A stretch of 64,000 nucleotides of DNA. It comes from Xanthomarina maritima. GTDB lineage: Bacteria; Bacteroidota; Bacteroidia; Flavobacteriales; Flavobacteriaceae. The DNA lies in assembly GCF_008084905.1 (NCBI RefSeq), contig NZ_VSFC01000062.1:181903-245902 (forward strand). Direction: 5' to 3'. Positions 1-64,000 of the stretch are shown piece after piece; position 1 is the stretch's first letter, and every line of letters starts with the position of its first letter. A model generated the notes under the pieces. That model was given only the letters and a program-made list of their open reading frames with translations. It ran no database searches and was not told the DNA's origin. The position numbers and the translations under genes are program-made.

Positions 1-736
1 TCAAGGCTATTTTGAAACTGGATTAGACGGTTGGGTAGAAGGAGGAAACGACTGCACAAGAACTGCTTCTAGTTATTCTTATGAAGGTGGTTACTCAATA
101 AGATTAAGAGATAATTCTGGAACGGCATCTACCATGTTTTTATCAGATATCAACATTGCTCCTTATTCACTAGTTGAGATTGATTTTTACTTTTATTTCA
201 ATGGTTTAAATAATGGCGAAAGACTATCTTTTGGATATTATAATGGAACATCTTGGAATACAATAGAAAGTTATGTAATTGGTTCAGGATTTAATAATAA
301 TACATTTTATAATGCTACAGTTGTCTTAACTTCTGCTCAATATAACTTTGTCTCTAATAGTGGATTTAGATTTCAATGTATTGCATCAAAAAAGAATGAA
401 CAGATTTATATTGATCAAGTTACTATTACTGGAAAAACAAATGCTGCTGCAAAAGCAAATAATGTAGTTGAATTATACTCATTAACTTCTGAAACAATTT
501 CAAGTACTAAAGAAGAATTTGTATTATATCCTAATCCAGTTAAAGAAAATGCTATTACAGTTAATATTTTAGGACTAGAATTTTTTAGCTACCAAATATT
601 AAATATTTCAGGGCAAAAATTATCTCATGGAACTACTGAAGGAAATATAGATGTGTCTAATTTAAATTCTGGAATATATTTTATTAAAATACATGACGGA
701 AAAGAAATAAGAGTTAAGAAGTTTATTAAACAATAA
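1..736 (+). CDS. Secreted protein with type IX secretion sorting domain (5' end outside window)
   Basis: The reading frame is open from the first bases of the window (frame beginning at base 2), so the N-terminus lies upstream. The visible N-terminal part (FETGLDGWVEGGNDC and about 100 residues after it) looks like a beta-sandwich, MAM/concanavalin-like module. The last ~75 residues start with VLYPNPVKENAITVNI and contain SNLNSGIYFIKI and a basic end VKKFIKQ, the signature of the Por/T9SS type A C-terminal domain. Such proteins are exported by Sec, moved across the outer membrane by T9SS and attached or released. Substrate and enzymatic activity cannot be told from this part. A strong terminator follows. 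Confidence 0.85.
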   Translation, partial: QGYFETGLDGWVEGGNDCTRTASSYSYEGGYSIRLRDNSGTASTMFLSDINIAPYSLVEIDFYFYFNGLNNGERLSFGYYNGTSWNTIESYVIGSGFNNNTFYNATVVLTSAQYNFVSNSGFRFQCIASKKNEQIYIDQVTITGKTNAAAKANNVVELYSLTSETISSTKEEFVLYPNPVKENAITVNILGLEFFSYQILNISGQKLSHGTTEGNIDVSNLNSGIYFIKIHDGKEIRVKKFIKQ

Positions 737-760
737 GCTATAATTAATATATATGAAGAA

Positions 761-788
761 GTCCAAAGTGAAAACTTTGGACTTTTTT
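761..788. terminator. Rho-independent terminator
   Basis: Perfect 8-bp stem GTCCAAAG / CTTTGGAC (761-768 and 775-782) with a 6-base loop, followed by six T. It ends the T9SS protein gene on the plus strand; the A-rich left side is weak, so it mainly serves the plus strand, although the converging exonuclease gene stops 20 bases further on. Confidence 0.8.
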
Positions 789-808
789 ATTAAACAACTA
801 ATTAAGTT

Positions 809-1522
809 TTAAATGTGAACAATCTCATTCTCATGAAGCAGTTCATCTCTACGAAGTCTTAAGAAAATTTGAGCCACAGCAATCGTATCTTTTTCACAGT
901 AAGTAATTATTCTATCTATTTGGTTTTCTTCGTAATAAACTCGATAGACTTCACTGCCATCAATATCATCTTTTGGCGATGGAATACCCAAAATATTTGT
1001 GAGTAATTTTAATGAGGTATAATGTTTAAAATCGCCAAACTTCCAAAGTTCTAGTGTGTCAAGATGAGGTACTTCCCATGGTTTTTTGCCAAAAAGATTT
1101 AATTTGTATGGCAATTCTATGTTATGAATAATCATACGTCTAGCTATGTAAGGAAAATCGAATTCCTTGCCATTATGAGCACACAGAAGGTGTTTATTCT
1201 GACTAAAATGTGAAATCAATAGATTTTTAAAATCCTTTAAAAGTTTAATTTCTTCACCATAAAAAGAGGTAACCCTAAAGGTTCTTATATCTCCTTGGTA
1301 TTTGATATACCCAACAGAAATACAGACTATTTTACCAAATTCAGCCCAAATTCCAGCTCGATCATAAAATTCTTCGGCAGTAAATTCGTCTTTTCTTTGA
1401 TATTGAGTTTTATGCTCCCAAAGTGTTTGCATAGTTTCGTCTAAATCTGAAAAATGCCGTGTTTCTGGAACGGTTTCTATGTCCAGAAAGAGAATGTTTT
1501 CGAGATTTAATTTATCAATCAT
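809..1522 (-). CDS. Predicted 3'-5' exonuclease, PolB-type (DEDD fold)
   Basis: Stand-alone exonuclease domain of the family labelled predicted 3'-5' exonuclease similar to PolB proofreading domains. The sequence shows motif ExoI FLDIETVPE (residues 13-21), a middle motif AHNGKEFDFPYIARRM (about 114-129) and a late motif YCEKDTIAVAQIFLRL (about 208-223), giving the Asp/Glu metal ligands of the DEDD superfamily. At 237 residues it has only the nuclease domain and no polymerase. Role in DNA repair or nucleic acid turnover is inferred. It sits last in a minus-strand run of unrelated household genes. Confidence 0.8.
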   Translation of the reverse strand: MIDKLNLENILFLDIETVPETRHFSDLDETMQTLWEHKTQYQRKDEFTAEEFYDRAGIWAEFGKIVCISVGYIKYQGDIRTFRVTSFYGEEIKLLKDFKNLLISHFSQNKHLLCAHNGKEFDFPYIARRMIIHNIELPYKLNLFGKKPWEVPHLDTLELWKFGDFKHYTSLKLLTNILGIPSPKDDIDGSEVYRVYYEENQIDRIITYCEKDTIAVAQIFLRLRRDELLHENEIVHI

Positions 1523-1534
1523 CTTGTTAATCTA

Positions 1535-1891
1535 TTAACGTTCAGACAATAAAGTTACACATTGTTTTCCAAATATTCCAGAAATTCCTGCAGCAAGACC
1601 TCCAATAATTGCGGTTACTAAAATTAAAAGATAGGCATTTCCATTTAATGGTAATAAAACAGCAATTTTATTTGCAAGTATAAAATCGTTTGTATTACTT
1701 AACCAAAATGCATAAACCATCCAAAAAGACATGATGGCTAAAAATGGAACTACAAATACTGAAGCACCTTTTAAACTAAAAAATAAACCTGTTGCAAAAG
1801 CAGCCACCATAATAGACCACCAAGGCAAAAATTGAGAAAGAATAAGTGCAACTATAATTGTTGTTATAAAATTAATGATTTTTTTTGTCAT
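1535..1891 (-). CDS. Small integral membrane protein, unknown function
   Basis: 118 residues, almost entirely hydrophobic, with about four membrane segments (near residues 8-25, 27-42, 45-65 and 84-105) and short loops. The N-terminus MTKKIINFITT is positively charged as expected for the cytoplasmic side. No recognised catalytic motif. It lies only a few bases from the penicillin-acylase gene upstream and 12 bases from the exonuclease downstream, so it is probably co-transcribed. I do not recognise a function. Confidence 0.6.
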   Translation of the reverse strand: MTKKIINFITTIIVALILSQFLPWWSIMVAAFATGLFFSLKGASVFVVPFLAIMSFWMVYAFWLSNTNDFILANKIAVLLPLNGNAYLLILVTAIIGGLAAGISGIFGKQCVTLLSER

Positions 1892-1893
1892 GT

Positions 1894-4305
1894 TTACGGA
1901 GTTAAAGTTTGGGTTGAAATAATGCCTTCAGTACTTTTTTGGTCTTGAATAAATAGGGCTTCAAAATAGTCACCTACAGCCCAACGGTCTATAAAATTAT
2001 CGTAATATTTACTTCCGGGATTTCCAGATTGTCCTCCAGGATAAATACCTAAAGCGGTTGGAGGAGAGGTCATTTCTACAATCATTCGCCAGGAAGGACC
2101 ATGGTTTTCAGCAGCTGCATTAACCGTATTTCTGTCTCCTCCAATAGGTAAATTAAATCTTGAAAAAGCAGGTAAGCCTTGTAATAAATGCCCAACATAA
2201 GTGGCTTTGTAGGCTTGCCAATTATAATCTCCATGCTCTTCTTTCCATTCGGTAAGCTCTTTAGCTAATTCCTTAAAAGTGATTAAGAATAAATCCTTTG
2301 CCGTTTCCTTTTTAGGGGTTTCTAAAATATCCATAACCTCATGCTCTGGATAGTTTTTAAACATGAAAATGGTTTGATAGGTATAAGGATCTAACAAAGC
2401 TGTGTTTTCTATATCAAATTCATCCCAAGTTATAGGATATAGTTTTTTCCACCATAAATCCCAAATACTTGGTTCTATTTGGTCGATATCGCTATTAAAA
2501 TCCCAAGCTTTAATAATATTTAATATATCCAATTCTACTTGAGTTAAACTAGAGGTGTCCATGTTTTCGAACATGGTTGGTAATAATTCTGAAGCCTTTA
2601 AATTGTAATTATTATTTTGAAGGTCTTTAAAATCTTGAATAGTGAATGTTTCTTTTGAATTAAAAAAATCGTTAATCACGCGATTTCTATAGGTTTCATA
2701 ACCATCATTAAACACATAAAAGGGATAAGTTGCATCCACAGGATGTTGATTTGCCGAGCTAACAAACCCACGTTCTGGATTTTTAGAAAAGGCATTATTA
2801 CTTTTCGGAATAAAGCTTTGCCAATCGTTTTCAGGATTGCTTCCATCCATTAAAAATTTCCCTTGCCCTTGCCATTTATTGGCAAACAACCCTTGAATCC
2901 AAAGGGCAATATCTCCATTTGTTGAGGCAAACACAAAGTTTTGTGCTGGAGCTACCCAATGTTGCAATGCTTTTAAATAATCGTCGTAATTATTAGAAGT
3001 ATTTAAATCGATTAGAGTTCTTTGATTATTTCCACCAATGTGTCCAATCCATTTCATGGCATAACCTTCTTTTTGGCCATTGCCTTTAAAGGTATGATCG
3101 TAACTTACAGGTCCATGATGAGTATATATAACAGAATCTAGATAGGTTTCTTCTCCTTTTATTTTAATTTCTTCAATTCTAAGAGTTGTGTTTTTCCAAG
3201 CATTATCATATTTGTATTGTGTTCTGCTAGTATCTTTGAATTCAATTTTATACCAATCTTTAACATCTCTAGTGGCATTGGTTTCTCCCCAAGCTATGTC
3301 TGTATTAAAACCAGAAACTATACCTAAAGCTCCTGGAAGTGTTGCTCCATAAGCATTGTGTTCTGGTGTTGCTAATTGCATGACAAACCAGATAGATGGT
3401 AAGTTAAGACCTAAATGTGGATCGTTAGCAAGAATTGGGTTTCCAGAGTAAGATTTTTCACCTGAAACAGCCCAATTGTTACTGCCATTATCTGGATCTG
3501 GTTTTTCCATGGTTTCTACAATAGAATCAAGAGGTAAATCACTTAACGGAGTCTCGGTTATAAGAGTTTCTATATAACTCCAATCTGTTGCTTTTGGAAT
3601 CACAGGATCGTTCACATCAAAAAAATCTGGATATAGTAAATTAAATCGTTCTTCTCCTAACAAACGTAAAGCATTGGTGTATTCTAAATCCGATTCTCGT
3701 CCACATAACATATCTGTCATGTACATCAATAAATACGCTGTTTTGTCTAAAGACCAAGGTTCAGGCTTGTACCCTAATAATTTGTATTCTACAGGATAAT
3801 CTTTAGGTTTTAAAGATTGAATATAACTATTAACTCCTTCGCTATAAGCTTCAACAAAAGCAATGATTTCAGGATCTTCTTCTTCCATTTTTTTAATGGC
3901 ATTTTCAGCACCAAAACCCATCCCTTTTCTACGTTGCATTCTGTCGTAATCAAGTGCTTTTTCTCCTATAATTTCTGATAAACGACCAGCTGCCGCATGT
4001 GTTTGAAACTCCATTTGCCAGAAACGATGTTTGGCTGTAATATAACCTTGCGCTTTGTATAAATCGGTATTGTTTTGAGCAAAAATGTGTGGCACTAAAT
4101 TCTCGTCGTAATGAACTGTAACTTTATCTGAAAGTCCATTTATTTGAACATTTCCAGTTATAGATTCGGTGTTTTCATTTTGCCAAATCCCCTGAGCAGG
4201 GTTTAAAAATTCACCAATGGCAGGAATAGAACCAAAACGTGTATTTAAAGTATAAAATATGGCAATAAGTAGCGTAAGAGAAACTAGAAATTTGAGGTAC
4301 TTCAT
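1894..4305 (-). CDS. Penicillin acylase family protein (N-terminal nucleophile hydrolase)
   Basis: Member of the penicillin/cephalosporin/AHL acylase family that cleaves amide bonds in the periplasm. The precursor has an N-terminal membrane/signal segment (KFLVSLTLLIAIFYTL), an alpha-chain region, a spacer and then GSNNWAVSG, where Ser275 would become the new N-terminal nucleophile after self-cleavage; NDPHLGL and GETNATRDVKDWY further on are typical of the beta chain. I start at the ATG at 4305 (803 residues): a start further upstream would run into the neighbouring alkyltransferase gene and add a non-signal leader. In marine Bacteroidota the real substrate is unknown; it may be an acyl-homoserine lactone, a peptide or a lipid amide. 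Confidence 0.88.
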   Translation of the reverse strand: MKYLKFLVSLTLLIAIFYTLNTRFGSIPAIGEFLNPAQGIWQNENTESITGNVQINGLSDKVTVHYDENLVPHIFAQNNTDLYKAQGYITAKHRFWQMEFQTHAAAGRLSEIIGEKALDYDRMQRRKGMGFGAENAIKKMEEEDPEIIAFVEAYSEGVNSYIQSLKPKDYPVEYKLLGYKPEPWSLDKTAYLLMYMTDMLCGRESDLEYTNALRLLGEERFNLLYPDFFDVNDPVIPKATDWSYIETLITETPLSDLPLDSIVETMEKPDPDNGSNNWAVSGEKSYSGNPILANDPHLGLNLPSIWFVMQLATPEHNAYGATLPGALGIVSGFNTDIAWGETNATRDVKDWYKIEFKDTSRTQYKYDNAWKNTTLRIEEIKIKGEETYLDSVIYTHHGPVSYDHTFKGNGQKEGYAMKWIGHIGGNNQRTLIDLNTSNNYDDYLKALQHWVAPAQNFVFASTNGDIALWIQGLFANKWQGQGKFLMDGSNPENDWQSFIPKSNNAFSKNPERGFVSSANQHPVDATYPFYVFNDGYETYRNRVINDFFNSKETFTIQDFKDLQNNNYNLKASELLPTMFENMDTSSLTQVELDILNIIKAWDFNSDIDQIEPSIWDLWWKKLYPITWDEFDIENTALLDPYTYQTIFMFKNYPEHEVMDILETPKKETAKDLFLITFKELAKELTEWKEEHGDYNWQAYKATYVGHLLQGLPAFSRFNLPIGGDRNTVNAAAENHGPSWRMIVEMTSPPTALGIYPGGQSGNPGSKYYDNFIDRWAVGDYFEALFIQDQKSTEGIISTQTLTP

Positions 4306-4372
4306 ACAATTAAATATTTTAAAGATTAAAGATATATTTTTTTGTTGAATTTGAAATTTTAAGAGGTATATT

Positions 4373-4846
4373 TTAAAACAAGGATTGTTGCTTATAAGGA
4401 CTTTCGTGTTCCAGCAACCATTGTTTTCTGTATAATCCTCCAGCATAACCTGTTAAGCTTCCATCACTTCCAATAACACGATGACAAGGCACCGCAATCC
4501 ATAATGGATTTTTACTATTGGCATTGGCTACTGCACGTATAGCTTTTACGTCTCCTAATTGTTTTGAAAGTTCTAAATAAGAAAGCGTTTTACCATATGG
4601 AATATTTATTAAGGCATTCCAAACATTCTTTTGGAAAGTGGTTCCTTCTGGGTTTAATTGTAGGTCGAAATGTGTTCTATTCCCTTTAAAATATTCGTTG
4701 AGCTGATAGGCACAATCTTGAAGACATTCAGGAATTATATCAGTAACTTTTTCTTCTGAATTTAGCACAGTAATAGAGGAAATACCATTGTCATCTCCAG
4801 TTATTTGAGTGAATCCTAAAGGCGAACTTATTATACAACTCTCCAT
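4373..4846 (-). CDS. ogt: Methylated-DNA--protein-cysteine methyltransferase
   Basis: Suicide repair protein that moves the methyl group from O6-methylguanine (and O4-methylthymine) in DNA to its own cysteine. The active-site motif PCHRVIG is present with acceptor Cys121, preceded by FQKNVWNALINIPYGKTLSY (DNA-binding helix-turn-helix region with arginine finger nearby in AIRAVANAN). 157 residues match the single-domain Ogt/MGMT type without an Ada regulatory domain. Its start codon overlaps the stop codon of the upstream CNNM-type gene by one base (TAATG type), so translation is coupled. Confidence 0.93.
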   Translation of the reverse strand: MESCIISSPLGFTQITGDDNGISSITVLNSEEKVTDIIPECLQDCAYQLNEYFKGNRTHFDLQLNPEGTTFQKNVWNALINIPYGKTLSYLELSKQLGDVKAIRAVANANSKNPLWIAVPCHRVIGSDGSLTGYAGGLYRKQWLLEHESPYKQQSLF

Positions 4847-5931
4847 TAGTCTTCAGCTTCTACATCATCAATTAAACCAAGTCTCTTGGCTCGAGCTTCC
4901 CAGCTTCTTCTTGCTAATAATTGTAAATCTGGAACATCGTCGCTTTCATCCATAATTTCCATTCCTAAAAGTGTTTCTATTACGTCTTCCATGGTAACCA
5001 AACCACTTACTGTACCGTATTCATCAACAACTAAAGCCATGTGGTTTTTACTTTCGACCAATTGTTCAAATAAGCGTGGAATAGGCATACTTCGATTGAT
5101 GATGATGATGTTTCTTTTAATATCTGAAATTAATTTATTTCCATTACCAAAAGCCATTTCTTTAAACACTTCGTCTTTTAAAACCAATCCTGTAATATTA
5201 TCTGAATTGTTAGTAAAAACAGGAATTCTAGAGAATTTAGTATTAGCGTTATTTTTAAAAAAAGCTTCAATAGTTTGATTTTCATCTTCAATACTCATAA
5301 CTGTTCTTGGAGTCATGACATCTTTTGCTAACACTTCCTTAAAAGTAAGCATGTTTTTTATGACCTTAGACTCAGATTCATGAAAAACACCTTCTTCTTC
5401 GGCTAAATCTGTCATGGCATGAAAATCTTCACGACTTAAAACACTACCATGAGCACTACCTCCAATAAGTTTGGTTGTAAGTCTTAGTAGCCATAAAATA
5501 CCAGTATATTTTAAAGGGAATATAAGAATATTTAAAGCAGTTGCTGTAAAACCAGCTAAAGATTTCCAATAGGAAGCACCAATGGTTTTTGGTATAATTT
5601 CGGAAACAATTAGGATTAATAAAGTCATAATAGCTGATATAATACCAACTGTATTTATTCCTAATAATTCTATTTTAAATGGCAGTTTTTCAGCTTCAAT
5701 ACCAACCATCATTGCACCTAAAGTATGTGCAATAGTATTAAGTGTAAGTATAGCAATTAAAGGCTGATCAACATCCTTTTTTAAATTTTCTAATAAAAAA
5801 GCATATTCTTTACCTTCTTGCTTTTTTATATTAATAAACGTTGGTGTAACACTTAGTAAAACAGCTTCTAGAATAGAGCATAAAAATGAAAAGAATATAG
5901 AAATAGTGGCCCAAAAAATGAGTGTACTCAT
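4846..5931 (-). CDS. CNNM/HlyC-CorC family membrane protein with DUF21 and CBS domains
   Basis: N-terminal DUF21 transmembrane module (about residues 1-180, several hydrophobic helices) followed by a pair of CBS domains (about 200-320, with VMTPRTVMSIEDE and ALVVDEYGTVSGLVTMEDVIETLLG). Proteins of this type are Mg2+ (or Co2+) efflux or homeostasis factors; the CBS pair senses ATP-Mg. At 361 residues it lacks the C-terminal CorC_HlyC domain found in GldE and longer relatives, which ends here soon after the CBS pair. Head gene of the small operon with the alkyltransferase. Confidence 0.85.
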   Translation of the reverse strand: MSTLIFWATISIFFSFLCSILEAVLLSVTPTFINIKKQEGKEYAFLLENLKKDVDQPLIAILTLNTIAHTLGAMMVGIEAEKLPFKIELLGINTVGIISAIMTLLILIVSEIIPKTIGASYWKSLAGFTATALNILIFPLKYTGILWLLRLTTKLIGGSAHGSVLSREDFHAMTDLAEEEGVFHESESKVIKNMLTFKEVLAKDVMTPRTVMSIEDENQTIEAFFKNNANTKFSRIPVFTNNSDNITGLVLKDEVFKEMAFGNGNKLISDIKRNIIIINRSMPIPRLFEQLVESKNHMALVVDEYGTVSGLVTMEDVIETLLGMEIMDESDDVPDLQLLARRSWEARAKRLGLIDDVEAED

Positions 5932-6043
5932 TAGCGTGTTGTTTGTTTCTTGCTAATTTACGAAATGTATTTACAATCGGATAAACAAAAAGACATCAAA
6001 TCTTGCAAAAGAATTAATGCCTTTTTGGTTTAATGTTTTTGTA

Positions 6044-7036
6044 TTAAGAATTTAATAGTTTCACCACATCTTTAGCAAAATAACTCGCTATAATGTCTGC
6101 TCCAGCTCTCTTAATGGCAGTAATTTGTTCCATCATAACAGCATCGTGTTCTAACCAACCTTTTTCAGCAGCAGCTTTAAGCATGGCATATTCTCCAGAA
6201 ACTTGATAAACTGCAACAGGCACATCGACTTCGTTTTTAATTTCTCTAACAATGTCTAAGTAACATAATCCTGGTTTTACCATAACAATATCTGCACCTT
6301 CATCAATATCCATTTCGGTTTCACGAATGGCTTCAAAACGATTGGCATAATCCATTTGATAGGTTTTTTTATCTTTTGGAATATTTTTTAAATCAACAGG
6401 AGCTGAATCTAAAGCATCACGAAAAGGGCCGTAAAATGCTGAAGCATATTTTGCTGAATAACTCATAATTCCTGTATCGAAATAACCTTCGTCTTCTAGA
6501 GCTTCACGAATAGTTAAAATACGACCATCCATCATATCACTAGGAGCAACAAAATTAGCACCAGCTTTGGCATGAGAAAGACTCATTTCGGCCAAAACAT
6601 CGGCTGTTTCATCATTAAGGATTATTCCTTTTTCAATAATTCCATCATGTCCATAAATAGAATATGGATCCAGAGCAACATCTGTCATTACTAACATATC
6701 TGGACAAGCATTTTTTACCGTTTTAATGGCACGTTGCATAAGACCTTTGGGATTTAATGCTTCTTTTCCTGTATTGTCCTTGAGTTTATCAGATACTTTT
6801 ACAAAAAGTAGAACCGATTTTAAACCTAGTTTCCATAGTTCTTTAACTTCTCTTTCAAGTAAGTCTAAACTGTAACGATAGTAATTTGGCATAGAAACAA
6901 TTTCTTCTTTAACACCTTTTCCTTCAACCACAAAAAGTGGAACCAAAAAATCGTTTGGAGAGATTGTAGTTTCTCGAACTAAAGAGCGAATGGCTTCGTT
7001 GGTCCTTAAGCGTCTATTTCTTCTTATTGGATACAT
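6044..7036 (-). CDS. hemB: Porphobilinogen synthase (5-aminolevulinate dehydratase)
   Basis: Condenses two 5-aminolevulinate molecules to porphobilinogen, the second step of the common tetrapyrrole pathway. The two Schiff-base lysines are visible in YSAKYASAFYGPF (Lys196) and MVKPGLCYLD (Lys254). Where zinc enzymes carry a Cys triad, this one has DVALDPYSIYGHDG (119-132), the Ala/Asp variant of zinc-independent, magnesium-type enzymes. 330 residues is the usual length. It is the last gene of the minus-strand heme run (hemA, hemCD, hemE, GNAT, hemF, DUF4421-like, hemB), 11 bases after its neighbour. Confidence 0.97.
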   Translation of the reverse strand: MYPIRRNRRLRTNEAIRSLVRETTISPNDFLVPLFVVEGKGVKEEIVSMPNYYRYSLDLLEREVKELWKLGLKSVLLFVKVSDKLKDNTGKEALNPKGLMQRAIKTVKNACPDMLVMTDVALDPYSIYGHDGIIEKGIILNDETADVLAEMSLSHAKAGANFVAPSDMMDGRILTIREALEDEGYFDTGIMSYSAKYASAFYGPFRDALDSAPVDLKNIPKDKKTYQMDYANRFEAIRETEMDIDEGADIVMVKPGLCYLDIVREIKNEVDVPVAVYQVSGEYAMLKAAAEKGWLEHDAVMMEQITAIKRAGADIIASYFAKDVVKLLNS

Positions 7037-7047
7037 ATATTGTTTAA

Positions 7048-8004
7048 TTAAAGTCCGTATTTTTCATTAAAATTATCAGCAAAATTAATCCATTTCTTTG
7101 GAGCTTTAAAACGATATCCAATATAAAACTCTAGATAGGTTATCTCATCATCTTGTCTTGTAGTCTTATCAACATTGTGTTTTAATATGACAATATTTGA
7201 ATTAATTCCTCCAAAAAAGGAATCTGAATTATAACTTATAACAGCTCTACCAGTAAATTCAAATAAAGCAGATGTTAAATTTTCGGAACCTAGATTATTA
7301 CTATGATTAACACCAATACCTGCAGAGCCACCTAAAGAAAAAAGTATGTTTTTTGTTATTGCTAAATTATAATAATATGATGGTGCAATAGCAATATTAA
7401 AAGTATTTGCTTTTTCATTAATATTGTCTTCTTCTAACTTATATTTTGTGTAGTAATAATAAAGTCTAGGTATAAAACTTCCGGCACTTTTTATTTGCCA
7501 TTCATTTTGAAATCCTATGGCTCTAAATGAGAAATTTTTATTGAAAATATAAGAAGTTGAGCCACCTACTTTTAGGGATTTAACTCCAGGTAATTCAACT
7601 TTATTACTTTCATCTTTAAAATAAAATCCTTTTTGATTGTAAAAATCTATGGTTTGCATCCATTGATTATAAAACATTCTAGAATTAAATGTAAATAATC
7701 TAGAATCTTTATTGTCTTTATTTTCAGAAAGAAAATTTGGTGAAAACCCATAATCAATTTCTATCGAACGAAATAAAATCGAAAAACCTAGATAATTTGT
7801 TTTATTAGGTTCTAATATATAATGGTCTCCACTTTCTTTATCATAAATATAAAAGCTATTAGATGTGTTTATTATAGAGGCTCTTGTAGAAATTTTATCT
7901 TGAAATGTTTTAATGTATGTACTTTTAATGATGCTATCGTTTTGCGAAAATGTTGAACAATAGAATGCGAAAAAAACGTAATATTTAAAAAAATTTAAAC
8001 CCAA
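7048..8004 (-). CDS. DUF4421-like putative outer-membrane protein
   Basis: 318 residues with an N-terminal hydrophobic stretch ending in STFSQ (signal peptide) and then many alternating aromatic strands, for example ILEPNKTNYLGFSILF and YLEFYIGYRFKAP, as in beta-barrels. The pattern of a short N-terminal loop region followed by LEPNKTNYLGFS resembles the DUF4421 family of Bacteroidota; this assignment is by eye. It overlaps the hemF stop by 10 bases and precedes hemB, so it is translated with the heme genes. Whether it has a part in heme or iron handling is unknown. Confidence 0.6.
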   Translation of the reverse strand: MGLNFFKYYVFFAFYCSTFSQNDSIIKSTYIKTFQDKISTRASIINTSNSFYIYDKESGDHYILEPNKTNYLGFSILFRSIEIDYGFSPNFLSENKDNKDSRLFTFNSRMFYNQWMQTIDFYNQKGFYFKDESNKVELPGVKSLKVGGSTSYIFNKNFSFRAIGFQNEWQIKSAGSFIPRLYYYYTKYKLEEDNINEKANTFNIAIAPSYYYNLAITKNILFSLGGSAGIGVNHSNNLGSENLTSALFEFTGRAVISYNSDSFFGGINSNIVILKHNVDKTTRQDDEITYLEFYIGYRFKAPKKWINFADNFNEKYGL

Positions 8005-8897
8005 GATTTCGGATGTTTTAATACTTCAATTAGTTTTTCTTCTTCACTTCCCACAACAGGTTCATGATTATAAACCCATTGTACGTGTGGAGGTAAGCTC
8101 ATAAGAATACTTTCAATTCTTCCGTTGGTTTTAAGTCCAAAAAGCGTTCCTTTATCATGAACTAAATTAAATTCTACATAACGTCCACGACGTATTTCTT
8201 GCCAGTTACGTTGTGCTTCAGTAAATGGTAAATCTTTTCTTTTTTCGACTATAGGAATATAGGCTTCCAGAAAACTGTTTCCAACATCGGCTATAAAGTT
8301 GTACCAGTTTTCCATTGACATTTCATCTGAAGTTTTGCAGTAATCGAAAAATAGTCCACCTATTCCACGACCCTCATTTCTATGTGCGTTGTAAAAATAG
8401 TCATCACATTTGGTTTTGTATTTTTTGTAGAAATCGGCATTATGTCGATCGCAAGCAGTTTTACAGGTTTGATGAAAATGTTTAGCATCTTCTTCAAATA
8501 AATAATATGGTGTTAAATCTTGACCACCACCAAACCAGCTTTCTGCTATATTTCCAGATTGATCATACATTTCAAAATAACGCCAATTAGCATGAACCGT
8601 TGGAACCATTGGATTTTTAGGATGAAGTACCAAACTTAAACCACAAGCAAAGAAATTAGCATCCTTAACACCAAAATGGTTACGAATGGTTTCTGGTAAT
8701 TCGCCATGAACAGCAGAAATATTAACACCACCTTTTTCGAAAACGTTTCCGTTTTCAATAACCCGAGTTCTGCCTCCTCCACCTTCAGGACGCTTCCAAA
8801 GATCTTCTTGGAATTTAGCTTTACTATCAACTTCTTCAAGTTTAGAAGTTATAGTGTCTTGTAATTCTTGTATGTATTGGTAAAATTTATCTTTCAT
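7995..8897 (-). CDS. hemF: Oxygen-dependent coproporphyrinogen III oxidase
   Basis: Oxidatively decarboxylates two propionates of coproporphyrinogen III to give protoporphyrinogen IX, using O2. Conserved blocks are HPKNPMVPTVHANWRYFEM, WFGGGQDLTPYY and the late RRGRYVEFNLVHDKGT, all diagnostic for HemF. 300 residues is standard. The choice of HemF rather than the radical-SAM HemN in this island points to aerobic heme synthesis. Overlaps the upstream GNAT gene by 11 bases and the downstream DUF4421-like gene by 10 bases. Confidence 0.97.
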   Translation of the reverse strand: MKDKFYQYIQELQDTITSKLEEVDSKAKFQEDLWKRPEGGGGRTRVIENGNVFEKGGVNISAVHGELPETIRNHFGVKDANFFACGLSLVLHPKNPMVPTVHANWRYFEMYDQSGNIAESWFGGGQDLTPYYLFEEDAKHFHQTCKTACDRHNADFYKKYKTKCDDYFYNAHRNEGRGIGGLFFDYCKTSDEMSMENWYNFIADVGNSFLEAYIPIVEKRKDLPFTEAQRNWQEIRRGRYVEFNLVHDKGTLFGLKTNGRIESILMSLPPHVQWVYNHEPVVGSEEEKLIEVLKHPKSWV

Positions 8898-9426
8898 ATT
8901 GAAGTTCGTAAAGCTCCATGTTTATCGCGTTTTTTCCAGTAGGAGTAAAGGCATTTTCAAGTGTTTTAGTCCATTGAAAACCACACCTTTTAGCCACATT
9001 AATACTGCTTAAATTTGTTTTATGGATAATGATTTGTAGACTTTGTAAGCCTAATTCTTCAAAAGCAAATTTGGTAGCAGCCTTTATACTTTGTGTTATC
9101 CAACCTTTTCCAGAAAACTTATTACCAATACAGTAAGCAAATTCACCTTGCTTACTCGTTTCATCAATATTTTTTAAAATGACTAAACCTGCCACTTTAT
9201 TTGTATCCATATCTTTTAGAGCAAAAGTGAATTCTGATTGAGTTTGTATGGCTTTATTCTTCTTTAAAATGTATTCTTTAGAATCTGATTCCGACAGATT
9301 TTGTGCTAAAGTTTTAGGTAAATACTTCTGAAAGCTTTTTCCATTAGTTATCATTAAAGCATTTAAACTTGAAGCATCATCTTGTTTGAGCGCTTCAAGT
9401 TTAAATGTTTCAGTTGAAAAAGTCAT
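8887..9426 (-). CDS. GNAT family N-acetyltransferase (RimJ/RimL type)
   Basis: 179-residue acetyltransferase of the GCN5 superfamily, subtype with an extra N-terminal helix similar to ribosomal-protein acetylases. The acetyl-CoA binding region shows as YCIGNKFSGKGWITQSIKAATKFAFEELG and the following IIHKTNLSSINVAKRCGFQW, which is the typical NxxSxxVaeKcGF block. It sits between hemE (3 bases away) and hemF (overlap). The substrate is not known; the location suggests only co-expression with heme genes. Confidence 0.85.
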   Translation of the reverse strand: MTFSTETFKLEALKQDDASSLNALMITNGKSFQKYLPKTLAQNLSESDSKEYILKKNKAIQTQSEFTFALKDMDTNKVAGLVILKNIDETSKQGEFAYCIGNKFSGKGWITQSIKAATKFAFEELGLQSLQIIIHKTNLSSINVAKRCGFQWTKTLENAFTPTGKNAINMELYELQYER

Positions 9427-9429
9427 TTT

Positions 9430-10458
9430 TTAAACTTTATATTCTTTTACAGCATCTATAAATGCTTTGGCGTTATCTAAAGGGATGTTTGGTAAAATAC
9501 CGTGACCTAAATTTACGATATATTTATCTTTCCCAAAATCGTTAATCATTTGATGCACCATTTTTTTAATTTCTGAAGGAGGAGAAAATAATCTGGTAGG
9601 ATCGAAATTTCCTTGTAACGTGATGTTTCCACCAGTTAAATAGCGTGCATTTTGAGCTGAACATGTCCAGTCTACTCCTAATGCCGAAGCTCCAGATTTA
9701 GCCATTTCGCCTAAAGCAAACCAACACCCTTTTCCAAAAGCAATTACTGGAGCATCGTCTTTTAGAGCATCGATAATTTGTTGGATATATTGCCAAGAAA
9801 ATTCTTGATAATCTACAGGAGACAACATGCCTCCCCAAGAATCGAATACCTGAACAGCATTACAACCTGCTTTTACTTTTTCTTTTAAGTAAGCAATGGT
9901 AGTATCTGTAATTTTCTGAAGCAATTGGTGTGCAGCAATCGGATTTGTAAAACAAAACTCTTTGGCTTTATCGAAGTTTTTGCTGCCTTGACCTTGTACA
10001 CAATAACATAAAATAGTCCAAGGAGAACCAGCAAAACCAATTAACGGAATCTCGTTATTTAGTTTTTCTTTTGTTGCTTTTATGGCTTGATACACATAAT
10101 CTAATGCTATAGTTACATCTGGAACAATGACGTTATCCACATCTTTTTGAGAACGAATAGGGTTTGGCAAATAAGGTCCAAAATTTGGTTTCATTTGAAC
10201 TTCAATATTCATAGCTTGAGGTATCACTAAAATGTCGCTAAACAAAATAGCTGCATCCATTCCGTATCTTCGGATGGGTTGTACTGTAATTTCACTAGCT
10301 AGTTCTGGTGTTTGACAACGTGTAAAGAAATCGTATTTAGCTTTGATTTCCATAAATTCTGGCAAGTAACGTCCTGCTTGACGCATCATCCAAACTGGTG
10401 GACGATCTACAGTTTCACCTTTTAATGCTCTTAAAAATAAATCGTTTTTAATACTCAT
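9430..10458 (-). CDS. hemE: Uroporphyrinogen decarboxylase
   Basis: Removes the four acetate carboxyls of uroporphyrinogen III to give coproporphyrinogen III. The N-terminal family signature [16 protein letters not shown] is complete, as are [11 protein letters not shown] (with the catalytic Asp), [12 protein letters not shown] and NLGHGILP near the C-terminus. Length 342 is normal. Separated from the upstream hemC-hemD gene by 89 bases that hold two short repeat elements, so the two may not be on one uninterrupted transcript. Confidence 0.97.
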
Positions 10459-10465
10459 ATTATTC

Positions 10466-10491
10466 TGTCATTCCCACTAAGGTGGGAAACT
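10466..10491. repeat. Short dispersed palindromic repeat (GTCATTCCCAC type)
   Basis: TTCCCAC (10471-10477) and GTGGGAA (10482-10488) form a perfect 7-bp inverted repeat with a 4-base loop, preceded by TGTCA. This resembles REP-like elements dispersed between genes of many Flavobacteriaceae. A decayed relative is at 14586-14612. The hairpin is followed on the plus strand by a T-run, so it might also act as an attenuator. Confidence 0.6.
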
Positions 10492-10518
10492 TTTTAATTT
10501 AATTTCTTATAATTTGAA

Positions 10519-10543
10519 AGCTTCGACAAGCTCAGCATGACAA
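10519..10543 (-). repeat. Short dispersed repeat (CTGAGCTTGTCGAAG type), copy 1
   Basis: On the minus strand this reads ATTGTCATG followed by CTGAGCTTGTCGAAGC. A second copy at 19091 matches in 22 of 24 positions. With the repeat at 10466 it forms a unit bounded by outward TGTCAT/ATGACA ends in the hemE-hemCD gap. The internal AGCTT-GTCG-AAGCT gives a small hairpin. Confidence 0.65.
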
Positions 10544-10547
10544 TATT

Positions 10548-12128
10548 TTACATATAATGCTCGTTTACCAATTCAATAACACTTTCAACAGTTGGTATTT
10601 TCGCAACCCGAACATCTTTAAAATGCTTTTTAGCTTCTAATGCTGTCGATTCTCCAATACAAAAAGCAACACCATTTGCGTGGTTTTTCTTTATATAGCT
10701 TTGAACTGTTGAAGGACTGTAAAACATAACGCCTTCAATGTTTTTGTCTACTTCAATAGCATCGTATTTGGTTTGATAGGCTTCAATTTCGTTGACTTTT
10801 ATGTTGTTTTCACCTAAAATAATAGGTAAATAATCTAGTCTTAAATCACTACAAAAATAAGTGACTTCAGTACCATCTATATATTCAACTAAATAGTTCG
10901 CTAAATCTTTAGCGTTGTTTTCTGAATGAGTAACTTTTCCAATACGTTTTTCAACCATACGCTTGGTCCTTCTACCAACACAATAAATGTTTTCGAATTT
11001 TAAATCTTCGGCTGGACAATTTGTTAAGATGGCTTCAACTGCATTTTTACTTGTAATAACAGCATTCTTAATTGGAGTCTTTAATGTAGCTAGAGGAATT
11101 CTATTCAAACTAATTTTAATAGCATCGTTGCTTTTAACTAAAAGACCTTCGTTAAATAAATGAATTTGTCCTTCGGTTAAAGATTTTGTTGAATAGATAT
11201 TGGTTTTCTTACCTTGATTTTTTATACTATCCATCAAAGTTTTTCCGCCTCTTTCTATAATGTAATTAGAACAGAATTGAGCTATATTATGATGTACTCC
11301 AAGCTTTTCGGTTTTAGTTACTTCAATTTTTTTTGTACCATCAGGACTTAATAATATACCTTTAAAAACGACCTCTTCGTTTTTATTAATATAAGCTAAA
11401 GCTCCAATAGGAGCAGTACATCCGCCTTCTAATAAATTAAGAAATTTACGTTCAATAGTTGTGCAAATTTCGGTTTCTTCATGATTAATTTCAGTACAAA
11501 TAGCTCTAACTTCTTTGTCTTCTTCTAAAGCAGTAATCATGATAGCTCCTTGGGCAGGAGCAGGAATCATCCAATCTAAATTGATAGCTTCTTCAGGTCT
11601 TATATCTAATCTGCCTAAACCAGCAGCAGCAAAAATAGCTCCATTCCAATCTTTATTTTCCTCTAGTTTTTGAAGCCTTAAATTTACATTTCCTCTTAAA
11701 CCAACGATGGTATGAGTAGGATATCTGTTTAACCATTGTGCACGACGACGTAAACTTCCAGTTGCGATAATAGCATCTTTATGAGATAAAAACTCTTCGT
11801 TATTTTTAAAAACTAACGTGTCTTTAATATTTCCACGTTTTATTACTGCAGCTTGTACAATGCCTATTGGCAATACGGTTGGAACATCTTTTAAAGAATG
11901 TACAGCAATATCAATATCTCCATTAAGCATAGAAATATCAAGTGTTTTTGTAAAAGCACCAGTAATGCCTAATTCATGTAAGGGTTTGTCTAAAACTAAA
12001 TCGCCAGTAGATTTAACTGGTACGAGTTCGGTTTTATGACCTAAACTTTCTAATTGCTGTTGTACTATTTTAGCTTGCCAAAGTGCTAATTGACTATCGC
12101 GAGTACCAATTCTAATTGTTTTAGACAT
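10548..12128 (-). CDS. hemC: HemC-HemD fusion: hydroxymethylbilane synthase / uroporphyrinogen-III synthase
   Basis: Residues 1 to about 305 are porphobilinogen deaminase: IGTRDSQLALWQA at the start, the HSLKDVP loop (77-83), GSLRRRAQW and the dipyrromethane cofactor Cys237 in EGGCTAPIGA. Residues about 310-526 match uroporphyrinogen-III synthase in layout, with IKNAVITSKNAVEAIL, YCVGRRTKRMVEK, VMFYSPSTVQSYI and FCIGESTALEAKK. One protein would therefore make and then ring-close hydroxymethylbilane without release of the unstable intermediate. Such fusions are known in Bacteroidota; a separate hemD is absent from the window. Confidence 0.93.
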   Translation of the reverse strand: MSKTIRIGTRDSQLALWQAKIVQQQLESLGHKTELVPVKSTGDLVLDKPLHELGITGAFTKTLDISMLNGDIDIAVHSLKDVPTVLPIGIVQAAVIKRGNIKDTLVFKNNEEFLSHKDAIIATGSLRRRAQWLNRYPTHTIVGLRGNVNLRLQKLEENKDWNGAIFAAAGLGRLDIRPEEAINLDWMIPAPAQGAIMITALEEDKEVRAICTEINHEETEICTTIERKFLNLLEGGCTAPIGALAYINKNEEVVFKGILLSPDGTKKIEVTKTEKLGVHHNIAQFCSNYIIERGGKTLMDSIKNQGKKTNIYSTKSLTEGQIHLFNEGLLVKSNDAIKISLNRIPLATLKTPIKNAVITSKNAVEAILTNCPAEDLKFENIYCVGRRTKRMVEKRIGKVTHSENNAKDLANYLVEYIDGTEVTYFCSDLRLDYLPIILGENNIKVNEIEAYQTKYDAIEVDKNIEGVMFYSPSTVQSYIKKNHANGVAFCIGESTALEAKKHFKDVRVAKIPTVESVIELVNEHYM

Positions 12129-12167
12129 GTTTTATGGTTTCACCTGAATGATGATTTTTTTAGATGA

Positions 12168-12175
12168 CAAAGGTA
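12168..12175 (-). promoter_or_regulatory. Putative -7 box for the hemC-hemD gene
   Basis: On the minus strand TACCTTTG, an exact match to the Bacteroidota TAnnTTTG element and identical to the one before the DtxR-family gene. It lies 40 bases before the hemC-hemD start. No clear TTTG -33 element is seen at the usual distance, so the promoter may be weak or need an activator. Confidence 0.45.
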
Positions 12176-12207
12176 ACAACTTTTAAATATTCTTACTTCA
12201 ATCATGT

Positions 12208-13467
12208 TTATATAGTTGTATTTGCATCTAATTGAAATACCTTTTTTATAAGTTCAAGGCTTTCATCTGTAGGAATAGCATCATCTTTTAAGTGATGTGC
12301 AAAATGATTTGTTATTTTTTGAATGATATTATTACTGATTAATTCTGCTTGTTCTTCATTAAAACCAGATAGTTTTTTACGTTGTGTATCTAATTCAGCA
12401 ATCTTGAAATCGTTTAATTTTAATTTTAAAGCTTTGATAGTAGGAGCAAATTTTCTAGTTTCTAACCAAGCATTAAATTCAGCTTCAACTTCTTGAATAA
12501 TCTGTTTTGCTAGAGGTATTTGCGCTTTGCGTTTTTCTAAAGTTTCGTCTGTAATTTGAGATAAATCGTCTAAATGAATCAAACTTACATTGCTTAATTC
12601 AGTCACGTTTACATTGACGTTTCTTGGAATTGATAAATCTAAAATTAACAATGGTTTTTTAGATTGAATTAATTGTTTATCAACCGTTGGATTTTGTGCT
12701 CCTGTGGCCACAATTAAAACATCTGATTGATTAATTTCTTCTTGTAAATTGGCATAATCTTTAACTAACAAATTAAATTTCCCAGCAACTTCTTCTGCCT
12801 TATTTTTAGTTCTATTAATTAAAGTAATATGTTTGTTTTTGGTGTGTTTTACAAGGTTTTCGCAAGTATTTCTGCCAATTTTACCAGTTCCAAAAAGCAA
12901 GATGTTTTTATCAGTTACATTCTCAATATTACTCATAATATATTGAACTGAAGCAAATGAAACCGAAGTGGCTCCAGAAGAAATGTTTGTTTCTGTTTTG
13001 ATACGCTTACTAGCCTGAATAACAGCATTAATTAAGCGTTCTAAAAAAGCATTAAATAAATTCTCTTTTTTAGAATTTCTAGCACTAGTTTTTAACTGAC
13101 TAATAATTTCGAAATCACCAAGAATCTGACTATCTAAACCAGATCCAACTCTAAACATATGCGAAACTGCTTCTTTTCCTTTATAGATATAAGCAACTTT
13201 TTGAAACTCTTCAACTGTTCCTTTGGTGTTTTCGCAAAGTAATTTGATAAGTTGATATGGATGTTCGGCAAAACCATAAATTTCGGTTCTGTTACAAGTA
13301 GAAGTTACAATTATACTTTCAATGCCAGCTTCTTTAGCTTGTAATAACAAGTTAGCCTTCGCATTCTCGTCTAAACTAAAATGACCTCTAATTTCGGCAT
13401 CGGCTTTTTTATAGCTTAAACCAATAGCGTAGAAGTAAGTTGTTTTCGTTGTATTCATATATTCCAT
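12208..13467 (-). CDS. hemA: Glutamyl-tRNA reductase
   Basis: NADPH-dependent reduction of glutamyl-tRNA to glutamate-1-semialdehyde, the committed step of the C5 heme pathway. The catalytic Cys lies in TSTCNRTEIYG (Cys58), followed by SGLDSQILGDFEI, then a Rossmann domain NILLFGTGKIGRNTCENL and a C-terminal dimerisation helix region. The ATG at 13467 gives 419 residues; an ATG three codons later (13458) is equally possible. First gene of the minus-strand heme run, with a good -7 box at 13490. Confidence 0.97.
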   Translation of the reverse strand: MEYMNTTKTTYFYAIGLSYKKADAEIRGHFSLDENAKANLLLQAKEAGIESIIVTSTCNRTEIYGFAEHPYQLIKLLCENTKGTVEEFQKVAYIYKGKEAVSHMFRVGSGLDSQILGDFEIISQLKTSARNSKKENLFNAFLERLINAVIQASKRIKTETNISSGATSVSFASVQYIMSNIENVTDKNILLFGTGKIGRNTCENLVKHTKNKHITLINRTKNKAEEVAGKFNLLVKDYANLQEEINQSDVLIVATGAQNPTVDKQLIQSKKPLLILDLSIPRNVNVNVTELSNVSLIHLDDLSQITDETLEKRKAQIPLAKQIIQEVEAEFNAWLETRKFAPTIKALKLKLNDFKIAELDTQRKKLSGFNEEQAELISNNIIQKITNHFAHHLKDDAIPTDESLELIKKVFQLDANTTI

Positions 13468-13489
13468 ACCTGACTTGGGAATTCTGAAA

Positions 13490-13497
13490 CAAATGTA
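13490..13497 (-). promoter_or_regulatory. Putative -7 box of the hemA promoter
   Basis: Minus-strand TACATTTG matches TAnnTTTG exactly, 23 bases before the hemA start codon. The upstream -33 region is only T-rich. This promoter is back-to-back with that of the AraC-type gene in a 188-base divergent region. Confidence 0.5.
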
Positions 13498-13591
13498 AAT
13501 TTATGTTTAGATAAAAAGTAACGCTCAAAGAACTTTAAGTATCGCTATTCGATTTTTAACTTTATTTTTTAATATAATATGATAAATGTCA

Positions 13592-13599
13592 TATTTTTG
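13592..13599 (+). promoter_or_regulatory. Putative -7 box of the AraC-type regulator promoter
   Basis: TATTTTTG matches TAnnTTTG; a T6 run at 13565-13570 could stand for the -33 element. The same -7 sequence is used by the predicted feoA promoter. Transcription would start near 13606, placing the palindrome at 13629-13649 in the leader. Confidence 0.45.
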
Positions 13600-13628
13600 C
13601 CCTCATATCAATGCTTTTAAACACATTT

Positions 13629-13649
13629 GTTTAGAATCAATCTAAATAA
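13629..13649. promoter_or_regulatory. Putative iron-box operator before the AraC-type gene
   Basis: TTTAGA-ATCAA-TCTAAA (13630-13646) is a perfect 6-bp inverted repeat with a 5-base centre, ending seven bases before the ATG at 13656. Read on the other strand, the 21-base element matches 19 of 21 positions of the element before feoA at 33037-33057. The shared site suggests one metal-responsive repressor (Fur or DtxR family) acting on both; this is inference. Confidence 0.6.
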
Positions 13650-13655
13650 AACAAT

Positions 13656-14564
13656 ATGAATTCAAGTTTTAATATTGAAAAAAACATCGCTAAAGGGACT
13701 TTTGAAGAAATTGAAATTGACAAAGATTTTTTTGTTTTAACCTATCAAAATGAAAGTGGTGATTTTGAATCTCTTGAACGTGAGATAGATAGTAGTTTTA
13801 TTCAATTTCATTATTGCTTGAAAGGATCCAGTAAATTTATTTTCAATGAAGGAAGGTATGCCTTAGATATTCAAGATGAAAATTCTCTTTTACTTTATAA
13901 TCCTCAAAGAGATTTACCAATACATTTAAACGTAAATCCACATTCTTGGTTGGTATCCGTTTTAATTTCTATTAAAAAATTTCATAGCTTGTTTTCTCAA
14001 GAAGCAGATTATATCACTTTTTTAAGTGATGATAATAAGGATAAAAAGTATTATAAAGATGGAAAAATTTCGCCTTCAATGGCAATTGTTTTAAATCAGT
14101 TGCTAAATTATAACTTAAATTCTTCTATTAAGAACTTATATTTTAAAGGAAAAGCTTACGAATTATTGAGTTTGTATTTTAATAGAAGTGAAGATGCCAA
14201 TATTGAACAATGTCCTTTTTTAGTAGATGAAACAAATGTTATTAAAATTAGAAAGGCTAAAGATATTATCATCTCTAGAATGGCAGAACCACCTACATTA
14301 CAAGAACTAGCAGACGAAATTCAATTAAGTTTAAAAAAATTAAAAGAAGGTTTTAAAGAAATTTATGGCGATTCAGTTTTCAGTTTTTTATTTGAATACA
14401 AAATGGAATTTGCCAGAAAATTATTAGAATCAGGAAGTCATAATGTCAACGAAGTTGGATTAAAAGTTGGTTACAGTACGTCCAGTCATTTTATTTCGGC
14501 ATTTAAAAAGAAATATGGAACCACTCCAAAAAAATATATAATGTCGGTATCTTCGCTGGCATAA
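13656..14564 (+). CDS. AraC family transcriptional regulator
   Basis: 302 residues. The N-terminal ~190 form a sensor domain without recognised motif; residues about 195-297 are the double helix-turn-helix of AraC/XylS proteins, with LQELADEIQLSLKKLKEGFKEIYG (first HTH) and VNEVGLKVGYSTSSHFISAFKKKYGTTPKKY (second HTH and signature). It is divergent from hemA and directly precedes hemH, and its leader holds a palindrome also found before feoA. A role in controlling heme or iron genes is inferred from this placement; the ligand is not known. Confidence 0.88.
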   Translation: MNSSFNIEKNIAKGTFEEIEIDKDFFVLTYQNESGDFESLEREIDSSFIQFHYCLKGSSKFIFNEGRYALDIQDENSLLLYNPQRDLPIHLNVNPHSWLVSVLISIKKFHSLFSQEADYITFLSDDNKDKKYYKDGKISPSMAIVLNQLLNYNLNSSIKNLYFKGKAYELLSLYFNRSEDANIEQCPFLVDETNVIKIRKAKDIIISRMAEPPTLQELADEIQLSLKKLKEGFKEIYGDSVFSFLFEYKMEFARKLLESGSHNVNEVGLKVGYSTSSHFISAFKKKYGTTPKKYIMSVSSLA

Positions 14565-14585
14565 TTTTAATTAATTAAATTAAAA

Positions 14586-14612
14586 ATGAGATTTCCACTT
14601 TTGTGGGAAATG
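14586..14612. repeat. Decayed copy of the GTCATTCCCAC-type repeat at the hemH start
   Basis: On the minus strand the segment reads ATTTCCCAC-AAAA-GTGGAAATCTC, the same layout as the repeat at 10466-10491 with an imperfect hairpin. It contains an in-frame ATG at 14586 that would lengthen hemH by ten codons, which is why the start at 14616 is preferred. Confidence 0.45.
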
Positions 14613-14615
14613 CAT

Positions 14616-15647
14616 ATGAAAGGAATATTATTTGTAAATCTTGGTTCTCCCGATAGTCCGAATCCAAAAGATGTTAAAAAATATTTGGGAGAGTTTTTAA
14701 TGGACGAACGTGTGATTGATGTCCCACTTTGGGCAAGAACACTTCTTGTAAAAGGTATTATTTTAAACACAAGACCTAAAGCTTCGGCTGCTGCTTACCA
14801 AAAAATATGGTGGGAAGAAGGTTCTCCATTAATTGTAATTTCTGAAAGACTTAAGAAAAAAGTTCAAAAAAGAATTATGTATCCTGTGGCTTTAGCCATG
14901 CGTTATGGAAGTATGACTATTAAAAAAGGATTACAAGAATTGGTAGATAAAGGTGTAGATGAAGTTTTACTTATTCCGTTGTATCCTCAGTTTGCTATGG
15001 CCACAACTGAAACTATCCTAGTTTTAACTGAAGAAATAAGAAAAGCCAACTTTCCTAATTTAACAATTACAGATCTACCAGCTTTTTATAATAATAAAGG
15101 ATATATTGAAGTGCTTTCAGATAGTATTTCGAAGCATTTAGAAGGTAAAACTTACGACCATTTATTGTTCTCATATCATGGTGTTCCAGAACGACATATT
15201 TTTAAAAGCGATGTTACTAATTCTCATTGTAAAATTGATAAAAGTTGTTGTGCAAAACCCTCAAGTGCTCATGAGTTTTGTTACAGACATCAATGTTTTG
15301 AAGTGACCAGATTGGTAGCAAAAAAATTAGATTTAAAACCAAATACATTTTCAACTAGTTTTCAATCTCGATTAGGATTTGATCCATGGTTACAACCATA
15401 TACAGATAGAACTATTGAGCGTTTAGGAAAGCAAGGCGTAAAAAATATGGCTATTGTAACTCCAGCTTTTGTAAGCGATTGCCTTGAAACTTTAGAAGAA
15501 ATTGCCATGGAAGGTCAGGAAATATTCCATGAAATTGGAGGTGATAATTTCACAACTGTCCCATGTTTGAATGACGATGATGCTTGGGTAGATTTATTGA
15601 CTGAATGGATCTTAAATTGGGCAGAACCTGAAAAACTTCCAGTTTAA
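14616..15647 (+). CDS. hemH: Ferrochelatase
   Basis: Inserts Fe2+ into protoporphyrin IX (or coproporphyrin III). Starting at 14616 gives MKGILFVNLGSPDSP, the usual ferrochelatase beginning; the ATG at 14586 would add ten residues encoded by a repeat. Catalytic His188 lies in FSYHGVPERH, and TPAFVSDCLETLEEI is the C-terminal signature with the conserved Glu. Five cysteines fall between residues 205 and 227 (HCKIDKSCC, FCYRHQC), a possible metal or [2Fe-2S] site. The stop overlaps the MATE start (TAATG). Confidence 0.96.
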   Translation: MKGILFVNLGSPDSPNPKDVKKYLGEFLMDERVIDVPLWARTLLVKGIILNTRPKASAAAYQKIWWEEGSPLIVISERLKKKVQKRIMYPVALAMRYGSMTIKKGLQELVDKGVDEVLLIPLYPQFAMATTETILVLTEEIRKANFPNLTITDLPAFYNNKGYIEVLSDSISKHLEGKTYDHLLFSYHGVPERHIFKSDVTNSHCKIDKSCCAKPSSAHEFCYRHQCFEVTRLVAKKLDLKPNTFSTSFQSRLGFDPWLQPYTDRTIERLGKQGVKNMAIVTPAFVSDCLETLEEIAMEGQEIFHEIGGDNFTTVPCLNDDDAWVDLLTEWILNWAEPEKLPV

Positions 15648-17008
15648 TGGCTAAAGTGTCTTCACAAGATTTAGGAACTCAACCAATTGGAAAGTTGCTT
15701 GTAAAACAAGCTGTTCCAGCTTCTATAGGTATTTTGGTGATGTCTTTAAATATTCTTGTAGACACTATTTTTGTTGGTAATTGGATTGGATCTACAGCAA
15801 TAGCAGCAATTAATGTGGTACTTCCCGTTTCATTTTTTATTGCAGCTTTAGGAATGTCCATTGGTATTGGAGGTTCTTCTATAATCTCTAGAGCTTTGGG
15901 TGGATATAATACAGAAAAAGCCTTAAAAACTTTTGGGAATCAAATTACCTTAACTTTATTATTTACAGTTACTCTTGTTGTTTTTGGGGTATATTATGTC
16001 GACTCCATTATTCCAACATTTGGAGGAAAAGGTGCTATTTTCGAACCTGCAAAAATTTATTATACCATAGTCCTTTATGGAGTCCCATTTTTAGCCTTGT
16101 GTATGATGGGGAATACTGTTATTAGAGCAGAAGGCAAGCCTAAATTTGCCATGTATGCTATGATGATTCCATCAGTTGGCAACCTAATTCTTGACTATTT
16201 ATTCATTAATGTTTTAGACTATGGCATGGAAGGTGCAGCTTGGGCTACGACAGCTTCCTATTTGTTGTGTTTTGGTTTTATATTTTGGTTTTTTGCCTCT
16301 AAAAATTCAGAATTAAAATTGAATTTTTCACATTTCGGACTTCAAAAATCTATTGTTTCAGAAATGGGATCTTTAGGCTTTGTAACTCTTGCAAGACAAG
16401 CTGTTGTAAGTGTTACCTATCTATTTATGAATAATATTCTCTACGATTTAGGTGGAGAATCGTCTGTAACTGCTTATGCCATTGTAGGAAGAATGCTCAT
16501 GTTTGCACTATTTCCTGTGTTTGGAATTACTCAAGGATTTTTACCAATTGCTGGATTTAATTATGGAGCAGCTAAATATACAAGAGTAAGAGAATCTATA
16601 AACACAGCAATAAAATATGCTGTTTTTTTAGCAACGATTATTTTTATACTTCTAATGATTTTCCCCGAATCTATTACCAGACTTTTTACTAATGACGTTG
16701 AGGTTTTAAAAGAAACACCAAGTGCTATGAGATGGGTTTTTGCAGCCACACCAATTATTGCCATACAATTAATTGGAGCTGCATATTTTCAAGCAATAGG
16801 AAAAGCGATTCCAGCACTTTTATTAACATTAACCAGACAAGGTTTCTTTTTTATTCCTTTAATTTTAATATTACCTATGTTTTATGGCGAATTAGGAGTT
16901 TGGATGTCCTTTCCAATTTCAGATATTTTAGCAACTATTGTTACTGCCTATTTTTTAAATAAGGAAATAAAATCGACGCTAATAATTCAACCAGTTGAAA
17001 AAGAATAA
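15647..17008 (+). CDS. MATE family efflux transporter
   Basis: 453 residues with about 12 membrane helices in two halves, typical of multidrug and toxin extrusion (NorM-like) Na+ or H+ antiporters. Features include VPASIGILVMSLNILVDTIFVG near the N-terminus and the second-half TQGFLPIAGFNYGAAKY, the conserved QG..P..G.N.GA block. It is start-stop coupled to hemH and 13 bases before hemJ. A role in porphyrin or drug export would fit this place but nothing in the sequence shows the substrate. Confidence 0.92.
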   Translation: MAKVSSQDLGTQPIGKLLVKQAVPASIGILVMSLNILVDTIFVGNWIGSTAIAAINVVLPVSFFIAALGMSIGIGGSSIISRALGGYNTEKALKTFGNQITLTLLFTVTLVVFGVYYVDSIIPTFGGKGAIFEPAKIYYTIVLYGVPFLALCMMGNTVIRAEGKPKFAMYAMMIPSVGNLILDYLFINVLDYGMEGAAWATTASYLLCFGFIFWFFASKNSELKLNFSHFGLQKSIVSEMGSLGFVTLARQAVVSVTYLFMNNILYDLGGESSVTAYAIVGRMLMFALFPVFGITQGFLPIAGFNYGAAKYTRVRESINTAIKYAVFLATIIFILLMIFPESITRLFTNDVEVLKETPSAMRWVFAATPIIAIQLIGAAYFQAIGKAIPALLLTLTRQGFFFIPLILILPMFYGELGVWMSFPISDILATIVTAYFLNKEIKSTLIIQPVEKE

Positions 17009-17021
17009 TTACATTTAAACA

Positions 17022-17570
17022 GTGGAATATTACAACTACATAAAATCACTTCATTTAATTTTTGTCATCACATGGTTCGCTGGTTTGTTTTACATACCTA
17101 GATTGTTTGTGTATCAAATTGAAGCATTTCATAAACCTTCACCAGAAAAAGAAATTCTCGGAAAGCAGCTAAAGCTTATGGCAAAAAGATTATGGATTAT
17201 TATTACTTGGCCTTCAGCTATTTTAGCAACTATATTTGCAATCTGGCTTTTAATTTTACAACCAGAATGGTTAAAACAACCATGGATGCATGTTAAATTA
17301 GCTTTTGTTTTTCTTTTATTTATTTATCAATTTAAAACACAAGTTTACTACAAACAATTGCAAAAAGATGTGGTTAAAAAGTCGTCTAATTATATGAGGC
17401 TTTGGAATGAAGGAGCCACGTTTATTCTTTTTGCAGTTGTATTTTTAGTCATTTTAAAAAGTGCTATTAATTGGGTTTTTGGAGTTATTGGAATTTTTGT
17501 TTTGGGTATTTTACTCATGTTAGGATTCAAGATTTACAAAAACATACGTTCTAAAAATCCCAATGCATAA
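17022..17570 (+). CDS. hemJ: HemJ-type protoporphyrinogen IX oxidase
   Basis: Membrane protein of the UPF0093/CopD-like family that oxidises protoporphyrinogen IX to protoporphyrin IX in organisms without HemG or HemY. The N-terminus YIKSLHLIFVITWFAGLFYIPRLFVY carries the conserved His11 and the WFAGLFYxPRLFVY block; WMHVKLAFV (His90, Lys92) and RLWNE also fit. Four to five membrane helices, 182 residues. Translation begins at a GTG (17022); no ATG is available before the conserved region. It fills the step between HemF and HemH in this island. Confidence 0.88.
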   Translation: MEYYNYIKSLHLIFVITWFAGLFYIPRLFVYQIEAFHKPSPEKEILGKQLKLMAKRLWIIITWPSAILATIFAIWLLILQPEWLKQPWMHVKLAFVFLLFIYQFKTQVYYKQLQKDVVKKSSNYMRLWNEGATFILFAVVFLVILKSAINWVFGVIGIFVLGILLMLGFKIYKNIRSKNPNA

Positions 17571-17617
17571 CTTTTTGGAGCGATTATTGTTATATTTATC
17601 GAAGCACAAATATTAGT

Positions 17618-19072
17618 ATGTACTTAGGAAAACTTTCTTTACGACTTCGCATATTTATAGCCATGATTCTTTTGGTTTTATTAGCATCTATACTAATTGC
17701 TGCAGTTACTATTTATCAATATAACGAAGAAGCTAGAGATTATCATAATGATAGATTAGAACGAAAAGAAGAAAACATCAAAGAGAGTATTAATTATGCC
17801 ATAAAGGAAACAACCTATCCAGTTTCTACAGAAAACATTCCTTTAATTTTCAAAGATGAAATTTATGAAATTGCAGCTATTCACAAATTACAAATCAATC
17901 TTTATGATTTAGATGGAGGGCTTGTAAAATCTTCAAGAGCAACATTTGAAACAGATTCAATTACAAAATGTCTTAATGCCGAAGTTTTAAATTCTCTATC
18001 TAATACGTTAGAACATAGATATGTTAGTACGACTGAAGAAAATGGAGAGGTATATTTATCATCATATTCTTATATAACAGATCAAAAATTTAAACCTTTA
18101 GCCATATTAAATTTGCCCTATTTAGAAAACGACGATTTTTTAAATAAAGAGCTTAATGAGTTTCTGGAACGTTTAAGCTATGCTTACATTTTAATGCTAA
18201 TTATTGCCATTGGATTAGCATATTTTCTGTCAAAATATATTACTAAATCACTTAAAACTATAAGTGATAAAATGAATGAAACCAGACTTGAAAAACACAA
18301 TAAAAAAATTGATATAGAATCGACAAGTGATGAGATTGCAGCTCTAGTTACTTCCTATAATAGCATGATTGATGAGTTAGAAGAAAGTGCTGTAAAGTTA
18401 GCTACAAGTGAACGCGAACAAGCTTGGAGAGAAATGGCAAAACAAGTGGCGCATGAGATTAAAAATCCGTTAACACCTATGCGATTGAGTGTCCAGAGTT
18501 TTCAAAGGAAGTTTGACCCTACAGATGAAAACATTCACCAAAAAGTTGATGAATATTCTAAAACGCTTATTCAGCAAATAGATACTATGAGTTCGATAGC
18601 TTCAGCATTTTCAAATTTTGCGAAAATGCCAGCGCAACAAAACGAAACACTAAATGTTGTTGAAATTACACGATTGGCCTTAGATATTTTTAGCGAAGAT
18701 TATATTGTATTTCAGTGTGAAGAAAATAAAATTATGGCTAAGTTCGATAGAACTCAACTTATTCGTGTGATTACTAATTTGGTAAAAAACGGCATTCAGG
18801 CTATTCCAGACGAACAGGAAGATAAAGACATAGTGGTTAAAGTATCAGAAGAAAACCAACATGTTGTTATAGAAATTTCAGATAATGGTATTGGTATTTC
18901 AGAAGAGAATATTTTAAAAGTTTTCGAGCCAAAATTCACCACAAAATCAAGTGGTATGGGACTTGGTTTAGCTATGGTAAAAAACATTGTGGAAACTTAT
19001 AAAGGAAGTATTACCTTTACATCTCAAAAACATATTGGAACTACTTTTAAAGTGTCTTTTCCAAAAGAATAA
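17618..19072 (+). CDS. Membrane sensor histidine kinase (NtrY-like)
   Basis: 484 residues: membrane helix at 11-33, periplasmic sensor about 34-185, second helix 187-205, HAMP about 206-258, dimerisation helix with AHEIKNPLTPMRLS (phospho-accepting His279), then HATPase with NLVKNGIQAI (N box), DNGIGIS (G1) and GMGLGLAMV (G2). The HEIKNPLTP form is common in NtrY-type kinases. No response regulator gene is adjacent, so its partner must be elsewhere; the signal is unknown. Confidence 0.93.
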   Translation: MYLGKLSLRLRIFIAMILLVLLASILIAAVTIYQYNEEARDYHNDRLERKEENIKESINYAIKETTYPVSTENIPLIFKDEIYEIAAIHKLQINLYDLDGGLVKSSRATFETDSITKCLNAEVLNSLSNTLEHRYVSTTEENGEVYLSSYSYITDQKFKPLAILNLPYLENDDFLNKELNEFLERLSYAYILMLIIAIGLAYFLSKYITKSLKTISDKMNETRLEKHNKKIDIESTSDEIAALVTSYNSMIDELEESAVKLATSEREQAWREMAKQVAHEIKNPLTPMRLSVQSFQRKFDPTDENIHQKVDEYSKTLIQQIDTMSSIASAFSNFAKMPAQQNETLNVVEITRLALDIFSEDYIVFQCEENKIMAKFDRTQLIRVITNLVKNGIQAIPDEQEDKDIVVKVSEENQHVVIEISDNGIGISEENILKVFEPKFTTKSSGMGLGLAMVKNIVETYKGSITFTSQKHIGTTFKVSFPKE

Positions 19073-19090
19073 AAAGTAAAATTATAAATT

Positions 19091-19121
19091 ATTGTCACTC
19101 TGAGCTTGTCGAAGAGTCCTC
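19091..19121 (+). repeat. Short dispersed repeat (CTGAGCTTGTCGAAG type), copy 2
   Basis: ATTGTCACT followed by CTGAGCTTGTCGAAG. Over 24 bases it differs from the copy at 10519-10543 (read on the minus strand) at two positions. It lies between the kinase and the crotonase genes, just before the latter's leader. Confidence 0.65.
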
Positions 19122-19136
19122 ATTAAAAATATTAAA

Positions 19137-19919
19137 ATGACTTACGAAAATATCTTAACAAAGTTCCAAAACGGAATTACAACCATTACTATTAACAGAC
19201 CAAGCAAATTGAACGCGTTAAACAAAGCAACTATTCAAGAATTGCATGATGCTTTCGATGCTGCAAATAAAGATGCTAATACCAAAGTAATTATTGTAAC
19301 AGGCAGTGGCGAAAAAGCTTTTGTAGCAGGAGCAGATATAAGTGAGTTTGCTCATTTTGATGTTAAAAATGGAGGTAAGCTTGCAGCAAAAGGACAAGAA
19401 TTATTATTCGATTTCGTTGAAAATTTATCTACTCCAGTTATTGCAGTAGTTAATGGTTTTGCTCTAGGAGGAGGATTGGAATTGGCTATGGCTTGTCATT
19501 TTAGAGTGGCTAGCGATAATGCTAAAATGGGACTTCCGGAAACGTCCCTTGGTGTTATTCCTGGTTATGGTGGCACACAACGTTTACCTCAATTAGTTGG
19601 TAAGGGTCGTGCTATGGAACTGGTTATGACAGCTGGTATGATAGACGCTAATCAAGCACTTGCTTATGGTTTAGTAAATCATGTAACAACACAAGAAGAA
19701 TTATTACCATTAGCTGAAAAAATAGCTAGTAAAATTATGCGAAATTCTTCGGTTGCTATTAAAGGAGCTATTAAAGCTATAAATGCTAACTATAAAGATG
19801 GGCTTGATGGTTTTCAAGTAGAAATTGAAGAATTTGGAAACTGTTTTGCTACTGAAGATTTTACTGAAGGAACAACGGCATTTCTTGAAAAGCGTAAAGC
19901 TGAATTTTCTGGGAAGTAA
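19137..19919 (+). CDS. Enoyl-CoA hydratase/isomerase family protein (crotonase)
   Basis: Hydrates 2-enoyl-CoA, probably in fatty acid or amino acid breakdown. The crotonase fold is clear: oxyanion-hole residues in AFVAGADISE (61-70) and GFALGGGLELAMA, and both catalytic glutamates in place, Glu115 (GGLELAMAC) and Glu135 (GLPETSLGVIPGYGG), as in true hydratases. 260 residues is the usual size. Short-chain enoyl-CoA hydratase is the likely activity. Not in an evident operon: the next gene converges. Confidence 0.92.
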   Translation: MTYENILTKFQNGITTITINRPSKLNALNKATIQELHDAFDAANKDANTKVIIVTGSGEKAFVAGADISEFAHFDVKNGGKLAAKGQELLFDFVENLSTPVIAVVNGFALGGGLELAMACHFRVASDNAKMGLPETSLGVIPGYGGTQRLPQLVGKGRAMELVMTAGMIDANQALAYGLVNHVTTQEELLPLAEKIASKIMRNSSVAIKGAIKAINANYKDGLDGFQVEIEEFGNCFATEDFTEGTTAFLEKRKAEFSGK

Positions 19920-19929
19920 TAGTGTATAA

Positions 19930-20586
19930 TTACTTTTCACCTTCCCATTCAGCATAAAACTGCTCTAAATATTGTTCCATAAACTCATGCCTCTCAGCAG
20001 CAATTTGTTTACCTGTTTTGGTGTTCATAAGGTCTTTTAGCAACAATAGTTTTTCGTAAAAATGATTGATGGTTGGAGCTGTAGATTTTTTATATGCTTC
20101 TTTGCTCATGTTGAGGTCTGGAAGAATATCTGGATTGTATATGGCTCTGTTTTTAAAGCCACCATAATTAAAGGTTCGGGCAATTCCAATGGCTCCAAGG
20201 GCATCTAATCTGTCTGCATCTTGAATGACATCTAATTCTGGAGATTTAAATGTTTTTGAAGGGTCTAAAGAGGAGTTGTAAGATATGTTTTCAATAATTT
20301 GGATGACATGGTCAACAACCTCTTTTTCAACTTGAATAATGTTTAAAAAATCTCGTGCTAATTTTGGACCAACTGTTTCGTCTCCATTATGGAATTTGCT
20401 GTCTGCAATATCATGTAATAAAGCTCCAAGTTTTACTACAAAGGCATCTACTTCTTCTTTTTCAGAGATAAGAGAGCAATTATTAAACACTCTTAGAATG
20501 TGAAACCAGTCGTGGCCACCTTCGGCATTTTTAAGGGTTTCTTTTACAAAGATTTTGGTTTTTTCAATTTGCTCTTCCTGTGTCAT
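19930..20586 (-). CDS. HD-domain phosphohydrolase
   Basis: 218 residues of the HD superfamily, YedJ/YpgQ-like. The metal ligands are visible: GHDWFHILRV (His25/His29), LLHDIADSK (His58-Asp59) and a late DADRLDALGAIGIARTF with the distal Asp. Relatives act on nucleotides or related phosphates; the substrate here is unknown. It directly follows the acyl-ACP desaturase gene (seven bases) on the minus strand. Confidence 0.88.
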   Translation of the reverse strand: MTQEEQIEKTKIFVKETLKNAEGGHDWFHILRVFNNCSLISEKEEVDAFVVKLGALLHDIADSKFHNGDETVGPKLARDFLNIIQVEKEVVDHVIQIIENISYNSSLDPSKTFKSPELDVIQDADRLDALGAIGIARTFNYGGFKNRAIYNPDILPDLNMSKEAYKKSTAPTINHFYEKLLLLKDLMNTKTGKQIAAERHEFMEQYLEQFYAEWEGEK

Positions 20587-20593
20587 TTAGGAA

Positions 20594-21577
20594 TTAAATA
20601 ATAGGCTCCACCCATTTAAACTGATGCGAATTTTCAGAAATTTTCATACGTTCAGACAGCCTAGTTAAACGTGAAGGAAGTTTCATTAAGTAGTCTCTTG
20701 CTTTTTCGGCTTCGTCAGACAAGTTCGTGATTCTATCAATTTCCCAACGGACAATAAGTTTGTCTAAAATGTCCACATAATCGTTTGCTGTATAAACACC
20801 AATTCGCTGTGCTGTATTTGAAAATTCTTCGAATGCAGAACCAATTTTACCACCAGATTCTCTTAAAAAATGTGCTGGCATGGTGATTTTTAATTTCATC
20901 ATCTGTTGAAACGCCATCATCATTTGGTTGGGATCCACTTTAAAAATGCGTTCCACAAATTCGCAATAGGCATGATGGTGTCTCATTTCGTCTCCAGAAA
21001 TAATCTTACACATTTTACTTAATTGCTTATTGCCTTTGTCTTTAGCAAGTTTTGCCACCCGATTGTGAGAAATATATGTTGCTAATTCTTGAAAACTGGT
21101 ATAAAGGAAGTTTTTATATGGATCTTGATCTGTGCCAATATCAAAACCATCAGCAATTAGATGTTGAGTGGTTTTTTCTATTTCCTTCATATTCACACGA
21201 CCAGAAAGATAGAGGTATTTGTTTAAAACGTCTCCATGACGGTTTTCTTCTGCTGTCCAATGTCTTACCCATTTTCCCCAAGAATTTCTTCCACCTTGAT
21301 CGACACCTTCTACATCCATAAGCCAAGATTCGTAAGTAGGTAAAGCTTCTTCGGTAATCATATCTCCAACTAAAACCACCCAAAAATCGTAAGGAAGCTC
21401 TTTAGAGAGTTCTCTAATTTCTCTGACTTCTTCCATAAAATTATCACCTTCAGAATTAGGTAAAAAATCTGTTGGTTGCCAAATACTATCTACAGGAATC
21501 AGGTATTTTTCTATTAAGGAATCGACATCTTTTTCAAGATGTTGCATGACTTCCAATCTGACATTTTTCAACGACAT
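20594..21577 (-). CDS. Acyl-[acyl-carrier-protein] desaturase
   Basis: Soluble diiron fatty-acid desaturase of the plant stearoyl-ACP type, found in some bacteria. Iron ligands lie in TEEALPTY (Glu77), WTAEENRHGD (Glu110, His114), SFQELATYISH (Glu164) and GDEMRHHHAY (Glu197, His200). 327 residues fit the family. It would introduce a cis double bond into acyl-ACP with O2 and ferredoxin. The upstream gene is an acyltransferase (11 bases apart), which makes a membrane-lipid operon. Confidence 0.92.
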   Translation of the reverse strand: MSLKNVRLEVMQHLEKDVDSLIEKYLIPVDSIWQPTDFLPNSEGDNFMEEVREIRELSKELPYDFWVVLVGDMITEEALPTYESWLMDVEGVDQGGRNSWGKWVRHWTAEENRHGDVLNKYLYLSGRVNMKEIEKTTQHLIADGFDIGTDQDPYKNFLYTSFQELATYISHNRVAKLAKDKGNKQLSKMCKIISGDEMRHHHAYCEFVERIFKVDPNQMMMAFQQMMKLKITMPAHFLRESGGKIGSAFEEFSNTAQRIGVYTANDYVDILDKLIVRWEIDRITNLSDEAEKARDYLMKLPSRLTRLSERMKISENSHQFKWVEPII

Positions 21578-21588
21578 AATTTAGAATT

Positions 21589-22326
21589 TTAAGGTTTTAT
21601 ACTCGAGCTTATTGCAGTTTCAATTTGTTTTATTAACTCTTGCTTATCTTCAAAGTTAGTTAATTTTAAAGGTTCATGAACAGTTAATTGAATATGATTT
21701 CCAATTCCCATAGGAAATTTACCGTAACGTAACATTTTCCATGAGTTGTTTATTGTTATTGGAACAATTATAGCCGAAGGAATTTTCTTAAATAACATTT
21801 CTAATCCTTTTGTTTGGAAAGGTTTTGGATATCCATTTTTACTTCGTGTGCCTTCCGGAAAAATAACTGCTGCTCGTTTGGTTTCTTCAATATATTCACC
21901 AAATTTTAAAATAGCTGGTAAGGACTGTCTCGGATTTTTTCTATCAATTAAAACAGAACCTCCATGGCGTAAATTGTAAGAGACACTTGGAATACCTTTA
22001 CCTAATTCTTGTTTACTAATAAATTTTGGATGGTGTTTTCGCATATACCACATTATAGGAGATATGTCGTACATACTTTGATGGTTAGCCACTATAATTA
22101 ATGGTTGATTCTTCGAGATTTTATAAGAATTAGTAAATGTGTAACGAGTTCCTAAAATATTGGTACAACGCATAATAAAAAACTGAAGCCAATCCACACT
22201 TTTTTTATGTGCATTGTAACCTAAAACATTAAAACAAAACCATTGAATAGGATGAAATATTACTAACGTCAATAAAAAGAAGAAAGCGTAGATGGAAGTT
22301 AATATATAAGCAATTGTTTTCTGCAT
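21589..22326 (-). CDS. plsC: 1-acyl-sn-glycerol-3-phosphate acyltransferase (PlsC family)
   Basis: Adds the second acyl chain to lysophosphatidic acid in phospholipid synthesis. An N-terminal membrane helix (AYILTSIYAFFFLLTLVIF) anchors it; the HX4D motif is NHQSMYD and the substrate-binding motif FPEGTRSKNG is complete. 245 residues is normal. Next to the desaturase, consistent with a function in membrane lipid composition. A second acyltransferase domain of this type occurs in the MMPL fusion in the pigment operon. Confidence 0.92.
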   Translation of the reverse strand: MQKTIAYILTSIYAFFFLLTLVIFHPIQWFCFNVLGYNAHKKSVDWLQFFIMRCTNILGTRYTFTNSYKISKNQPLIIVANHQSMYDISPIMWYMRKHHPKFISKQELGKGIPSVSYNLRHGGSVLIDRKNPRQSLPAILKFGEYIEETKRAAVIFPEGTRSKNGYPKPFQTKGLEMLFKKIPSAIIVPITINNSWKMLRYGKFPMGIGNHIQLTVHEPLKLTNFEDKQELIKQIETAISSSIKP

Positions 22327-22361
22327 GTTACAAAATTAAGAAATTAATGTTGCTTAAAACA

Positions 22362-22763
22362 TTAATAGATAGGAATGCATTTATTATCAATACAGTCAAA
22401 TCCAATAGGAGGTACTGGAGTATCGCAAGTTGACATACCACCACAACCATCCTGGTTATAAGTTGTTTCTTGAAGATTAAAGTCATTAACCCAATAAGTA
22501 AGTTCTAAAGTATCAATCGAAGTAGTATAAATTAAAAATTCCCAAGGCCCTCCACAAGGTTTGTTTCCGAAGGCTATATAGCGACATTCAAAATCTTCAC
22601 TACATATGGAAGTTTCTGCAAAAGCTCGAATTAGATCTCTTTGCTCGTTGATATAGGCTTCCCTCTCTTCACAAGACATTGGTTCATCGTCATCTGTACA
22701 ACTAAATGCTGCTAGAAAGATAAGTTGTGAAATGAATAAACTTATTATAAATGAAATTTTCAT
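22362..22763 (-). CDS. Small secreted lipoprotein, unknown function
   Basis: 133 residues. Signal sequence with a possible lipobox ending at Cys22 (AAFSCTDDDE), followed by acidic residues as is common for surface-exposed lipoproteins of Bacteroidota. The mature part has seven or more cysteines (SCEE, SICSEDFECRY, NKPCGGPW, GCGGMSTCDTP, FDCIDNKC), pointing to several disulfides. I do not recognise the family. Single gene with its own gap on both sides. Confidence 0.6.
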   Translation of the reverse strand: MKISFIISLFISQLIFLAAFSCTDDDEPMSCEEREAYINEQRDLIRAFAETSICSEDFECRYIAFGNKPCGGPWEFLIYTTSIDTLELTYWVNDFNLQETTYNQDGCGGMSTCDTPVPPIGFDCIDNKCIPIY

Positions 22764-22810
22764 AACGTTTTTTAAAGATGCTATATTACTAAATGGATAT
22801 GAAAATACAT

Positions 22811-22837
22811 AAAAAAGCCACGATAAAAACCGTGGCT
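22811..22837 (-). terminator. Rho-independent terminator of the bacilliredoxin gene
   Basis: AGCCACG (22816-22822) and CGTGGCT (22831-22837) form a 7-bp stem with an 8-base loop; read on the minus strand the hairpin is followed by a run of six T (22811-22816). It lies 27 bases past the bacilliredoxin stop codon. Confidence 0.75.
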
Positions 22838-22863
22838 ATTACATCTTTATTCGATTTGTTATT

Positions 22864-23274
22864 TTAGCAATACTCGTTATAAGCATCGATTAAATTCTCA
22901 GCTATAATTTCTGCTGGACGACCTTCAATATGATGACGTTCAAGCATATGAACCAATTCACCATCTTTAAATAAAGCCATACATGGAGAGCTTGGTGGAA
23001 ACGGTACCATGTGTATTCTAGCTTGTTCAACAGCAGCTTTATCTACTCCTGCAAAAACAGTGACTAAATTTGTAGGTCGTTTTGCATTTTGAATACTCAT
23101 TCTTGCTCCTGGACGTGCATTGGCTGCAGCACAACCACAAACAGAGTTAACCACAACTAAAGTGGTTCCTTCTTTTGCTAAAGCATGGTCAACAGCTTCT
23201 GCAGTATGTAATTCTTCAAAACCAACTTTGGTTAAATCTTCACGCATTGGTTTTACTAATTCTGCTGGATACAT
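22864..23274 (-). CDS. Bacilliredoxin (BrxA/BrxB, YphP/YqiW family)
   Basis: 136-residue thiol protein that removes bacillithiol (or a similar low-molecular-weight thiol) from mixed disulfides. The family motif is VVNSVCGCAAANARPGA with Cys46-Gly-Cys48; MYPAELVKPMREDLTKVGF at the start and HMVPFPPSSPCMALFKDGELVHMLERHHIEG at the end match the family over its length. It implies that this organism uses bacillithiol-like redox buffering. Single-gene unit with its own -7 box and terminator. Confidence 0.9.
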   Translation of the reverse strand: MYPAELVKPMREDLTKVGFEELHTAEAVDHALAKEGTTLVVVNSVCGCAAANARPGARMSIQNAKRPTNLVTVFAGVDKAAVEQARIHMVPFPPSSPCMALFKDGELVHMLERHHIEGRPAEIIAENLIDAYNEYC

Positions 23275-23308
23275 ATCTTTTAATTTTTAAGATTATTATT
23301 TTAGAGTA

Positions 23309-23316
23309 CAAAGATA
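23309..23316 (-). promoter_or_regulatory. Putative -7 box of the bacilliredoxin promoter
   Basis: Minus-strand TATCTTTG is an exact TAnnTTTG match 34 bases before the start codon. A CAAA (TTTG on the minus strand) at 23329-23332 is too close to be a normal -33 element. Confidence 0.4.
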
Positions 23317-23391
23317 CCAATTGTGTAACAAACTTTATGGACAAACTACTAACAAATAGTATATTTGGCAATAAATAAAATTTATAGATTA

Positions 23392-24129
23392 ATGAGTTTT
23401 TCAAAATGGATTGGAGCAGCTTTAGGATGGTCATTTGGTGGACCAATTGGTGCTATTTTAGGGTTAGCTTTAGGTAGTGTAGTAGATGGATTTTCTAATG
23501 GAAACATTAAAGTAGACACACAACAATCTTATGGAAAAGCAAGAAGAACCCAATCTGGTGATTTTGAAATTAGCTTGTTGGTTCTTGCGTCTGTTGTTAT
23601 TAAGGCAGATGGGAAACAAGATCAAAGAGAATTAGATTTTGTACGTCAGCAATTTGTTGGCATGTATGGAAAGGAAAGAGCTAATCATGCTTTTAAATTA
23701 TTTAAAGGAATTAATAAGCAAGAGATTCCAACAAGACAGGTTTGTTTGCAAATTAGACAAATGATGGATCATCCATCACGTTTACAGTTGCTTCATTTTT
23801 TATTCGGAATAGCTAAAGCTGATGGCATTGTAGTTGAAAGTGAAGTTACCACCATACAAACTATAGCTAACTATTTAGGCATTAGCCATCCAGATTTTGA
23901 AAGCATTAAAGCCATGTTTTATAACAGTAGCGATAATGCCTATAAAATTCTCGAAATAACTAAAGATGCTACAGTAACCGAAATTAAAGCTGCTTATAGA
24001 AAAATGGCTAAGAAATACCATCCAGATAAAGTGATTCATTTAGGAAAAGAACATCAACAAGGAGCTGAAGAAAAATTCAGACAGGTTCAAGATGCTTATG
24101 AGCAGTTGCAGAAGGAGCGAGGGTTTTAA
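23392..24129 (+). CDS. TerB-like and J-domain protein (DjlA-like co-chaperone)
   Basis: 245 residues from the ATG at 23392; an in-frame TTG nine codons earlier is less likely. N-terminal glycine-rich hydrophobic segment ([23 protein letters not shown]) like that of DjlA, then a TerB-type helical domain (about 60-170, [13 protein letters not shown] and [12 protein letters not shown]), then a J domain (about 180-245) with the KKYHPDKV motif that stimulates Hsp70/DnaK. Likely a membrane-tied DnaK co-chaperone. Divergent from the bacilliredoxin gene. Confidence 0.85.
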
Positions 24130-24194
24130 AGATTTTTATCAGTATGTTTTAGTTGTGGTATAATTTTTGTAAATCTGTTCTAAATCAATTTATT

Positions 24195-24617
24195 ATGAAA
24201 CAGATTCTTTTCCTCACTTTAATCATACTTCAAACAACAGTTTTTTCTCAAAACGAAGCCATTAATGGGACCTATCAATTTTATTTTGAAGGTTCTAATG
24301 GGACTTTTGGTGAAACAATTGTATTGCATCCAAATGGAAGTTTCGATATCCATAGTTTTAAAAAACTAGATGGTGGAAGTACTCCAGAAACTAATGCATA
24401 TGGAAAAGGAACTTGGAAATTGGAGAAAAAAATTGTCTATTTTACAACCACTAAAACAGATTTCGATTCAAAATTCACTTTAGATTTAAATAATACGCAA
24501 GCACGATTTCATACAAAATCATCTCGAGACACATCTAATCGAGATATACCAACAACTTTAACCATTTTTGAATCGAATAAACCTTGGCTTGTAGGAAGAA
24601 CGTTAGAAAAGCAATAA
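24195..24617 (+). CDS. Small secreted protein, unknown function
   Basis: 140 residues from the ATG at 24195, which gives a clear signal peptide (MKQILFLTLIILQTTVFSQ). The mature part (GTYQFYFEGSNGTFGETIVLHPNGSFDIHSF, GKGTWKLEKKIVYFTT) resembles small lipocalin-like or copper-resistance-like beta barrels that carry a GTYxF...GxW repeat, but I cannot name the family with confidence. It follows the J-domain gene by 65 bases. Confidence 0.65.
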   Translation: MKQILFLTLIILQTTVFSQNEAINGTYQFYFEGSNGTFGETIVLHPNGSFDIHSFKKLDGGSTPETNAYGKGTWKLEKKIVYFTTTKTDFDSKFTLDLNNTQARFHTKSSRDTSNRDIPTTLTIFESNKPWLVGRTLEKQ

Positions 24618-24623
24618 ATTCTT

Positions 24624-25784
24624 TTACCCTCTAAACAAAAAGAAATCGTCTTTCATATCTTCTATTTGAGTATCTTCATTAGTAATGATATAATCAATAG
24701 CTTGTGAAGTAAATTCATCTCCTTTTATAGTAAGTGAAACAATTTTCTTATTAATGTCAATCATATTATTTTTTAGAGCTAAATCTAAAACGGTTTTTGC
24801 TCTTACTTTTTGCCAATTTATATGTTCTTGAAGGTGATTTACATGTCGTTCATTTTCTTCAGAATGATTTTTTAAATGAAGTAGAAATGTAAGTAAAGAC
24901 ACTTCTGTACGCTGTTGTTTCTCTCTATACATAACAGCTATAAGCCCTTTGCTTGGAGCAAATAAATAGATATTAAAAAACAATAAGCCTAACATGGTTG
25001 TTATAGAGCCAGCAATGGAAGCATCTAACCAATGAGCCATCCAATAACCTGAAATAGCACTTATTACACCGAAAATAATTGAAAGTACAAGCATTTTCTT
25101 TAAATCTGTTGTAAGCAAATAAGCACTTGCCGCAGGAGCAATCATTAGGGCTACAACAAGAATTGCTCCAACAGCATCGAAAGCTCCAACCGTTGTAATT
25201 GATGCAACTGACATTAATCCATAATGGATTAATGCTGGCGAAAATCCTAATGAAGCTGCCAAGCCTGCATCAAACGTGCTAATTTTTAATTCTTTAAAAA
25301 AGGCAAACAACAATCCTATTGTAACCAATAAAATAGATCCAATAATCCATAAAGATTTTGGTCCAACATCTGTTCCAGCAATAAAAAGTCTGTCGAAAGG
25401 AGCAAAAGCTAATTCACCTAATAAAACAGCATCGACATCGAGATGTACATCGTTTGCATTTTTAGCAATCATAATCACACCAATACTGAAAAGTGCTGGA
25501 AATACTAAGCCAATAGCAGTGTCTTCTTTTACCAAGCCTGTTTTTTGAATACGTTCCACTAGTACAACAGTTATAACTCCTGTTAATGCTGCTAATAAGA
25601 TTAATAATGGAGAATTAAGATCTTGAGTGATAAAAAAACCAACTACAATTCCAGGTAATATAGAATGACTAATAGCATCACTAATCATAGCCATTTTTCT
25701 AAGTACTAAAAAAGTACCAGGAATAGCACAAGCAATAGCTACCAAACTAGCAATTAATTGTATTTCTATTTGTGCACTATTCAT
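24624..25784 (-). CDS. Metal ABC transporter permease with C-terminal winged-helix-like domain (second permease)
   Basis: 386 residues. Residues 1 to about 285 form an eight-to-nine-helix permease of the ZnuB/MntB/TroC family (MISDAISHSILPGIVVGFF, TVGAFDAVGAILVVALMIAPAASAYLL). The remaining ~100 residues are soluble and charged (LLTFLLHLKNHSEENE ... KAKTVLDLALKNNMIDINKKIVSLTIKGDEFTSQAI read as helix-helix-wing), like the DNA-binding part of metal-dependent repressors. Overlaps the other permease by eight bases. Transports Zn2+, Mn2+ or Fe2+; which one is not visible. Confidence 0.88.
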   Translation of the reverse strand: MNSAQIEIQLIASLVAIACAIPGTFLVLRKMAMISDAISHSILPGIVVGFFITQDLNSPLLILLAALTGVITVVLVERIQKTGLVKEDTAIGLVFPALFSIGVIMIAKNANDVHLDVDAVLLGELAFAPFDRLFIAGTDVGPKSLWIIGSILLVTIGLLFAFFKELKISTFDAGLAASLGFSPALIHYGLMSVASITTVGAFDAVGAILVVALMIAPAASAYLLTTDLKKMLVLSIIFGVISAISGYWMAHWLDASIAGSITTMLGLLFFNIYLFAPSKGLIAVMYREKQQRTEVSLLTFLLHLKNHSEENERHVNHLQEHINWQKVRAKTVLDLALKNNMIDINKKIVSLTIKGDEFTSQAIDYIITNEDTQIEDMKDDFFLFRG

Positions 25785-26904
25785 ATTTTACAACTTGTTG
25801 GTTATATAAATTAGATGCAGTTTCAAAACCTTTTTCAGTCATACTCCACATAGTTCCATCAATAGTTACATAGTTTTTATCCACTAATTTTTGAAGGGTT
25901 TTACGTGTAAATCCTTGAAAATTATTTAAAATTTTAATGGCGTGAGGATGAGATATGTTTTCATGTGTTTCAGCAATTCGATACATAAAAGCTAATGTTT
26001 TCTGTAATTCTAAATCACGTCTATTTGCAATGAATCTAATTTGACGAAATAGTAATCCTCTATATGGTGAAAATATAAATGAAAAGATAACAAAAATTGA
26101 AGCAACAATTACAATTACTGGACCTGTAGATAAATTGTTTTGACTAGCACTTAAAGCAGTACCAAAAACCCCTGAAAAGGCACCAAACATAGCTGCTAAA
26201 AACACCATTTTACTTAAACTGTTTGTCCATTGTCTAGCTGCAGCAGCTGGAGCTAACAACATGGCACTCATAAGTACAACACCAACAGTTTGTAGACCTA
26301 ATACAATAGCCAAAACAATAAAAGAGGTTATTAAAACATCAATAGTTTTTGTGTTAAATCCAAGAGTTTTAGCATAGTCTTTATCGAACAAAAGTATTTT
26401 GAATTCTTTCCAGAAAAGTAATAGCACAAACAAACAAATTCCTGTTACAATGGTCATGAGCCAGACATCGCTTTCAACCAAAGTAGCAGCTTGTCCAAAT
26501 AAATATTTATCCAATCCCGCTTGATTGGCATTAGGTTGTTTTTGAATAAAGGTTAATAACAACATTCCAAAACCAAAAAATAAAGAAAGAATTAATCCTA
26601 AGGCAGTATCAGATTTTAAATGCGTTTTTGTAATGATCCCTCTTATCCAAAAGGTTCCTATTAAACCACTAACTAAAGCTCCAATAAGTAAGGTGTTGCT
26701 GTCTTTTGATCCTGTAATTAAAAAAGCAATAGCAATTCCAGGAAGAGCAGCATGAGAAATAGCATCTCCAAGTAAACTTTGTTTTCTAAGAACGGCAAAA
26801 CTACCAAGCATACCAGTTACAGCACCTAGAATAGCAGTCCCAAGTGAAATGGTTCGCAAGGTGTAATCGCTGAAAACTAAAGAAAAATACTCTTGAATAT
26901 CCAT
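25777..26904 (-). CDS. Metal ABC transporter permease with C-terminal winged-helix-like domain (first permease)
   Basis: 375 residues. Permease domain of the ABC-3 family to about residue 285 (SLLGDAISHAALPGIAIAFLI, LQTVGVVLMSAMLLAPAAAARQW), followed by a soluble tail of about 85 residues with a helix-turn-helix-wing look: KTLAFMYRIAETHE, RKTLQKLVDKNYVTIDG and SMTEKGFETA, much like the N-terminal domain of the DtxR-type protein encoded at 29343-30005. Start overlaps the ATPase stop by one base (26904). With the second permease it would form a heterodimeric channel. Confidence 0.88.
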   Translation of the reverse strand: MDIQEYFSLVFSDYTLRTISLGTAILGAVTGMLGSFAVLRKQSLLGDAISHAALPGIAIAFLITGSKDSNTLLIGALVSGLIGTFWIRGIITKTHLKSDTALGLILSLFFGFGMLLLTFIQKQPNANQAGLDKYLFGQAATLVESDVWLMTIVTGICLFVLLLFWKEFKILLFDKDYAKTLGFNTKTIDVLITSFIVLAIVLGLQTVGVVLMSAMLLAPAAAARQWTNSLSKMVFLAAMFGAFSGVFGTALSASQNNLSTGPVIVIVASIFVIFSFIFSPYRGLLFRQIRFIANRRDLELQKTLAFMYRIAETHENISHPHAIKILNNFQGFTRKTLQKLVDKNYVTIDGTMWSMTEKGFETASNLYNQQVVKYE

Positions 26905-27641
26905 TATTCTTGAATGCTTACTTTATAATTAATTCCGTAAGTTTTGGTTAGATTATCATCATTAAAAATATCTTTAACTGGACCAGTTGCAATTTTTTTC
27001 ACGTTTAAAAAAGTTACCCAATCGAAATATTCTGGAACCGTTTGTAAATCATGATGTACTACGATAACTGTTTTTCCAGCTTTTCGTAATTCTTTTAAAA
27101 TATTAATGATAGCAATTTCTGTTGTTGCATCGACACCTTGAAAAGGTTCATCCATAAAATAGATAGATGCATCTTGTACTAAAGCACGAGCTAAAAAGAT
27201 CCGTTGCTGCTGACCTCCAGAAAGTTGACTTATTTGTCTGTCTTTAAAAGGTAACATGCCAACTTTTTCTAGTGCTTCTAATGCTGTCTTTTTCTCCTTT
27301 AAACCAGGACGTTTAATCCAACCTAAACTACCATAAGTTCCCATTAAGATGACATCTAGAGCAGTAGTTGGAAAATCCCAATCTACACTACCTTTTTGAG
27401 GCACATAAGCCACAAGTGATCGTTGCTTGTCATATGGCTTTCCATAAATACTTACACTTCCTGCAATAGGCTTTAGGATTCCTAAAACGGCTTTTATTAA
27501 AGTAGATTTTCCGGCACCATTTGGTCCAACAATTGCCATAAGAACACCTTCTGGAATTTCTAAATCAATATCCCAAAGTACAGGCTTGTAATTGTATGCA
27601 ACTGTTAAATCGTCTATTTGAACTGCTAATTTTTTGTCCAT
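26904..27641 (-). CDS. Metal ABC transporter ATP-binding protein
   Basis: 245 residues with Walker [11 protein letters not shown]-loop in [14 protein letters not shown], signature [15 protein letters not shown] and Walker [13 protein letters not shown] plus switch His (VVHHD). The [12 protein letters not shown] block is typical of Mn/Zn/Fe (TroB/MntA/SitB-like) transporters. It powers the two permeases encoded downstream and takes substrate from the lipoprotein encoded upstream; all four genes are joined by overlaps of one to eight bases. Confidence 0.95.
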
Positions 27642-28552
27642 TATTTTAATGCATTTACAATTGTATTGACATTATATTCAAACATTCCAATAAATGTTCC
27701 TTCAATAGTTCCAGCATTTCCAAGGGCATCAGAATATAGAGTTCCTCCAATGGAAACATCATGCCCTTTAGATTTTACTGCTGCTTGTAAGGCTTCAATA
27801 GTTCTTTTAGGAACTGAACTCTCCACGAAAATAGCTTTTACTTTTTTATCAATAATAAATGCTGCTAATTTTTGAACATCTTGAACTCCAGCTTCGGTTG
27901 CGGTTGACAGGCCTTGTAATCCAACAACTTCAAAATCATAATTTTTCCCAAAATAATTAAAAGCGTCATGTGCAGTTACTAAAATGCGTTTTTCTTGAGG
28001 AAGTGTTTCAATAGTATTTTTAATAGTGTTTTGCAGAGAGTCTAATTTTGCTAGATATAACTTTTCATTTTCAATAAAATAAATGGAATTTTCAGGGTCT
28101 TTTTCAGATAAAACTTGAGATACCTTTTTAGTAAATTGTTTAAAATAATCAATATTGAACCAAACATGTGGGTCGTAATTAGATGCAAAATAATCTGAAC
28201 CAATTAAGGTGCTTTTATCTAATTCATCAGCTAAAGCAATAGGTGTTTTAGTTAGACTTCCCATTTTTTCAAATACTTCCACAAGTTTTCCTTCTAGATG
28301 AAGTCCATTATAAAAAATAATGTCTGCATTTACAAGTTTAGACACATCACCTTCACTGGCTTTATAAAGATGAGGATCGACACCTGAACCCATTAAGCCT
28401 TGAATATTAATCTGGTCTCCACCAATGTTTTTTACCAAATCGGTAATCATGGTTGTGGTTGTTACAACATTTAGTTTTCCGTTGTCTTGCTTTTCCTTTT
28501 TACAGCTAAAACAAGCTAGAAATAGACAAATTATTAAGATTTTATTTTTCAT
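27641..28552 (-). CDS. Metal ABC transporter substrate-binding lipoprotein (ZnuA/TroA family)
   Basis: 303 residues. Lipoprotein signal with Cys17 in CFSCKKEK. Metal ligands of cluster A-I proteins are visible: [26 protein letters not shown] and, near the C-terminus, an acidic ligand probably in GTLYSDALG. The histidine-rich loop of zinc-specific ZnuA is absent, which leans to Mn2+/Fe2+ (TroA/MntC-like) but does not decide it. First gene of the ABC set, one base after the outer-membrane protein gene upstream. Confidence 0.92.
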
Positions 28553-29359
28553 TTAGTTATCTTTTTTTGGAATTCTATAGCTTACACCTGTACTAAGTAA
28601 GAGATCTTGTCCTTTAGTAATACTCGTGCCAACTGTAGCATCTAATTGTAAATTATAATTAATTAAATATGTAAAGCCAGCATCCCAAAGATGATTTGCT
28701 TTGGAGTTTTCTGGAAAATCTCCATACAATTCAGCATATGTCCCAATTTTTTCTGTAATACTGTAACCATAAGCAATTGTATAAACATATGAAGCTTCAG
28801 GAGAATCATTGCCCCAAGAAGCTCCAAGGTTATATGATAGGCTTGATTTTTCACTTAAAGTATGCGCAAAAGCAAATCTAAATTCTATTCCTGATGTTTC
28901 TGGTTTGTAATCGGAACCAGCCGTAAATGGTAAATATAAATGACCTATTAACCCTATTTTAGGAAGCCAACCATTTTCTTTGGCTATACTCGTTTTTACT
29001 CCTAAAAGTAAAGGACTAAATCCACTTGAAACGTTGTTTGTAGTCTGGTTGTTAATTTTAGTTTTGCCTTCAACAAAATCCCAACCTATTCGCAATTCAA
29101 AATTATCAAGTAAGCCATATCTTAATAAAGTAGTGTTGTAGGTAAAATTTTTAGTTAAAATATTATTGTTTTTATATGTCTCATAAGAAGTTCCGGTCTC
29201 AAGCTGAAAAGTGCCTTTAGAAACTACGTTAGCTGATTCTGTTTGATCTGGTCTGTCTGTAATTAATGGTGCTAAAAATTCTTGTTCTTGTGAAAAAGAC
29301 ATTGTTTTTATGGTGAAAAATAATAAACCTATAGCTGTGTTTTTAAAAGTTAGCTTCAT
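28553..29359 (-). CDS. Putative outer-membrane transporter (MetA/phenol-degradation-like barrel)
   Basis: 268 residues from the ATG at 29359, which gives a signal peptide (KLTFKNTAIGLLFFTIKTMSFSQ); the ATG at 29389 would overlap the repressor gene by 47 bases. The motif APLITDRPDQTESANVVSKGTFQLETG and the strand-rich remainder match the Phenol_MetA_deg family of outer-membrane proteins. Its place between the DtxR-type repressor and the metal ABC transporter suggests passage of a metal or metal complex through the outer membrane; that is inference. Confidence 0.78.
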   Translation of the reverse strand: MKLTFKNTAIGLLFFTIKTMSFSQEQEFLAPLITDRPDQTESANVVSKGTFQLETGTSYETYKNNNILTKNFTYNTTLLRYGLLDNFELRIGWDFVEGKTKINNQTTNNVSSGFSPLLLGVKTSIAKENGWLPKIGLIGHLYLPFTAGSDYKPETSGIEFRFAFAHTLSEKSSLSYNLGASWGNDSPEASYVYTIAYGYSITEKIGTYAELYGDFPENSKANHLWDAGFTYLINYNLQLDATVGTSITKGQDLLLSTGVSYRIPKKDN

Positions 29360-30005
29360 TAACGTATATAATTTTTGTAAAATTTTCATTAAGTATAATG
29401 ATGTTGTTATTAATATTGATTTGAGTCATTTTATTTTTGCTGAATTGTTTAGTTATAGTTATGGAGTTGCCATATTTCAATCCATTTAAAGCGCAAAAAT
29501 CAAAAAATTCTTTTTCGTCACTCATCAATCTAGAAATGATATATGTTTTACCTTCTTGCGTGTTTGAAAGAGCAATAGAAGTGTCTATAGTTGTAATTTC
29601 ACCATTGGCATTAGGAATGGGATCTCCATGTGGATCGAATTTTGGATTGCCTAAATATTCACTAATTCTATCTGCTAAAAAATTGGAAGTTTCATGCTCT
29701 AAAAGTTCAGCTTCACGATGGATTTCATGAAGAGACATATCAAACAATTTAAACAATAAAGCCTCCCAAAGGCGATGCTTTCTAATAACATTTAAAGCCA
29801 TTTTAGTGCCTTGATCTGTAAGTTGAAGTGCCTGATATTTTTCATATTGCAAAAGGTTTTTTGAAGCTAATTTTTTAGCCATATCTGTTGCAGCTGCATT
29901 AGATATACCTAATTTTCTTGCAATATTACCTGGCTTCGTATCATTGGAATCATTTTTGTCGTTTTTGTAAATGGCTTTTACAAAATTTTCTATTGCTACT
30001 GACAT
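29343..30005 (-). CDS. DtxR-family metal-dependent transcriptional repressor
   Basis: 220 residues. N-terminal winged helix (PGNIARKLGISNAAATDMAKKLASKNLLQYEKYQALQLTDQG reads as helix-turn-helix and wing), central dimerisation and metal-binding domain with HRLWEALLF, MSLHEIHREAELLEHETS and LGNPKFDPHGDPIP, the metal ligand blocks of MntR/IdeR proteins, and a C-terminal SH3/FeoA-like part. It would repress metal uptake when Mn2+ or Fe2+ is bound. A strong promoter and a palindromic operator lie directly upstream, so autoregulation is likely; the metal ABC operon follows in the same direction. Confidence 0.93.
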   Translation of the reverse strand: MSVAIENFVKAIYKNDKNDSNDTKPGNIARKLGISNAAATDMAKKLASKNLLQYEKYQALQLTDQGTKMALNVIRKHRLWEALLFKLFDMSLHEIHREAELLEHETSNFLADRISEYLGNPKFDPHGDPIPNANGEITTIDTSIALSNTQEGKTYIISRLMSDEKEFFDFCALNGLKYGNSITITKQFSKNKMTQININNNIIILNENFTKIIYVNEANF

Positions 30006-30024
30006 TATAGGTGCTTTAAAATTA

Positions 30025-30042
30025 ATTTAAGTAAGCTTAAAT
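30025..30042. promoter_or_regulatory. Putative DtxR-type operator of the repressor gene
   Basis: ATTTAAGTAAGCTTAAAT: 7-bp arms (30025-30031, 30036-30042) around four bases. It is close in form to the classic DtxR site TTAGGTTAGCCTAA. It covers the predicted transcription start of the promoter at 30049-30079, where a bound repressor would block RNA polymerase. Confidence 0.65.
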
Positions 30043-30048
30043 ATATTT

Positions 30049-30079
30049 CAAAGGTAACTAAAAAGATGAAATTAACAAA
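30049..30079 (-). promoter_or_regulatory. Promoter of the DtxR-family gene and metal ABC operon
   Basis: On the minus strand TTTG (30076-30079), 19 bases, TACCTTTG (30049-30056): a full match to the Bacteroidota consensus TTTG-N19-TAnnTTTG. Start of transcription is expected near 30042, 37 bases before the start codon and inside the palindrome. Confidence 0.7.
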
Positions 30080-30112
30080 AGAATTTGTACATTGACAAAA
30101 GGAAGAATTAAA

Positions 30113-30544
30113 ATGTGTAAAATGAAGTGTTATTTATTAATTGTTTTGGTTTTTATTTCAGGAGTTGTAGTTGCTCAAGACTCAACTAATATAAAAATTG
30201 AAACTCCAAAGATTGTTTCAAAATTACCTTTAGGTAAAATATATAATTCAGATGAAGTACAAATTAAATTTGTTGATGTGTTAACAGATTCTCGTTGTCC
30301 AAAGGATGTTACTTGTGTTTGGGCAGGAGAAGTTGTAATCTTGGTTGATATTCTACAAGATGATATATTAATTGAACAAAAAAAAATAGTATTTCAACCA
30401 GGAAAAAGCATCAATGCAGAATTGATGTTATTGTTTTCATCTAAAAACCTAAAAATTACTGCCTATAGTGTTTTGCCTAATCCAAGTTCTAAAGGAAAAA
30501 TCAAAAAAGAAGATTATTATTTACAGCTTGATATTGAAAATTAG
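30113..30544 (+). CDS. Small secreted protein with DSRCPxxxxCxWAGE motif
   Basis: 143 residues from the ATG at 30113 (another ATG at 30122 is possible; a TTG at 30092 is less likely). Signal peptide MKCYLLIVLVFISGVVVAQ. The mature part contains DSRCPKDVTCVWAGEVVI, a motif shared by a family of uncharacterised secreted proteins in Flavobacteria; the two cysteines probably form a disulfide. The function is unknown. It is divergent from the DtxR gene and its stop codon overlaps that of the converging FeoB-associated gene. Confidence 0.7.
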   Translation: MCKMKCYLLIVLVFISGVVVAQDSTNIKIETPKIVSKLPLGKIYNSDEVQIKFVDVLTDSRCPKDVTCVWAGEVVILVDILQDDILIEQKKIVFQPGKSINAELMLLFSSKNLKITAYSVLPNPSSKGKIKKEDYYLQLDIEN

Positions 30545-30678
30545 TGACAGTTATCGCAATCATGTTTCCCAATATCTTTAGTTGGTTTTGAGTTTTTCCA
30601 AAAGAATTTCTTGACAAGAAATCCTAGTGCTAAAAAAAGCAAAGTAAATGCTAGAATATTTTGTAAAAGATGATTCAT
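30541..30678 (-). CDS. FeoB-associated Cys-rich membrane protein (45 residues)
   Basis: A short frame beginning at the ATG at 30678 encodes MNHLLQNILAFTLLFLALGF, then VKKFFWKN and a tail ending HDCDNCH. One membrane helix and a C-terminal CxxC with His residues match the FeoB-associated Cys-rich membrane protein family (also called FeoC-like in some annotations). It is 30 bases downstream of feoB in the same direction. It may bind Fe2+ at the membrane and assist the Feo pore. The stop codon overlaps the converging gene's stop by four bases. Confidence 0.85.
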   Translation of the reverse strand: MNHLLQNILAFTLLFLALGFLVKKFFWKNSKPTKDIGKHDCDNCH

Positions 30679-30708
30679 ATCTTTTTTGTCGTATTTCTTA
30701 TAGATTCC

Positions 30709-32808
30709 TTAAATTAATATTTGGAAAGCAATAAATGCAACCACATAAGCAAAGACACTCATTAAAACCAATTGTAAGATTGGCCATTTCCAACTATTGG
30801 TTTCACGTTTCACTATGGCAAGCGTACTCATACATTGCATAGCAAAGGCATAAAAAAGCAATAAGGATATTCCTGAAGCGAAATTAAAAAGTGGTCCACC
30901 TAAAATAGGGTTTACTTCTCCAGCCATTCTGTTTTTAATAGTTTCTTCTTCATCACTACCAACACTATAAATAGTTGCTAAAGTTCCTACAAATACTTCC
31001 CTTGCAGCAAACGAACTTACAATAGCAATTCCAATTTTCCAGTCGTAACCTAAAGGCCTAATAGCTGGTTCGATAGCTCTTCCTGTTAAGCCAATAAATG
31101 AATATTCTAATTTTTGAGATGCAATTTCATTTTGAAGTTCTTCTTCGGTTAAATGCTTTGAAGCAAATTTTTCAGTCACAATTTCTTCGGCATTATTAAA
31201 CTCTTCTCCAGGACCATAAGATGCCAAAAACCAAAGCACTATAGAGATGGCTAAGATGATTTTCCCTGCTCCAAATACAAAGGATTTTGTTTTTTCAACA
31301 ACCGTTAATGCTACGTTTTTTATTAATGGAAGCTTGTAATTAGGCATTTCGACAACAAAAAACGATTTACTTTTAATTTTTAATACCTTGTTTAAAATCA
31401 TAGCTGAAATTAAAGCAGCTCCAAAACCTATTAAATAAAGTAACATTAAAGTTAAAGCCTGATAACCTAAACCAAGAAACCTTCCTTCTGGAATAACTAA
31501 AGAAATAATAATTAAATAAACAGGAAGTCTTGCAGAACAGGTTGTAAATGGCGTTACCAGAATAGTAATTAAACGTTCTTTCCAGCTTTCAATATTTCTA
31601 GTAGCCATAATAGCTGGAATAGCACAAGCAGTTCCTGAAATTAATGGTACCACACTTTTTCCACTAAGTCCGAAACGTCTCATGCCACGATCCATAAGAA
31701 AGACTACACGACTCATATAACCACTTTCTTCTAAAACGGAAATAAATAAGAATAAAAAGGCAATTTGTGGTATAAAAATAACAATGCCACCAAGTCCAGG
31801 AATAATTCCTTCGGCTAATAAACTTGTAAAAGCTCCTTCTGGTAATGAGTTTTTTGTCCATTCGCTTAATGATGCAAAAGAACTATCAATAAAATCCATG
31901 GGTATAGCTGACCAATCGTAAATGGCTTGAAAAATAGTAAGTAGAATGACTAAGAAAATAGCATAACCCCAAATTTTGTGAGTTAAAATTCTGTCTAATT
32001 TGATGCGTAAATCTTTAGCAGTGCTCAAATCAATGGTTTGACCTTTTTTAAGCGTATTGTTTATAAACTGATAGCGTTTTATAGTTTCTTTTTGCTGTAA
32101 ACGTTTTAAATCTGCTTTGGTTTTCGTTTTAAAATCTGCAACAGCATCAATTTCGTTTCTATCTGTTTTTCCGAAGTTTACATCTTGTGTAATTACAAGC
32201 CAAAGTTTGTATAATAATTGATTTGGAAAGGCTTTACGTAGATTATCGAAGTATTCTTTGTCAATTTCTGAAGCATTTAGACAAGGGGTTATTGAAAGCT
32301 CTTTATAATTTGAAATGAGAGTTTTTAAATTATCGATGCCTTCGTTTTTTCTTGTACTTACAAGAGCTATTTTAGTTTGAAGTTGAGATTCTAGATAAGG
32401 AATGTCTAAAGAAATGCCTTTATACTTCATTCTGTCAGACATGTTAATGACAAGAACGGTTGGAATTTCTAAGTCTTTAATTTGAGTGAATAATAATAGA
32501 TTTCGTTTTAGGTTTTCAACATCACTAACAACAACAGCAACGTCAGGAAAATCTTTGTCATTTTTGTTTAGAAGCAATTCAATTACTACATTCTCATCAA
32601 GTGAAGATGCATTTAGACTATAGGTTCCTGGTAAATCAATTATGTGGGCCTTAACACCTCTTGGGAGTTTACATATACCTTCTTTTTTTTCTACTGTTAT
32701 TCCAGGATAGTTTCCAACTTTTTGGTTTAATCCAGTTAAAGAATTAAAAACAGATGTTTTTCCTGTATTAGGGTTGCCTATTAGTGCTACATTTATCTGC
32801 TTACTCAT
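30709..32808 (-). CDS. feoB: Ferrous iron transporter B
   Basis: 699 residues. N-terminal G-protein domain with GNPNTGKTS (11-19), the switch region GNYPGITVEKKEG, IDLPGTYSLNA and NMSD, then the guanine-dissociation-inhibitor linker, and from about residue 275 a polytopic membrane part with two Gate motifs (CSARLPVYLIIISLVIP and the late SFAAREVFVGTLATIY). Imports Fe2+ across the inner membrane. Start overlaps the feoA stop by eight bases; the Cys-rich partner gene follows. Confidence 0.97.
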   Translation of the reverse strand: MSKQINVALIGNPNTGKTSVFNSLTGLNQKVGNYPGITVEKKEGICKLPRGVKAHIIDLPGTYSLNASSLDENVVIELLLNKNDKDFPDVAVVVSDVENLKRNLLLFTQIKDLEIPTVLVINMSDRMKYKGISLDIPYLESQLQTKIALVSTRKNEGIDNLKTLISNYKELSITPCLNASEIDKEYFDNLRKAFPNQLLYKLWLVITQDVNFGKTDRNEIDAVADFKTKTKADLKRLQQKETIKRYQFINNTLKKGQTIDLSTAKDLRIKLDRILTHKIWGYAIFLVILLTIFQAIYDWSAIPMDFIDSSFASLSEWTKNSLPEGAFTSLLAEGIIPGLGGIVIFIPQIAFLFLFISVLEESGYMSRVVFLMDRGMRRFGLSGKSVVPLISGTACAIPAIMATRNIESWKERLITILVTPFTTCSARLPVYLIIISLVIPEGRFLGLGYQALTLMLLYLIGFGAALISAMILNKVLKIKSKSFFVVEMPNYKLPLIKNVALTVVEKTKSFVFGAGKIILAISIVLWFLASYGPGEEFNNAEEIVTEKFASKHLTEEELQNEIASQKLEYSFIGLTGRAIEPAIRPLGYDWKIGIAIVSSFAAREVFVGTLATIYSVGSDEEETIKNRMAGEVNPILGGPLFNFASGISLLLFYAFAMQCMSTLAIVKRETNSWKWPILQLVLMSVFAYVVAFIAFQILI

Positions 32809-33034
32809 TGGTTATTTCTATTATTATATGAATAGCAGTTTCTTTTCTTATAGCTAGATGAGTTCCATTAATGTTTAGATACATTGGATCTGAAAATGGA
32901 GCTACTTGAACAAGTTCAACTTCGTTTCCAGGTAAACATCCCATTTCCAGAAGTTTTAACGGAATATTTATTGAAGAAACATCAACAATGATTGCTCTTT
33001 CTCCACGTTTTAAATGTGCTAAAGTAACTTGCAA
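32801..33034 (-). CDS. feoA: Ferrous iron transport protein A
   Basis: 77-residue SH3-like cytosolic partner of FeoB: TLAHLKRGERAIIVDV, then LKLLEMGCLPGNEVELVQVAPFSDP and LAIRKETAIHIII follow the FeoA fold. An in-frame stop (TAA at 33043-33041) lies just upstream and the first ATG is after the conserved start, so translation must begin at the TTG at 33034. The iron-box-like element ends two bases before this codon, so a bound repressor would also cover the ribosome-binding region. Confidence 0.92.
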   Translation of the reverse strand: MQVTLAHLKRGERAIIVDVSSINIPLKLLEMGCLPGNEVELVQVAPFSDPMYLNINGTHLAIRKETAIHIIIEITNE

Positions 33035-33036
33035 GC

Positions 33037-33057
33037 TTATTTAGATTGATTTTAAAG
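33037..33057. promoter_or_regulatory. Putative iron-box operator of feoAB
   Basis: ATTTAGATTGATTTTAAA core (33039-33056), an imperfect inverted repeat. It agrees with the element before the AraC-type gene (13629-13649, read on the opposite strand) at 19 of 21 positions. It lies between the predicted -7 box and the TTG start, where a metal-bound repressor would shut off ferrous iron uptake. Confidence 0.6.
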
Positions 33058-33060
33058 AAG

Positions 33061-33091
33061 CAAAAATAGGATAAATTAATCAGTCTAGAAA
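33061..33091 (-). promoter_or_regulatory. Putative feoAB promoter
   Basis: Minus-strand TATTTTTG (33061-33068) is a match to TAnnTTTG, with TTTC (33088-33091) 19 bases upstream as a one-mismatch -33 element. The start of transcription would fall inside the iron-box-like element. Confidence 0.5.
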
Positions 33092-33107
33092 AATTGTGAA
33101 CTAAAAA

Positions 33108-33779
33108 CTATTTATATTCTTCTTTTAAGATTTTTATATCATCAAGTAATCGAGAAATATCTTCAGGGTTCGTGCCATCATAATAACCTCTAATTTGACG
33201 TTTTTTATCTATTAGCATAAAATTTTCAGTATGAATCATATCGTAAGCATCTCCTGTCCCATCATCTTTAACAGCTAAATAGCTTTTTCTAGCCAAAGTG
33301 TAAATCTGTTTTTTATCTCCTGTTACTAAATTCCATTTAGAATCATTCACACCTTTTTTAAGAGCGTATTTTTTTAATTGAGGTACACTGTCAATTTCGG
33401 GAGTGACGGAATGAGATAATAACATAACTTCTTTATCATTCAAAATTTCATTTTGTATTAAAACCATATGATCTGTCATAATTGGACAAATAGTTTGACA
33501 GGTCGTAAAAAAGAAATCAGCTACATAAATTTTGTCTTTATAAGCATCTTGAGTTATGATCTCACCATTTTGGTTGACTAAACTATAATCGTCAATTTTA
33601 TGATACTTTTTTTTGTATTGAATGGTACTGTCAACCATTTCAGTATTCACCATTGCAGGTTGATAAATAGGTAATGGTTTATAAACATCAAAAATGTTAT
33701 AAATAATGGAAATAATTATTAATGAAAGTATTGCAAAAATAATAGCAAAGTATTTATAATCTTTAAAAAATGAAAGCAT
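33108..33779 (-). CDS. SCO1/SenC/PrrC family protein
   Basis: 223 residues: one N-terminal membrane anchor (about 9-28), then a periplasmic thioredoxin-like domain with TTCQTICPIM, the CxxxC copper site (Cys94, Cys98), and a distal His in DMIHTENFMLID. SCO proteins deliver copper to the CuA centre of cytochrome c oxidase or act in redox control. It is near the iron genes but separated from feoA by 73 bases with its own likely promoter. Confidence 0.92.
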   Translation of the reverse strand: MLSFFKDYKYFAIIFAILSLIIISIIYNIFDVYKPLPIYQPAMVNTEMVDSTIQYKKKYHKIDDYSLVNQNGEIITQDAYKDKIYVADFFFTTCQTICPIMTDHMVLIQNEILNDKEVMLLSHSVTPEIDSVPQLKKYALKKGVNDSKWNLVTGDKKQIYTLARKSYLAVKDDGTGDAYDMIHTENFMLIDKKRQIRGYYDGTNPEDISRLLDDIKILKEEYK

Positions 33780-33817
33780 TTACTTTTAATTGAGGATTTT
33801 TAAGTAAGTTTTATTTG

Positions 33818-33825
33818 CAAAAATA
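33818..33825 (-). promoter_or_regulatory. Putative -7 box of the SCO1-like gene
   Basis: Minus-strand TATTTTTG, an exact TAnnTTTG match, 38 bases before the start codon. No clear -33 element. Confidence 0.35.
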
Positions 33826-33874
33826 CGACAGATAAGTGTTTATTCAGTAATTTTAACATCATAAATACAATGCC

Positions 33875-35812
33875 GTGAAAAGACTATTAAACTACTTACT
33901 TATTATTATTCCAATATGTTCTTTTGGACAGGATTTAACAGAATCGATGGAAATGATTAGAGAAGCTGAAACAAAAGCTGCTTTAAACAAGATGCTTCAT
34001 CGTGTAAATATGAATACTGGAAATTACGATGTAACATACCATAGATTGGAATTAGACGTCGATCCATCTCAGGCTTTTATTTCTGGAGATGTAACCACTT
34101 ATTTTGAAGCAAAGGAAATCCTTACAGAAGTTACATTTGAACTTTCTGATAATATGATTGTTTCTCAGGTTTTGCAACGTGGGAATCCTCTCTCGTATGT
34201 ACAAAATACCGATGATGAATTAGTCATAACTCTAAATCAAGTTCAAAATGTTGGCGTTTTAGATTCTTTAACAGTTAGTTATTCTGGAAATCCAATAAGT
34301 TCTGGTTTTGGCTCATTTGCGCAAAGTTCGCATAGTGGAGATCCAATACTTTGGACTCTTTCAGAACCATATGGAGCTAAAGGTTGGTGGCCTTGTAAGC
34401 AAGATTTAATAGATAAAATAGACAATATAGATGTTTATATTACATCGCCTACTTTTAACCCTTCAAACGAAGAATATATAGCAGTTTCAAATGGATTAGA
34501 ACAAAGTCAAACTATCAATGGAAATTTTAAAACAACACATTTTAAACATCAATATCCTATTCCTGCTTATTTGATTGCTATTGCTGTTACTAATTATGAG
34601 ATTTATTCACATACAGTAGACAATAATGGAAATCTGTTTGAGATTATAAATTATGTGTATCCAGAAAATTTAGTTTCTGCTCAAGCTAGTACGCCTGTAA
34701 CAGTAGATATAATGAATTTGTTTTCTAATTTATTTGAAGAATACCCTTTTGCAAACGAAAAATATGGACATGCTCAATTTGGTTGGGGAGGAGGTATGGA
34801 ACATACCACAGTTTCTTTTATGGGAAGTTTTGGAAGAAATTTAATTGCTCACGAATTAGCTCATCAATGGTTTGGAAACAAAGTAACTTGTGGCAGTTGG
34901 AAAGATATTTGGTTAAACGAAGGGTTTGCTACATATTTATCTGGTTTGGTAGTGGAAAATATTGATGGGAACAATTCTTTTACAAATTGGAAACAATCAT
35001 TAAACAACTCAATTACCTCTCAAAATGGTGGAACTGTTTATTTGTCAGACACAGATACTTTAAGTGTTAGTAGAATTTTTAGTAGCAGATTAAGTTATAA
35101 TAAAGGAGCTATGGTAACTCATATGCTTAGAAAAAAACTTGGAGATGCAAACTTTTTTCAAGGCATGCAAAACTATCTAAACGATGTAAATCTTTCTTAT
35201 GGTTATGCTAAAACAGAAGATTATAAACAAATAATGGAAGCTGCAAGTGGAGAAGATCTTACAGAGTTTTTTAACGATTGGGTATATAATCAAGGATTTC
35301 CAAATTATGCTATAGAATGGAGTCAACCCAATGCGAATCAAGTAAGAATAACGTTAACTCAAACACAAAGTCATGGATCTGTTTCTTATTTTGAAGCTCC
35401 AGTACCTTTGAGGCTTATTGGAACTTCTGGAGAAATTTTAGATATTGTTTTAGAAAATACCACTAATAACGAAACATTCTTTAGAAATGTAACTTTTCCA
35501 GTAAGTACTATTTTATTTGATCCTGAATCAGATTTAATATCTAAAAACAACTCAGTTACATTAAGCGTAAATGAATTGCAATTAGATAGTCAGTTAATTT
35601 TTTATCCTAACCCTACAACTCATTCAATAACAATTCAAAAACCAATTCAAGTTGAGGTTGAAGAAATTCATATTTTCAATTCTTTAGGACAACTTATCAT
35701 AAAAACTAATTGGCAAGAGAATATAGATATTTCAAACTTATCTTCAGGGCTGTTTTTCATTCAATTTCAAACCAATCAAGGGATAATTAATAAAATGGTG
35801 TTAAAAAACTAG
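33875..35812 (+). CDS. Secreted M1 family zinc aminopeptidase with T9SS sorting domain
   Basis: 645 residues from a GTG start. Signal peptide (RLLNYLLIIIPICSFGQ), M1 beta-sandwich domain, catalytic domain with GGGMEH (305-310, the exopeptidase motif in which the last residue is usually Asn) and HELAHQW (326-332) plus Glu349 in WLNEGFATY as the third zinc ligand. The last ~75 residues (IFYPNPTTHSITIQ, DISNLSSGLFFIQF, KMVLKN) form a Por/T9SS type A sorting domain, so the enzyme works outside the cell or on its surface, probably in peptide feeding. Confidence 0.93.
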   Translation: MKRLLNYLLIIIPICSFGQDLTESMEMIREAETKAALNKMLHRVNMNTGNYDVTYHRLELDVDPSQAFISGDVTTYFEAKEILTEVTFELSDNMIVSQVLQRGNPLSYVQNTDDELVITLNQVQNVGVLDSLTVSYSGNPISSGFGSFAQSSHSGDPILWTLSEPYGAKGWWPCKQDLIDKIDNIDVYITSPTFNPSNEEYIAVSNGLEQSQTINGNFKTTHFKHQYPIPAYLIAIAVTNYEIYSHTVDNNGNLFEIINYVYPENLVSAQASTPVTVDIMNLFSNLFEEYPFANEKYGHAQFGWGGGMEHTTVSFMGSFGRNLIAHELAHQWFGNKVTCGSWKDIWLNEGFATYLSGLVVENIDGNNSFTNWKQSLNNSITSQNGGTVYLSDTDTLSVSRIFSSRLSYNKGAMVTHMLRKKLGDANFFQGMQNYLNDVNLSYGYAKTEDYKQIMEAASGEDLTEFFNDWVYNQGFPNYAIEWSQPNANQVRITLTQTQSHGSVSYFEAPVPLRLIGTSGEILDIVLENTTNNETFFRNVTFPVSTILFDPESDLISKNNSVTLSVNELQLDSQLIFYPNPTTHSITIQKPIQVEVEEIHIFNSLGQLIIKTNWQENIDISNLSSGLFFIQFQTNQGIINKMVLKN

Positions 35813-35853
35813 CTAATACTTAGGTATTTATTTTCTAAATGATGCTAAAACAC

Positions 35854-35861
35854 TACTTTTG
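35854..35861 (+). promoter_or_regulatory. Putative -7 box of the rseP promoter
   Basis: TACTTTTG matches TAnnTTTG, 30 bases before the rseP ATG; a TTTT at 35831-35834 lies 19 bases upstream in the -33 position. Confidence 0.45.
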
Positions 35862-35891
35862 CAAATTAATTTACATTAGACACGCATATAC

Positions 35892-37238
35892 ATGGAGTTT
35901 GTTATAAAAATATCTCAATTTTTATTGAGCCTTTCATTACTAATCGTATTACACGAATTAGGTCATTTTATACCTGCAAAACTATTTAAAACCAGAGTTG
36001 AAAAATTTTACTTATTCTTTGATGTTAAGTTTTCTTTATTCAAAAAGAAGATAGGAGATACTGTTTATGGAATTGGTTGGTTACCACTAGGTGGTTATGT
36101 TAAGATCTCAGGAATGATTGACGAAAGTATGGATAAAGAGCAAATGGCTCAACCACCACAACCCTGGGAGTTTAGATCGAAACCAGCATGGCAACGATTA
36201 ATAATTATGCTTGGTGGAGTAACTGTTAATTTTCTATTAGCTATTTTAATTTATATTGGAATGAGCTATTATTATGGAGATCGAATTTTGCCTATAGAAA
36301 ATATTTCAGATGGAATATTAGTTGAAAGTACAGTTGCTAACAATGCAGGATTGCTAACAGGAGATCACATTATTTCTGTTGATGGAGAACTTATAGATCA
36401 TTTTTCTCAAATTTCTGAAAAAGTTCTTTTTGGAAAAGAGATTACAATTGAAAGAAATGGAGTAGAATCAACGGTTACTTTACCTGAAGATTTTTTAGCT
36501 CAATTAATTGATTCAAAAGAAAAAAAGTTTATTGATTTACGTATGCCTTTTGTTATTGCTGAAGTGCCTGATACCTCTTTCAATAAAGGGAGTGGTATTG
36601 TAAAAGGAGACATTATTACAGGATTTAACAATCAAGAAACAAAATATATTGATGAAGTGCTTCCAGCATTAGAAAGCTTAAAAGGGCAACAAGTTGAAGC
36701 AACTATTTTGAGAGATAACAAAAGGATTCAAATGCCTTTGGAAATTAATGCTGATGGAAAATTAGGCTTAGTTTATGCAACTGGAGCAACACCAGAAACA
36801 TTAGAAGCCTTAGGGTATTATAAATTTGAAACACAAAATTATGGCTTTTTTGAAGCTATTCCAGTTGGTATTGTAAAGTCTAAAGACAAGTTATCATCTT
36901 ATATTACTCAAGTAAAAGCCATTTTCACGCCAAGTACAGGTGCATATAAGGGTGTAGGAGGTTTTAAAGCTATTTACGATATTTTTCCAGATTTCTGGAG
37001 TTGGCAAGTATTTTGGAACATTACAGCCTTTTTATCTATTATGCTAGGTTTCTTAAACCTATTACCAATACCAGCATTAGATGGTGGCCATGTTATGTTT
37101 TTACTTTATGAAATGGTCTCTGGAAGAAAGCCAAGCGACAAATTTTTAGAGTATGCACAAATGGTTGGTTTTATTCTTTTGATAGCATTAGTTTTATTTG
37201 CTAATGGGAATGATATCTTTAAAGCCATATTTAATTAA
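35892..37238 (+). CDS. rseP: RIP metalloprotease RseP (site-2 protease)
   Basis: 448 residues. Zinc site HELGH (21-25) in the first membrane helix, the third ligand in LLPIPALDGGH near residue 395, and two PDZ-like regions between (around VANNAGLLTGDHIISVDG and SGIVKGDIITGFNNQ). Cleaves anti-sigma factors and signal-peptide remnants inside the membrane, thereby controlling an envelope stress response. Single gene followed by tRNA-Asn. Confidence 0.95.
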   Translation: MEFVIKISQFLLSLSLLIVLHELGHFIPAKLFKTRVEKFYLFFDVKFSLFKKKIGDTVYGIGWLPLGGYVKISGMIDESMDKEQMAQPPQPWEFRSKPAWQRLIIMLGGVTVNFLLAILIYIGMSYYYGDRILPIENISDGILVESTVANNAGLLTGDHIISVDGELIDHFSQISEKVLFGKEITIERNGVESTVTLPEDFLAQLIDSKEKKFIDLRMPFVIAEVPDTSFNKGSGIVKGDIITGFNNQETKYIDEVLPALESLKGQQVEATILRDNKRIQMPLEINADGKLGLVYATGATPETLEALGYYKFETQNYGFFEAIPVGIVKSKDKLSSYITQVKAIFTPSTGAYKGVGGFKAIYDIFPDFWSWQVFWNITAFLSIMLGFLNLLPIPALDGGHVMFLLYEMVSGRKPSDKFLEYAQMVGFILLIALVLFANGNDIFKAIFN

Positions 37239-37254
37239 ATTTTTTAAAATTTAA

Positions 37255-37286
37255 TTTGTGGTAATTAAAAAAAGGATATATATTTG
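37255..37286 (+). promoter_or_regulatory. Promoter of tRNA-Asn
   Basis: TTTG (37255-37258), 20 bases, TATATTTG (37279-37286): a full match to the Bacteroidota vegetative consensus, followed after 25 bases by the mature tRNA. The -33 element lies just after the rseP stop. Confidence 0.7.
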
Positions 37287-37311
37287 CGCTCGCAAAAGCG
37301 AAAGATAACAC

Positions 37312-37385
37312 TCCTCCTTAGCTCAGTTGGTTAGAGCATTTGACTGTTAATCAAAGGGTCCTTGGTTCGAGCCCAAGAGGGGGAG
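37312..37385 (+). tRNA. tRNA-Asn (anticodon GTT)
   Basis: Cloverleaf folds fully: acceptor TCCTCCT with AGGGGGA (one G-T pair), D arm GCTC/GAGC, anticodon arm TTTGA/TCAAA with loop CTGTTAA (anticodon GTT at 37346-37348), variable loop GGGTC, T arm CTTGG/CCAAG with loop TTCGAGC. Discriminator base G; the CCA end is not encoded in full and would be added by nucleotidyltransferase. Followed by a terminator. Confidence 0.97.
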
Positions 37386-37395
37386 CAATAAATAA

Positions 37396-37422
37396 CCCGA
37401 TACGAAAGTGTCGGGTTTTTTT
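37396..37422 (+). terminator. Terminator of tRNA-Asn
   Basis: CCCGATAC (37396-37403), GAAA tetraloop, GTGTCGGG (37408-37415) with one G-T pair, then seven T. A strong intrinsic terminator ten bases past the tRNA. The following 200 bases to the lipoprotein gene hold no gene that I can see. Confidence 0.88.
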
Positions 37423-37625
37423 GTGGAATTTTTTGTGCAAGAATTTTATTCTTTTGAAAAATCTATTGAATTGAAATATGAAAGCTTTTAAAGAAGTATA
37501 TCTAAGTGTTAATAGATTTATATAGCCCTATATCGGTAATTATATAATGTTGTCGTTTTTTTTTGGAAAAGTTAATGGATAAAACTAATTTCAATTTGCT
37601 ATTAATCAATTAATTATTTAACATT

Positions 37626-38822
37626 ATGAAAAAAACAGTATTATTATTTGCAGTTTTAGCGTTGATTTTCGCTTCCTGCACCAATGAGTCACTTAATGAA
37701 AACTCCGAAATTTCTAACCAGAGTAATTCACTTATTAGTAATTTTAATGAAATTACTGTAATTAATTTTGATGGATTCTCTGCTGGAGAAATTGTTTCTG
37801 AAGTATCGCCAAATGGCTGCTCAGGTTCAATTGCAATTATGGCAGTTAATCCAGATTTCCCTGGTATGAATACAGCCATGATTTTTGACTCTTCAAACCC
37901 TACAGGGAATGATTTTGATTTAGGAACACCAAATGAAATGTATGGTGGTCCTGGAATTTCTTCAGATGGACCAAGACCAAGTAACGATGTGCCATTAGGA
38001 AACGTTCTAATTATTTCTGAAGACATGGACAGTTCTGATCCAGATGATAGTGCTCGTAACGGAACTAGGTTTGAGCTCGACTTTTCAGGATATGGAAACG
38101 GAATGGTAACACTGCATTCTTTTGATATGCTTGATCTTGAACCAGTAGATTCAAGTGGTTTACCAACTGTTATTACATTATACGATGGCTCTAACAATAT
38201 ATTACTTCAACATGAACTACCATATGGTTTCGATAATGAAAAACAACTTATAGATCTAGAATCAACATCTGGTGTAGTACGTATGGTACTTGAAATGAAT
38301 AACTCTGGAGCTATTGATAATATTAGATTAACATGCCATAGAGAAATTCAAATTGGTGAATGTGAAACTATGTTCGCTAAAGGGAATGATGATATTGCCA
38401 CTTGTTTCATTGGAAATGGATTTAATAGATGGGGATGGACAAATGGTCCACTTTCTACTGGAGTATATATTATGGATATTTATGCTGGAGCTGGACGTTG
38501 TATTACTGAAAATAGAGAACCAGCTGGTACTGTAACGTTAGATTATAATGCAGAAACTGGTGATGCTTTAGTTACATATTCAGTAGATGCTGGATATGTA
38601 CTTACAGAAACTCATCTTTATTTAGGTAATGGACCGTATCCACTTAAAAGAAGAGGTAATAATGGTTGGGTACCAACTGTTGCTCCTGGACAATATCCTT
38701 ATCAACATGGAAGTTTAGATAATGTAAGTGTAGACTCTTATAAGGTAAATGGTTTATCAGGTGATATTTATATGATTGCACATGGAGTAATTTGTGAATT
38801 AATTGGAATGACTCCTCAATAA
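37626..38822 (+). CDS. Secreted lipoprotein with two beta-rich modules, unknown function
   Basis: 398 residues. Lipoprotein signal with Cys18 in LIFASCTNES. Residues about 40-240 (VINFDGFSAGEIVSEV ... GAIDNIRLTCHRE) look like the choice-of-anchor/concanavalin-like module seen in many marine surface proteins. Residues about 245-398 (CETMFAKGND, TCFIGNGFNRWGWTNG, YAGAGRCITENREPAGTV, THLYLGNGPYP) form a second module with conserved Cys and Trp that recurs in Bacteroidota extracellular proteins. No enzymatic motif found. Single gene closed by a long terminator. Confidence 0.7.
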   Translation: MKKTVLLFAVLALIFASCTNESLNENSEISNQSNSLISNFNEITVINFDGFSAGEIVSEVSPNGCSGSIAIMAVNPDFPGMNTAMIFDSSNPTGNDFDLGTPNEMYGGPGISSDGPRPSNDVPLGNVLIISEDMDSSDPDDSARNGTRFELDFSGYGNGMVTLHSFDMLDLEPVDSSGLPTVITLYDGSNNILLQHELPYGFDNEKQLIDLESTSGVVRMVLEMNNSGAIDNIRLTCHREIQIGECETMFAKGNDDIATCFIGNGFNRWGWTNGPLSTGVYIMDIYAGAGRCITENREPAGTVTLDYNAETGDALVTYSVDAGYVLTETHLYLGNGPYPLKRRGNNGWVPTVAPGQYPYQHGSLDNVSVDSYKVNGLSGDIYMIAHGVICELIGMTPQ

Positions 38823-38861
38823 TGTAAGTTATAGAAATTAACTAATATTTAATTTCTATTT

Positions 38862-38903
38862 AAATAATAAAGCCTTTACATTTCTGTAAAGGCTTTATTA
38901 TTT
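38862..38903. terminator. Bidirectional intrinsic terminator
   Basis: A perfect 19-bp inverted repeat (38862-38880 with 38885-38903) around the loop TTTC; the core is AAAGCCTTTACA and its complement. A/T runs on both sides allow it to end both the plus-strand lipoprotein gene and the converging flavin oxidoreductase gene. Confidence 0.88.
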
Positions 38904-38944
38904 GTTCAGTTTAAACTAATGGCTTGTAAAGTATTTCAAAATTG

Positions 38945-40018
38945 TTATTTAACAAAATTTGGCCATTTATTTAAATAATCAATAAATTTTTCGCCTAATC
39001 CTTCTTTTTTGAGGTGATCTTCTGAAACTGGAATTGCAATTGGATTAAAAGTAGGATTTTTTAAAACCAATTTTGGAAAGTTGTGATGAAGTATGGCTGA
39101 TTTTCCAATAGTTACAAAATCTACTCCAGAATCTAAGATTTTTTGAACATCCATAGCATTATTAATTTTTCCTGCAACAGTCCATTTTACTTTTTTAAAA
39201 TCTAAGGATTTAAAGTGCTCTAATAATGAAGTTTTTTGATACTTTTTCTCATGTGGCATTTTAAAACTATCCCATAAGGAAATATCAAGAAAATCTATAG
39301 CTCCATCATCTATTAATTTCTGACAAACCCATTTTATCTCTTCTATGTCCATTCCAAATCTTTCTGGAGATAATCGAACACCAAGTAAAAAATGGTCGCC
39401 ACATGTTTCTCTAATGGCATCAACTATTTCAAATAGAAGTCGAGACCTATTTGCTAGTAATCCACCATATTCATCCTTTCTTTTATTTATTTCTGAACTT
39501 AAAAATTGCGTTAATATATAACCATGTGCTCCATGAACTTCTACACCATTATAACCACATTTTTTGGCACGAATAGCAGCTGAAATAAAATCGTCTCTTA
39601 GTTGTTTAACTTCATCTAAAGTAAGTCCTCTTGAATTTGTTTCTTCATTATCAGAAGGACAAACAGGTTTTTCTTTTATTAACTCGGCAGGAGTTCTCAT
39701 ACCAGCATGATGTAATTGAATTACAGCTAAACTTCCTTGTTCTTTAATTTGAGATGTTAATTTTATATGTCCTTCAATTAGGTTATCACTAAAAATACCT
39801 AATTGACCAGGAAAGCCTTTTCCAATTTCTTGTACATGCGAAGCGCAAGTCATTACTAAGCCAAATCCTCCTTCTGCTCTCATTGTTAACCATTTTAATT
39901 CATCTTGAGATAGTTGCCCATTTTCATGGCTTTGTTGGTTGGTTAATGGAGCTAACATAAATCTATTTTTCATGGTTGAACCACAAGGAAAAGTTAAGGT
40001 TGAATTGGCATTCGTCAT
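38945..40018 (-). CDS. NADH:flavin oxidoreductase / old yellow enzyme family
   Basis: 357-residue FMN-binding TIM barrel. Typical blocks are NRFMLAPLTNQQSHENGQLS at the start, VIQLHHAGMRTP, EVHGAHGYILTQFLSSEINKRKDEYGG (substrate-binding His-Gly-Ala-His) and FVTIGKSAILHHNFP for the phosphate of FMN. Reduces activated alkenes with NAD(P)H; the natural substrate is unknown. Belongs to the subgroup without a fused FAD/FeS part. Confidence 0.92.
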   Translation of the reverse strand: MTNANSTLTFPCGSTMKNRFMLAPLTNQQSHENGQLSQDELKWLTMRAEGGFGLVMTCASHVQEIGKGFPGQLGIFSDNLIEGHIKLTSQIKEQGSLAVIQLHHAGMRTPAELIKEKPVCPSDNEETNSRGLTLDEVKQLRDDFISAAIRAKKCGYNGVEVHGAHGYILTQFLSSEINKRKDEYGGLLANRSRLLFEIVDAIRETCGDHFLLGVRLSPERFGMDIEEIKWVCQKLIDDGAIDFLDISLWDSFKMPHEKKYQKTSLLEHFKSLDFKKVKWTVAGKINNAMDVQKILDSGVDFVTIGKSAILHHNFPKLVLKNPTFNPIAIPVSEDHLKKEGLGEKFIDYLNKWPNFVK

Positions 40019-40091
40019 AGTAAAATATTTTTAAATGTAAATTTAAGCAGAAATATTAAGAGTTATTTTGAGTAATAGATAAGAATTTATT

Positions 40092-41549
40092 TTACTCTTT
40101 TTTATTTGAATCCTTCTTTTTATTTGTAAATTCTTTCACCTTCTTACTTAGGATAGGTACATCGATACCTACAACAAATTGCCAGCGTGTATATGTTAAA
40201 GAAGAGTTTATATCATTATTAATATCAATTCCTTCAAAATTAATAGTATAAGGGCTTAAAAATTTACTTGAACCATTTGTATAGGTTATACCACCTATAA
40301 GATTTGCCCATTTTAAGGTCCAATTAACGCCAAGGCTTAAATGATAAAAATCGTCACCTACTTTAATGTCTTTTGAACCATCAGACGCTAAATCGAAAAT
40401 ATTTGTACTATTTACTAAGGCATAGAAGTCTGTTGAAAAACCAGCATAAGCTTTAAAATTTTCATTTATAAATACTTCAGTCCCAACACCAAAATTTATT
40501 ACGATTTTACGCTCTTCATTAAAATTTACAGGAGTTAATGTATCATCTCCTGTATCAATATCAGGGACATCAATTCTACTATATTGATTTAAACTACTTA
40601 CATAATCTATATTAAGGTGTAATTTACTTTTTTTAATAGGAATTCCAGCTCCTAAAGAGATGCCAAGAGGGTCTTTTCTTTTTGCTGATAAGTCTTTAAA
40701 ATTGTTATCTACAAATAGGTTGTATTCTGGTGCAACTCCTGAAATTACTTCAGAATACGAATAGCTTCCTTCATCGTACACATCTATATATGGTAGATTA
40801 ATGTTTAAACCTAAGTCGAATTTTGGAAAATGATAATTAGCACCAATTTTTATAAATATTCCATAAGATTTTTGTTTGAAACCTATTATATTTTGATAAT
40901 ATGCAACTTCATTATCTGAAGATTGAATGGTATGATTTACATTTGATAGACCTGAGTTTGTATAAAACGAAGCAAAAGCAGAAAATCCAAAACTAAAATT
41001 ATCATTTATCTTCTTACCCCAAGTTATCCCAGTCCAATCATCTTTTAAATTTGATTGTAAGCCAATTTTAGCATTGTGCTTTACGGCATCTGGAAAAACA
41101 GCTAAAATAGCATCGTTTAAGTAATAGCTTCCGTAATTTAAGTTGATATTATTATTAGCTTTAGTAAAGTATGAATAAGCAAATCGAGTACCAAACAAAT
41201 TAAAAATTCCACCAGCCATAACAGCAGTACCTCTAAAAGAGGTATTACTTAAATTTGAATCTTCGTTTAATGCATCTTTAAATTTTAAAAAGATTAATTG
41301 GTATCCTTTTGCATTAAGAGAGAAACCTACATTTTCAACATCTGTAATATAGGAAGGATTGTAATATACAAGTCCTAAATCTGAAACACTTCCAGTGACA
41401 TTTCCAGAAAGTAAAATAGACCGGTTTCCAAAATTGTTGAATCTGTAATTTCCTTGCTGTGCTATGGAATGAATTGATACAAGTAAGAAGAAAATACTAA
41501 CATATTTAAAAAACTTCAAACGAATTGGTTTTATAAATATTTTAGTCAT
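40092..41549 (-). CDS. Putative outer-membrane beta-barrel protein (DUF5723-like)
   Basis: 485 residues with a signal sequence ending near SIHSIAQ, then repeated amphipathic strands (SGSVSDLGLVYYNPSYI, FRGTAVMAGGIFNLFGTRF, TRWQFVVGIDVPIL at the end). The N-terminal YNPS(Y) segment recalls FadL-type and DUF5723 barrels, in which a plug follows the signal. By eye only. A lysine-rich tail (KEFTNKKKDSNKK) ends the protein. Function unknown. It is 94 bases downstream of the pigment operon and may still be co-transcribed. Confidence 0.6.
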   Translation of the reverse strand: MTKIFIKPIRLKFFKYVSIFFLLVSIHSIAQQGNYRFNNFGNRSILLSGNVTGSVSDLGLVYYNPSYITDVENVGFSLNAKGYQLIFLKFKDALNEDSNLSNTSFRGTAVMAGGIFNLFGTRFAYSYFTKANNNINLNYGSYYLNDAILAVFPDAVKHNAKIGLQSNLKDDWTGITWGKKINDNFSFGFSAFASFYTNSGLSNVNHTIQSSDNEVAYYQNIIGFKQKSYGIFIKIGANYHFPKFDLGLNINLPYIDVYDEGSYSYSEVISGVAPEYNLFVDNNFKDLSAKRKDPLGISLGAGIPIKKSKLHLNIDYVSSLNQYSRIDVPDIDTGDDTLTPVNFNEERKIVINFGVGTEVFINENFKAYAGFSTDFYALVNSTNIFDLASDGSKDIKVGDDFYHLSLGVNWTLKWANLIGGITYTNGSSKFLSPYTINFEGIDINNDINSSLTYTRWQFVVGIDVPILSKKVKEFTNKKKDSNKKE

Positions 41550-41634
41550 TTTAAATATGATTTTAGTTACATAAATTTAAACCTAAAATGAAGGTTTTCA
41601 AAGAAATTTAAGAGGTAATTACTATTGATTTAAT

Positions 41635-41650
41635 ATCCTAAAATTAGGAT
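41635..41650. repeat. Short perfect inverted repeat at the end of the pigment operon
   Basis: ATCCTAA (41635-41641) and TTAGGAT (41644-41650) around two bases, overlapping the stop codon of the ligase gene. The centre is too tight for a normal terminator and no T-run follows on the minus strand, so a protein-binding site or chance is as likely. Confidence 0.35.
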
Positions 41651-42942
41651 TCTGTTTTTCTATTATCAATTACCATAACAGGTTTTCTACTCATGATTGG
41701 GAATTGCAATTTTTGAATTTCCTTTTTATTGTGAATTTCTATTTTTGGAGACACACGTAATTTGGCTCTAAAATGATCTTTAATTTGCTGAAGTAATTTG
41801 TCTGTAGGATTTTTTACAGCTATTTTAATACAAATTTCATCTGTTCCAATCGTGTTGTTTGAAATTTCAATAATGTAGCTTTCAACTTCACTAAAATCGT
41901 TTAAAATATTATCCATTGCTGGAGGATATAATGTAGTTCCTTTATATTTAATCATTTGTTTTTTCCTGCCTACAACTGGTCCTAAGCGCATGGTATTTCT
42001 GCCACAATTGCATGGTTCTGTATGTGCTTGAACCATGTCTCCAGTTTTAAAACGAAGTAATGGCATGCCTTCAACACCTAAAGTCGTTATAGTAAGTTCA
42101 CCAACTTCATTAGCTGAAACAGGTTGGTCTTTTTCATCTAAAATTTCAACAATTATTAATTCTGGATGATGGTGCCCACCTTGTTGTTTTTCACATTCAT
42201 TAAAAGCTGTATTCATTTCTGTTGAAGCATACGTTGAAAACAACTCAATTTGCCATTGAGAGGTTATTTTTTCAGCTAAAGTATTCAACGAAAAATCCTG
42301 ATTTCTTAAAGGTTCGCCAATACAGATAGCTCCTTTTACTCCTGAATTATTTACATCGATATTATGTTGATTAGCATACTCAATCAATTTTAATAAAAAC
42401 GAAGGTACAGCAATTAGATAAGTTGGTTTAAATTTTAAAATAGAATCCCATTGCAATTCTGGAATTCCAGCTCCAACACGAATAATACCAGCTCCTAATT
42501 GTCTTGCTCCTAAAAAGTAAGCCAATCCAGCCATAAAACGTCTGTCTATAGTTGTCATTAGTTGCATGACATCGTTTTCTGAAACACCAGAACAAGCAAA
42601 AGACATGGCTTCGTTATAAGCCAAACGGTTTAAATCATTATCAGTTAAAGCAAAAGTTACTGGATCTCCCAATGTACCAGAAGTGGTTACATAATCGATA
42701 ATTTTGTTTTTAGGCACACATAAAAAATCGTTGTTATATTGTTGCAACTGATCTTTTGTAGTTGTAGGAATTTTTGTTAAATCTTCAAGAGTTGTAATAG
42801 AATTAATATCAATTTTTTGCTCTTTAAATACACGTTTATAATAAGGGGATTGTGTGTTTAAATAATTTAATAGACCTTTTAATTTATTCTCCTGAAAGGT
42901 TTTTATGTTTTCTGCTGATGCTTTTTCTATTTCGGGAATCAT
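41644..42942 (-). CDS. PaaK-like AMP-dependent acyl-CoA ligase
   Basis: 432-residue adenylate-forming enzyme of the phenylacetate-CoA ligase type. The P-loop-like motif is TTSGTLGDPVTFALT, the A5-type motif is STYASTEMNTAFNEC, and LRFKTGDMVQAHTEPCNCGRNTMRLGPVVGRK is the hinge. Two Cys in CNCGR occur in the PaaK family. In aryl polyene and flexirubin loci such an enzyme activates an aryl acid or acyl unit for loading onto ACP. It is the last gene of the operon, coupled to the C45 gene by an ATGA overlap. Confidence 0.85.
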   Translation of the reverse strand: MIPEIEKASAENIKTFQENKLKGLLNYLNTQSPYYKRVFKEQKIDINSITTLEDLTKIPTTTKDQLQQYNNDFLCVPKNKIIDYVTTSGTLGDPVTFALTDNDLNRLAYNEAMSFACSGVSENDVMQLMTTIDRRFMAGLAYFLGARQLGAGIIRVGAGIPELQWDSILKFKPTYLIAVPSFLLKLIEYANQHNIDVNNSGVKGAICIGEPLRNQDFSLNTLAEKITSQWQIELFSTYASTEMNTAFNECEKQQGGHHHPELIIVEILDEKDQPVSANEVGELTITTLGVEGMPLLRFKTGDMVQAHTEPCNCGRNTMRLGPVVGRKKQMIKYKGTTLYPPAMDNILNDFSEVESYIIEISNNTIGTDEICIKIAVKNPTDKLLQQIKDHFRAKLRVSPKIEIHNKKEIQKLQFPIMSRKPVMVIDNRKTES

Positions 42943-44609
42943 TCGTTTAGTTTCCTTTTAATCTTTTTAATATACAAATCTATCTGTTCTTGACTAGGAA
43001 CTGTTGTAATTTCTTTAGTTTTTGCTTCTTCAAAAGCATTTAAAGCTGCTCTATAATACTTTTTTTCGTAATAATATTTTCCTACTAAATAATAGGCTTG
43101 CCAATATTCTGGATTAGCATTCTGTAGTTCAGTAAGCATGATTGGGACAATATAATCGTCATTACTAATTGATTTTTCAATTTGTCTGCTTAAAATGCGA
43201 TATTTTTCATAGTCTAGATAGGCTTCTGTATATTGAAAAGAGTCTTCTTCAATAGTTAATGTTTTATTGTTTAATGGTAAAGCTTGATCATTATTTAAAG
43301 CTTCAGCAAAAACGGTATTTAGATTATAGGCTACAAACTCTCCTAATTGATACGGATTTGAAGAAACCCAAACCAAACGTTCTTCAGGTTTAAAAACAAT
43401 TCCATGATGTGCTAAAAGCTGGTTTAAGGCTTTTTCATTGCCATATCCAATATTTTTATCTTGTAGGCCTTCTTTATTTCTTAAGATATCTACTGCTATT
43501 TCTGGTGTTAGTTTTGGTGTTTCATTTAAAAGTTCTTCCATTCGTTCGTAACGATATTGCGAATGGCTTTCGGCTTTATGTTTGATGTTTTTTTCATCTT
43601 TTGCATAAGCATCACTTTGAAAGTGATTGGAACAGATTAACTGATCGGAATTTTCAACCTCATAAACACCAAAATTCTTTGGCGAGACTTCAATCGTAAT
43701 GGCTCGATTGTCATTGGAGCTTCCTATAAATATTGATTCTGATACAAAAACCTGACGTTTTTTAGCAATTTCAATAGCCTCTTCAATATTTGAAGCATAC
43801 TGTAAAATTTCTCGAGTAAGAATAGAAATAGGTGTTTTTGCCACCCAAGGAATACTCGATTTTCCAGCGTTAATAGTAACTGTTAAACCTTGATCGTTCA
43901 TTCCTGAAACAACTCCCAACATGCCAGCCCAAGTAACAGACATAAAATTGTAACCGTTTGTTGGTTTTACAAAAGCAACTATTTTATCTTTGGAAAAATC
44001 ATCTCCAGCATAAAAATCAAAATTTCTACCAATAATTAAATCGCCATCTTCGGTTTTATTTCCCCAAGCAGCAAAAGATGAACAGCCAACAAGCATAAGG
44101 TCTTGAAGCGCATGGCCAATATCGTGAGCACTATGGAAATAAAGAATTCTTAAATAATCGTCTGCCACATAATCATAGTCATCTCCTGCATATTTAGAAA
44201 CGCCTAAAATTTCAGCTTTGTATTCTTCAGGAATATGTAAATACATTTTACGGTTGTACCAAGCTAGAAGTTTTCGTAATAATTTTTGTTTTGATTTTGA
44301 AGGAACCAATTCATCAACCTTACTTAAAAAAGCATGTTCTTGTTTTTCAAAAAGTTCTTGAGTTAAACTACCAGTGTTTAATCCAATTTGATAAGGATCT
44401 CCAGTTACAAATAATTCCCATTGACCAGAAGAATTTTTTGTTAGATAACCATTATCTGTTGTAAATGATGTGTCTGATATTTTAGTGCGTTTGGGTAAAG
44501 CATCGTGATACATACTAACATCTGGAACATCTTTCAAGGAGTTAGAAACACCACAAGACACCAAGCTTAGTAGTAAGAACAATGATAATATGTAGGTTGC
44601 TAATCTCAT
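42939..44609 (-). CDS. C45-type acyltransferase/hydrolase lipoprotein
   Basis: 556 residues. Lipoprotein signal with Cys19 (LVSCG). The core is a C45/acyl-CoA:6-aminopenicillanate acyltransferase-like Ntn fold, with candidate nucleophile Cys176 in VGCSSFAAWG, followed by DGDLIIGRNFDFYAGD and GMNDQGLTVTINAG. The last ~100 residues are helical and TPR-like (YWQAYYLVGKYYYEKKYYRAALNAFEEAK). It would act on the periplasmic side and form or cut an amide or ester; a role in attaching the pigment acyl chain to a lipid is a guess. Coupled by ATGA overlaps on both sides. Confidence 0.82.
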   Translation of the reverse strand: MRLATYILSLFLLLSLVSCGVSNSLKDVPDVSMYHDALPKRTKISDTSFTTDNGYLTKNSSGQWELFVTGDPYQIGLNTGSLTQELFEKQEHAFLSKVDELVPSKSKQKLLRKLLAWYNRKMYLHIPEEYKAEILGVSKYAGDDYDYVADDYLRILYFHSAHDIGHALQDLMLVGCSSFAAWGNKTEDGDLIIGRNFDFYAGDDFSKDKIVAFVKPTNGYNFMSVTWAGMLGVVSGMNDQGLTVTINAGKSSIPWVAKTPISILTREILQYASNIEEAIEIAKKRQVFVSESIFIGSSNDNRAITIEVSPKNFGVYEVENSDQLICSNHFQSDAYAKDEKNIKHKAESHSQYRYERMEELLNETPKLTPEIAVDILRNKEGLQDKNIGYGNEKALNQLLAHHGIVFKPEERLVWVSSNPYQLGEFVAYNLNTVFAEALNNDQALPLNNKTLTIEEDSFQYTEAYLDYEKYRILSRQIEKSISNDDYIVPIMLTELQNANPEYWQAYYLVGKYYYEKKYYRAALNAFEEAKTKEITTVPSQEQIDLYIKKIKRKLNE

Positions 44610-46150
44610 GCTTTTTTTGATTTTGATGGTTTGTTAGCAGCAATAATTTTATCCAATAAAAACTCCTGACCTAAAATTTCCGAGCAAGTTACAACTGCTC
44701 CAATAGTAACCCCTAAAATACCATGCATGTTTAAACATTGTCCTGTAAATAACAGATTTTCAATTTTGGTTTTAGGTGAAATAAATGATTGCATAGATTT
44801 ATTTACATCTTTAGCATAACCATACATGGAACCACGATTTGTTGCAATATAATCTCTATAAGATAAAGGAGATGAGGTATAAGTTTCTTGAATACAATCT
44901 CTAATGTTTGGAAATTTTTTCTCTAATTCAACAATGATTTTTTCAGCTTTTTCTTTTTTGAATTCTTCATAAGTTTGTCCTCTTTCGTTTTTATTAGCAA
45001 CAGTGTTGAATGTTTGTTCCCAAGGTTCCACTTCTTCATAACGCATATATGTCATAATAGTCATATTATCTCCATATTCATCGTTGTTTTTCTTGATTCC
45101 CATGGATAACATATAATTTTCAGGCCAGCTTTCTTGTGTATATTGTTGCCCATTCCAAACGGCATCAACCGATTTAAAATGGTAATAATTTTTGTTTAAA
45201 TATTTAAAACAACCAGGTTTTAAAACAATATATAAACTAAAAGCTGCAATGGTACTTTCTATATTTTCAATTCTGTTAATGTAGGATTTACGTAATTTCC
45301 CATCATCAATTAGTTTTAGAGTGAGTTTTGGATCTATATTCGAAATAAATAAATCGCCTTTAATTTCATTGCCATTTTCACAAATAACGGAACTTATTTT
45401 GTCTTCTTCAAACTCAAATTTTATGGCTTCATGATATTTGTAAACTTCTCCACCAGCCTCCAAAAGTCTTCGGATTAATAATTTGGTTATTTGGCTACCT
45501 CCATTTAAACATCGATACGCACTTTGAATGTAAGAGTTTACTGATAAAGAATGGACATAAAATGGTGTTTTATAACCATCTCCAGCATACAAAAAATTAG
45601 TTCCAGCTAAGACAGCTTGTAAGCGCTTGTTATCTGTAATAGATTCTAGAAATGTTCTAATTTGTAATTTAAAAACACCGTCTGCATAAGGTCTTCCAAG
45701 TTTTAATCTGTATAGTGGAAACTTGTCGCATGTCTCTTTTATTTTATTGCAATAAGCTTGAATCGCTATTTCTTCTTCTGGAAAATCTTTAACTAAATTC
45801 TTGATGAATTTTTCGTAACCTTGAGCATATTTGTATTCTACTTCATCGTCGTCAAACGTAATAGCATCAAAGCCATCTTCATCCATTTTTTTAAGAGCAA
45901 GCTCATCCATAATACCCAAAAAATTGAAGTATTGATAAAGATTTTGTCCTTTGTCCAAACTCCCAACATAATGGACTCCAGTGTCGAATATGGATTTGTC
46001 TCTTACAAAAGTTTGAAGGTTGCCACCATACTGTTGGTTCTTCTCCAAGACACAAACACTGTAACCTTCTTTGGCAAGTATGACTGCTGAAACAAGTCCT
46101 CCCAAACCACTACCAACTATAACAATATCGTAATGTGACTTTGGTTTCAA
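44606..46150 (-). CDS. Phytoene-desaturase-like FAD-dependent oxidoreductase
   Basis: 514 residues from the TTG at 46150, which overlaps the upstream stop as TTGA in the same manner as the ATGA overlaps in the next two genes; another TTG ten codons earlier (46180) would overlap by 34 bases. N-terminal dinucleotide motif YDIVIVGSGLGGLVSAVIL and, at the end, FTGQCLNMHGILGVTIGAVV, as in CrtI, CrtD and retinol saturases. Likely desaturates, saturates or isomerises a polyene chain in pigment synthesis. Carotenoid genes are not seen nearby. Confidence 0.85.
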   Translation of the reverse strand: MKPKSHYDIVIVGSGLGGLVSAVILAKEGYSVCVLEKNQQYGGNLQTFVRDKSIFDTGVHYVGSLDKGQNLYQYFNFLGIMDELALKKMDEDGFDAITFDDDEVEYKYAQGYEKFIKNLVKDFPEEEIAIQAYCNKIKETCDKFPLYRLKLGRPYADGVFKLQIRTFLESITDNKRLQAVLAGTNFLYAGDGYKTPFYVHSLSVNSYIQSAYRCLNGGSQITKLLIRRLLEAGGEVYKYHEAIKFEFEEDKISSVICENGNEIKGDLFISNIDPKLTLKLIDDGKLRKSYINRIENIESTIAAFSLYIVLKPGCFKYLNKNYYHFKSVDAVWNGQQYTQESWPENYMLSMGIKKNNDEYGDNMTIMTYMRYEEVEPWEQTFNTVANKNERGQTYEEFKKEKAEKIIVELEKKFPNIRDCIQETYTSSPLSYRDYIATNRGSMYGYAKDVNKSMQSFISPKTKIENLLFTGQCLNMHGILGVTIGAVVTCSEILGQEFLLDKIIAANKPSKSKKA

Positions 46151-49100
46151 ATGGTATGTGTTTTTGTTAATATGATACAATTATCTTTTTGTTGAACTAC
46201 TTTAAAAGACTGTTTTTTAAATACTTCAGAATATAATTCAGAATCTGAATGTAATAAGATAATTTTTGTAAGCCCATTTAAAATTGTAGTTTCCAATTGT
46301 TTATTTGTTAAATTGATTGCGTCTAAAATAAGAACGTTAGCATTATTATTTAGAGTATCTTCAATTGTATCTAAAACTGAAATCTTATAATGATTATTGC
46401 TTATATAACTGTTTTTAACGATGTTGCTCACAGATTTGTTTTCAAAATAGGTATATATCTTTCTATCTGGTCTATCTAAAGCCAATAAGAAATCTAATTG
46501 TCCACAAGTTTTAGAAATATGCAGAATGCTATCTTTTTCTCCAACCGAATCCATGATGGTTTTGTAAGCTGTTCTATTAGTTTTTAAATCTAATTTCACC
46601 TGTTTATATAATGCATCTCCTTTATAACGAAACTCTTCTAAAACTACTTTGTGGAAATAGATATCATCTTCAATTTCCTGTCTAAAAGCATTAAATTGTT
46701 CTTTAAAGTATGCGCTTGTTTTTTTAGTAGTATCTCTAGTTGTTCCTAAAAATATATCATCTTCAAATGGTATTCTATCTAGTATTTTTACTGTAATGGC
46801 ACCACTTTTTATAACGAAATTTCCTTTAGGTAGCACTTCGGAATTTCCATGAATCATTACTGGAACAATGTCTAATTTAAATTGTTCAGCTAAAAAGAAA
46901 GCACCTTTATGGAAGCGTTTCATTTTATTGGTGTAAGAACGTGTGCCTTCAGGAAACGCCATTAAACTGTAACCTTGATCGACCTTCTTTTGTAAATGGT
47001 CAACTCCTTTTTCAATACCACTTGACACAGGATAAAAACCTGCAAGTTTTACTGCTTTTCCAAAAAATGGGGAGTTGTAAACCCAATCGTTTACCAAAAA
47101 AATAATTTTGGGATGCAACATGCCAATAGCCAAAATATCTAAAAATGATGTATGATTGGCTATAATCATGGCTTGTTTTTCAAATGTTTCGTTTGAATTG
47201 TTTATCACTTTTGTTTTAAAGAACGGATAAGAATCTAAAACCGATTTCATGAATTTCGACATGACTTTATGAAACCAATTCATTTTAATTTTCATACTAA
47301 TTGGTACCACTTTCATAAAAGCAATTCCAAGTAATGATAAAAATAAACCACCTAAACCATAATAAGTAAAAGAGATGGAAGAGTGAATAAACATGAGTAT
47401 TGGCGAAGGTCTGCTATTTTTACTGCCAATAAAAAATCCAAATAAAAGTGGTTGGATAGTAAACGAAATAAGCATTGCAGATAAAATACCAATTAGCGAC
47501 ACCATGGAAATACTATGTAAAGCTGGATGCTTAGCGAAAACAAGCACACCAACTCCCAAAATAGTAGTAATAACTGAAAGTAAAATAGAGGTTTTATGGG
47601 TAGGTAAGGAGCTTTCCCCAGTTCTTAATTCATGGAGCAAACCGTTAGTTATAAAAATGCTATAATCGATACCTAAACCAAAAATAAAAGTTGTAATAAT
47701 AATGTTGAAAATATTAAATTGAATATCCAACAAGCCCATAATTCCAATAGTTAAAAACCAAGTTAAAGCAATAGGAAGAAGCGTAACCAAGGTCAAAGAA
47801 AAACTGCGATAAAATAGTAACAGAAGCAGTAAAACAACTATAAATGAATAACCTACCAAACTATTGAAATCGGTTTTAAGGTTGCCCAAAAAGGTTTCAT
47901 TCATTTGTTTTCTATCGATAACTAAAGTTTTCGAGTTGTTTTCAAATTTATGAAACAAGTTTTCTGCTTGTTCGTCTTTTAACTTTACTAAGGTTGTTAT
48001 GGTTGTGAAACCTTCTTTTGAAGCAATGTAATCGTCAACCGAAATGGTTTTGAAAGCTTTAAAATCTTCTATACTTAATATGGCGAAATCTGAATCTAAA
48101 TGTTTGTAAAATTGCTGAAAACTATTAGGCTTGAATCCTAACTTAGAGCCACTATCAATTAGGTTTTCTTTAGTATTTAGTTTGGTTTCTTCAGACCAAA
48201 AATTATTCCAAGTGGCAAGCTGTATTTCTTGTATTTGGTTAGATTTTATTAAAGCACTTATAGAACTAAAACCAATGACACTATCTTTCTCCTTTAAATT
48301 TTTTAAGGTCGAAAAAATACTGTCGTTTGCCAGAAGTACTTCATCTTCATTTGTTCCGTATGCAGCAATATAAACAGATTTGGAATTAATATTGGTTAAA
48401 GCATCTAATCGGTCTTGAGCTTTACGAAGATTGGTTGGTTCAAAGTTTAAATTAGCTAAGTCGTTATTAAAAGTTACTTTGTTATAGGTGAAATAACTCA
48501 TAAAAAATAGTAACACCAATCCTATTAAAACCCATTTGTTTTTATGAAGTGGGTAAGATGCTACTTTATCAATAACAGTTGCCTTTTTTGTGGTTTTACT
48601 TTGTTCTTTATAAACTAGTGGAATAAAAATCAATGCAAAACACGAAGCACCAAGCACACTAATAGCTGCAAAAAGCCCAAGGTCTTGAAGCGCTTGAGAG
48701 TCTAAAAACAGCAAACATAAAAAAGCCAAAGCTGTTGTTAAACTACTCATTAAAATTGGCTTGGTAATTTCTTGATACAGGGCTTTTATGTTGTTATTAC
48801 TACGAATATGCGTTAAAATATGTAAGGCATAGTCTAAAGTGATACCTAGTAATACAGAGCCAATTCCTAAAGAAATTGCAGAAATTTTTGTTCGTATTAA
48901 AAATAATAAAGCTACTGCAAGTAAGGCACCAAAAGCAGTTGGTGTGAATAGAATTAGTGGCACACTTAGCTTTCTATAAAATACAATAAGAATTAATAGT
49001 AAGAATGTTATAGCAATACCAACGGTTAGTTGAATGTCTTTTTTTATTTGTTTAGCATTGGCTACTGCTACTAAAGCACCACCAAAATATTCGCTACTTA

Positions 49101-49839
49101 CTTTGCCTTTAAACTCCTGATTTAGTTTTGAATTTAAACTGTAAAGTTGTTCTGCAAAAAGGGCATTTTCTGAAGTTTCACTAGAAGCATGCGTTGGACT
49201 TATAAATAACAGAATATGTTTTTTGTCCTTGCTTAACAAAAAGCCATTTTGCATGGTAAACTCGTTGCCAAAACTTAATTGCTGTAACTTTTTTAAGGCT
49301 AAAAACGATAAACCTAATGGATCTCTTAAAATGGTTTCTTTGGCAACCATTCCAGAAGGTGAAATCAAGGTTTTATAATTAGCTTTAGTAATAGCCTCTA
49401 TACTGTCTTTTTGAAGCTTATTTTGTATGGTAATATAATCGGATTCCTCTAAAAACTGAGGTAGATTATTATAGACAAAATCTAATGTATTTAGTATTTC
49501 TTCATCTTCAACTTTCCCTTGTATTTTAGTAAAATACTTGCTTGAAGAGTTGTTAATACTATCAATAAATTGTGAAGCGTATTGGGTTAAATTGTTGATG
49601 GAACCAGCAGATTCACGTTTAATATTTACAATTATTTTATCGGCAAAGTTTACTGACTTTAATACTTTTTGAGCATCTGCATTTTCTTCATTTATAGGAA
49701 TAAGTTTTGTAATGTCTTCTTCAAAAGTAATTTTTGAAGCTAAAAAGCCTAAGCTTAAAACAATTAGGATTAAAGCAAAAAAGCCTACAATTTTTTTTGA
49801 GGCTAGATACGTATGTATGTTATAAAAAAAGTTAGTCAT
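46147..49839 (-). CDS. MMPL/RND exporter fused to an acyltransferase and a methyltransferase-like tail
   Basis: 1230 residues. The first ~780 form an RND/MMPL exporter with two halves (LLGITLDYALHILTHI and TFIFGLGIDYSIFITNG are paired TM4-like segments with acidic residue). Around 860-1050 is a PlsC-type acyltransferase with HX4D in NHTSFLDI (near 893) and FPEGTRSYTN (near 960). Residues about 1060-1230 resemble a class I methyltransferase fold (DSILHISKTCGQLDFLLAL, NVLILDAINL) without a clear glycine-rich SAM loop. Comparable MMPL proteins move polyene products. Coupled to the glycosyltransferase gene by an 8-base overlap. Confidence 0.85.
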   Translation of the reverse strand: MTNFFYNIHTYLASKKIVGFFALILIVLSLGFLASKITFEEDITKLIPINEENADAQKVLKSVNFADKIIVNIKRESAGSINNLTQYASQFIDSINNSSSKYFTKIQGKVEDEEILNTLDFVYNNLPQFLEESDYITIQNKLQKDSIEAITKANYKTLISPSGMVAKETILRDPLGLSFLALKKLQQLSFGNEFTMQNGFLLSKDKKHILLFISPTHASSETSENALFAEQLYSLNSKLNQEFKGKVSSEYFGGALVAVANAKQIKKDIQLTVGIAITFLLLILIVFYRKLSVPLILFTPTAFGALLAVALLFLIRTKISAISLGIGSVLLGITLDYALHILTHIRSNNNIKALYQEITKPILMSSLTTALAFLCLLFLDSQALQDLGLFAAISVLGASCFALIFIPLVYKEQSKTTKKATVIDKVASYPLHKNKWVLIGLVLLFFMSYFTYNKVTFNNDLANLNFEPTNLRKAQDRLDALTNINSKSVYIAAYGTNEDEVLLANDSIFSTLKNLKEKDSVIGFSSISALIKSNQIQEIQLATWNNFWSEETKLNTKENLIDSGSKLGFKPNSFQQFYKHLDSDFAILSIEDFKAFKTISVDDYIASKEGFTTITTLVKLKDEQAENLFHKFENNSKTLVIDRKQMNETFLGNLKTDFNSLVGYSFIVVLLLLLLFYRSFSLTLVTLLPIALTWFLTIGIMGLLDIQFNIFNIIITTFIFGLGIDYSIFITNGLLHELRTGESSLPTHKTSILLSVITTILGVGVLVFAKHPALHSISMVSLIGILSAMLISFTIQPLLFGFFIGSKNSRPSPILMFIHSSISFTYYGLGGLFLSLLGIAFMKVVPISMKIKMNWFHKVMSKFMKSVLDSYPFFKTKVINNSNETFEKQAMIIANHTSFLDILAIGMLHPKIIFLVNDWVYNSPFFGKAVKLAGFYPVSSGIEKGVDHLQKKVDQGYSLMAFPEGTRSYTNKMKRFHKGAFFLAEQFKLDIVPVMIHGNSEVLPKGNFVIKSGAITVKILDRIPFEDDIFLGTTRDTTKKTSAYFKEQFNAFRQEIEDDIYFHKVVLEEFRYKGDALYKQVKLDLKTNRTAYKTIMDSVGEKDSILHISKTCGQLDFLLALDRPDRKIYTYFENKSVSNIVKNSYISNNHYKISVLDTIEDTLNNNANVLILDAINLTNKQLETTILNGLTKIILLHSDSELYSEVFKKQSFKVVQQKDNCIILTKTHTI

Positions 49840-51028
49840 TTTTTAAAGTCATTTTCTTCCTATTTGAAAGGCTGAAGAAAATATATCCAATAAATCCAAA
49901 AACAATAGCTCCTATAATTGCCAAGGTAAAACTTCCAACAAGATACGTTTTTAGATGCTCAATTGCTTCAAAATTATCCATCAAATCTTCAATAGAATAT
50001 GAAATATTTTCGCCTAAAACCCATTGTCCCAATTCTAAACTAGCAAAAATTATGAAAGGAATAAAAGGAGGTAAGCTTACGTTTGAAAACGCAAAGGATA
50101 TGGCTTTGTTTAGTTTTAGAAAAATAGCAAGTGTTAAGACTAAAAAAGTATGAAATCCCCAAAGAGGAGAAAAACCTATAAAAGTTCCTAAAGCAATGGA
50201 AAGGGCTTTCTTTTTTGGAGAATCGTTGCTGCCTAAGAGATCTTCAACAAAGAATTTTTTAAGACCTTTTTTTTTAATATTTCTTAAAAACCGTCTAGGT
50301 AAATAATATATAAGAGTTAAAAAAACCAACCAGGTATTTAAGATGCTAATTCTTGTAAAATCTTTGAAAGGTCTAAAATGCGATACACGTTCAGTCTCAT
50401 CATAAAGTACTTGAATAGGGATATTTTTAACTTCTACATCTTTCCAAGCTGTTTTTACAATTACTTCTATTTCAAATTCGAATTTGGTGGTGTAAAATTT
50501 CAGGTTTTTAATTACGTTTAAAGGATACAATCTAAATCCAGATTGTGTGTCTTTCAATTTGATACCAGTTTCTACCCAAAACCAAAAGTTTGAAAACTTG
50601 TTTCCAAAACTACTTTTTCCAGGAACCCCTTCTTGTTCCATGTTTCTGGAACCAATAATCAACATATCCTTGGAATTGTTCAATTCCAGTTCGTTTATAA
50701 AATTTGGAATATCGATTGGGAAATGCTGACCATCAGAATCTATAGTAATTGCAAACTGATAACCCAAAGAAACGGCAAGTTTAAAACCTTCTTTTAAAGC
50801 AAGGCCTTTCCCTTTGTTTTTTGGAAAATGAATTTGTTGAAGCTGTTGGTATTCTTTAAGAATTGTCGACGTAGTATCTGTAGAACCATCGTTAACAACA
50901 ATAATGTTATTTGTTAATTCCAGAACACCATTTAAAACACGTTTTAGAGTACGTTGGTTGTTATATGTTGGAATAATAACACATACGTTTAAATCTGTAA
51001 TTTTCTGTCTAATAAGCTTGTTAGTCAC
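49832..51028 (-). CDS. Family 2 glycosyltransferase fused to DUF2062
   Basis: 398 residues from a GTG start. The first ~230 are a GT2 domain like dolichyl-phosphate mannosyltransferase (CVIIPTYNNQRTLKRVL, VVNDGSTDTTS, TIDSDGQHFPIDI with DxD). The last ~150 are DUF2062, with about three membrane helices (ALGTFIGFSPLWGFHTFLV, FSNVSLPPFIPFIIFASLELG). The fusion is recurrent in aryl polyene and flexirubin loci. It may glycosylate the lipid part of the pigment, or a carrier lipid; the donor sugar is unknown. Confidence 0.87.
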   Translation of the reverse strand: MTNKLIRQKITDLNVCVIIPTYNNQRTLKRVLNGVLELTNNIIVVNDGSTDTTSTILKEYQQLQQIHFPKNKGKGLALKEGFKLAVSLGYQFAITIDSDGQHFPIDIPNFINELELNNSKDMLIIGSRNMEQEGVPGKSSFGNKFSNFWFWVETGIKLKDTQSGFRLYPLNVIKNLKFYTTKFEFEIEVIVKTAWKDVEVKNIPIQVLYDETERVSHFRPFKDFTRISILNTWLVFLTLIYYLPRRFLRNIKKKGLKKFFVEDLLGSNDSPKKKALSIALGTFIGFSPLWGFHTFLVLTLAIFLKLNKAISFAFSNVSLPPFIPFIIFASLELGQWVLGENISYSIEDLMDNFEAIEHLKTYLVGSFTLAIIGAIVFGFIGYIFFSLSNRKKMTLKND

Positions 51029-51107
51029 TTCAAAGAAGCCTTATTTTATTATTGTTCCGAAATTACTGATTTTTCTTCGTATTTGAAGCGCTAGCACATA
51101 ATTAAAA

Positions 51108-51764
51108 CTAAAATTTTTGATCAGGTTTTTTAGTTTTCTGTTTAAGAAGGTAGTTGTAATGTTTTAATGCGTTTACTATAGATTGTGCATTTTCATGTCC
51201 TTCTACACTCATAACTAATTTATGTTTATCCCATTTATCTTTCTTTTCATTAACTAAGAAAGGTGCATATAAATTTATATAAGCAAGATTGTCTTCTCTT
51301 CTGTCTGGTCTTCTAAAGGAATAAACGTTTTTAAAATCGTATAAATAATTACTTAATTCTTTAGATTTATCTTTATTCATGACAGTTAACCTTAAATAGT
51401 CTCCTTCAAATTTTGCTTTGTATTTATTTTTTAAATACCCATTATCATCGTAGCAATACTTACCAATATAATCTATTAAAAAAGCTTGAGTTTCTTCCAT
51501 TGTTACTTCACTTTCATCATCATTATCATTTGGAGCATCAAATACTTCTTCGTCACCATTTTCAAAAATAATTTTAATTACTTCAGACTTTTCAATATGA
51601 TATATAGGTCCATTTAAGTTTTCAAATTTCTTATAGGAAATAGTTTTAATATGAATTTCTTCAACTTTAGCTGAAATTTTTTCATGGTTAGAAGTTACAA
51701 TAACATCTTGAGCAGAAATAGAATATGTGAATAGAAATAAGAGTAAAATGGTAATGTTTTTCAT
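51108..51764 (-). CDS. Secreted protein of the pigment operon, unknown function
   Basis: 218 residues with a signal peptide (MKNITILLLFLFTYSISAQ). The mature N-terminus (VIVTSNHEKISAKVEEIHIKTISYKK, YHIEKSEVIKIIFENGDEEV) is a small beta repeat seen in other Bacteroidota secreted proteins; an acidic linker (DAPNDNDDESEV) follows, then a 110-residue part with no recognised motif. Expressed with the operon, so it may be a periplasmic or surface factor, but this is context only. Confidence 0.6.
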   Translation of the reverse strand: MKNITILLLFLFTYSISAQDVIVTSNHEKISAKVEEIHIKTISYKKFENLNGPIYHIEKSEVIKIIFENGDEEVFDAPNDNDDESEVTMEETQAFLIDYIGKYCYDDNGYLKNKYKAKFEGDYLRLTVMNKDKSKELSNYLYDFKNVYSFRRPDRREDNLAYINLYAPFLVNEKKDKWDKHKLVMSVEGHENAQSIVNALKHYNYLLKQKTKKPDQKF

Positions 51765-51784
51765 AATTTAATGGCTAATTATAT

Positions 51785-52282
51785 TTATTGATTATTTATG
51801 CTTTGTTTTTCCAAATCTGTAAAAACATTAGATTGTAAAATATAATCTTTAACATGTTTTTTTAAATCTGTTGAAGAGATGTTGTTGTATTGTTTAAGCA
51901 AAAAGAGTTTGTCTTCGTCGATGTTGTCTTTATACTTTAAAATTTTAGGAGAGTTTTCTTGAATACCAATTCTAACAAATCTAGGTTCTATAGCATTTGG
52001 TTCTTTTTCTATAGCAAATTCTATGTAAGAAACACCATCAAAAAAACCCTCTTTTTTTTCTTTAACAGTTTCAGCGAATTTTGCTTTTAATGCAATGGAA
52101 GCTCCTTTATATGCTACTAATGTTACAGTACTATTTTTTGTAACACCTTCAAGCATTTTGTTAAAAGCTTCTACTTTTGTTTTATCGTGAGCAGCTTCTT
52201 TATAGGCAACACGAACTTGACTTAATTCTAAAGACAGAATAAATAAGCTACATGTTGTTATTAAAGTTATTAAAAATTTCAC
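51785..52282 (-). CDS. Small secreted protein of the pigment operon, unknown function
   Basis: 165 residues with a signal sequence (MKFLITLITTCSLFILSLELSQ). The mature part is helical (AYKEAAHDKTKVEAFNKMLEG, GASIALKAKFAETVKEKKEGFFDGVSYIEFAIEKEP). I have no family name for it. It lies between the dehydratase gene (8 bases) and the next secreted protein (20 bases). Could be a periplasmic chaperone or adaptor; not shown by sequence. Confidence 0.6.
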   Translation of the reverse strand: MKFLITLITTCSLFILSLELSQVRVAYKEAAHDKTKVEAFNKMLEGVTKNSTVTLVAYKGASIALKAKFAETVKEKKEGFFDGVSYIEFAIEKEPNAIEPRFVRIGIQENSPKILKYKDNIDEDKLFLLKQYNNISSTDLKKHVKDYILQSNVFTDLEKQSINNQ

Positions 52283-52290
52283 GGTTAGGT

Positions 52291-52656
52291 TTATTTTATA
52301 ATGTAATTATTAGTCAATTTTAATGCCACAGTTTCATTAAAAGTCGTACAATTTTTTACTTTATAACCAGTTTCTGTTTCTGTAATATCTAATTCAAGAA
52401 CTAAATCTGGTGTTATTTCTGGATTAATTATAGCCATAAATTTAACATTACTAGACGATTCCATAAAGAGTTTTTTGTCTACAATCTGCTCTGTTAATTC
52501 TTTAATAATTTGCATCATGCAAACACCTGGAGTTACTGGGTTTCCAGGAAAATGACCTTTAAAAATTTCGTGGTTTTTGTTAATAGTAATATAAGCTGTT
52601 GCCAAGTTTTCGGCAACAACTAAATTAGTTACTTTATAAAAATCTTTTAATAACAT
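52291..52656 (-). CDS. FabZ-like 3-hydroxyacyl-ACP dehydratase with changed active site
   Basis: 121 residues from the ATG at 52656 (an upstream in-frame start would run into the barrel protein gene). Hotdog fold with the FabZ block HEIFKGHFPGNPVTPGVCMMQ; the catalytic His is present. In canonical FabZ the residue after PGVLxI is Glu (LIIEAMAQ); here the aligned position reads Gln (CMMQIIKE). It would dehydrate 3-hydroxyacyl-ACP in polyene synthesis, perhaps in concert with another enzyme. Seven bases after its neighbour. Confidence 0.85.
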   Translation of the reverse strand: MLLKDFYKVTNLVVAENLATAYITINKNHEIFKGHFPGNPVTPGVCMMQIIKELTEQIVDKKLFMESSSNVKFMAIINPEITPDLVLELDITETETGYKVKNCTTFNETVALKLTNNYIIK

Positions 52657-52663
52657 ATACGTT

Positions 52664-53287
52664 TTAAAAATCGAATTTGTAAGACACACTAAATTGAAAT
52701 GAAGAATTTAAGAAATTATCATCATAATAATCATAATCGTTATCGTCTATATAATCAAAATAGTCATCTCTAATATCTATAAATCCTTGCTTGTATCTAG
52801 CTTCTAGACTTAAACCGAATTTAAATTCGTATCCAATTCCTCCAAATAAAGAAAAGTCTATAGGAGTTATTTCATCGTAATCAGAATCATCAGATATATT
52901 TACTTCAACACTTGGACCAACTATAAAATGCAAACCAATATTTGGTACCACAAAAAATTTGTTAGCAACTGACATTCCTACATAATGAATATTAAAATTA
53001 TCTCCTTCCATATGAATAACGTCACCATAATAAGGATCATAATAAGCATAATCGTTTCGTTTAAATCCTTGGTTTGAATAAGTTAATTCTGGTTGTAACT
53101 CATAAAATCTTGCAAAATGAATATTTGCAAACATAGCTCCATTAAATCCTACTTTTCTTTCAGTATTATCAATGTTTGTAATATTCGATAAATTTATTCC
53201 CATTCTTAATCCTGGGCGAACTTTTACTTGAGAGAAAGTAGGTAAACTTATTGCAACAAAGGCAATTGCTAAAAATAATTTTTTCAT
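52664..53287 (-). CDS. Outer-membrane beta-barrel protein (PorT-like family)
   Basis: 207 residues. Signal peptide MKKLFLAIAFVAISLPTFSQ, then eight or more predicted strands (VRPGLRMGINLSNI, FYELQPELTYSNQGFK, SLFGGIGYEFKFGLSLEARYKQGF, SSFQFSVSYKFDF) ending in Phe as outer-membrane proteins do. Matches the OMP_b-brl_2 / PorT-like group. Tyr-Asp-rich stretch (DYDYYDD) near the end. Overlaps the lipoprotein gene upstream by four bases. May anchor the pigment transfer machinery in the outer membrane; not proven. Confidence 0.82.
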   Translation of the reverse strand: MKKLFLAIAFVAISLPTFSQVKVRPGLRMGINLSNITNIDNTERKVGFNGAMFANIHFARFYELQPELTYSNQGFKRNDYAYYDPYYGDVIHMEGDNFNIHYVGMSVANKFFVVPNIGLHFIVGPSVEVNISDDSDYDEITPIDFSLFGGIGYEFKFGLSLEARYKQGFIDIRDDYFDYIDDNDYDYYDDNFLNSSFQFSVSYKFDF

Positions 53288-53895
53288 TGGGTAATTGATT
53301 TTAAGTTGATTTCTAGTTTAATATTATTGTGTTTTATTGATATTTGCTCTGCAATATTATCACTTATTTCTAAGAATAAAAAAGCTACTTTTTCTTTCCC
53401 GTTATTAGCTCTGACAACTTGAGTTAATTGGTTTTTATTGAAATAGTAATAATATTTTTTATTGTTAATTGTAGATTCAAAAATACGATTATTATCTTCT
53501 GTAAAAGAATTTGAAACATGAAGATTTTCGGTAATTAACACTTTAAAATCTTTGTTTAACATGTTAATGAGAATTTTTTTATTAAGCTCGTCTAGAATAT
53601 AATTTACTTTAAAAGAATCTCCATTAAAAGAAAAATCGAAAAGTTTATTTCCCATTTCTGTTGTAAATGCTATTCTATGTTCTTGTTTATCAACTTTTTT
53701 AATAATTAAAAGGCCTCCAAAAGAATTATTATAAATATCTATGGATGTTTTATAAACGTAATCTATTGATTCGTCTGAAAAATAAGGGTTTACTATATTT
53801 TTTGATGCCGAACTAACTAAATGAAAGTTTTGATTTTTAGGATAACTACCACAAGAAACTAAAATAAAATATATGCTAATTAGTAAAAATCGCAT
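53284..53895 (-). CDS. Lipoprotein next to LolA-like gene, unknown function
   Basis: 203 residues from the ATG at 53895 (an ATG two codons earlier at 53901 is also possible). Lipobox near LVSCGSYP. The mature part has beta structure (YVYKTSIDIYNNSFGGLLIIKK, HRIAFTTEMGNKLFDFSF) and could be related to the DUF3261 lipoproteins that accompany LolA-like proteins in aryl polyene clusters; I base this mainly on position. Overlaps the LolA-like gene by 20 bases. Confidence 0.65.
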   Translation of the reverse strand: MRFLLISIYFILVSCGSYPKNQNFHLVSSASKNIVNPYFSDESIDYVYKTSIDIYNNSFGGLLIIKKVDKQEHRIAFTTEMGNKLFDFSFNGDSFKVNYILDELNKKILINMLNKDFKVLITENLHVSNSFTEDNNRIFESTINNKKYYYYFNKNQLTQVVRANNGKEKVAFLFLEISDNIAEQISIKHNNIKLEINLKSITQ

Positions 53896-54493
53896 CAGCA
53901 AGAGGTTTGTTTAATTCTTTATTTGTGAAAACGATTTTAGTAAAATCTCCAGAAGGCTCTATCATTTTTACTTCAACAACATCTCCTTTAGAATTGAAAG
54001 TTATATGAAATGCATCTATGTATTTTGAAGATTTTTTATCTTTAGGTATAAAATAAACGAGGCTATTTGTATCAGTTTTAAAATATTCAATATTAAAAGC
54101 TTCATCATCAAACATATCTCCTTTTATGCTATTAATAATCAAACTATTTAATTGCTTAAACAATTTGTTAGAACCCATATCTACTTGATTTTTTTTGCCT
54201 TCGTCGTTAATGTAAAGGGTTTCGTTTCTAAAAATAACAGTGTATTTATAAGGATCTACATATTCCCATTTAACTAAATTAGGCGTTTTAAAAGCTAAGG
54301 TTCCTTTGGTGATTATATCGTTCGATAAAAAATCTAAATGTTTGTATTGTGTGAAATCACTTGAAATAGTTTTAGTTGTCAACGCTTGGTTTTTTACTAA
54401 TGTTTTTAAAGATTGAGCTTCTGGAGCAGACATTTTTGTTTGCGCCTGAACCATGACAGAAATAAAAAATATAAGAAAAACAATACTACGCAT
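53876..54493 (-). CDS. LolA-like outer-membrane lipoprotein carrier
   Basis: 205 residues. Signal peptide (SIVFLIFFISVMVQAQ), then the LolA half-barrel pattern: SSDFTQYKHLDFLSNDIITKGTLAFKTPNLVKWEYVDPYKYTVI and YINDEGKKNQVDMGSNK. LolA carries lipoproteins across the periplasm; operon-borne copies such as this are thought to move the aryl polyene lipid or a cluster lipoprotein. It is translationally coupled to the deacetylase (8-base overlap). Not the housekeeping copy by context. Confidence 0.85.
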   Translation of the reverse strand: MRSIVFLIFFISVMVQAQTKMSAPEAQSLKTLVKNQALTTKTISSDFTQYKHLDFLSNDIITKGTLAFKTPNLVKWEYVDPYKYTVIFRNETLYINDEGKKNQVDMGSNKLFKQLNSLIINSIKGDMFDDEAFNIEYFKTDTNSLVYFIPKDKKSSKYIDAFHITFNSKGDVVEVKMIEPSGDFTKIVFTNKELNKPLADAIFTN

Positions 54494-55262
54494 AAGGTTC
54501 TATATTAAACAAACTATCTATAGTAACAGCTTGTAAATTTTGCTTTTGTAAAATTAACAATAACTGTTCCAAAACCCATAATGTTTTTTCATTTGAATCA
54601 TGAAGTAAAATAACATCCCCTTTTTTTAGGTTTTTGGAAGCTCGTTTTAAAATGGATTCTTTACTTAAGTTTGTAGTATCTAAAGAGCGTTTATTCCATC
54701 CAATAGCTATTAGGTTAGTTTCTTTCAATGCTTTTTTAATTCTAGGATTTGTAACGCCAAAAGCAGGTCTGTAAAGTTTTAATTTTAACCCTGTTTTATC
54801 TGAAACTAATTTATTGGTTTGTTTTAATTCTAAAATGACTTTTTCAGTACTAAAAAACCCGAACATATTATCGTGTGAATAGGTGTGGTTTCCAACGGTA
54901 TGGCCTTCTTTAATGATTCTTTTGAAAAGTTCAGGATAAGCTTCAACATACTTTCCTATACAGAAAAATGTGGCTTTGACTTGATATTGTTTTAAAAGTT
55001 CCAAGACTTTAGGAGTGAGTTCTACATTTGGACCATCGTCAAAAGTAATAGCAACTTGATTTTTTGAAATGGAAGGATTACAGTTAAGAGAATTTATATG
55101 ATAATTCCAACCAATCAATCCAGAGCCTAAGGCAGTTATTGATAACCAAATAAAACCTAACAAAAGAAACCACCAAAAAGAGATGCTAAATAAAAAGTAA
55201 GTCACAATTAAACCTATTAAAACAATAAGTGAAAATATGTTTACAGTTTTAAAGTTTAGCAT
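54486..55262 (-). CDS. Polysaccharide deacetylase (NodB homology domain) family protein
   Basis: 258 residues: two N-terminal membrane helices (SLIVLIGLIVTYFLFSISFWWFLLLGFIWL), then a NodB domain with the metal and base residues in ITFDDGPN and GHTVGNHTYSHDN, and ILLHDSNEKT near the end. A de-N-acetylase of sugars or of chitin-like glycans. Its place between ketosynthase-like and LolA genes suggests that it edits the head group of a lipid carrier or glycoconjugate in the pathway; no substrate is shown. Confidence 0.85.
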   Translation of the reverse strand: MLNFKTVNIFSLIVLIGLIVTYFLFSISFWWFLLLGFIWLSITALGSGLIGWNYHINSLNCNPSISKNQVAITFDDGPNVELTPKVLELLKQYQVKATFFCIGKYVEAYPELFKRIIKEGHTVGNHTYSHDNMFGFFSTEKVILELKQTNKLVSDKTGLKLKLYRPAFGVTNPRIKKALKETNLIAIGWNKRSLDTTNLSKESILKRASKNLKKGDVILLHDSNEKTLWVLEQLLLILQKQNLQAVTIDSLFNIEPYA

Positions 55263-56320
55263 GTTTTAAGTAAAGTGAAACTATGATTTTCTCCACGATA
55301 CTGATTATAAAGTAAGATGTATTTATAGGAAGAAGTTTCTTTTTTATTTAGTTTTAAGATCTCAGGAAGTGTTTGTGTTTTCAATATTTTTAAAGCTACC
55401 CAAATACCCATAGGTGAAACTGTATTGAATTCGCCAAAAAGATGTTTGTAGCAAATTTGTTGTGTGTTATTAAAGATGGTTGAAGTTAGTTCATTATAAA
55501 ATCCATCAAATTTAAAATCACCATTATTTCCTAAAACAACAGCATCTATATCTTCGATATCCAAGTCGTTTTCTTTTAAAAAACTTAAAACTAATTCAGA
55601 AACCTCATTTTGAGATAAAGTATTATATATTTTAACTGAAACGACTTCAGCATAAGTTGATTCTTGTTTTTTATTGGCTAGCACAAAAAAACTAGCTCCT
55701 TCGCTAAACATAGACCCACTAGATTTAGATTCTAATAAGGTATTTGTTGTTACTTTTTCCTCTTTAATATGATGGATTAATTTATGTAGTTTGGTAGTAT
55801 GCTCTCCTAATTCATCAACGCCACCAATTAAAATATTTTGAGCTTCATCTAATTCTATTTGAAGTTTGGCATCTAATAAAGCAGATTCAAAGGAATTACT
55901 TCCATGCACATAAGTAAAATTATAACCTTTACATTGAAGTTCTAAGGCTATCTGTCCACCAACGGTATTGTGTGTAGATTGAATAAAGGATGTTGGTGTT
56001 AAAAACTGCTCGTTGTTATCAATAATACCACTTAAAAACTTTTCAGAATCACGTAAACAACCCATTCCAGTTCCAGTAATTATAGCGTCTACATTTTTTA
56101 AATTAGCTTCTTTTATAGCCATTTTAGAAGCTGCCACTCCCATTTTTATGCCTTTTGCCATACGTCTTGCAGCAGCAGGAGGAATGAAGTCTTTATAAAC
56201 AGGTTCTACAGCATATACTACTTGGTCTTCATGAATAATAACCTCGTCTAAAAACTCCGAATTATCGAATGTTTTTTGAGCTGAAATACAAGCTATGCTA
56301 TTGATGTAGACTTTTTTCAT
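55256..56320 (-). CDS. Ketosynthase-like protein lacking the catalytic triad (chain-length-factor-like)
   Basis: 354 residues of thiolase fold (Ketoacyl-synt_2-like). Recognisable blocks are IPPAAARRMAKGIKMGVAASKMAI and FIQSTHNTVGGQIALEL. The usual TACSSG stretch is replaced by HGSNSF, the HGT motif by GNNGD and the GHTxGA motif by GEFNTVS, so none of the Cys-His-His residues is kept. Such subunits pair with an active ketosynthase and set chain length, as ApeC and polyketide chain length factors do. It follows the active ketosynthase by 11 bases, its probable partner. Confidence 0.8.
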   Translation of the reverse strand: MKKVYINSIACISAQKTFDNSEFLDEVIIHEDQVVYAVEPVYKDFIPPAAARRMAKGIKMGVAASKMAIKEANLKNVDAIITGTGMGCLRDSEKFLSGIIDNNEQFLTPTSFIQSTHNTVGGQIALELQCKGYNFTYVHGSNSFESALLDAKLQIELDEAQNILIGGVDELGEHTTKLHKLIHHIKEEKVTTNTLLESKSSGSMFSEGASFFVLANKKQESTYAEVVSVKIYNTLSQNEVSELVLSFLKENDLDIEDIDAVVLGNNGDFKFDGFYNELTSTIFNNTQQICYKHLFGEFNTVSPMGIWVALKILKTQTLPEILKLNKKETSSYKYILLYNQYRGENHSFTLLKTC

Positions 56321-56331
56321 AGTTTAACCAA

Positions 56332-57534
56332 TTATTGTTCTTTAGAAAATATGACTGTTGAACAATTTCCACCAAAACCAAAGGAATTAGACATAACCGT
56401 TTGTAATGTTTTTTCTTTAAGCTTTAGTTGAGGTGTTATACTGAATTCTTTCATTTGAGTTTTAAAATTCAGATTTGGATAAATCACATTGTTTTGTAAT
56501 GCTAAAATAGAATAAACAGCTTCTATAGCTCCAGCAGCAGCAAGAGTATGTCCTGTATATGCTTTTGTGGAGCTGAATTCAGGAACATTTTCACCAAACA
56601 CTCGAATGATTGCTCTACCTTCAGATAAATCGTTATTTCCAGTAGCTGTTCCATGCGCATTAATGTAATCTATATCTTTAGCAGAATAACCAGCTACTTG
56701 TAAAGCTTTTTCCATGGCTAAAGTAGCTCCATCTCCATGATCTGATGAAGCAGTTTGGTGGAACGCATCATTCGCATTTCCATAACCTTTTATATATGCT
56801 AATACATTTTTATTTTCAGCTTTTACAACAGCATCAGATTCTAAAACTAAGTAAGCAGCTGCTTCACCTAAATTTAGCCCCTTTCTATTTTCGTCAAATG
56901 GTGTATTGTAAGTGTCTGAAAGAATCATTAAGGTTTTAAAACCATTAATGGTGAATTTAGACATACAGTCTGAACCTCCAACAATCACTCGATCTAATTG
57001 CCCAGATTTTATTAGCCTTGCTCCAAGCATGATGGCATTTGCGGCAGACGAGCAAGCTGTGCTAATAGTTGTTACTAGACTTTTATTTATACCTAATTGT
57101 TCGGCTATTTTTTGAGAGGAATCTCCAGCATGATGACCTTCAATATATTTATAATTTCTGTCACTTTCCAGATACTCGTAATAATACTGTTCAGTCATGT
57201 CCATTCCTCCAACACTTGTTGCTGAAACTAATCCAGTTTTATATGTATTGATGTCTTTAATACCAGCATTTGCAACAGCTTCTTTAGCAGCTAACACTCC
57301 TAGTAGTCCAGTTCTAGAATAATTGTTATCTGGAGATAAATCTAATAGTTGTTCTAGTTCAGAATTAGTATAAGCAATTTCACCAACCATAATCTCATCT
57401 TTATGAATGGTATCAATTTTTGAAATTCTAGAAATCCCTTTTTTAGCTTCAACAAGCGACTGAAAATTTTCTGCAACATTGTTTCCAATAGCAGAAATTA
57501 TTCCCATTCCAGTTATAGCAATTCCTTTACTCAT
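56332..57534 (-). CDS. Beta-ketoacyl-ACP synthase (active KAS II type)
   Basis: 400-residue elongating condensing enzyme. The triad is intact: Cys161 in STACSSAANA, His294 in NAHGTATGN and His329 in YTGHTLAAAG. GITGMGIISAIGNN at the N-terminus is canonical for FabF. It would extend the polyene chain with malonyl-ACP, together with the ACP encoded 106 bases upstream and the chain-length-factor-like protein downstream. Confidence 0.93.
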   Translation of the reverse strand: MSKGIAITGMGIISAIGNNVAENFQSLVEAKKGISRISKIDTIHKDEIMVGEIAYTNSELEQLLDLSPDNNYSRTGLLGVLAAKEAVANAGIKDINTYKTGLVSATSVGGMDMTEQYYYEYLESDRNYKYIEGHHAGDSSQKIAEQLGINKSLVTTISTACSSAANAIMLGARLIKSGQLDRVIVGGSDCMSKFTINGFKTLMILSDTYNTPFDENRKGLNLGEAAAYLVLESDAVVKAENKNVLAYIKGYGNANDAFHQTASSDHGDGATLAMEKALQVAGYSAKDIDYINAHGTATGNNDLSEGRAIIRVFGENVPEFSSTKAYTGHTLAAAGAIEAVYSILALQNNVIYPNLNFKTQMKEFSITPQLKLKEKTLQTVMSNSFGFGGNCSTVIFSKEQ

Positions 57535-57543
57535 ACTTATTTA

Positions 57544-57580
57544 CTGCCTTTCGGCTCTGCCCAAGATAAACTTCAGCAGG
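57544..57580. repeat. GC-richer intergenic segment, possible dispersed repeat remnant
   Basis: In a 106-base gap between the ACP and ketosynthase genes, this segment (starting CTGCCTTTCGGCTCTGCCC and ending CTTCAGCAGG) is clearly richer in G and C than the AT-rich surroundings, and its ends are both CTGC/GCAG-like. It resembles dispersed intergenic repeats of Flavobacteriaceae. No second copy exists in this window. Confidence 0.3.
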
Positions 57581-57640
57581 AATTTATTAATTAAATATAA
57601 ATTGGTTTACTTCGAGTTTACTATCTACACAGGAATTTGT

Positions 57641-57898
57641 TTATTTAGATCTATGCTCAGTAATGTAGGCAGCCATTGTATTGATAGATTCAAAAATAGC
57701 ACGACCTTCTTTTGGGTCTGTTAATTTTATACCATAGTTTTTATCCAGCATAACAATAAGTTCTAAAGCATCAATAGAATCAAGTGCTAAACCATCTCCA
57801 AAAAGCATGTCATCATCTGCAATATCTTCTACTGTCATATCTTCAAGGTTTAATTGCTCGATAATGTTTTCTTTTAATTCTTGTTTTAAAGCTTCCAT
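57641..57898 (-). CDS. Acyl carrier protein
   Basis: 85 residues, acidic, four-helix ACP. The phosphopantetheine attachment Ser41 lies in LALDSIDALELIVML (DSI instead of the more usual DSL). It would carry the growing aryl polyene or acyl chain for the operon's ketosynthases and dehydratase. It lies one base from the short ketosynthase-like gene upstream. Confidence 0.93.
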   Translation of the reverse strand: MEALKQELKENIIEQLNLEDMTVEDIADDDMLFGDGLALDSIDALELIVMLDKNYGIKLTDPKEGRAIFESINTMAAYITEHRSK

Positions 57899-57899
57899 A

Positions 57900-58517
57900 T
57901 TATGTATTATATAATGTTATTATGTTCTGTTTATTGTGTTCTAATGTACCTTCTTTTGAAACCAAATATAAAAAGGCTTCATAATTTTCTCCTTCTAATT
58001 CTACCCATCCACAAAGCACTGATTCTGCTTTATTTGTGTCTAACAGACTATTTGAATTTGCAATTAGATGTTCTGCATTAAAGTGTTCAAAGATAAAAAA
58101 ACTATTTTCAGTATATAGTTTATATTTAATACTTATCTCACCAAGACAAATATTAGGTAAGGTATATACAAAAACAGCTGGACTTGGAAAATAATTATCT
58201 TTATGCTGTATGGCTTTTTGGTGCGATATATCTGTATCTAAACTTGAAGCTTTATTAGAAAACACCAATGCTATATTATTGTTGTTTTCCACATTTAAGT
58301 TTTGTTTTTTGAGTAAAATATCTGCTGCCAAAAAAGCTAACTTACTCAAGTTATCCATTTTAAAAAACTTTGGATATTTTGTATTTTGTGCTTTGTAAGC
58401 AGCTTTTATGAAATTTGTAAAAATTGAATGCTCTTCAATAAATATAACAGAACCATTTAAAGAAACTTGATTATTCTTTATATGAATATAAGATGATATG
58501 TTATATTTAGAATTCAA
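57900..58517 (-). CDS. Short ketosynthase-like protein, probably non-catalytic
   Basis: 205 residues. It reads like the N-terminal half of a ketosynthase: FFKMDNLSKLAFLAADILLKK, IALVFSNKASSLDTD, FPSPAVFVYTLPNICLGEISIKYKLYTENSFFIF and ESVLCGWVELEG fit the order of motifs, but the TACxS stretch is replaced by FIFEHF with no Cys and the C-terminal His motifs are missing. Proteins of this kind occur in flexirubin and polyene loci with unknown function, perhaps as structural partners of a ketosynthase. Confidence 0.65.
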   Translation of the reverse strand: MNSKYNISSYIHIKNNQVSLNGSVIFIEEHSIFTNFIKAAYKAQNTKYPKFFKMDNLSKLAFLAADILLKKQNLNVENNNNIALVFSNKASSLDTDISHQKAIQHKDNYFPSPAVFVYTLPNICLGEISIKYKLYTENSFFIFEHFNAEHLIANSNSLLDTNKAESVLCGWVELEGENYEAFLYLVSKEGTLEHNKQNIITLYNT

Positions 58518-58518
58518 T

Positions 58519-59586
58519 TTATAGTTCCTTTTTTTTACAAACTAGAATGGTATGATATTCTCCAACAGCTATATCTTCTTTTAATTCTAATCCAGCTTTA
58601 TCAATTAACTTCATAAATACTTTTGCTGAATACATTTTAGAATTACCATTTGCCATAACTGTAAAGTAAAGTGATGTAGCTTCAAGAGCAAATTTGGCAT
58701 TATCAAATCGTTGACGATCTGTAAATGTTTCCATGATTAGAATTTCACCATCATCTTTTATTGCTGCAGCACAAGCTTTTAAGATGGTTAAAATTTCTTC
58801 TTCAGAAAAACAATCCAAAAATTGACTCATCCAAATGGTATCTGCACCTTTTGGTAGTTGAGGATTTTCAGACAACCAATCTATTTCATGATGTGTTACT
58901 CGATCTTGAAAACCAGCTTCTTTGATATTATTTAAAGCAATTTTTAATTGTCCTGGTAAATCGACCATTTTTATAGAAACAGTATCGTTGTATCTACTAC
59001 CGCTAATAGCAAATTTTCCAGTGTTTGCACCAACATCGTATATGGTTTTTGGGTTGTTTCTAAAAACGGTTTCTAAGGCTTCTTGAAACACATCGTCAGA
59101 ATAATGATGATCAAATTCAAACCATGCTTTTTGAACTTCAGGTGTTAGTTGAGATAGACCTTCGTAAACCGTATTCCAATTCCCTAATACTTTTAATCCT
59201 GCTGGTTTTCCTGTTTTAATGGCTTCATTTAAATAAAATAAGCCTTGATAACAAACATCTTGAGTGAAGTTAATATTGACATCAACTGTTTTATGATAAT
59301 TTAAATAATAACCTATAGTTGTTAATTCATAGTTATCATTTTCGTTTTTTGAAACAATATTAGAACTTTCAGAAATTTCTAGTAAAACACCTACTCCATA
59401 TGCGCTAAGCGATAATTCTTTTGCAATTTCTTCTATAGAAATACCTCCTTTTTTTCTTCTTTCAAAAATTAAATCGAAAATACCAAGTTTACGTAATGAA
59501 ACAACAGCTTGAAAGACAAATGGAGCAAAAGCAATTTTTTGTGCTTCTTGAATTGCATCTATAGCTTTAATTGAGTTTTTAGACAT
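58519..59586 (-). CDS. SAM-dependent O-methyltransferase (Methyltransf_2 type)
   Basis: 355 residues from the ATG at 59586, which overlaps the upstream ketosynthase by eight bases like other junctions here; a start 18 codons earlier would overlap by over 60 bases. N-terminal winged-helix dimerisation domain (PFVFQAVVSLRKLGIFDLI, EELSLSAYGVGVLLEI), then the SAM fold with YDVGANTGKFAIS, ADTIWMSQFLDCFSEEEIL and LIMETFTD. Related to plant and bacterial O-methyltransferases and to CrtF. It probably methylates an aryl hydroxyl of the pigment. Confidence 0.88.
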   Translation of the reverse strand: MSKNSIKAIDAIQEAQKIAFAPFVFQAVVSLRKLGIFDLIFERRKKGGISIEEIAKELSLSAYGVGVLLEISESSNIVSKNENDNYELTTIGYYLNYHKTVDVNINFTQDVCYQGLFYLNEAIKTGKPAGLKVLGNWNTVYEGLSQLTPEVQKAWFEFDHHYSDDVFQEALETVFRNNPKTIYDVGANTGKFAISGSRYNDTVSIKMVDLPGQLKIALNNIKEAGFQDRVTHHEIDWLSENPQLPKGADTIWMSQFLDCFSEEEILTILKACAAAIKDDGEILIMETFTDRQRFDNAKFALEATSLYFTVMANGNSKMYSAKVFMKLIDKAGLELKEDIAVGEYHTILVCKKKEL

Positions 59587-60739
59587 GATTTTTAGTTTGG
59601 TTTGATTTTTTAAATATGATGGCTGTATTGCAACCTCCAAAACCAGAAGCGGTTTTTAAAAAGGTATTCAATTCTTTTGATGTGGTTTTTTTAATAACAT
59701 TGATTGGTTTTGAAACTCCTAATTTTTTAAATCCTTTCGAAGCGTAAAGCGTGTTGTTGTTTAAAGAGTGCATTCCAACGATGGTTTCCAATAATCCAGA
59801 TGCACCTAAGGTATGACCGAAATAGCCTTTTAAACTATTTAATGGAACATCTTGTAACTCTAATCTGTTAATAGCAATGGCTTCCATTTCATCGTTGAAC
59901 ATGGTTGCTGTTCCATGAGCAGAAATATAATCGATATCTCTTGCTGTCATGTTTGCTTGAGTTAATGCAGCTATCATGCTTTTGTATAAACCTTCACCTG
60001 TTCTTGAAGGACCAGAAATATGGTTGGCATCGTTACAAGAACTTTCGCCAAGAATTTCAACGGCTTCTTTTGAAAGATTAGAACTATTAGTTACTAGAAC
60101 ACTTGCTGCAACTTCGCCAATATTAATTCCTGATCTATTTTTATCGTAAGGTTTACAAGGCTCATTACTTAATGCCTGAAACGAATTGAAACCAGATAGA
60201 ATAAATTCAGTAACAACATCTCCACTTACAATAAAAACATGGTCATACATGTTTTGTTGAATATATCTTTTTGCAATGGCAACTGATAAAATACCAGAAA
60301 CACAAGCGTTAGAAACTATAATAGCTTCGTTTTTAAAGCCAAAAAATTCTTTGATATTATTTCCTAATTCACTTAAATAAGCACGTTCTTTTGGAAATGG
60401 ATTATTGTCATCTAAGGCATCTATATTGCCTTTAGTTGTTGAAATAATTAAGCCAACACGATCGTTTATTTCAATATTGGAAGTTTTGACAACTTCGTTT
60501 AAAGACGTTATCATCATCTTTTCTAATCTCGTATAATCTTCTTTAGGTTGAAGTTTTTTAAATGCTTCGTTCAGTTTTTTAGAATCAATTAAAGCTGAGT
60601 AGAAAGGTTCTGGAAGAGCTTGTGAATTTTCAATTAACTTTAAACCAGACACTTCGTTATGTACATTTTCAACAACAGTTTTGCTGTCAAAACCTAGTGA
60701 CGAAATAATGTTGTTATATGATAGATATGTTCTATTCAT
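59579..60739 (-). CDS. Beta-ketoacyl-ACP synthase (second active ketosynthase)
   Basis: 386 residues from the ATG at 60739 (8-base overlap with the thioesterase gene); a GTG at 60754 is the alternative. Triad present: Cys146 in VSNACVSGILS, His275 in SAHGTATMF and His309 in YFGHTLGASG. The sequence is more divergent than the other ketosynthase of the operon (VSNACVSG for STACSSA), so it may act at a different stage, for example at initiation with an aryl starter. Between thioesterase and methyltransferase genes. Confidence 0.9.
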   Translation of the reverse strand: MNRTYLSYNNIISSLGFDSKTVVENVHNEVSGLKLIENSQALPEPFYSALIDSKKLNEAFKKLQPKEDYTRLEKMMITSLNEVVKTSNIEINDRVGLIISTTKGNIDALDDNNPFPKERAYLSELGNNIKEFFGFKNEAIIVSNACVSGILSVAIAKRYIQQNMYDHVFIVSGDVVTEFILSGFNSFQALSNEPCKPYDKNRSGINIGEVAASVLVTNSSNLSKEAVEILGESSCNDANHISGPSRTGEGLYKSMIAALTQANMTARDIDYISAHGTATMFNDEMEAIAINRLELQDVPLNSLKGYFGHTLGASGLLETIVGMHSLNNNTLYASKGFKKLGVSKPINVIKKTTSKELNTFLKTASGFGGCNTAIIFKKSNQTKNHV

Positions 60740-61184
60740 CCAATAAACCTTCACTTTTTTTCCAATCCATAAAGAAAGAAGGAATGGTTAACCACAAATC
60801 ACCTTCACCTATTTTATCTACAAACACCTGAATGGTTTCTCCAGTACAAACTAATTGTTCATTCTGATTATAAATTTCATAACGGAATATCATTTTAGCA
60901 GCTTGACTATCTACATAAATGGTTTTAATAGTAGCAATATCACCATATCTTAAAGGTAGTTTATGGTCTGTACTTGATTTTACAATAGGAGTTGCAAAGC
61001 CATATTTTTTTTGATCTAAATAAGAAATACCATGATGTCTTCCAAAAGCTTCACGACCATCTTCGAAATACTGTATGTAATTGCCATGCCAAACAATTCC
61101 CAAAGGATCTGTTTCTACAAAGCGAACACGTACTTGACTTGTATGCGTAATTTCTTTTGGTTTAGGCTGTGTTTTTCTTTTCAT
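60732..61184 (-). CDS. Acyl-CoA/ACP thioesterase (4HBT, YbgC type)
   Basis: 150-residue hotdog-fold thioesterase. RFVETDPLGIVWHGNYIQYFEDGREAFGR contains Asp26 and the WHGNYxxYFE block of 4-hydroxybenzoyl-CoA thioesterases. It could release the product from ACP or clear stalled chains. It overlaps the ABC permease gene upstream by 23 bases and the ketosynthase downstream by eight. Confidence 0.9.
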   Translation of the reverse strand: MKRKTQPKPKEITHTSQVRVRFVETDPLGIVWHGNYIQYFEDGREAFGRHHGISYLDQKKYGFATPIVKSSTDHKLPLRYGDIATIKTIYVDSQAAKMIFRYEIYNQNEQLVCTGETIQVFVDKIGEGDLWLTIPSFFMDWKKSEGLLDE

Positions 61185-62427
61185 TATAAACTATGGCAAT
61201 TGATGTGGTTGCTATAAAAAACAAGAATAGTAATGTAATTTCTGGTAAAATATCTAATAGAGAACCATGACGCAAAAATACATCGTAAAATGCATTTAAA
61301 CCCCAATTCATTGGCGAAATATTAGAGAGTGTTTGCATGAATTTTGGCATAATAAATACGGGAACCCAAACACCACCAAGAGCTGCTAATATAACGACAA
61401 ACGTTGCCCCAAAAGGAGCTGATTGTTCTTGTGTTTTTGCAATGGTTCCTAATAATAATCCTAAGCCAATAGCAGCTAATCCAGCAAAAATGGCTACTAT
61501 AAAGAGGAGTGGTAATCTCCCAGAAATATCTAATGTTGGTAAGCCAATAGCTGGGAATAAATAGACTCCAACTAACAACATTAACACAAATTGAATAAGG
61601 CAAACTACTAGGTAAATAAGTGTTTTTCCACCTAAAACGGCTGCATAAGACACAGGATTTGTACGTAATCTAACAAATGTTCCTTGACTTTTTTCTTTAA
61701 CAATGTTGATTGAAAGTGGTACTATTATAAAAAAGATGGCAAACAAAGTCCAAGCTGGAACGTTATGTTGAACCGAGTTTGGAATATATTCTTCGTTGTC
61801 TTTTTTAGGTAGTATCTCTTTAAATATGATAAAGTTTTCTGTTTCAAATATAGCTTCTGTTGGATCGTCGGTAATTTCTTCTTGAAAGGCTTTATAAATA
61901 GACTCTGTTTCTATTTTTGACACCATTTTATCAATGCCATTTTTCACAGAACTTTTAAAAGTCATTTGAGTAGCAGGATCGAAGTAAAGTTTCACTTCTT
62001 TACTTTCAATAGTTGCTTTAGGAAGACTATCTGATTCTTCAAGACCAAATTTTTCAATAATACCATCGACATTTTGTGCTACTTTTTGTTCCAATCCAGT
62101 CGTTAAGTTTTCAGGAATAATAATAGCTAATTGATATTTTCCTTTAAAGACAAGATCTTTTGCTATATCTTCGGAGTTTTTTATATTTACTTCAAATGTA
62201 TTCGATTCTTCTAATCCTTTTAAGATGGTTTCTGAGACATTGCCTTGATCATTATTAACAACTAGAATAGGAATTTTAGCATCTGTAACCGTTTTAAACG
62301 TACTGTCTTGAATTAAAGTAATGGTTACAATTAAGACTAAAGGCATAACAAATAGGATGGCAATACCTCCAATATCTCTGATGAGTAATAAAAACTCTTT
62401 ATATGCTGAAGCCATTAATTTATGCAT
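61162..62427 (-). CDS. ABC-2 type transporter permease
   Basis: 421 residues: one N-terminal membrane helix (IGGIAILFVMPLVLIVTITLI), a large extracytoplasmic loop of about 190 residues, then five helices at the C-terminus (WTLFAIFFIIVPLSINIV, LIYLVVCLIQFVLMLLVGVYLF, LLFIVAIFAGLAAIGLGLLLG, FVVILAALGGVWVPVFIM and the last one). This is the layout of the YhhJ/ABC2_membrane_3 group of exporters. With the ATPase encoded upstream (8-base overlap) it would export a lipid or pigment precursor. Confidence 0.9.
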   Translation of the reverse strand: MHKLMASAYKEFLLLIRDIGGIAILFVMPLVLIVTITLIQDSTFKTVTDAKIPILVVNNDQGNVSETILKGLEESNTFEVNIKNSEDIAKDLVFKGKYQLAIIIPENLTTGLEQKVAQNVDGIIEKFGLEESDSLPKATIESKEVKLYFDPATQMTFKSSVKNGIDKMVSKIETESIYKAFQEEITDDPTEAIFETENFIIFKEILPKKDNEEYIPNSVQHNVPAWTLFAIFFIIVPLSINIVKEKSQGTFVRLRTNPVSYAAVLGGKTLIYLVVCLIQFVLMLLVGVYLFPAIGLPTLDISGRLPLLFIVAIFAGLAAIGLGLLLGTIAKTQEQSAPFGATFVVILAALGGVWVPVFIMPKFMQTLSNISPMNWGLNAFYDVFLRHGSLLDILPEITLLFLFFIATTSIAIVYNEKKNTA

Positions 62428-63163
62428 GATCTCTTAAGGCTTTTCCAGTTATACTTATAAAAACATCTTCCAGATTGTGTGAACCTTTGCTAGTTTCAAT
62501 TAACTCTTTTGGTTTCCCTTTAATAATTAATTTTCCGTGATCTATTATGGCTACTCGTGTACAAAAAGTTTCAGCTTCATTTAAGTGATGCGACGTGTAA
62601 ATGATTGTAGTTCCATTTTTATTTAATTCTTGAAGGAATTCAATAATCACGTTTTTTGATTGTACATCCACTCCAACCGTTGGTTCATCTAAAAACAACA
62701 CTTTAGGATTGTGAAGAATGCTTGCAATTAAATTAACACGACGTTTCATGCCTCCAGAAAATGTATCAATTTTCTTATTGGAAAATGATAGAAGTCCTAG
62801 ATGTTCTAGAGATTTGTTTATTTTTTCGTCAAGAGATTTTCCTTTTAAACCATACATACTTCCAAAATATTTTAAATTTTCGAAAGCTGTTAACGAAGGA
62901 TACAAAGCATACTCTTGAGGAACAATACCTATAAGTTGCTTCAGTTGGTTTTTATTTTTTTGATAAGTTAAACCATCAATAGAGAAGGAGCCTGATGTTG
63001 GTTTAATAAGAGAACATAAAATAGAAATCAATGTGGTTTTTCCGGCTCCATTTGGGCCTAATAAACCAAAAATTTCTTTTTCATGAATGAGCAGGTTTAA
63101 ATCAGATAACGAGTAATTATCTGCATTTTTATATTTTTTAGATATGTGCTCAATGTTTATCAT
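62420..63163 (-). CDS. ABC transporter ATP-binding protein (exporter type)
   Basis: 247 residues with Walker A GPNGAGKTT, Q loop GIVPQEYALYPSLTAFEN, signature FSGGMKRRVNLIASI and Walker B VLFLDEPTVGVD with switch His in YTSHHLNEAE. The EQYALYPSLT-like region and GMKRRV form are those of DrrA/CcmA-type exporters, matching the ABC-2 permease it overlaps. One base separates it from the BtrH-like gene. Confidence 0.95.
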   Translation of the reverse strand: MINIEHISKKYKNADNYSLSDLNLLIHEKEIFGLLGPNGAGKTTLISILCSLIKPTSGSFSIDGLTYQKNKNQLKQLIGIVPQEYALYPSLTAFENLKYFGSMYGLKGKSLDEKINKSLEHLGLLSFSNKKIDTFSGGMKRRVNLIASILHNPKVLFLDEPTVGVDVQSKNVIIEFLQELNKNGTTIIYTSHHLNEAETFCTRVAIIDHGKLIIKGKPKELIETSKGSHNLEDVFISITGKALRDHA

Positions 63164-63164
63164 A

Positions 63165-64000
63165 TTACTTAATTGCCAATTTTAATTTTTTAAAGAAGAT
63201 TTCTTCTTTATCTGCAATTACTTCTAATTGAAGAGCTACATGGTTGTAAGCATCTTCTTTAGCACTTCGGTTTTTATAAATTCTTGAAGCATCTACAGCA
63301 AAATCACGCCATGAATCACCAATCAATGTCATTTCTTTTGACAGCTCAGAAAGGTCTGGCTTGTTTAAAATTTTGCTTGATTCTTGTAAGAATGCTGCAA
63401 AAATATATCTGAAACCTCCACCACCAGTTCCAATTTCTTCCTGCATTCTAACTATTTGACCCAAGTAATGATTGGCTTTTTTAACACCTTTCTTCTTTGG
63501 CCATTTTCTAATAAGTTTGGCAGTATGTCTAATACCTTTAACACCTAAAACAGGAATTGGAGCAAGCATATCTTTACAAGTATGCTTAATGCCTTTAACT
63601 ATGGCTTTTTCTAAATCTAATTCTTTAGGGAAATCTACAGGATAATAAATATGTCCTTTAGGAGCAAAAGCACCTTTAGCAAAACGAACTTTTTCTAATT
63701 CTTTTTCTGTTAGTGTCGTTACCGTTTCCATAACTGGATCGCTAATTAAGTACGTATCGTTTTCTTTTCCGTAAACCACTAAATTATGCGCATTAAAGTG
63801 AAAACGATATTCGTCTGGGAAATATACCAAATTATAAACACCAACCTGAAGACCTACTGGATTGTTATTTTTTAAATTCTCATCTAATCTGGCTTTTGCT
63901 TGTTGTGGTTTTTTAAACTTTTCACGTTTAATTTTAATGCCAACACGTTTAGCAAAACGTTTAAAAATTATGCCAGGTAAGGCTCTATAAGTAAATGCTG
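63165..64000 (-). CDS. BtrH N-terminal/DUF4872-like protein (5' end outside window)
   Basis: The frame is open to the right edge of the window, so the N-terminus is beyond it; 277 residues are visible. The upstream part (LPGIIFKRFAKRVGIKIKREKFKKP, LKNNNPVGLQVGVYNLVYF) and FHFNAHNLVVYGKENDTYLISDP resemble the papain-like BtrH N-terminal fold (GLQ..H..V), followed by a helical C-terminal part like DUF4872. BtrH moves an acyl group from ACP to an amine or hydroxyl in butirosin synthesis; an acyl transfer role in this locus is plausible. The catalytic Cys would lie outside the window. Confidence 0.75.
   Translation of the reverse strand, partial: AFTYRALPGIIFKRFAKRVGIKIKREKFKKPQQAKARLDENLKNNNPVGLQVGVYNLVYFPDEYRFHFNAHNLVVYGKENDTYLISDPVMETVTTLTEKELEKVRFAKGAFAPKGHIYYPVDFPKELDLEKAIVKGIKHTCKDMLAPIPVLGVKGIRHTAKLIRKWPKKKGVKKANHYLGQIVRMQEEIGTGGGGFRYIFAAFLQESSKILNKPDLSELSKEMTLIGDSWRDFAVDASRIYKNRSAKEDAYNHVALQLEVIADKEEIFFKKLKLAIK

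Follow-up and report, generated by a model that had tools for sequence, protein, structure and literature searches.

A predicted flexirubin gene cluster in Xanthomarina maritima and a small protein family found beside the genes of two polyene-pigment pathways

Flexirubins are yellow-orange outer-membrane pigments of Bacteroidota, and as a cluster the locus presented here is of an ordinary, already-known type. In the accessible text of a Flavobacteriaceae survey of 1,234 biosynthetic gene clusters, flexirubin ranked second in abundance among the predicted products (PMC10734526). The Flavobacterium johnsoniae flexirubin cluster, credited to McBride 2009 (cited in PMC3992019), spans 37 kb and is described in the available part of that article as containing darA/darB, an ammonia-lyase and a CoA ligase, as in the present cluster (with a DarA-like gene for darA), and likewise LolA2/LolB2, AAT, LpxL-like and glycosyltransferase genes, a likeness by description and not by sequence or gene order. 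Chitinophaga pinensis (Cpin_1853-1877 flx plus dar) has the FlxA, FlxB, FlxY, FlxJ and Dar families in common with our locus, but its dar (Cpin_6850/6851) and flx genes form two loci according to the same text (PMC3992019), whereas the present cluster is contiguous. The dar module of arcuflavin from Azoarcus BH72 contains darA, to which a DarA-like gene corresponds here, and, as here, darB, a BtrH-like gene, an ABC pair and an ACP, and its polyene part carries a halogenase gene, to which a halogenase-like gene corresponds in our cluster; that polyene part differs in having a chorismatase/XanB2-type gene, with no ammonia-lyase mentioned in the accessible text (PMC3949708).

We analysed a window of 64,000 nucleotides of X. 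maritima contig NZ_VSFC01000062.1. A first-pass annotation of this stretch had proposed an operon of at least 20 minus-strand genes cut by the window edge. The ORF listing gave 22 co-directional genes at 41644-64000, and the operon does run over the edge: DarH continues to 64163 and the whole cluster comprises 33 co-directional genes, which occupy about 31.7 kb (41644-73349 in window-equivalent numbering), and a flavin halogenase-like gene in divergent orientation. The genes are listed below, with counts referring to 23 clusters with DarB (DAR+) and nine without (DAR-).

41644..42942, minus strand: FlxY, 4-coumarate:CoA ligase, final cluster gene (NCBIfam NF053551, 758 bits, cut-off 520)
42939..44609, minus strand: AAT/C45-family autoproteolytic acyltransferase or hydrolase (PF03417; NF040521, 253 bits over 85)
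44606..46180, minus strand: CrtI-like FAD oxidoreductase (Pfam NAD_binding_8/Amino_oxidase)
46147..49839, minus strand: MMPL exporter with a fused PlsC-type acyltransferase domain at residues 880-996 (PF03176, PF01553)
49832..51028, minus strand: glycosyltransferase family 2 with DUF2062 (Pfam)
51108..51764, minus strand: small accessory protein, no family match in Pfam/NCBIfam (6/23 DAR+, 0/9 DAR-)
51785..52282, minus strand: 165-aa protein, helical and hydrophobic at the N-terminus, matching nothing in Pfam or NCBIfam
52291..52689, minus strand: FabA/FabZ-like dehydratase, DH3 (PF07977)
52664..53287, minus strand: outer-membrane beta-barrel, accessory (PF13568/PF13505; 13/23 DAR+, 0/9 DAR-)
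53284..53901, minus strand: LolB2 (NCBIfam NF053540, 265 bits, cut-off 60)
53876..54493, minus strand: LolA2 (NCBIfam NF053544, 247 bits, cut-off 125)
54486..55262, minus strand: polysaccharide-deacetylase-like protein (PF01522)
55256..56320, minus strand: ketosynthase-like, chain-length-factor-like protein (PF13723/PF00109)
56332..57534, minus strand: ketosynthase, TACSSA active site (PF00109/PF02801 and motif)
57641..57898, minus strand: acyl carrier protein (NCBIfam NF006617, 86 bits over 70)
57900..58517, minus strand: short ketosynthase-like protein (weak fabF match, E 9.5e-06; 23/23 DAR+, 9/9 DAR-)
58519..59640, minus strand: FlxJ-family methyltransferase (NF053543, 446 bits, below cut-off 560)
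59579..60754, minus strand: ketosynthase, NACVSG active site (Pfam and motif)
60732..61184, minus strand: 4HBT thioesterase (PF13279; TIGR00051, 82 bits over 69)
61162..62427, minus strand: ABC-2 permease, DAR module (PF12698; 23/23 DAR+, 0/9 DAR-)
62420..63163, minus strand: ABC ATPase, DAR module (PF00005; 23/23 DAR+, 1/9 DAR-)
63165..64000, minus strand: DarH, BtrH-related acyltransferase, 3' part, same frame to 64163 (NF053550, 518 bits over 300)
Beyond the window, minus strand, in order past DarH:
DarG (NCBIfam, 214 bits, cut-off 170)
two FabZ-like proteins
DarB, beginning 1.5 kb past the window edge (NCBIfam, 673 bits, cut-off 550)
DarA-like protein
LpxL-like protein
acyl carrier protein
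ketosynthase
FlxB ketoreductase (NCBIfam, 417 bits, cut-off 340)
WG-repeat protein
FlxA ammonia-lyase, ending at 73349 (NCBIfam, 893 bits, cut-off 700)
73458-74702, plus strand: divergent flavin halogenase-like gene (PF04820, Trp_halogenase, 92 bits)

From the listed starts, the 21 within-window junctions measure -4, -4, -34, -8, +79, +20, +8, -26, -4, -26, -8, -7, +11, +106, +1, +1, -62, -23, -23, -8 and +1 bases. The spacing described earlier, overlaps of 4 to 23 bases or tiny gaps, suits many of them, but overlaps reach 62 bases (a value depending on an assumed GTG/TTG start) and there are gaps of 79 and 106. Pfam/NCBIfam recovered the functions that had been named from the letters, namely ketosynthases, ACP, FabA/FabZ-like dehydratase, 4HBT thioesterase, methyltransferase, AMP ligase, CrtI-like oxidase, LolA, MMPL and ABC exporter. 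Two of them needed correction. The MMPL protein has the additional fused PlsC-type domain listed above. As for the wording 'O-methyltransferase', a methyltransferase is present, probably with its true start at an internal ATG, but it is FlxJ-like and the 'O-' is a Pfam label only, because labelling in C. pinensis places the methyl group of flexirubin on the aryl ring (accessible text of PMC3992019). Two downstream genes, an OYE gene (38945-40018) and one with no assigned function (40092-41549), were left out of the cluster since they occurred in 2/23 and 1/23 DAR+ stretches, respectively.

Judged by its sequence, the locus is very probably (about 0.96) a complete, typical flexirubin biosynthetic gene cluster of a Xanthomarina-type flavobacterium. 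Eight proteins exceeded curated NCBIfam flexirubin/DAR cut-offs (FlxA, FlxB, FlxY, DarB, DarG, DarH, LolA2 and LolB2), the first six of which uphold the flexirubin-type assignment made from the window, and the DarG/DarH plus LolA2/LolB2 accessory set was thus 4/4 above cut-off. The type II PKS/FAS set was complete by Pfam/NCBIfam (KS, ACP, KR as FlxB, DH). The first-pass annotation was right that the window lacks the ammonia-lyase and DarA/DarB; reading the same contig beyond 64000 revealed FlxA, ending 9.4 kb past the edge, DarB and a DarA-like gene; the annotation would have counted a lack of ammonia-lyase, ligase and reductase nearby against itself, and FlxA, FlxY and FlxB are all there. 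Among relatives' loci fetched via DarB (80 of 148 relatives retained), FlxA, FlxB, DarA, DarB, DarG, DarH, the ABC pair and the halogenase-like gene were matched in 63/63 loci of at least 21 kb, a count in which paralogous ketosynthases and ACPs may substitute for one another because presence meant a best match of at least 45 bits. FlxA was above cut-off in 7/7 same-genus genomes. Xanthomarina species are reported as flexirubin-positive and Bizionia arctica as test-negative in the available text of PMC12943765; as B. arctica belongs to the same genus by genome classification and carries the same cluster, the cluster does not guarantee pigment.

Within 159 family genomes, our own included, FlxY was above cut-off in 35, DarB in 27 and FlxY without DarB in nine, all of which entered the comparison of 23 DAR+ with nine DAR- clusters. 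A gene counted as present if a match in the fetched stretch of roughly 40 kb scored 35 bits or more with coverage above 40%; two fetched stretches, G006 (which meets a contig end) and G030 (in which FlxA and FlxB alone were present), did not enter the comparison. The AAT/C45 and glycosyltransferase family 2/DUF2062 genes were found in 23/23 DAR+ and 9/9 DAR- clusters, while the CrtI-like gene was found in 23/23 and 2/9. In 7/9 DAR- clusters no alignment reached the MMPL acyltransferase domain. FlxJ was missing from 10/23 DAR+ clusters, and the halogenase-like gene was scored missing in three (G004, G005 and G008), where partial matches lay at the stretch ends. The single ABC ATPase among DAR- clusters was a 65-bit match outside the cluster of G126, which also had a weak DarB match (61 bits). 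In a six-gene tree of 33 clusters, seven clusters with the aryl polyene only grouped with G068, and G116 stood apart; therefore the counts are not independent, the DAR contrast resting on about two changes and a second set (KS_C, ACP1, CrtI-like, LolB2 and the MMPL acyltransferase domain) on about one. DarB itself is no evidence here, since DAR- genomes were picked by its absence. By this contrast the genes fall into two groups, an aryl-polyene core and a DAR module; natural DAR-less clusters offer a simple way to assign many unplaced genes to either.

In the pathway that we propose, FlxA would deaminate tyrosine to 4-coumarate and FlxY would load this as a CoA ester, both by family membership. 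Ser79-His80 occupy the FlxA selectivity site, a pair that we take to be HAL-like. The tyrosine-specific FlxA of C. pinensis has the same Ser-His residues, and FlxA and FlxY of that species were assayed biochemically (accessible text of PMC3992019). Pairs of ketosynthase and chain-length-factor-like protein, ACPs, FlxB and FabZ-like dehydratases may then extend the chain to an aryl polyene; the 55256..56320 protein lacks the active-site Cys, with HGSNSF at residue 139 where its paralogue has TACSSA. By their literature roles, DarB would join two fatty-acid-type units and DarA, with a predicted flavodoxin fold, would aromatise the ring to the dialkylresorcinol (DAR). DarA has no family model in Pfam/NCBIfam and was assigned here by position and predicted fold: the model has a mean pLDDT of 92 with WrbA/flavodoxin structure matches, and in 80/80 loci DarB is preceded, on its own strand and at no more than 400 bp, by a DarA match. 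Its annotated plasmid homologues were only three Streptomyces 'hypothetical proteins' with 28-29% identity. Decoration of the ring may fall to the FlxJ-type methyltransferase and the halogenase-like protein. The latter, a Trp_halogenase family member, carries WFWVIP at 215, FLDPVFSSG at 298 and K73, which aligns with the Lys of chains 3e1t and 5bul; WxWxIP, FxxPxxSxG and a catalytic Lys are presumably hallmarks of flavin-dependent halogenases, which makes it a candidate. It fell below every NCBIfam cut-off among its best 25 of 57 families (top CmlS, 164 bits versus 900). The MMPL and ABC exporters with the LolA2-LolB2 pair would take the pigment to the outer membrane.

Could the product be something other than flexirubin? 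A plain aryl-polyene lipid without a dialkylresorcinol moiety, which the first-pass annotation had kept in view, does occur in relatives, as the nine genomes with FlxY but no DarB illustrate; it is unsupported here and highly improbable, because the present cluster contains open frames for the DarA-like protein, DarB, DarG, DarH and the DAR-linked ABC pair. A primary fatty-acid synthesis or carotenoid operon mistaken for a pigment cluster has a practically negligible probability: the ketosynthases match fabF-type models, but below cut-off, and the CrtI-like protein matches carotenoid desaturases weakly, reaching no NCBIfam cut-off, carotenoid families included, among its best 25 of 73 families. 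Moreover, the genome's single phytoene/squalene synthase match lies on another contig (C29) and the flexirubin equivalogs, FlxA, FlxY, DarB and DarG among them, are above their cut-offs.

For a flexirubin, the enzyme forming the ester can be argued over, and DAR-less clusters make this a testable matter. We lean slightly towards DarH, in which C13, H122, H126 and D142 are invariant in 17 sequences and which, with this invariant Cys/His/Asp, may transfer the polyene acyl chain to the DAR. Two other candidates for this reaction, the AAT/C45 protein (42939-44609) and the MMPL-fused PlsC-type domain, seem unlikely, even though each comes from an acyltransferase family and the fused domain, retained by 2/9 DAR- clusters, also aligns in the DAR+ clusters inspected (G019 and G040). 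In favour of an enzyme other than DarH there is also the 'ligase-like' FlxW that Schoner et al. put forward for this step, for which the available text offers no assay (PMC3992019). AAT does not track DAR, being present in 9/9 DAR- clusters, while DarH tracks it strictly, both locally (23 versus 9 clusters) and genome-wide (9/9 versus 0/9), over about two independent changes.

The sole part of the cluster that we think may be new is the small family of the 165-aa protein (51785-52282), common to two polyene-pigment pathways. Its gene was found in 23/23 DAR+ and 0/9 DAR- clusters, and genome-wide in 9/9 and 0/9. The AF2 model has a mean pLDDT of 90, and since Foldseek against the PDB returned nothing at E<=0.001 we give it no fold name. 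The accessible portions of PMC10784355 and PMC2889829 mention neither 'hypothetical' nor 'unknown function'. We tentatively suggest that the family might handle polyenes that are neutral and fully hydrophobic, a role that would account for its lack in clusters with the aryl polyene only; as a guess, its members could be helical proteins, anchored in the membrane or periplasmic, that scaffold, shield or insert such polyenes. If the family acts on the pigment, the handling of very hydrophobic polyenes would seem to include a shared step.

The family is co-located with DAR and with carotenoid genes. A phylum sample of 148 genomes yielded 27 with a match, 19 of them without DarB at E<=1e-120, so the tie to DAR is limited to Flavobacteriales and G282; G203, whose DarB-like match falls short of the cut-off, gave none to the 165-aa protein. 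Profile A4, in which row L179 begins nine residues after its likely start, was built partly from carotenoid-side matches, and its search is therefore not independent of the first phylum search. Our genome has one copy, and no relative was found beside its phytoene synthase. Distant relatives adjoin carotenoid genes in 18/20 fetched loci, two of them weak (L189 and L190, 27-31% identity to carotenoid-side queries), a neighbour count that leaves out G195 and the added A4-profile genome G300; at L173 no pigment gene was found nearby. In Bacteroidota carotenoid operons (crtI-crtB-...), whose pathway is unrelated to flexirubin, these relatives stand next to crtB (phytoene synthase), and in one fetched locus a distant relative lies immediately ahead of darA.

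The first-pass annotation had proposed a flexirubin or aryl polyene operon at 41644-64000 cut by the window edge. In the window (C27:181903-245902, within a 3.04-Mb draft genome of 62 contigs), 22 minus-strand genes extend from FlxY (41644-42942) to the edge. We read the next 30 kb of the same contig (fetched stretches L003 and L004); window positions equal the L003 position p + 58098.

Features past the window edge
to 64163, minus: DarH, remainder past the edge
64153-64563, minus: DarG
64570-65456, minus: two FabZ-like proteins
65458-66591, minus: DarB
66605-67525, minus: DarA-like protein
67530-68411, minus: LpxL-like acyltransferase
68432-68674, minus: ACP
68682-69899, minus: ketosynthase
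69913-70644, minus: FlxB
70689-71816, minus: WG-repeat protein
71829-73349, minus: FlxA
73458-74702, plus: flavin halogenase-like gene, divergent

FlxA, DarB and a DarA-like protein were all present. The 33 genes from FlxY through FlxA are co-directional, and 29 of their 32 junctions overlap or leave at most 20 bases, the exceptions being gaps of 44, 79 and 106. The genes downstream of FlxY were absent from most relatives' stretches, and the protein beyond the halogenase-like gene had no family match in the Pfam and NCBIfam search. Eight proteins exceeded the curated cut-offs (in brackets) of NCBIfam flexirubin/dialkylresorcinol (DAR) models: FlxA 893 bits (700), FlxB 417 (340), FlxY 758 (520), DarB 673 (550), DarG 214 (170), DarH 518 (300), LolA2 247 (125) and LolB2 265 (60). 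Therefore, the grounds named for rejecting a flexirubin reading, flanks devoid of ammonia-lyase, ligase or reductase genes, do not apply here. The locus as a whole makes up a complete cluster for flexirubin, and its novelty is limited to adding a member; the sorting of the DAR-module genes and an unnamed 165-aa protein deserve brief specialist attention.

In the proposed pathway, FlxA would convert tyrosine to 4-coumarate and FlxY would activate it to 4-coumaroyl-CoA. FlxA carries Ser79-His80, which we take to be a HAL-like pair. This agrees with motif 1 of Chitinophaga pinensis FlxA, HAL-like in a protein that nevertheless uses tyrosine only, and both steps were demonstrated in C. pinensis, according to PMC3992019, which also mentions chlorinated flexirubins. 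The chain would be elongated by an ordinary ketosynthase with a neighbouring partner lacking the active-site Cys (HGSNSF where the ketosynthase has TACSSA), a partner that resembles a chain-length factor. DarA is a 'DAR-aromatase' in a table of PMC3949708. Its predicted structure (mean pLDDT 92) combines a flavodoxin-like domain with a helical C-terminal part, and its best PDB matches include WrbA and flavodoxins, the receptor entries among them being flavodoxin fusions according to one entry title; because of this predicted fold, FMN-dependent ring oxidation would suit DarA. DarH kept Cys13, His122, His126 and Asp142 in 17/17 aligned sequences, the pattern expected for a Cys-His-Asp acyltransferase. 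The halogenase-like protein has a Lys73 that aligns with the Lys of known halogenases, and it keeps two motifs, WFWVIP and FLDPVFSSG; the solved structure closest to it, 3nix, bears only the title 'Flavoprotein/dehydrogenase'.

DarB was missing from 9 of the 35 family genomes bearing FlxY, and we compared the gene content of 23 DarB+ clusters with those nine, a contrast that rests on about two changes since a 33-cluster tree puts the DAR-less clusters in two places. DarA, the second FabZ-like protein, DarG, DarH, the ABC permease and the 165-aa protein were found in 23/23 DarB+ and 0/9 DarB- clusters, the ABC ATPase in 23/23 and 1/9 (a 65-bit match outside the cluster), and the WG-repeat protein in 21/23 and 0/9. 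An earlier report on Azoarcus (PMC3949708, in part) describes a dar module that includes BtrH-like and ABC genes. For LolB2, the CrtI-like protein, one of the ketosynthases and one of the ACPs, which form a second set, the counts were 23/23 and 2/9; the same two DarB- clusters kept the PlsC-type domain of the MMPL exporter. All 32 clusters contained the AAT/C45-family (AAT) protein, the LpxL-like protein, LolA2, the glycosyltransferase, the thioesterase, three further ketosynthase-type proteins and a short ketosynthase-like protein. DarH also tracks DAR genome-wide (9/9 DAR+ and 0/9 DAR- genomes searched), and this distribution argues for DarH, over the AAT protein, as the putative former of the ester. 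FlxY was present in 9/9 DarB- and 20/23 DarB+ clusters; it was missing from the fetched stretch in G018, G040 and G053 (L129/L130, L133/L134 and L135/L136), and a genome-wide search of G018 gave no match at E<=1e-100. In such clusters a different ligase may start the chain, or the pathway may be broken.

The cluster is common: FlxA exceeded its cut-off in 7/7 same-genus genomes and 21/60 genomes, and FlxY and DarB did so in 35/159 and 27/159 family genomes (own genome counted in the 60 and the 159). DarB fetched 80 loci, the best 80 of 148 relatives, all with a DarA match directly upstream of DarB. All 63 loci that spanned 21 kb or more had matches to FlxA, FlxB, DarA, DarG, DarH and the ABC pair, as well as to the halogenase-like gene, which diverged from FlxA in each of them. 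One contig of Tamlana nanhaiensis (NZ_JTDV01000010.1) carries two DarB-bearing loci (L072, L074) about 190 kb apart, possibly including a second flexirubin or DAR cluster. A table in PMC12943765, seen in part, gives three Xanthomarina columns as flexirubin-positive and Bizionia arctica as negative, yet antiSMASH detects a cluster there; expression or growth conditions may explain this. In G005, taken as B. arctica (L123/L124), all cluster genes were matched at >=91% coverage, bar the halogenase-like gene, cut by the end of the fetched stretch.

Window positions 43900-49700 (and 50100-50500), about 6 kb that take in the end of the AAT gene and the greater part of both the CrtI-like and the MMPL gene, were mostly 95-100% identical to the Xanthomarina spongicola-like genome G002 (200-base steps; one step 88%), versus 78-90% elsewhere in the cluster (1-kb steps). 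Part of the pigment cluster was thus probably replaced by homologous DNA in recent times.

The 165-aa protein (51785-52282, minus) had no match in Pfam or NCBIfam. An all-helical domain after a hydrophobic N-terminus was predicted (mean pLDDT 90), and this model had no PDB match at E<=0.001. The protein occurred genome-wide in 9/9 DAR+ and 0/9 DAR- genomes; the present genome has a single copy, on a different contig from phytoene synthase. A profile built solely from flexirubin-cluster sequences matched 28 places, which lay in 27 of the 148 phylum genomes searched; eight of the 27 had DarB above cut-off. A combined profile matched 28/148 genomes. Glu99, Arg104, Pro112 and Asp124 were invariant in 14 sequences. 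We fetched 20 of the 21 places outside Flavobacteriales: 18 lay within 300 bp of a carotenoid-gene match (16 firm, 2 weak), one had no such match nearby, and in L179, from another family of the class, the relative was directly upstream of DarA. In Bacteroidota, DAR modules and carotenoid operons thus have this unnamed 165-aa family in common (window 51785-52282 and loci L173-L192). Family models verified the neighbours in six loci (L174, L175, L178, L184, L187, L191), with phytoene/squalene synthase beside the relative in L174, L175, L187 and L191, and carotenoid desaturase or lycopene-cyclase models above cut-off nearby in L175, L178 and L184. The gene order was crtI, crtB, 165-aa relative, IPP isomerase and crtD in L175, and crtD, lycopene cyclase, 165-aa relative, crtB-like and crtI in L184.
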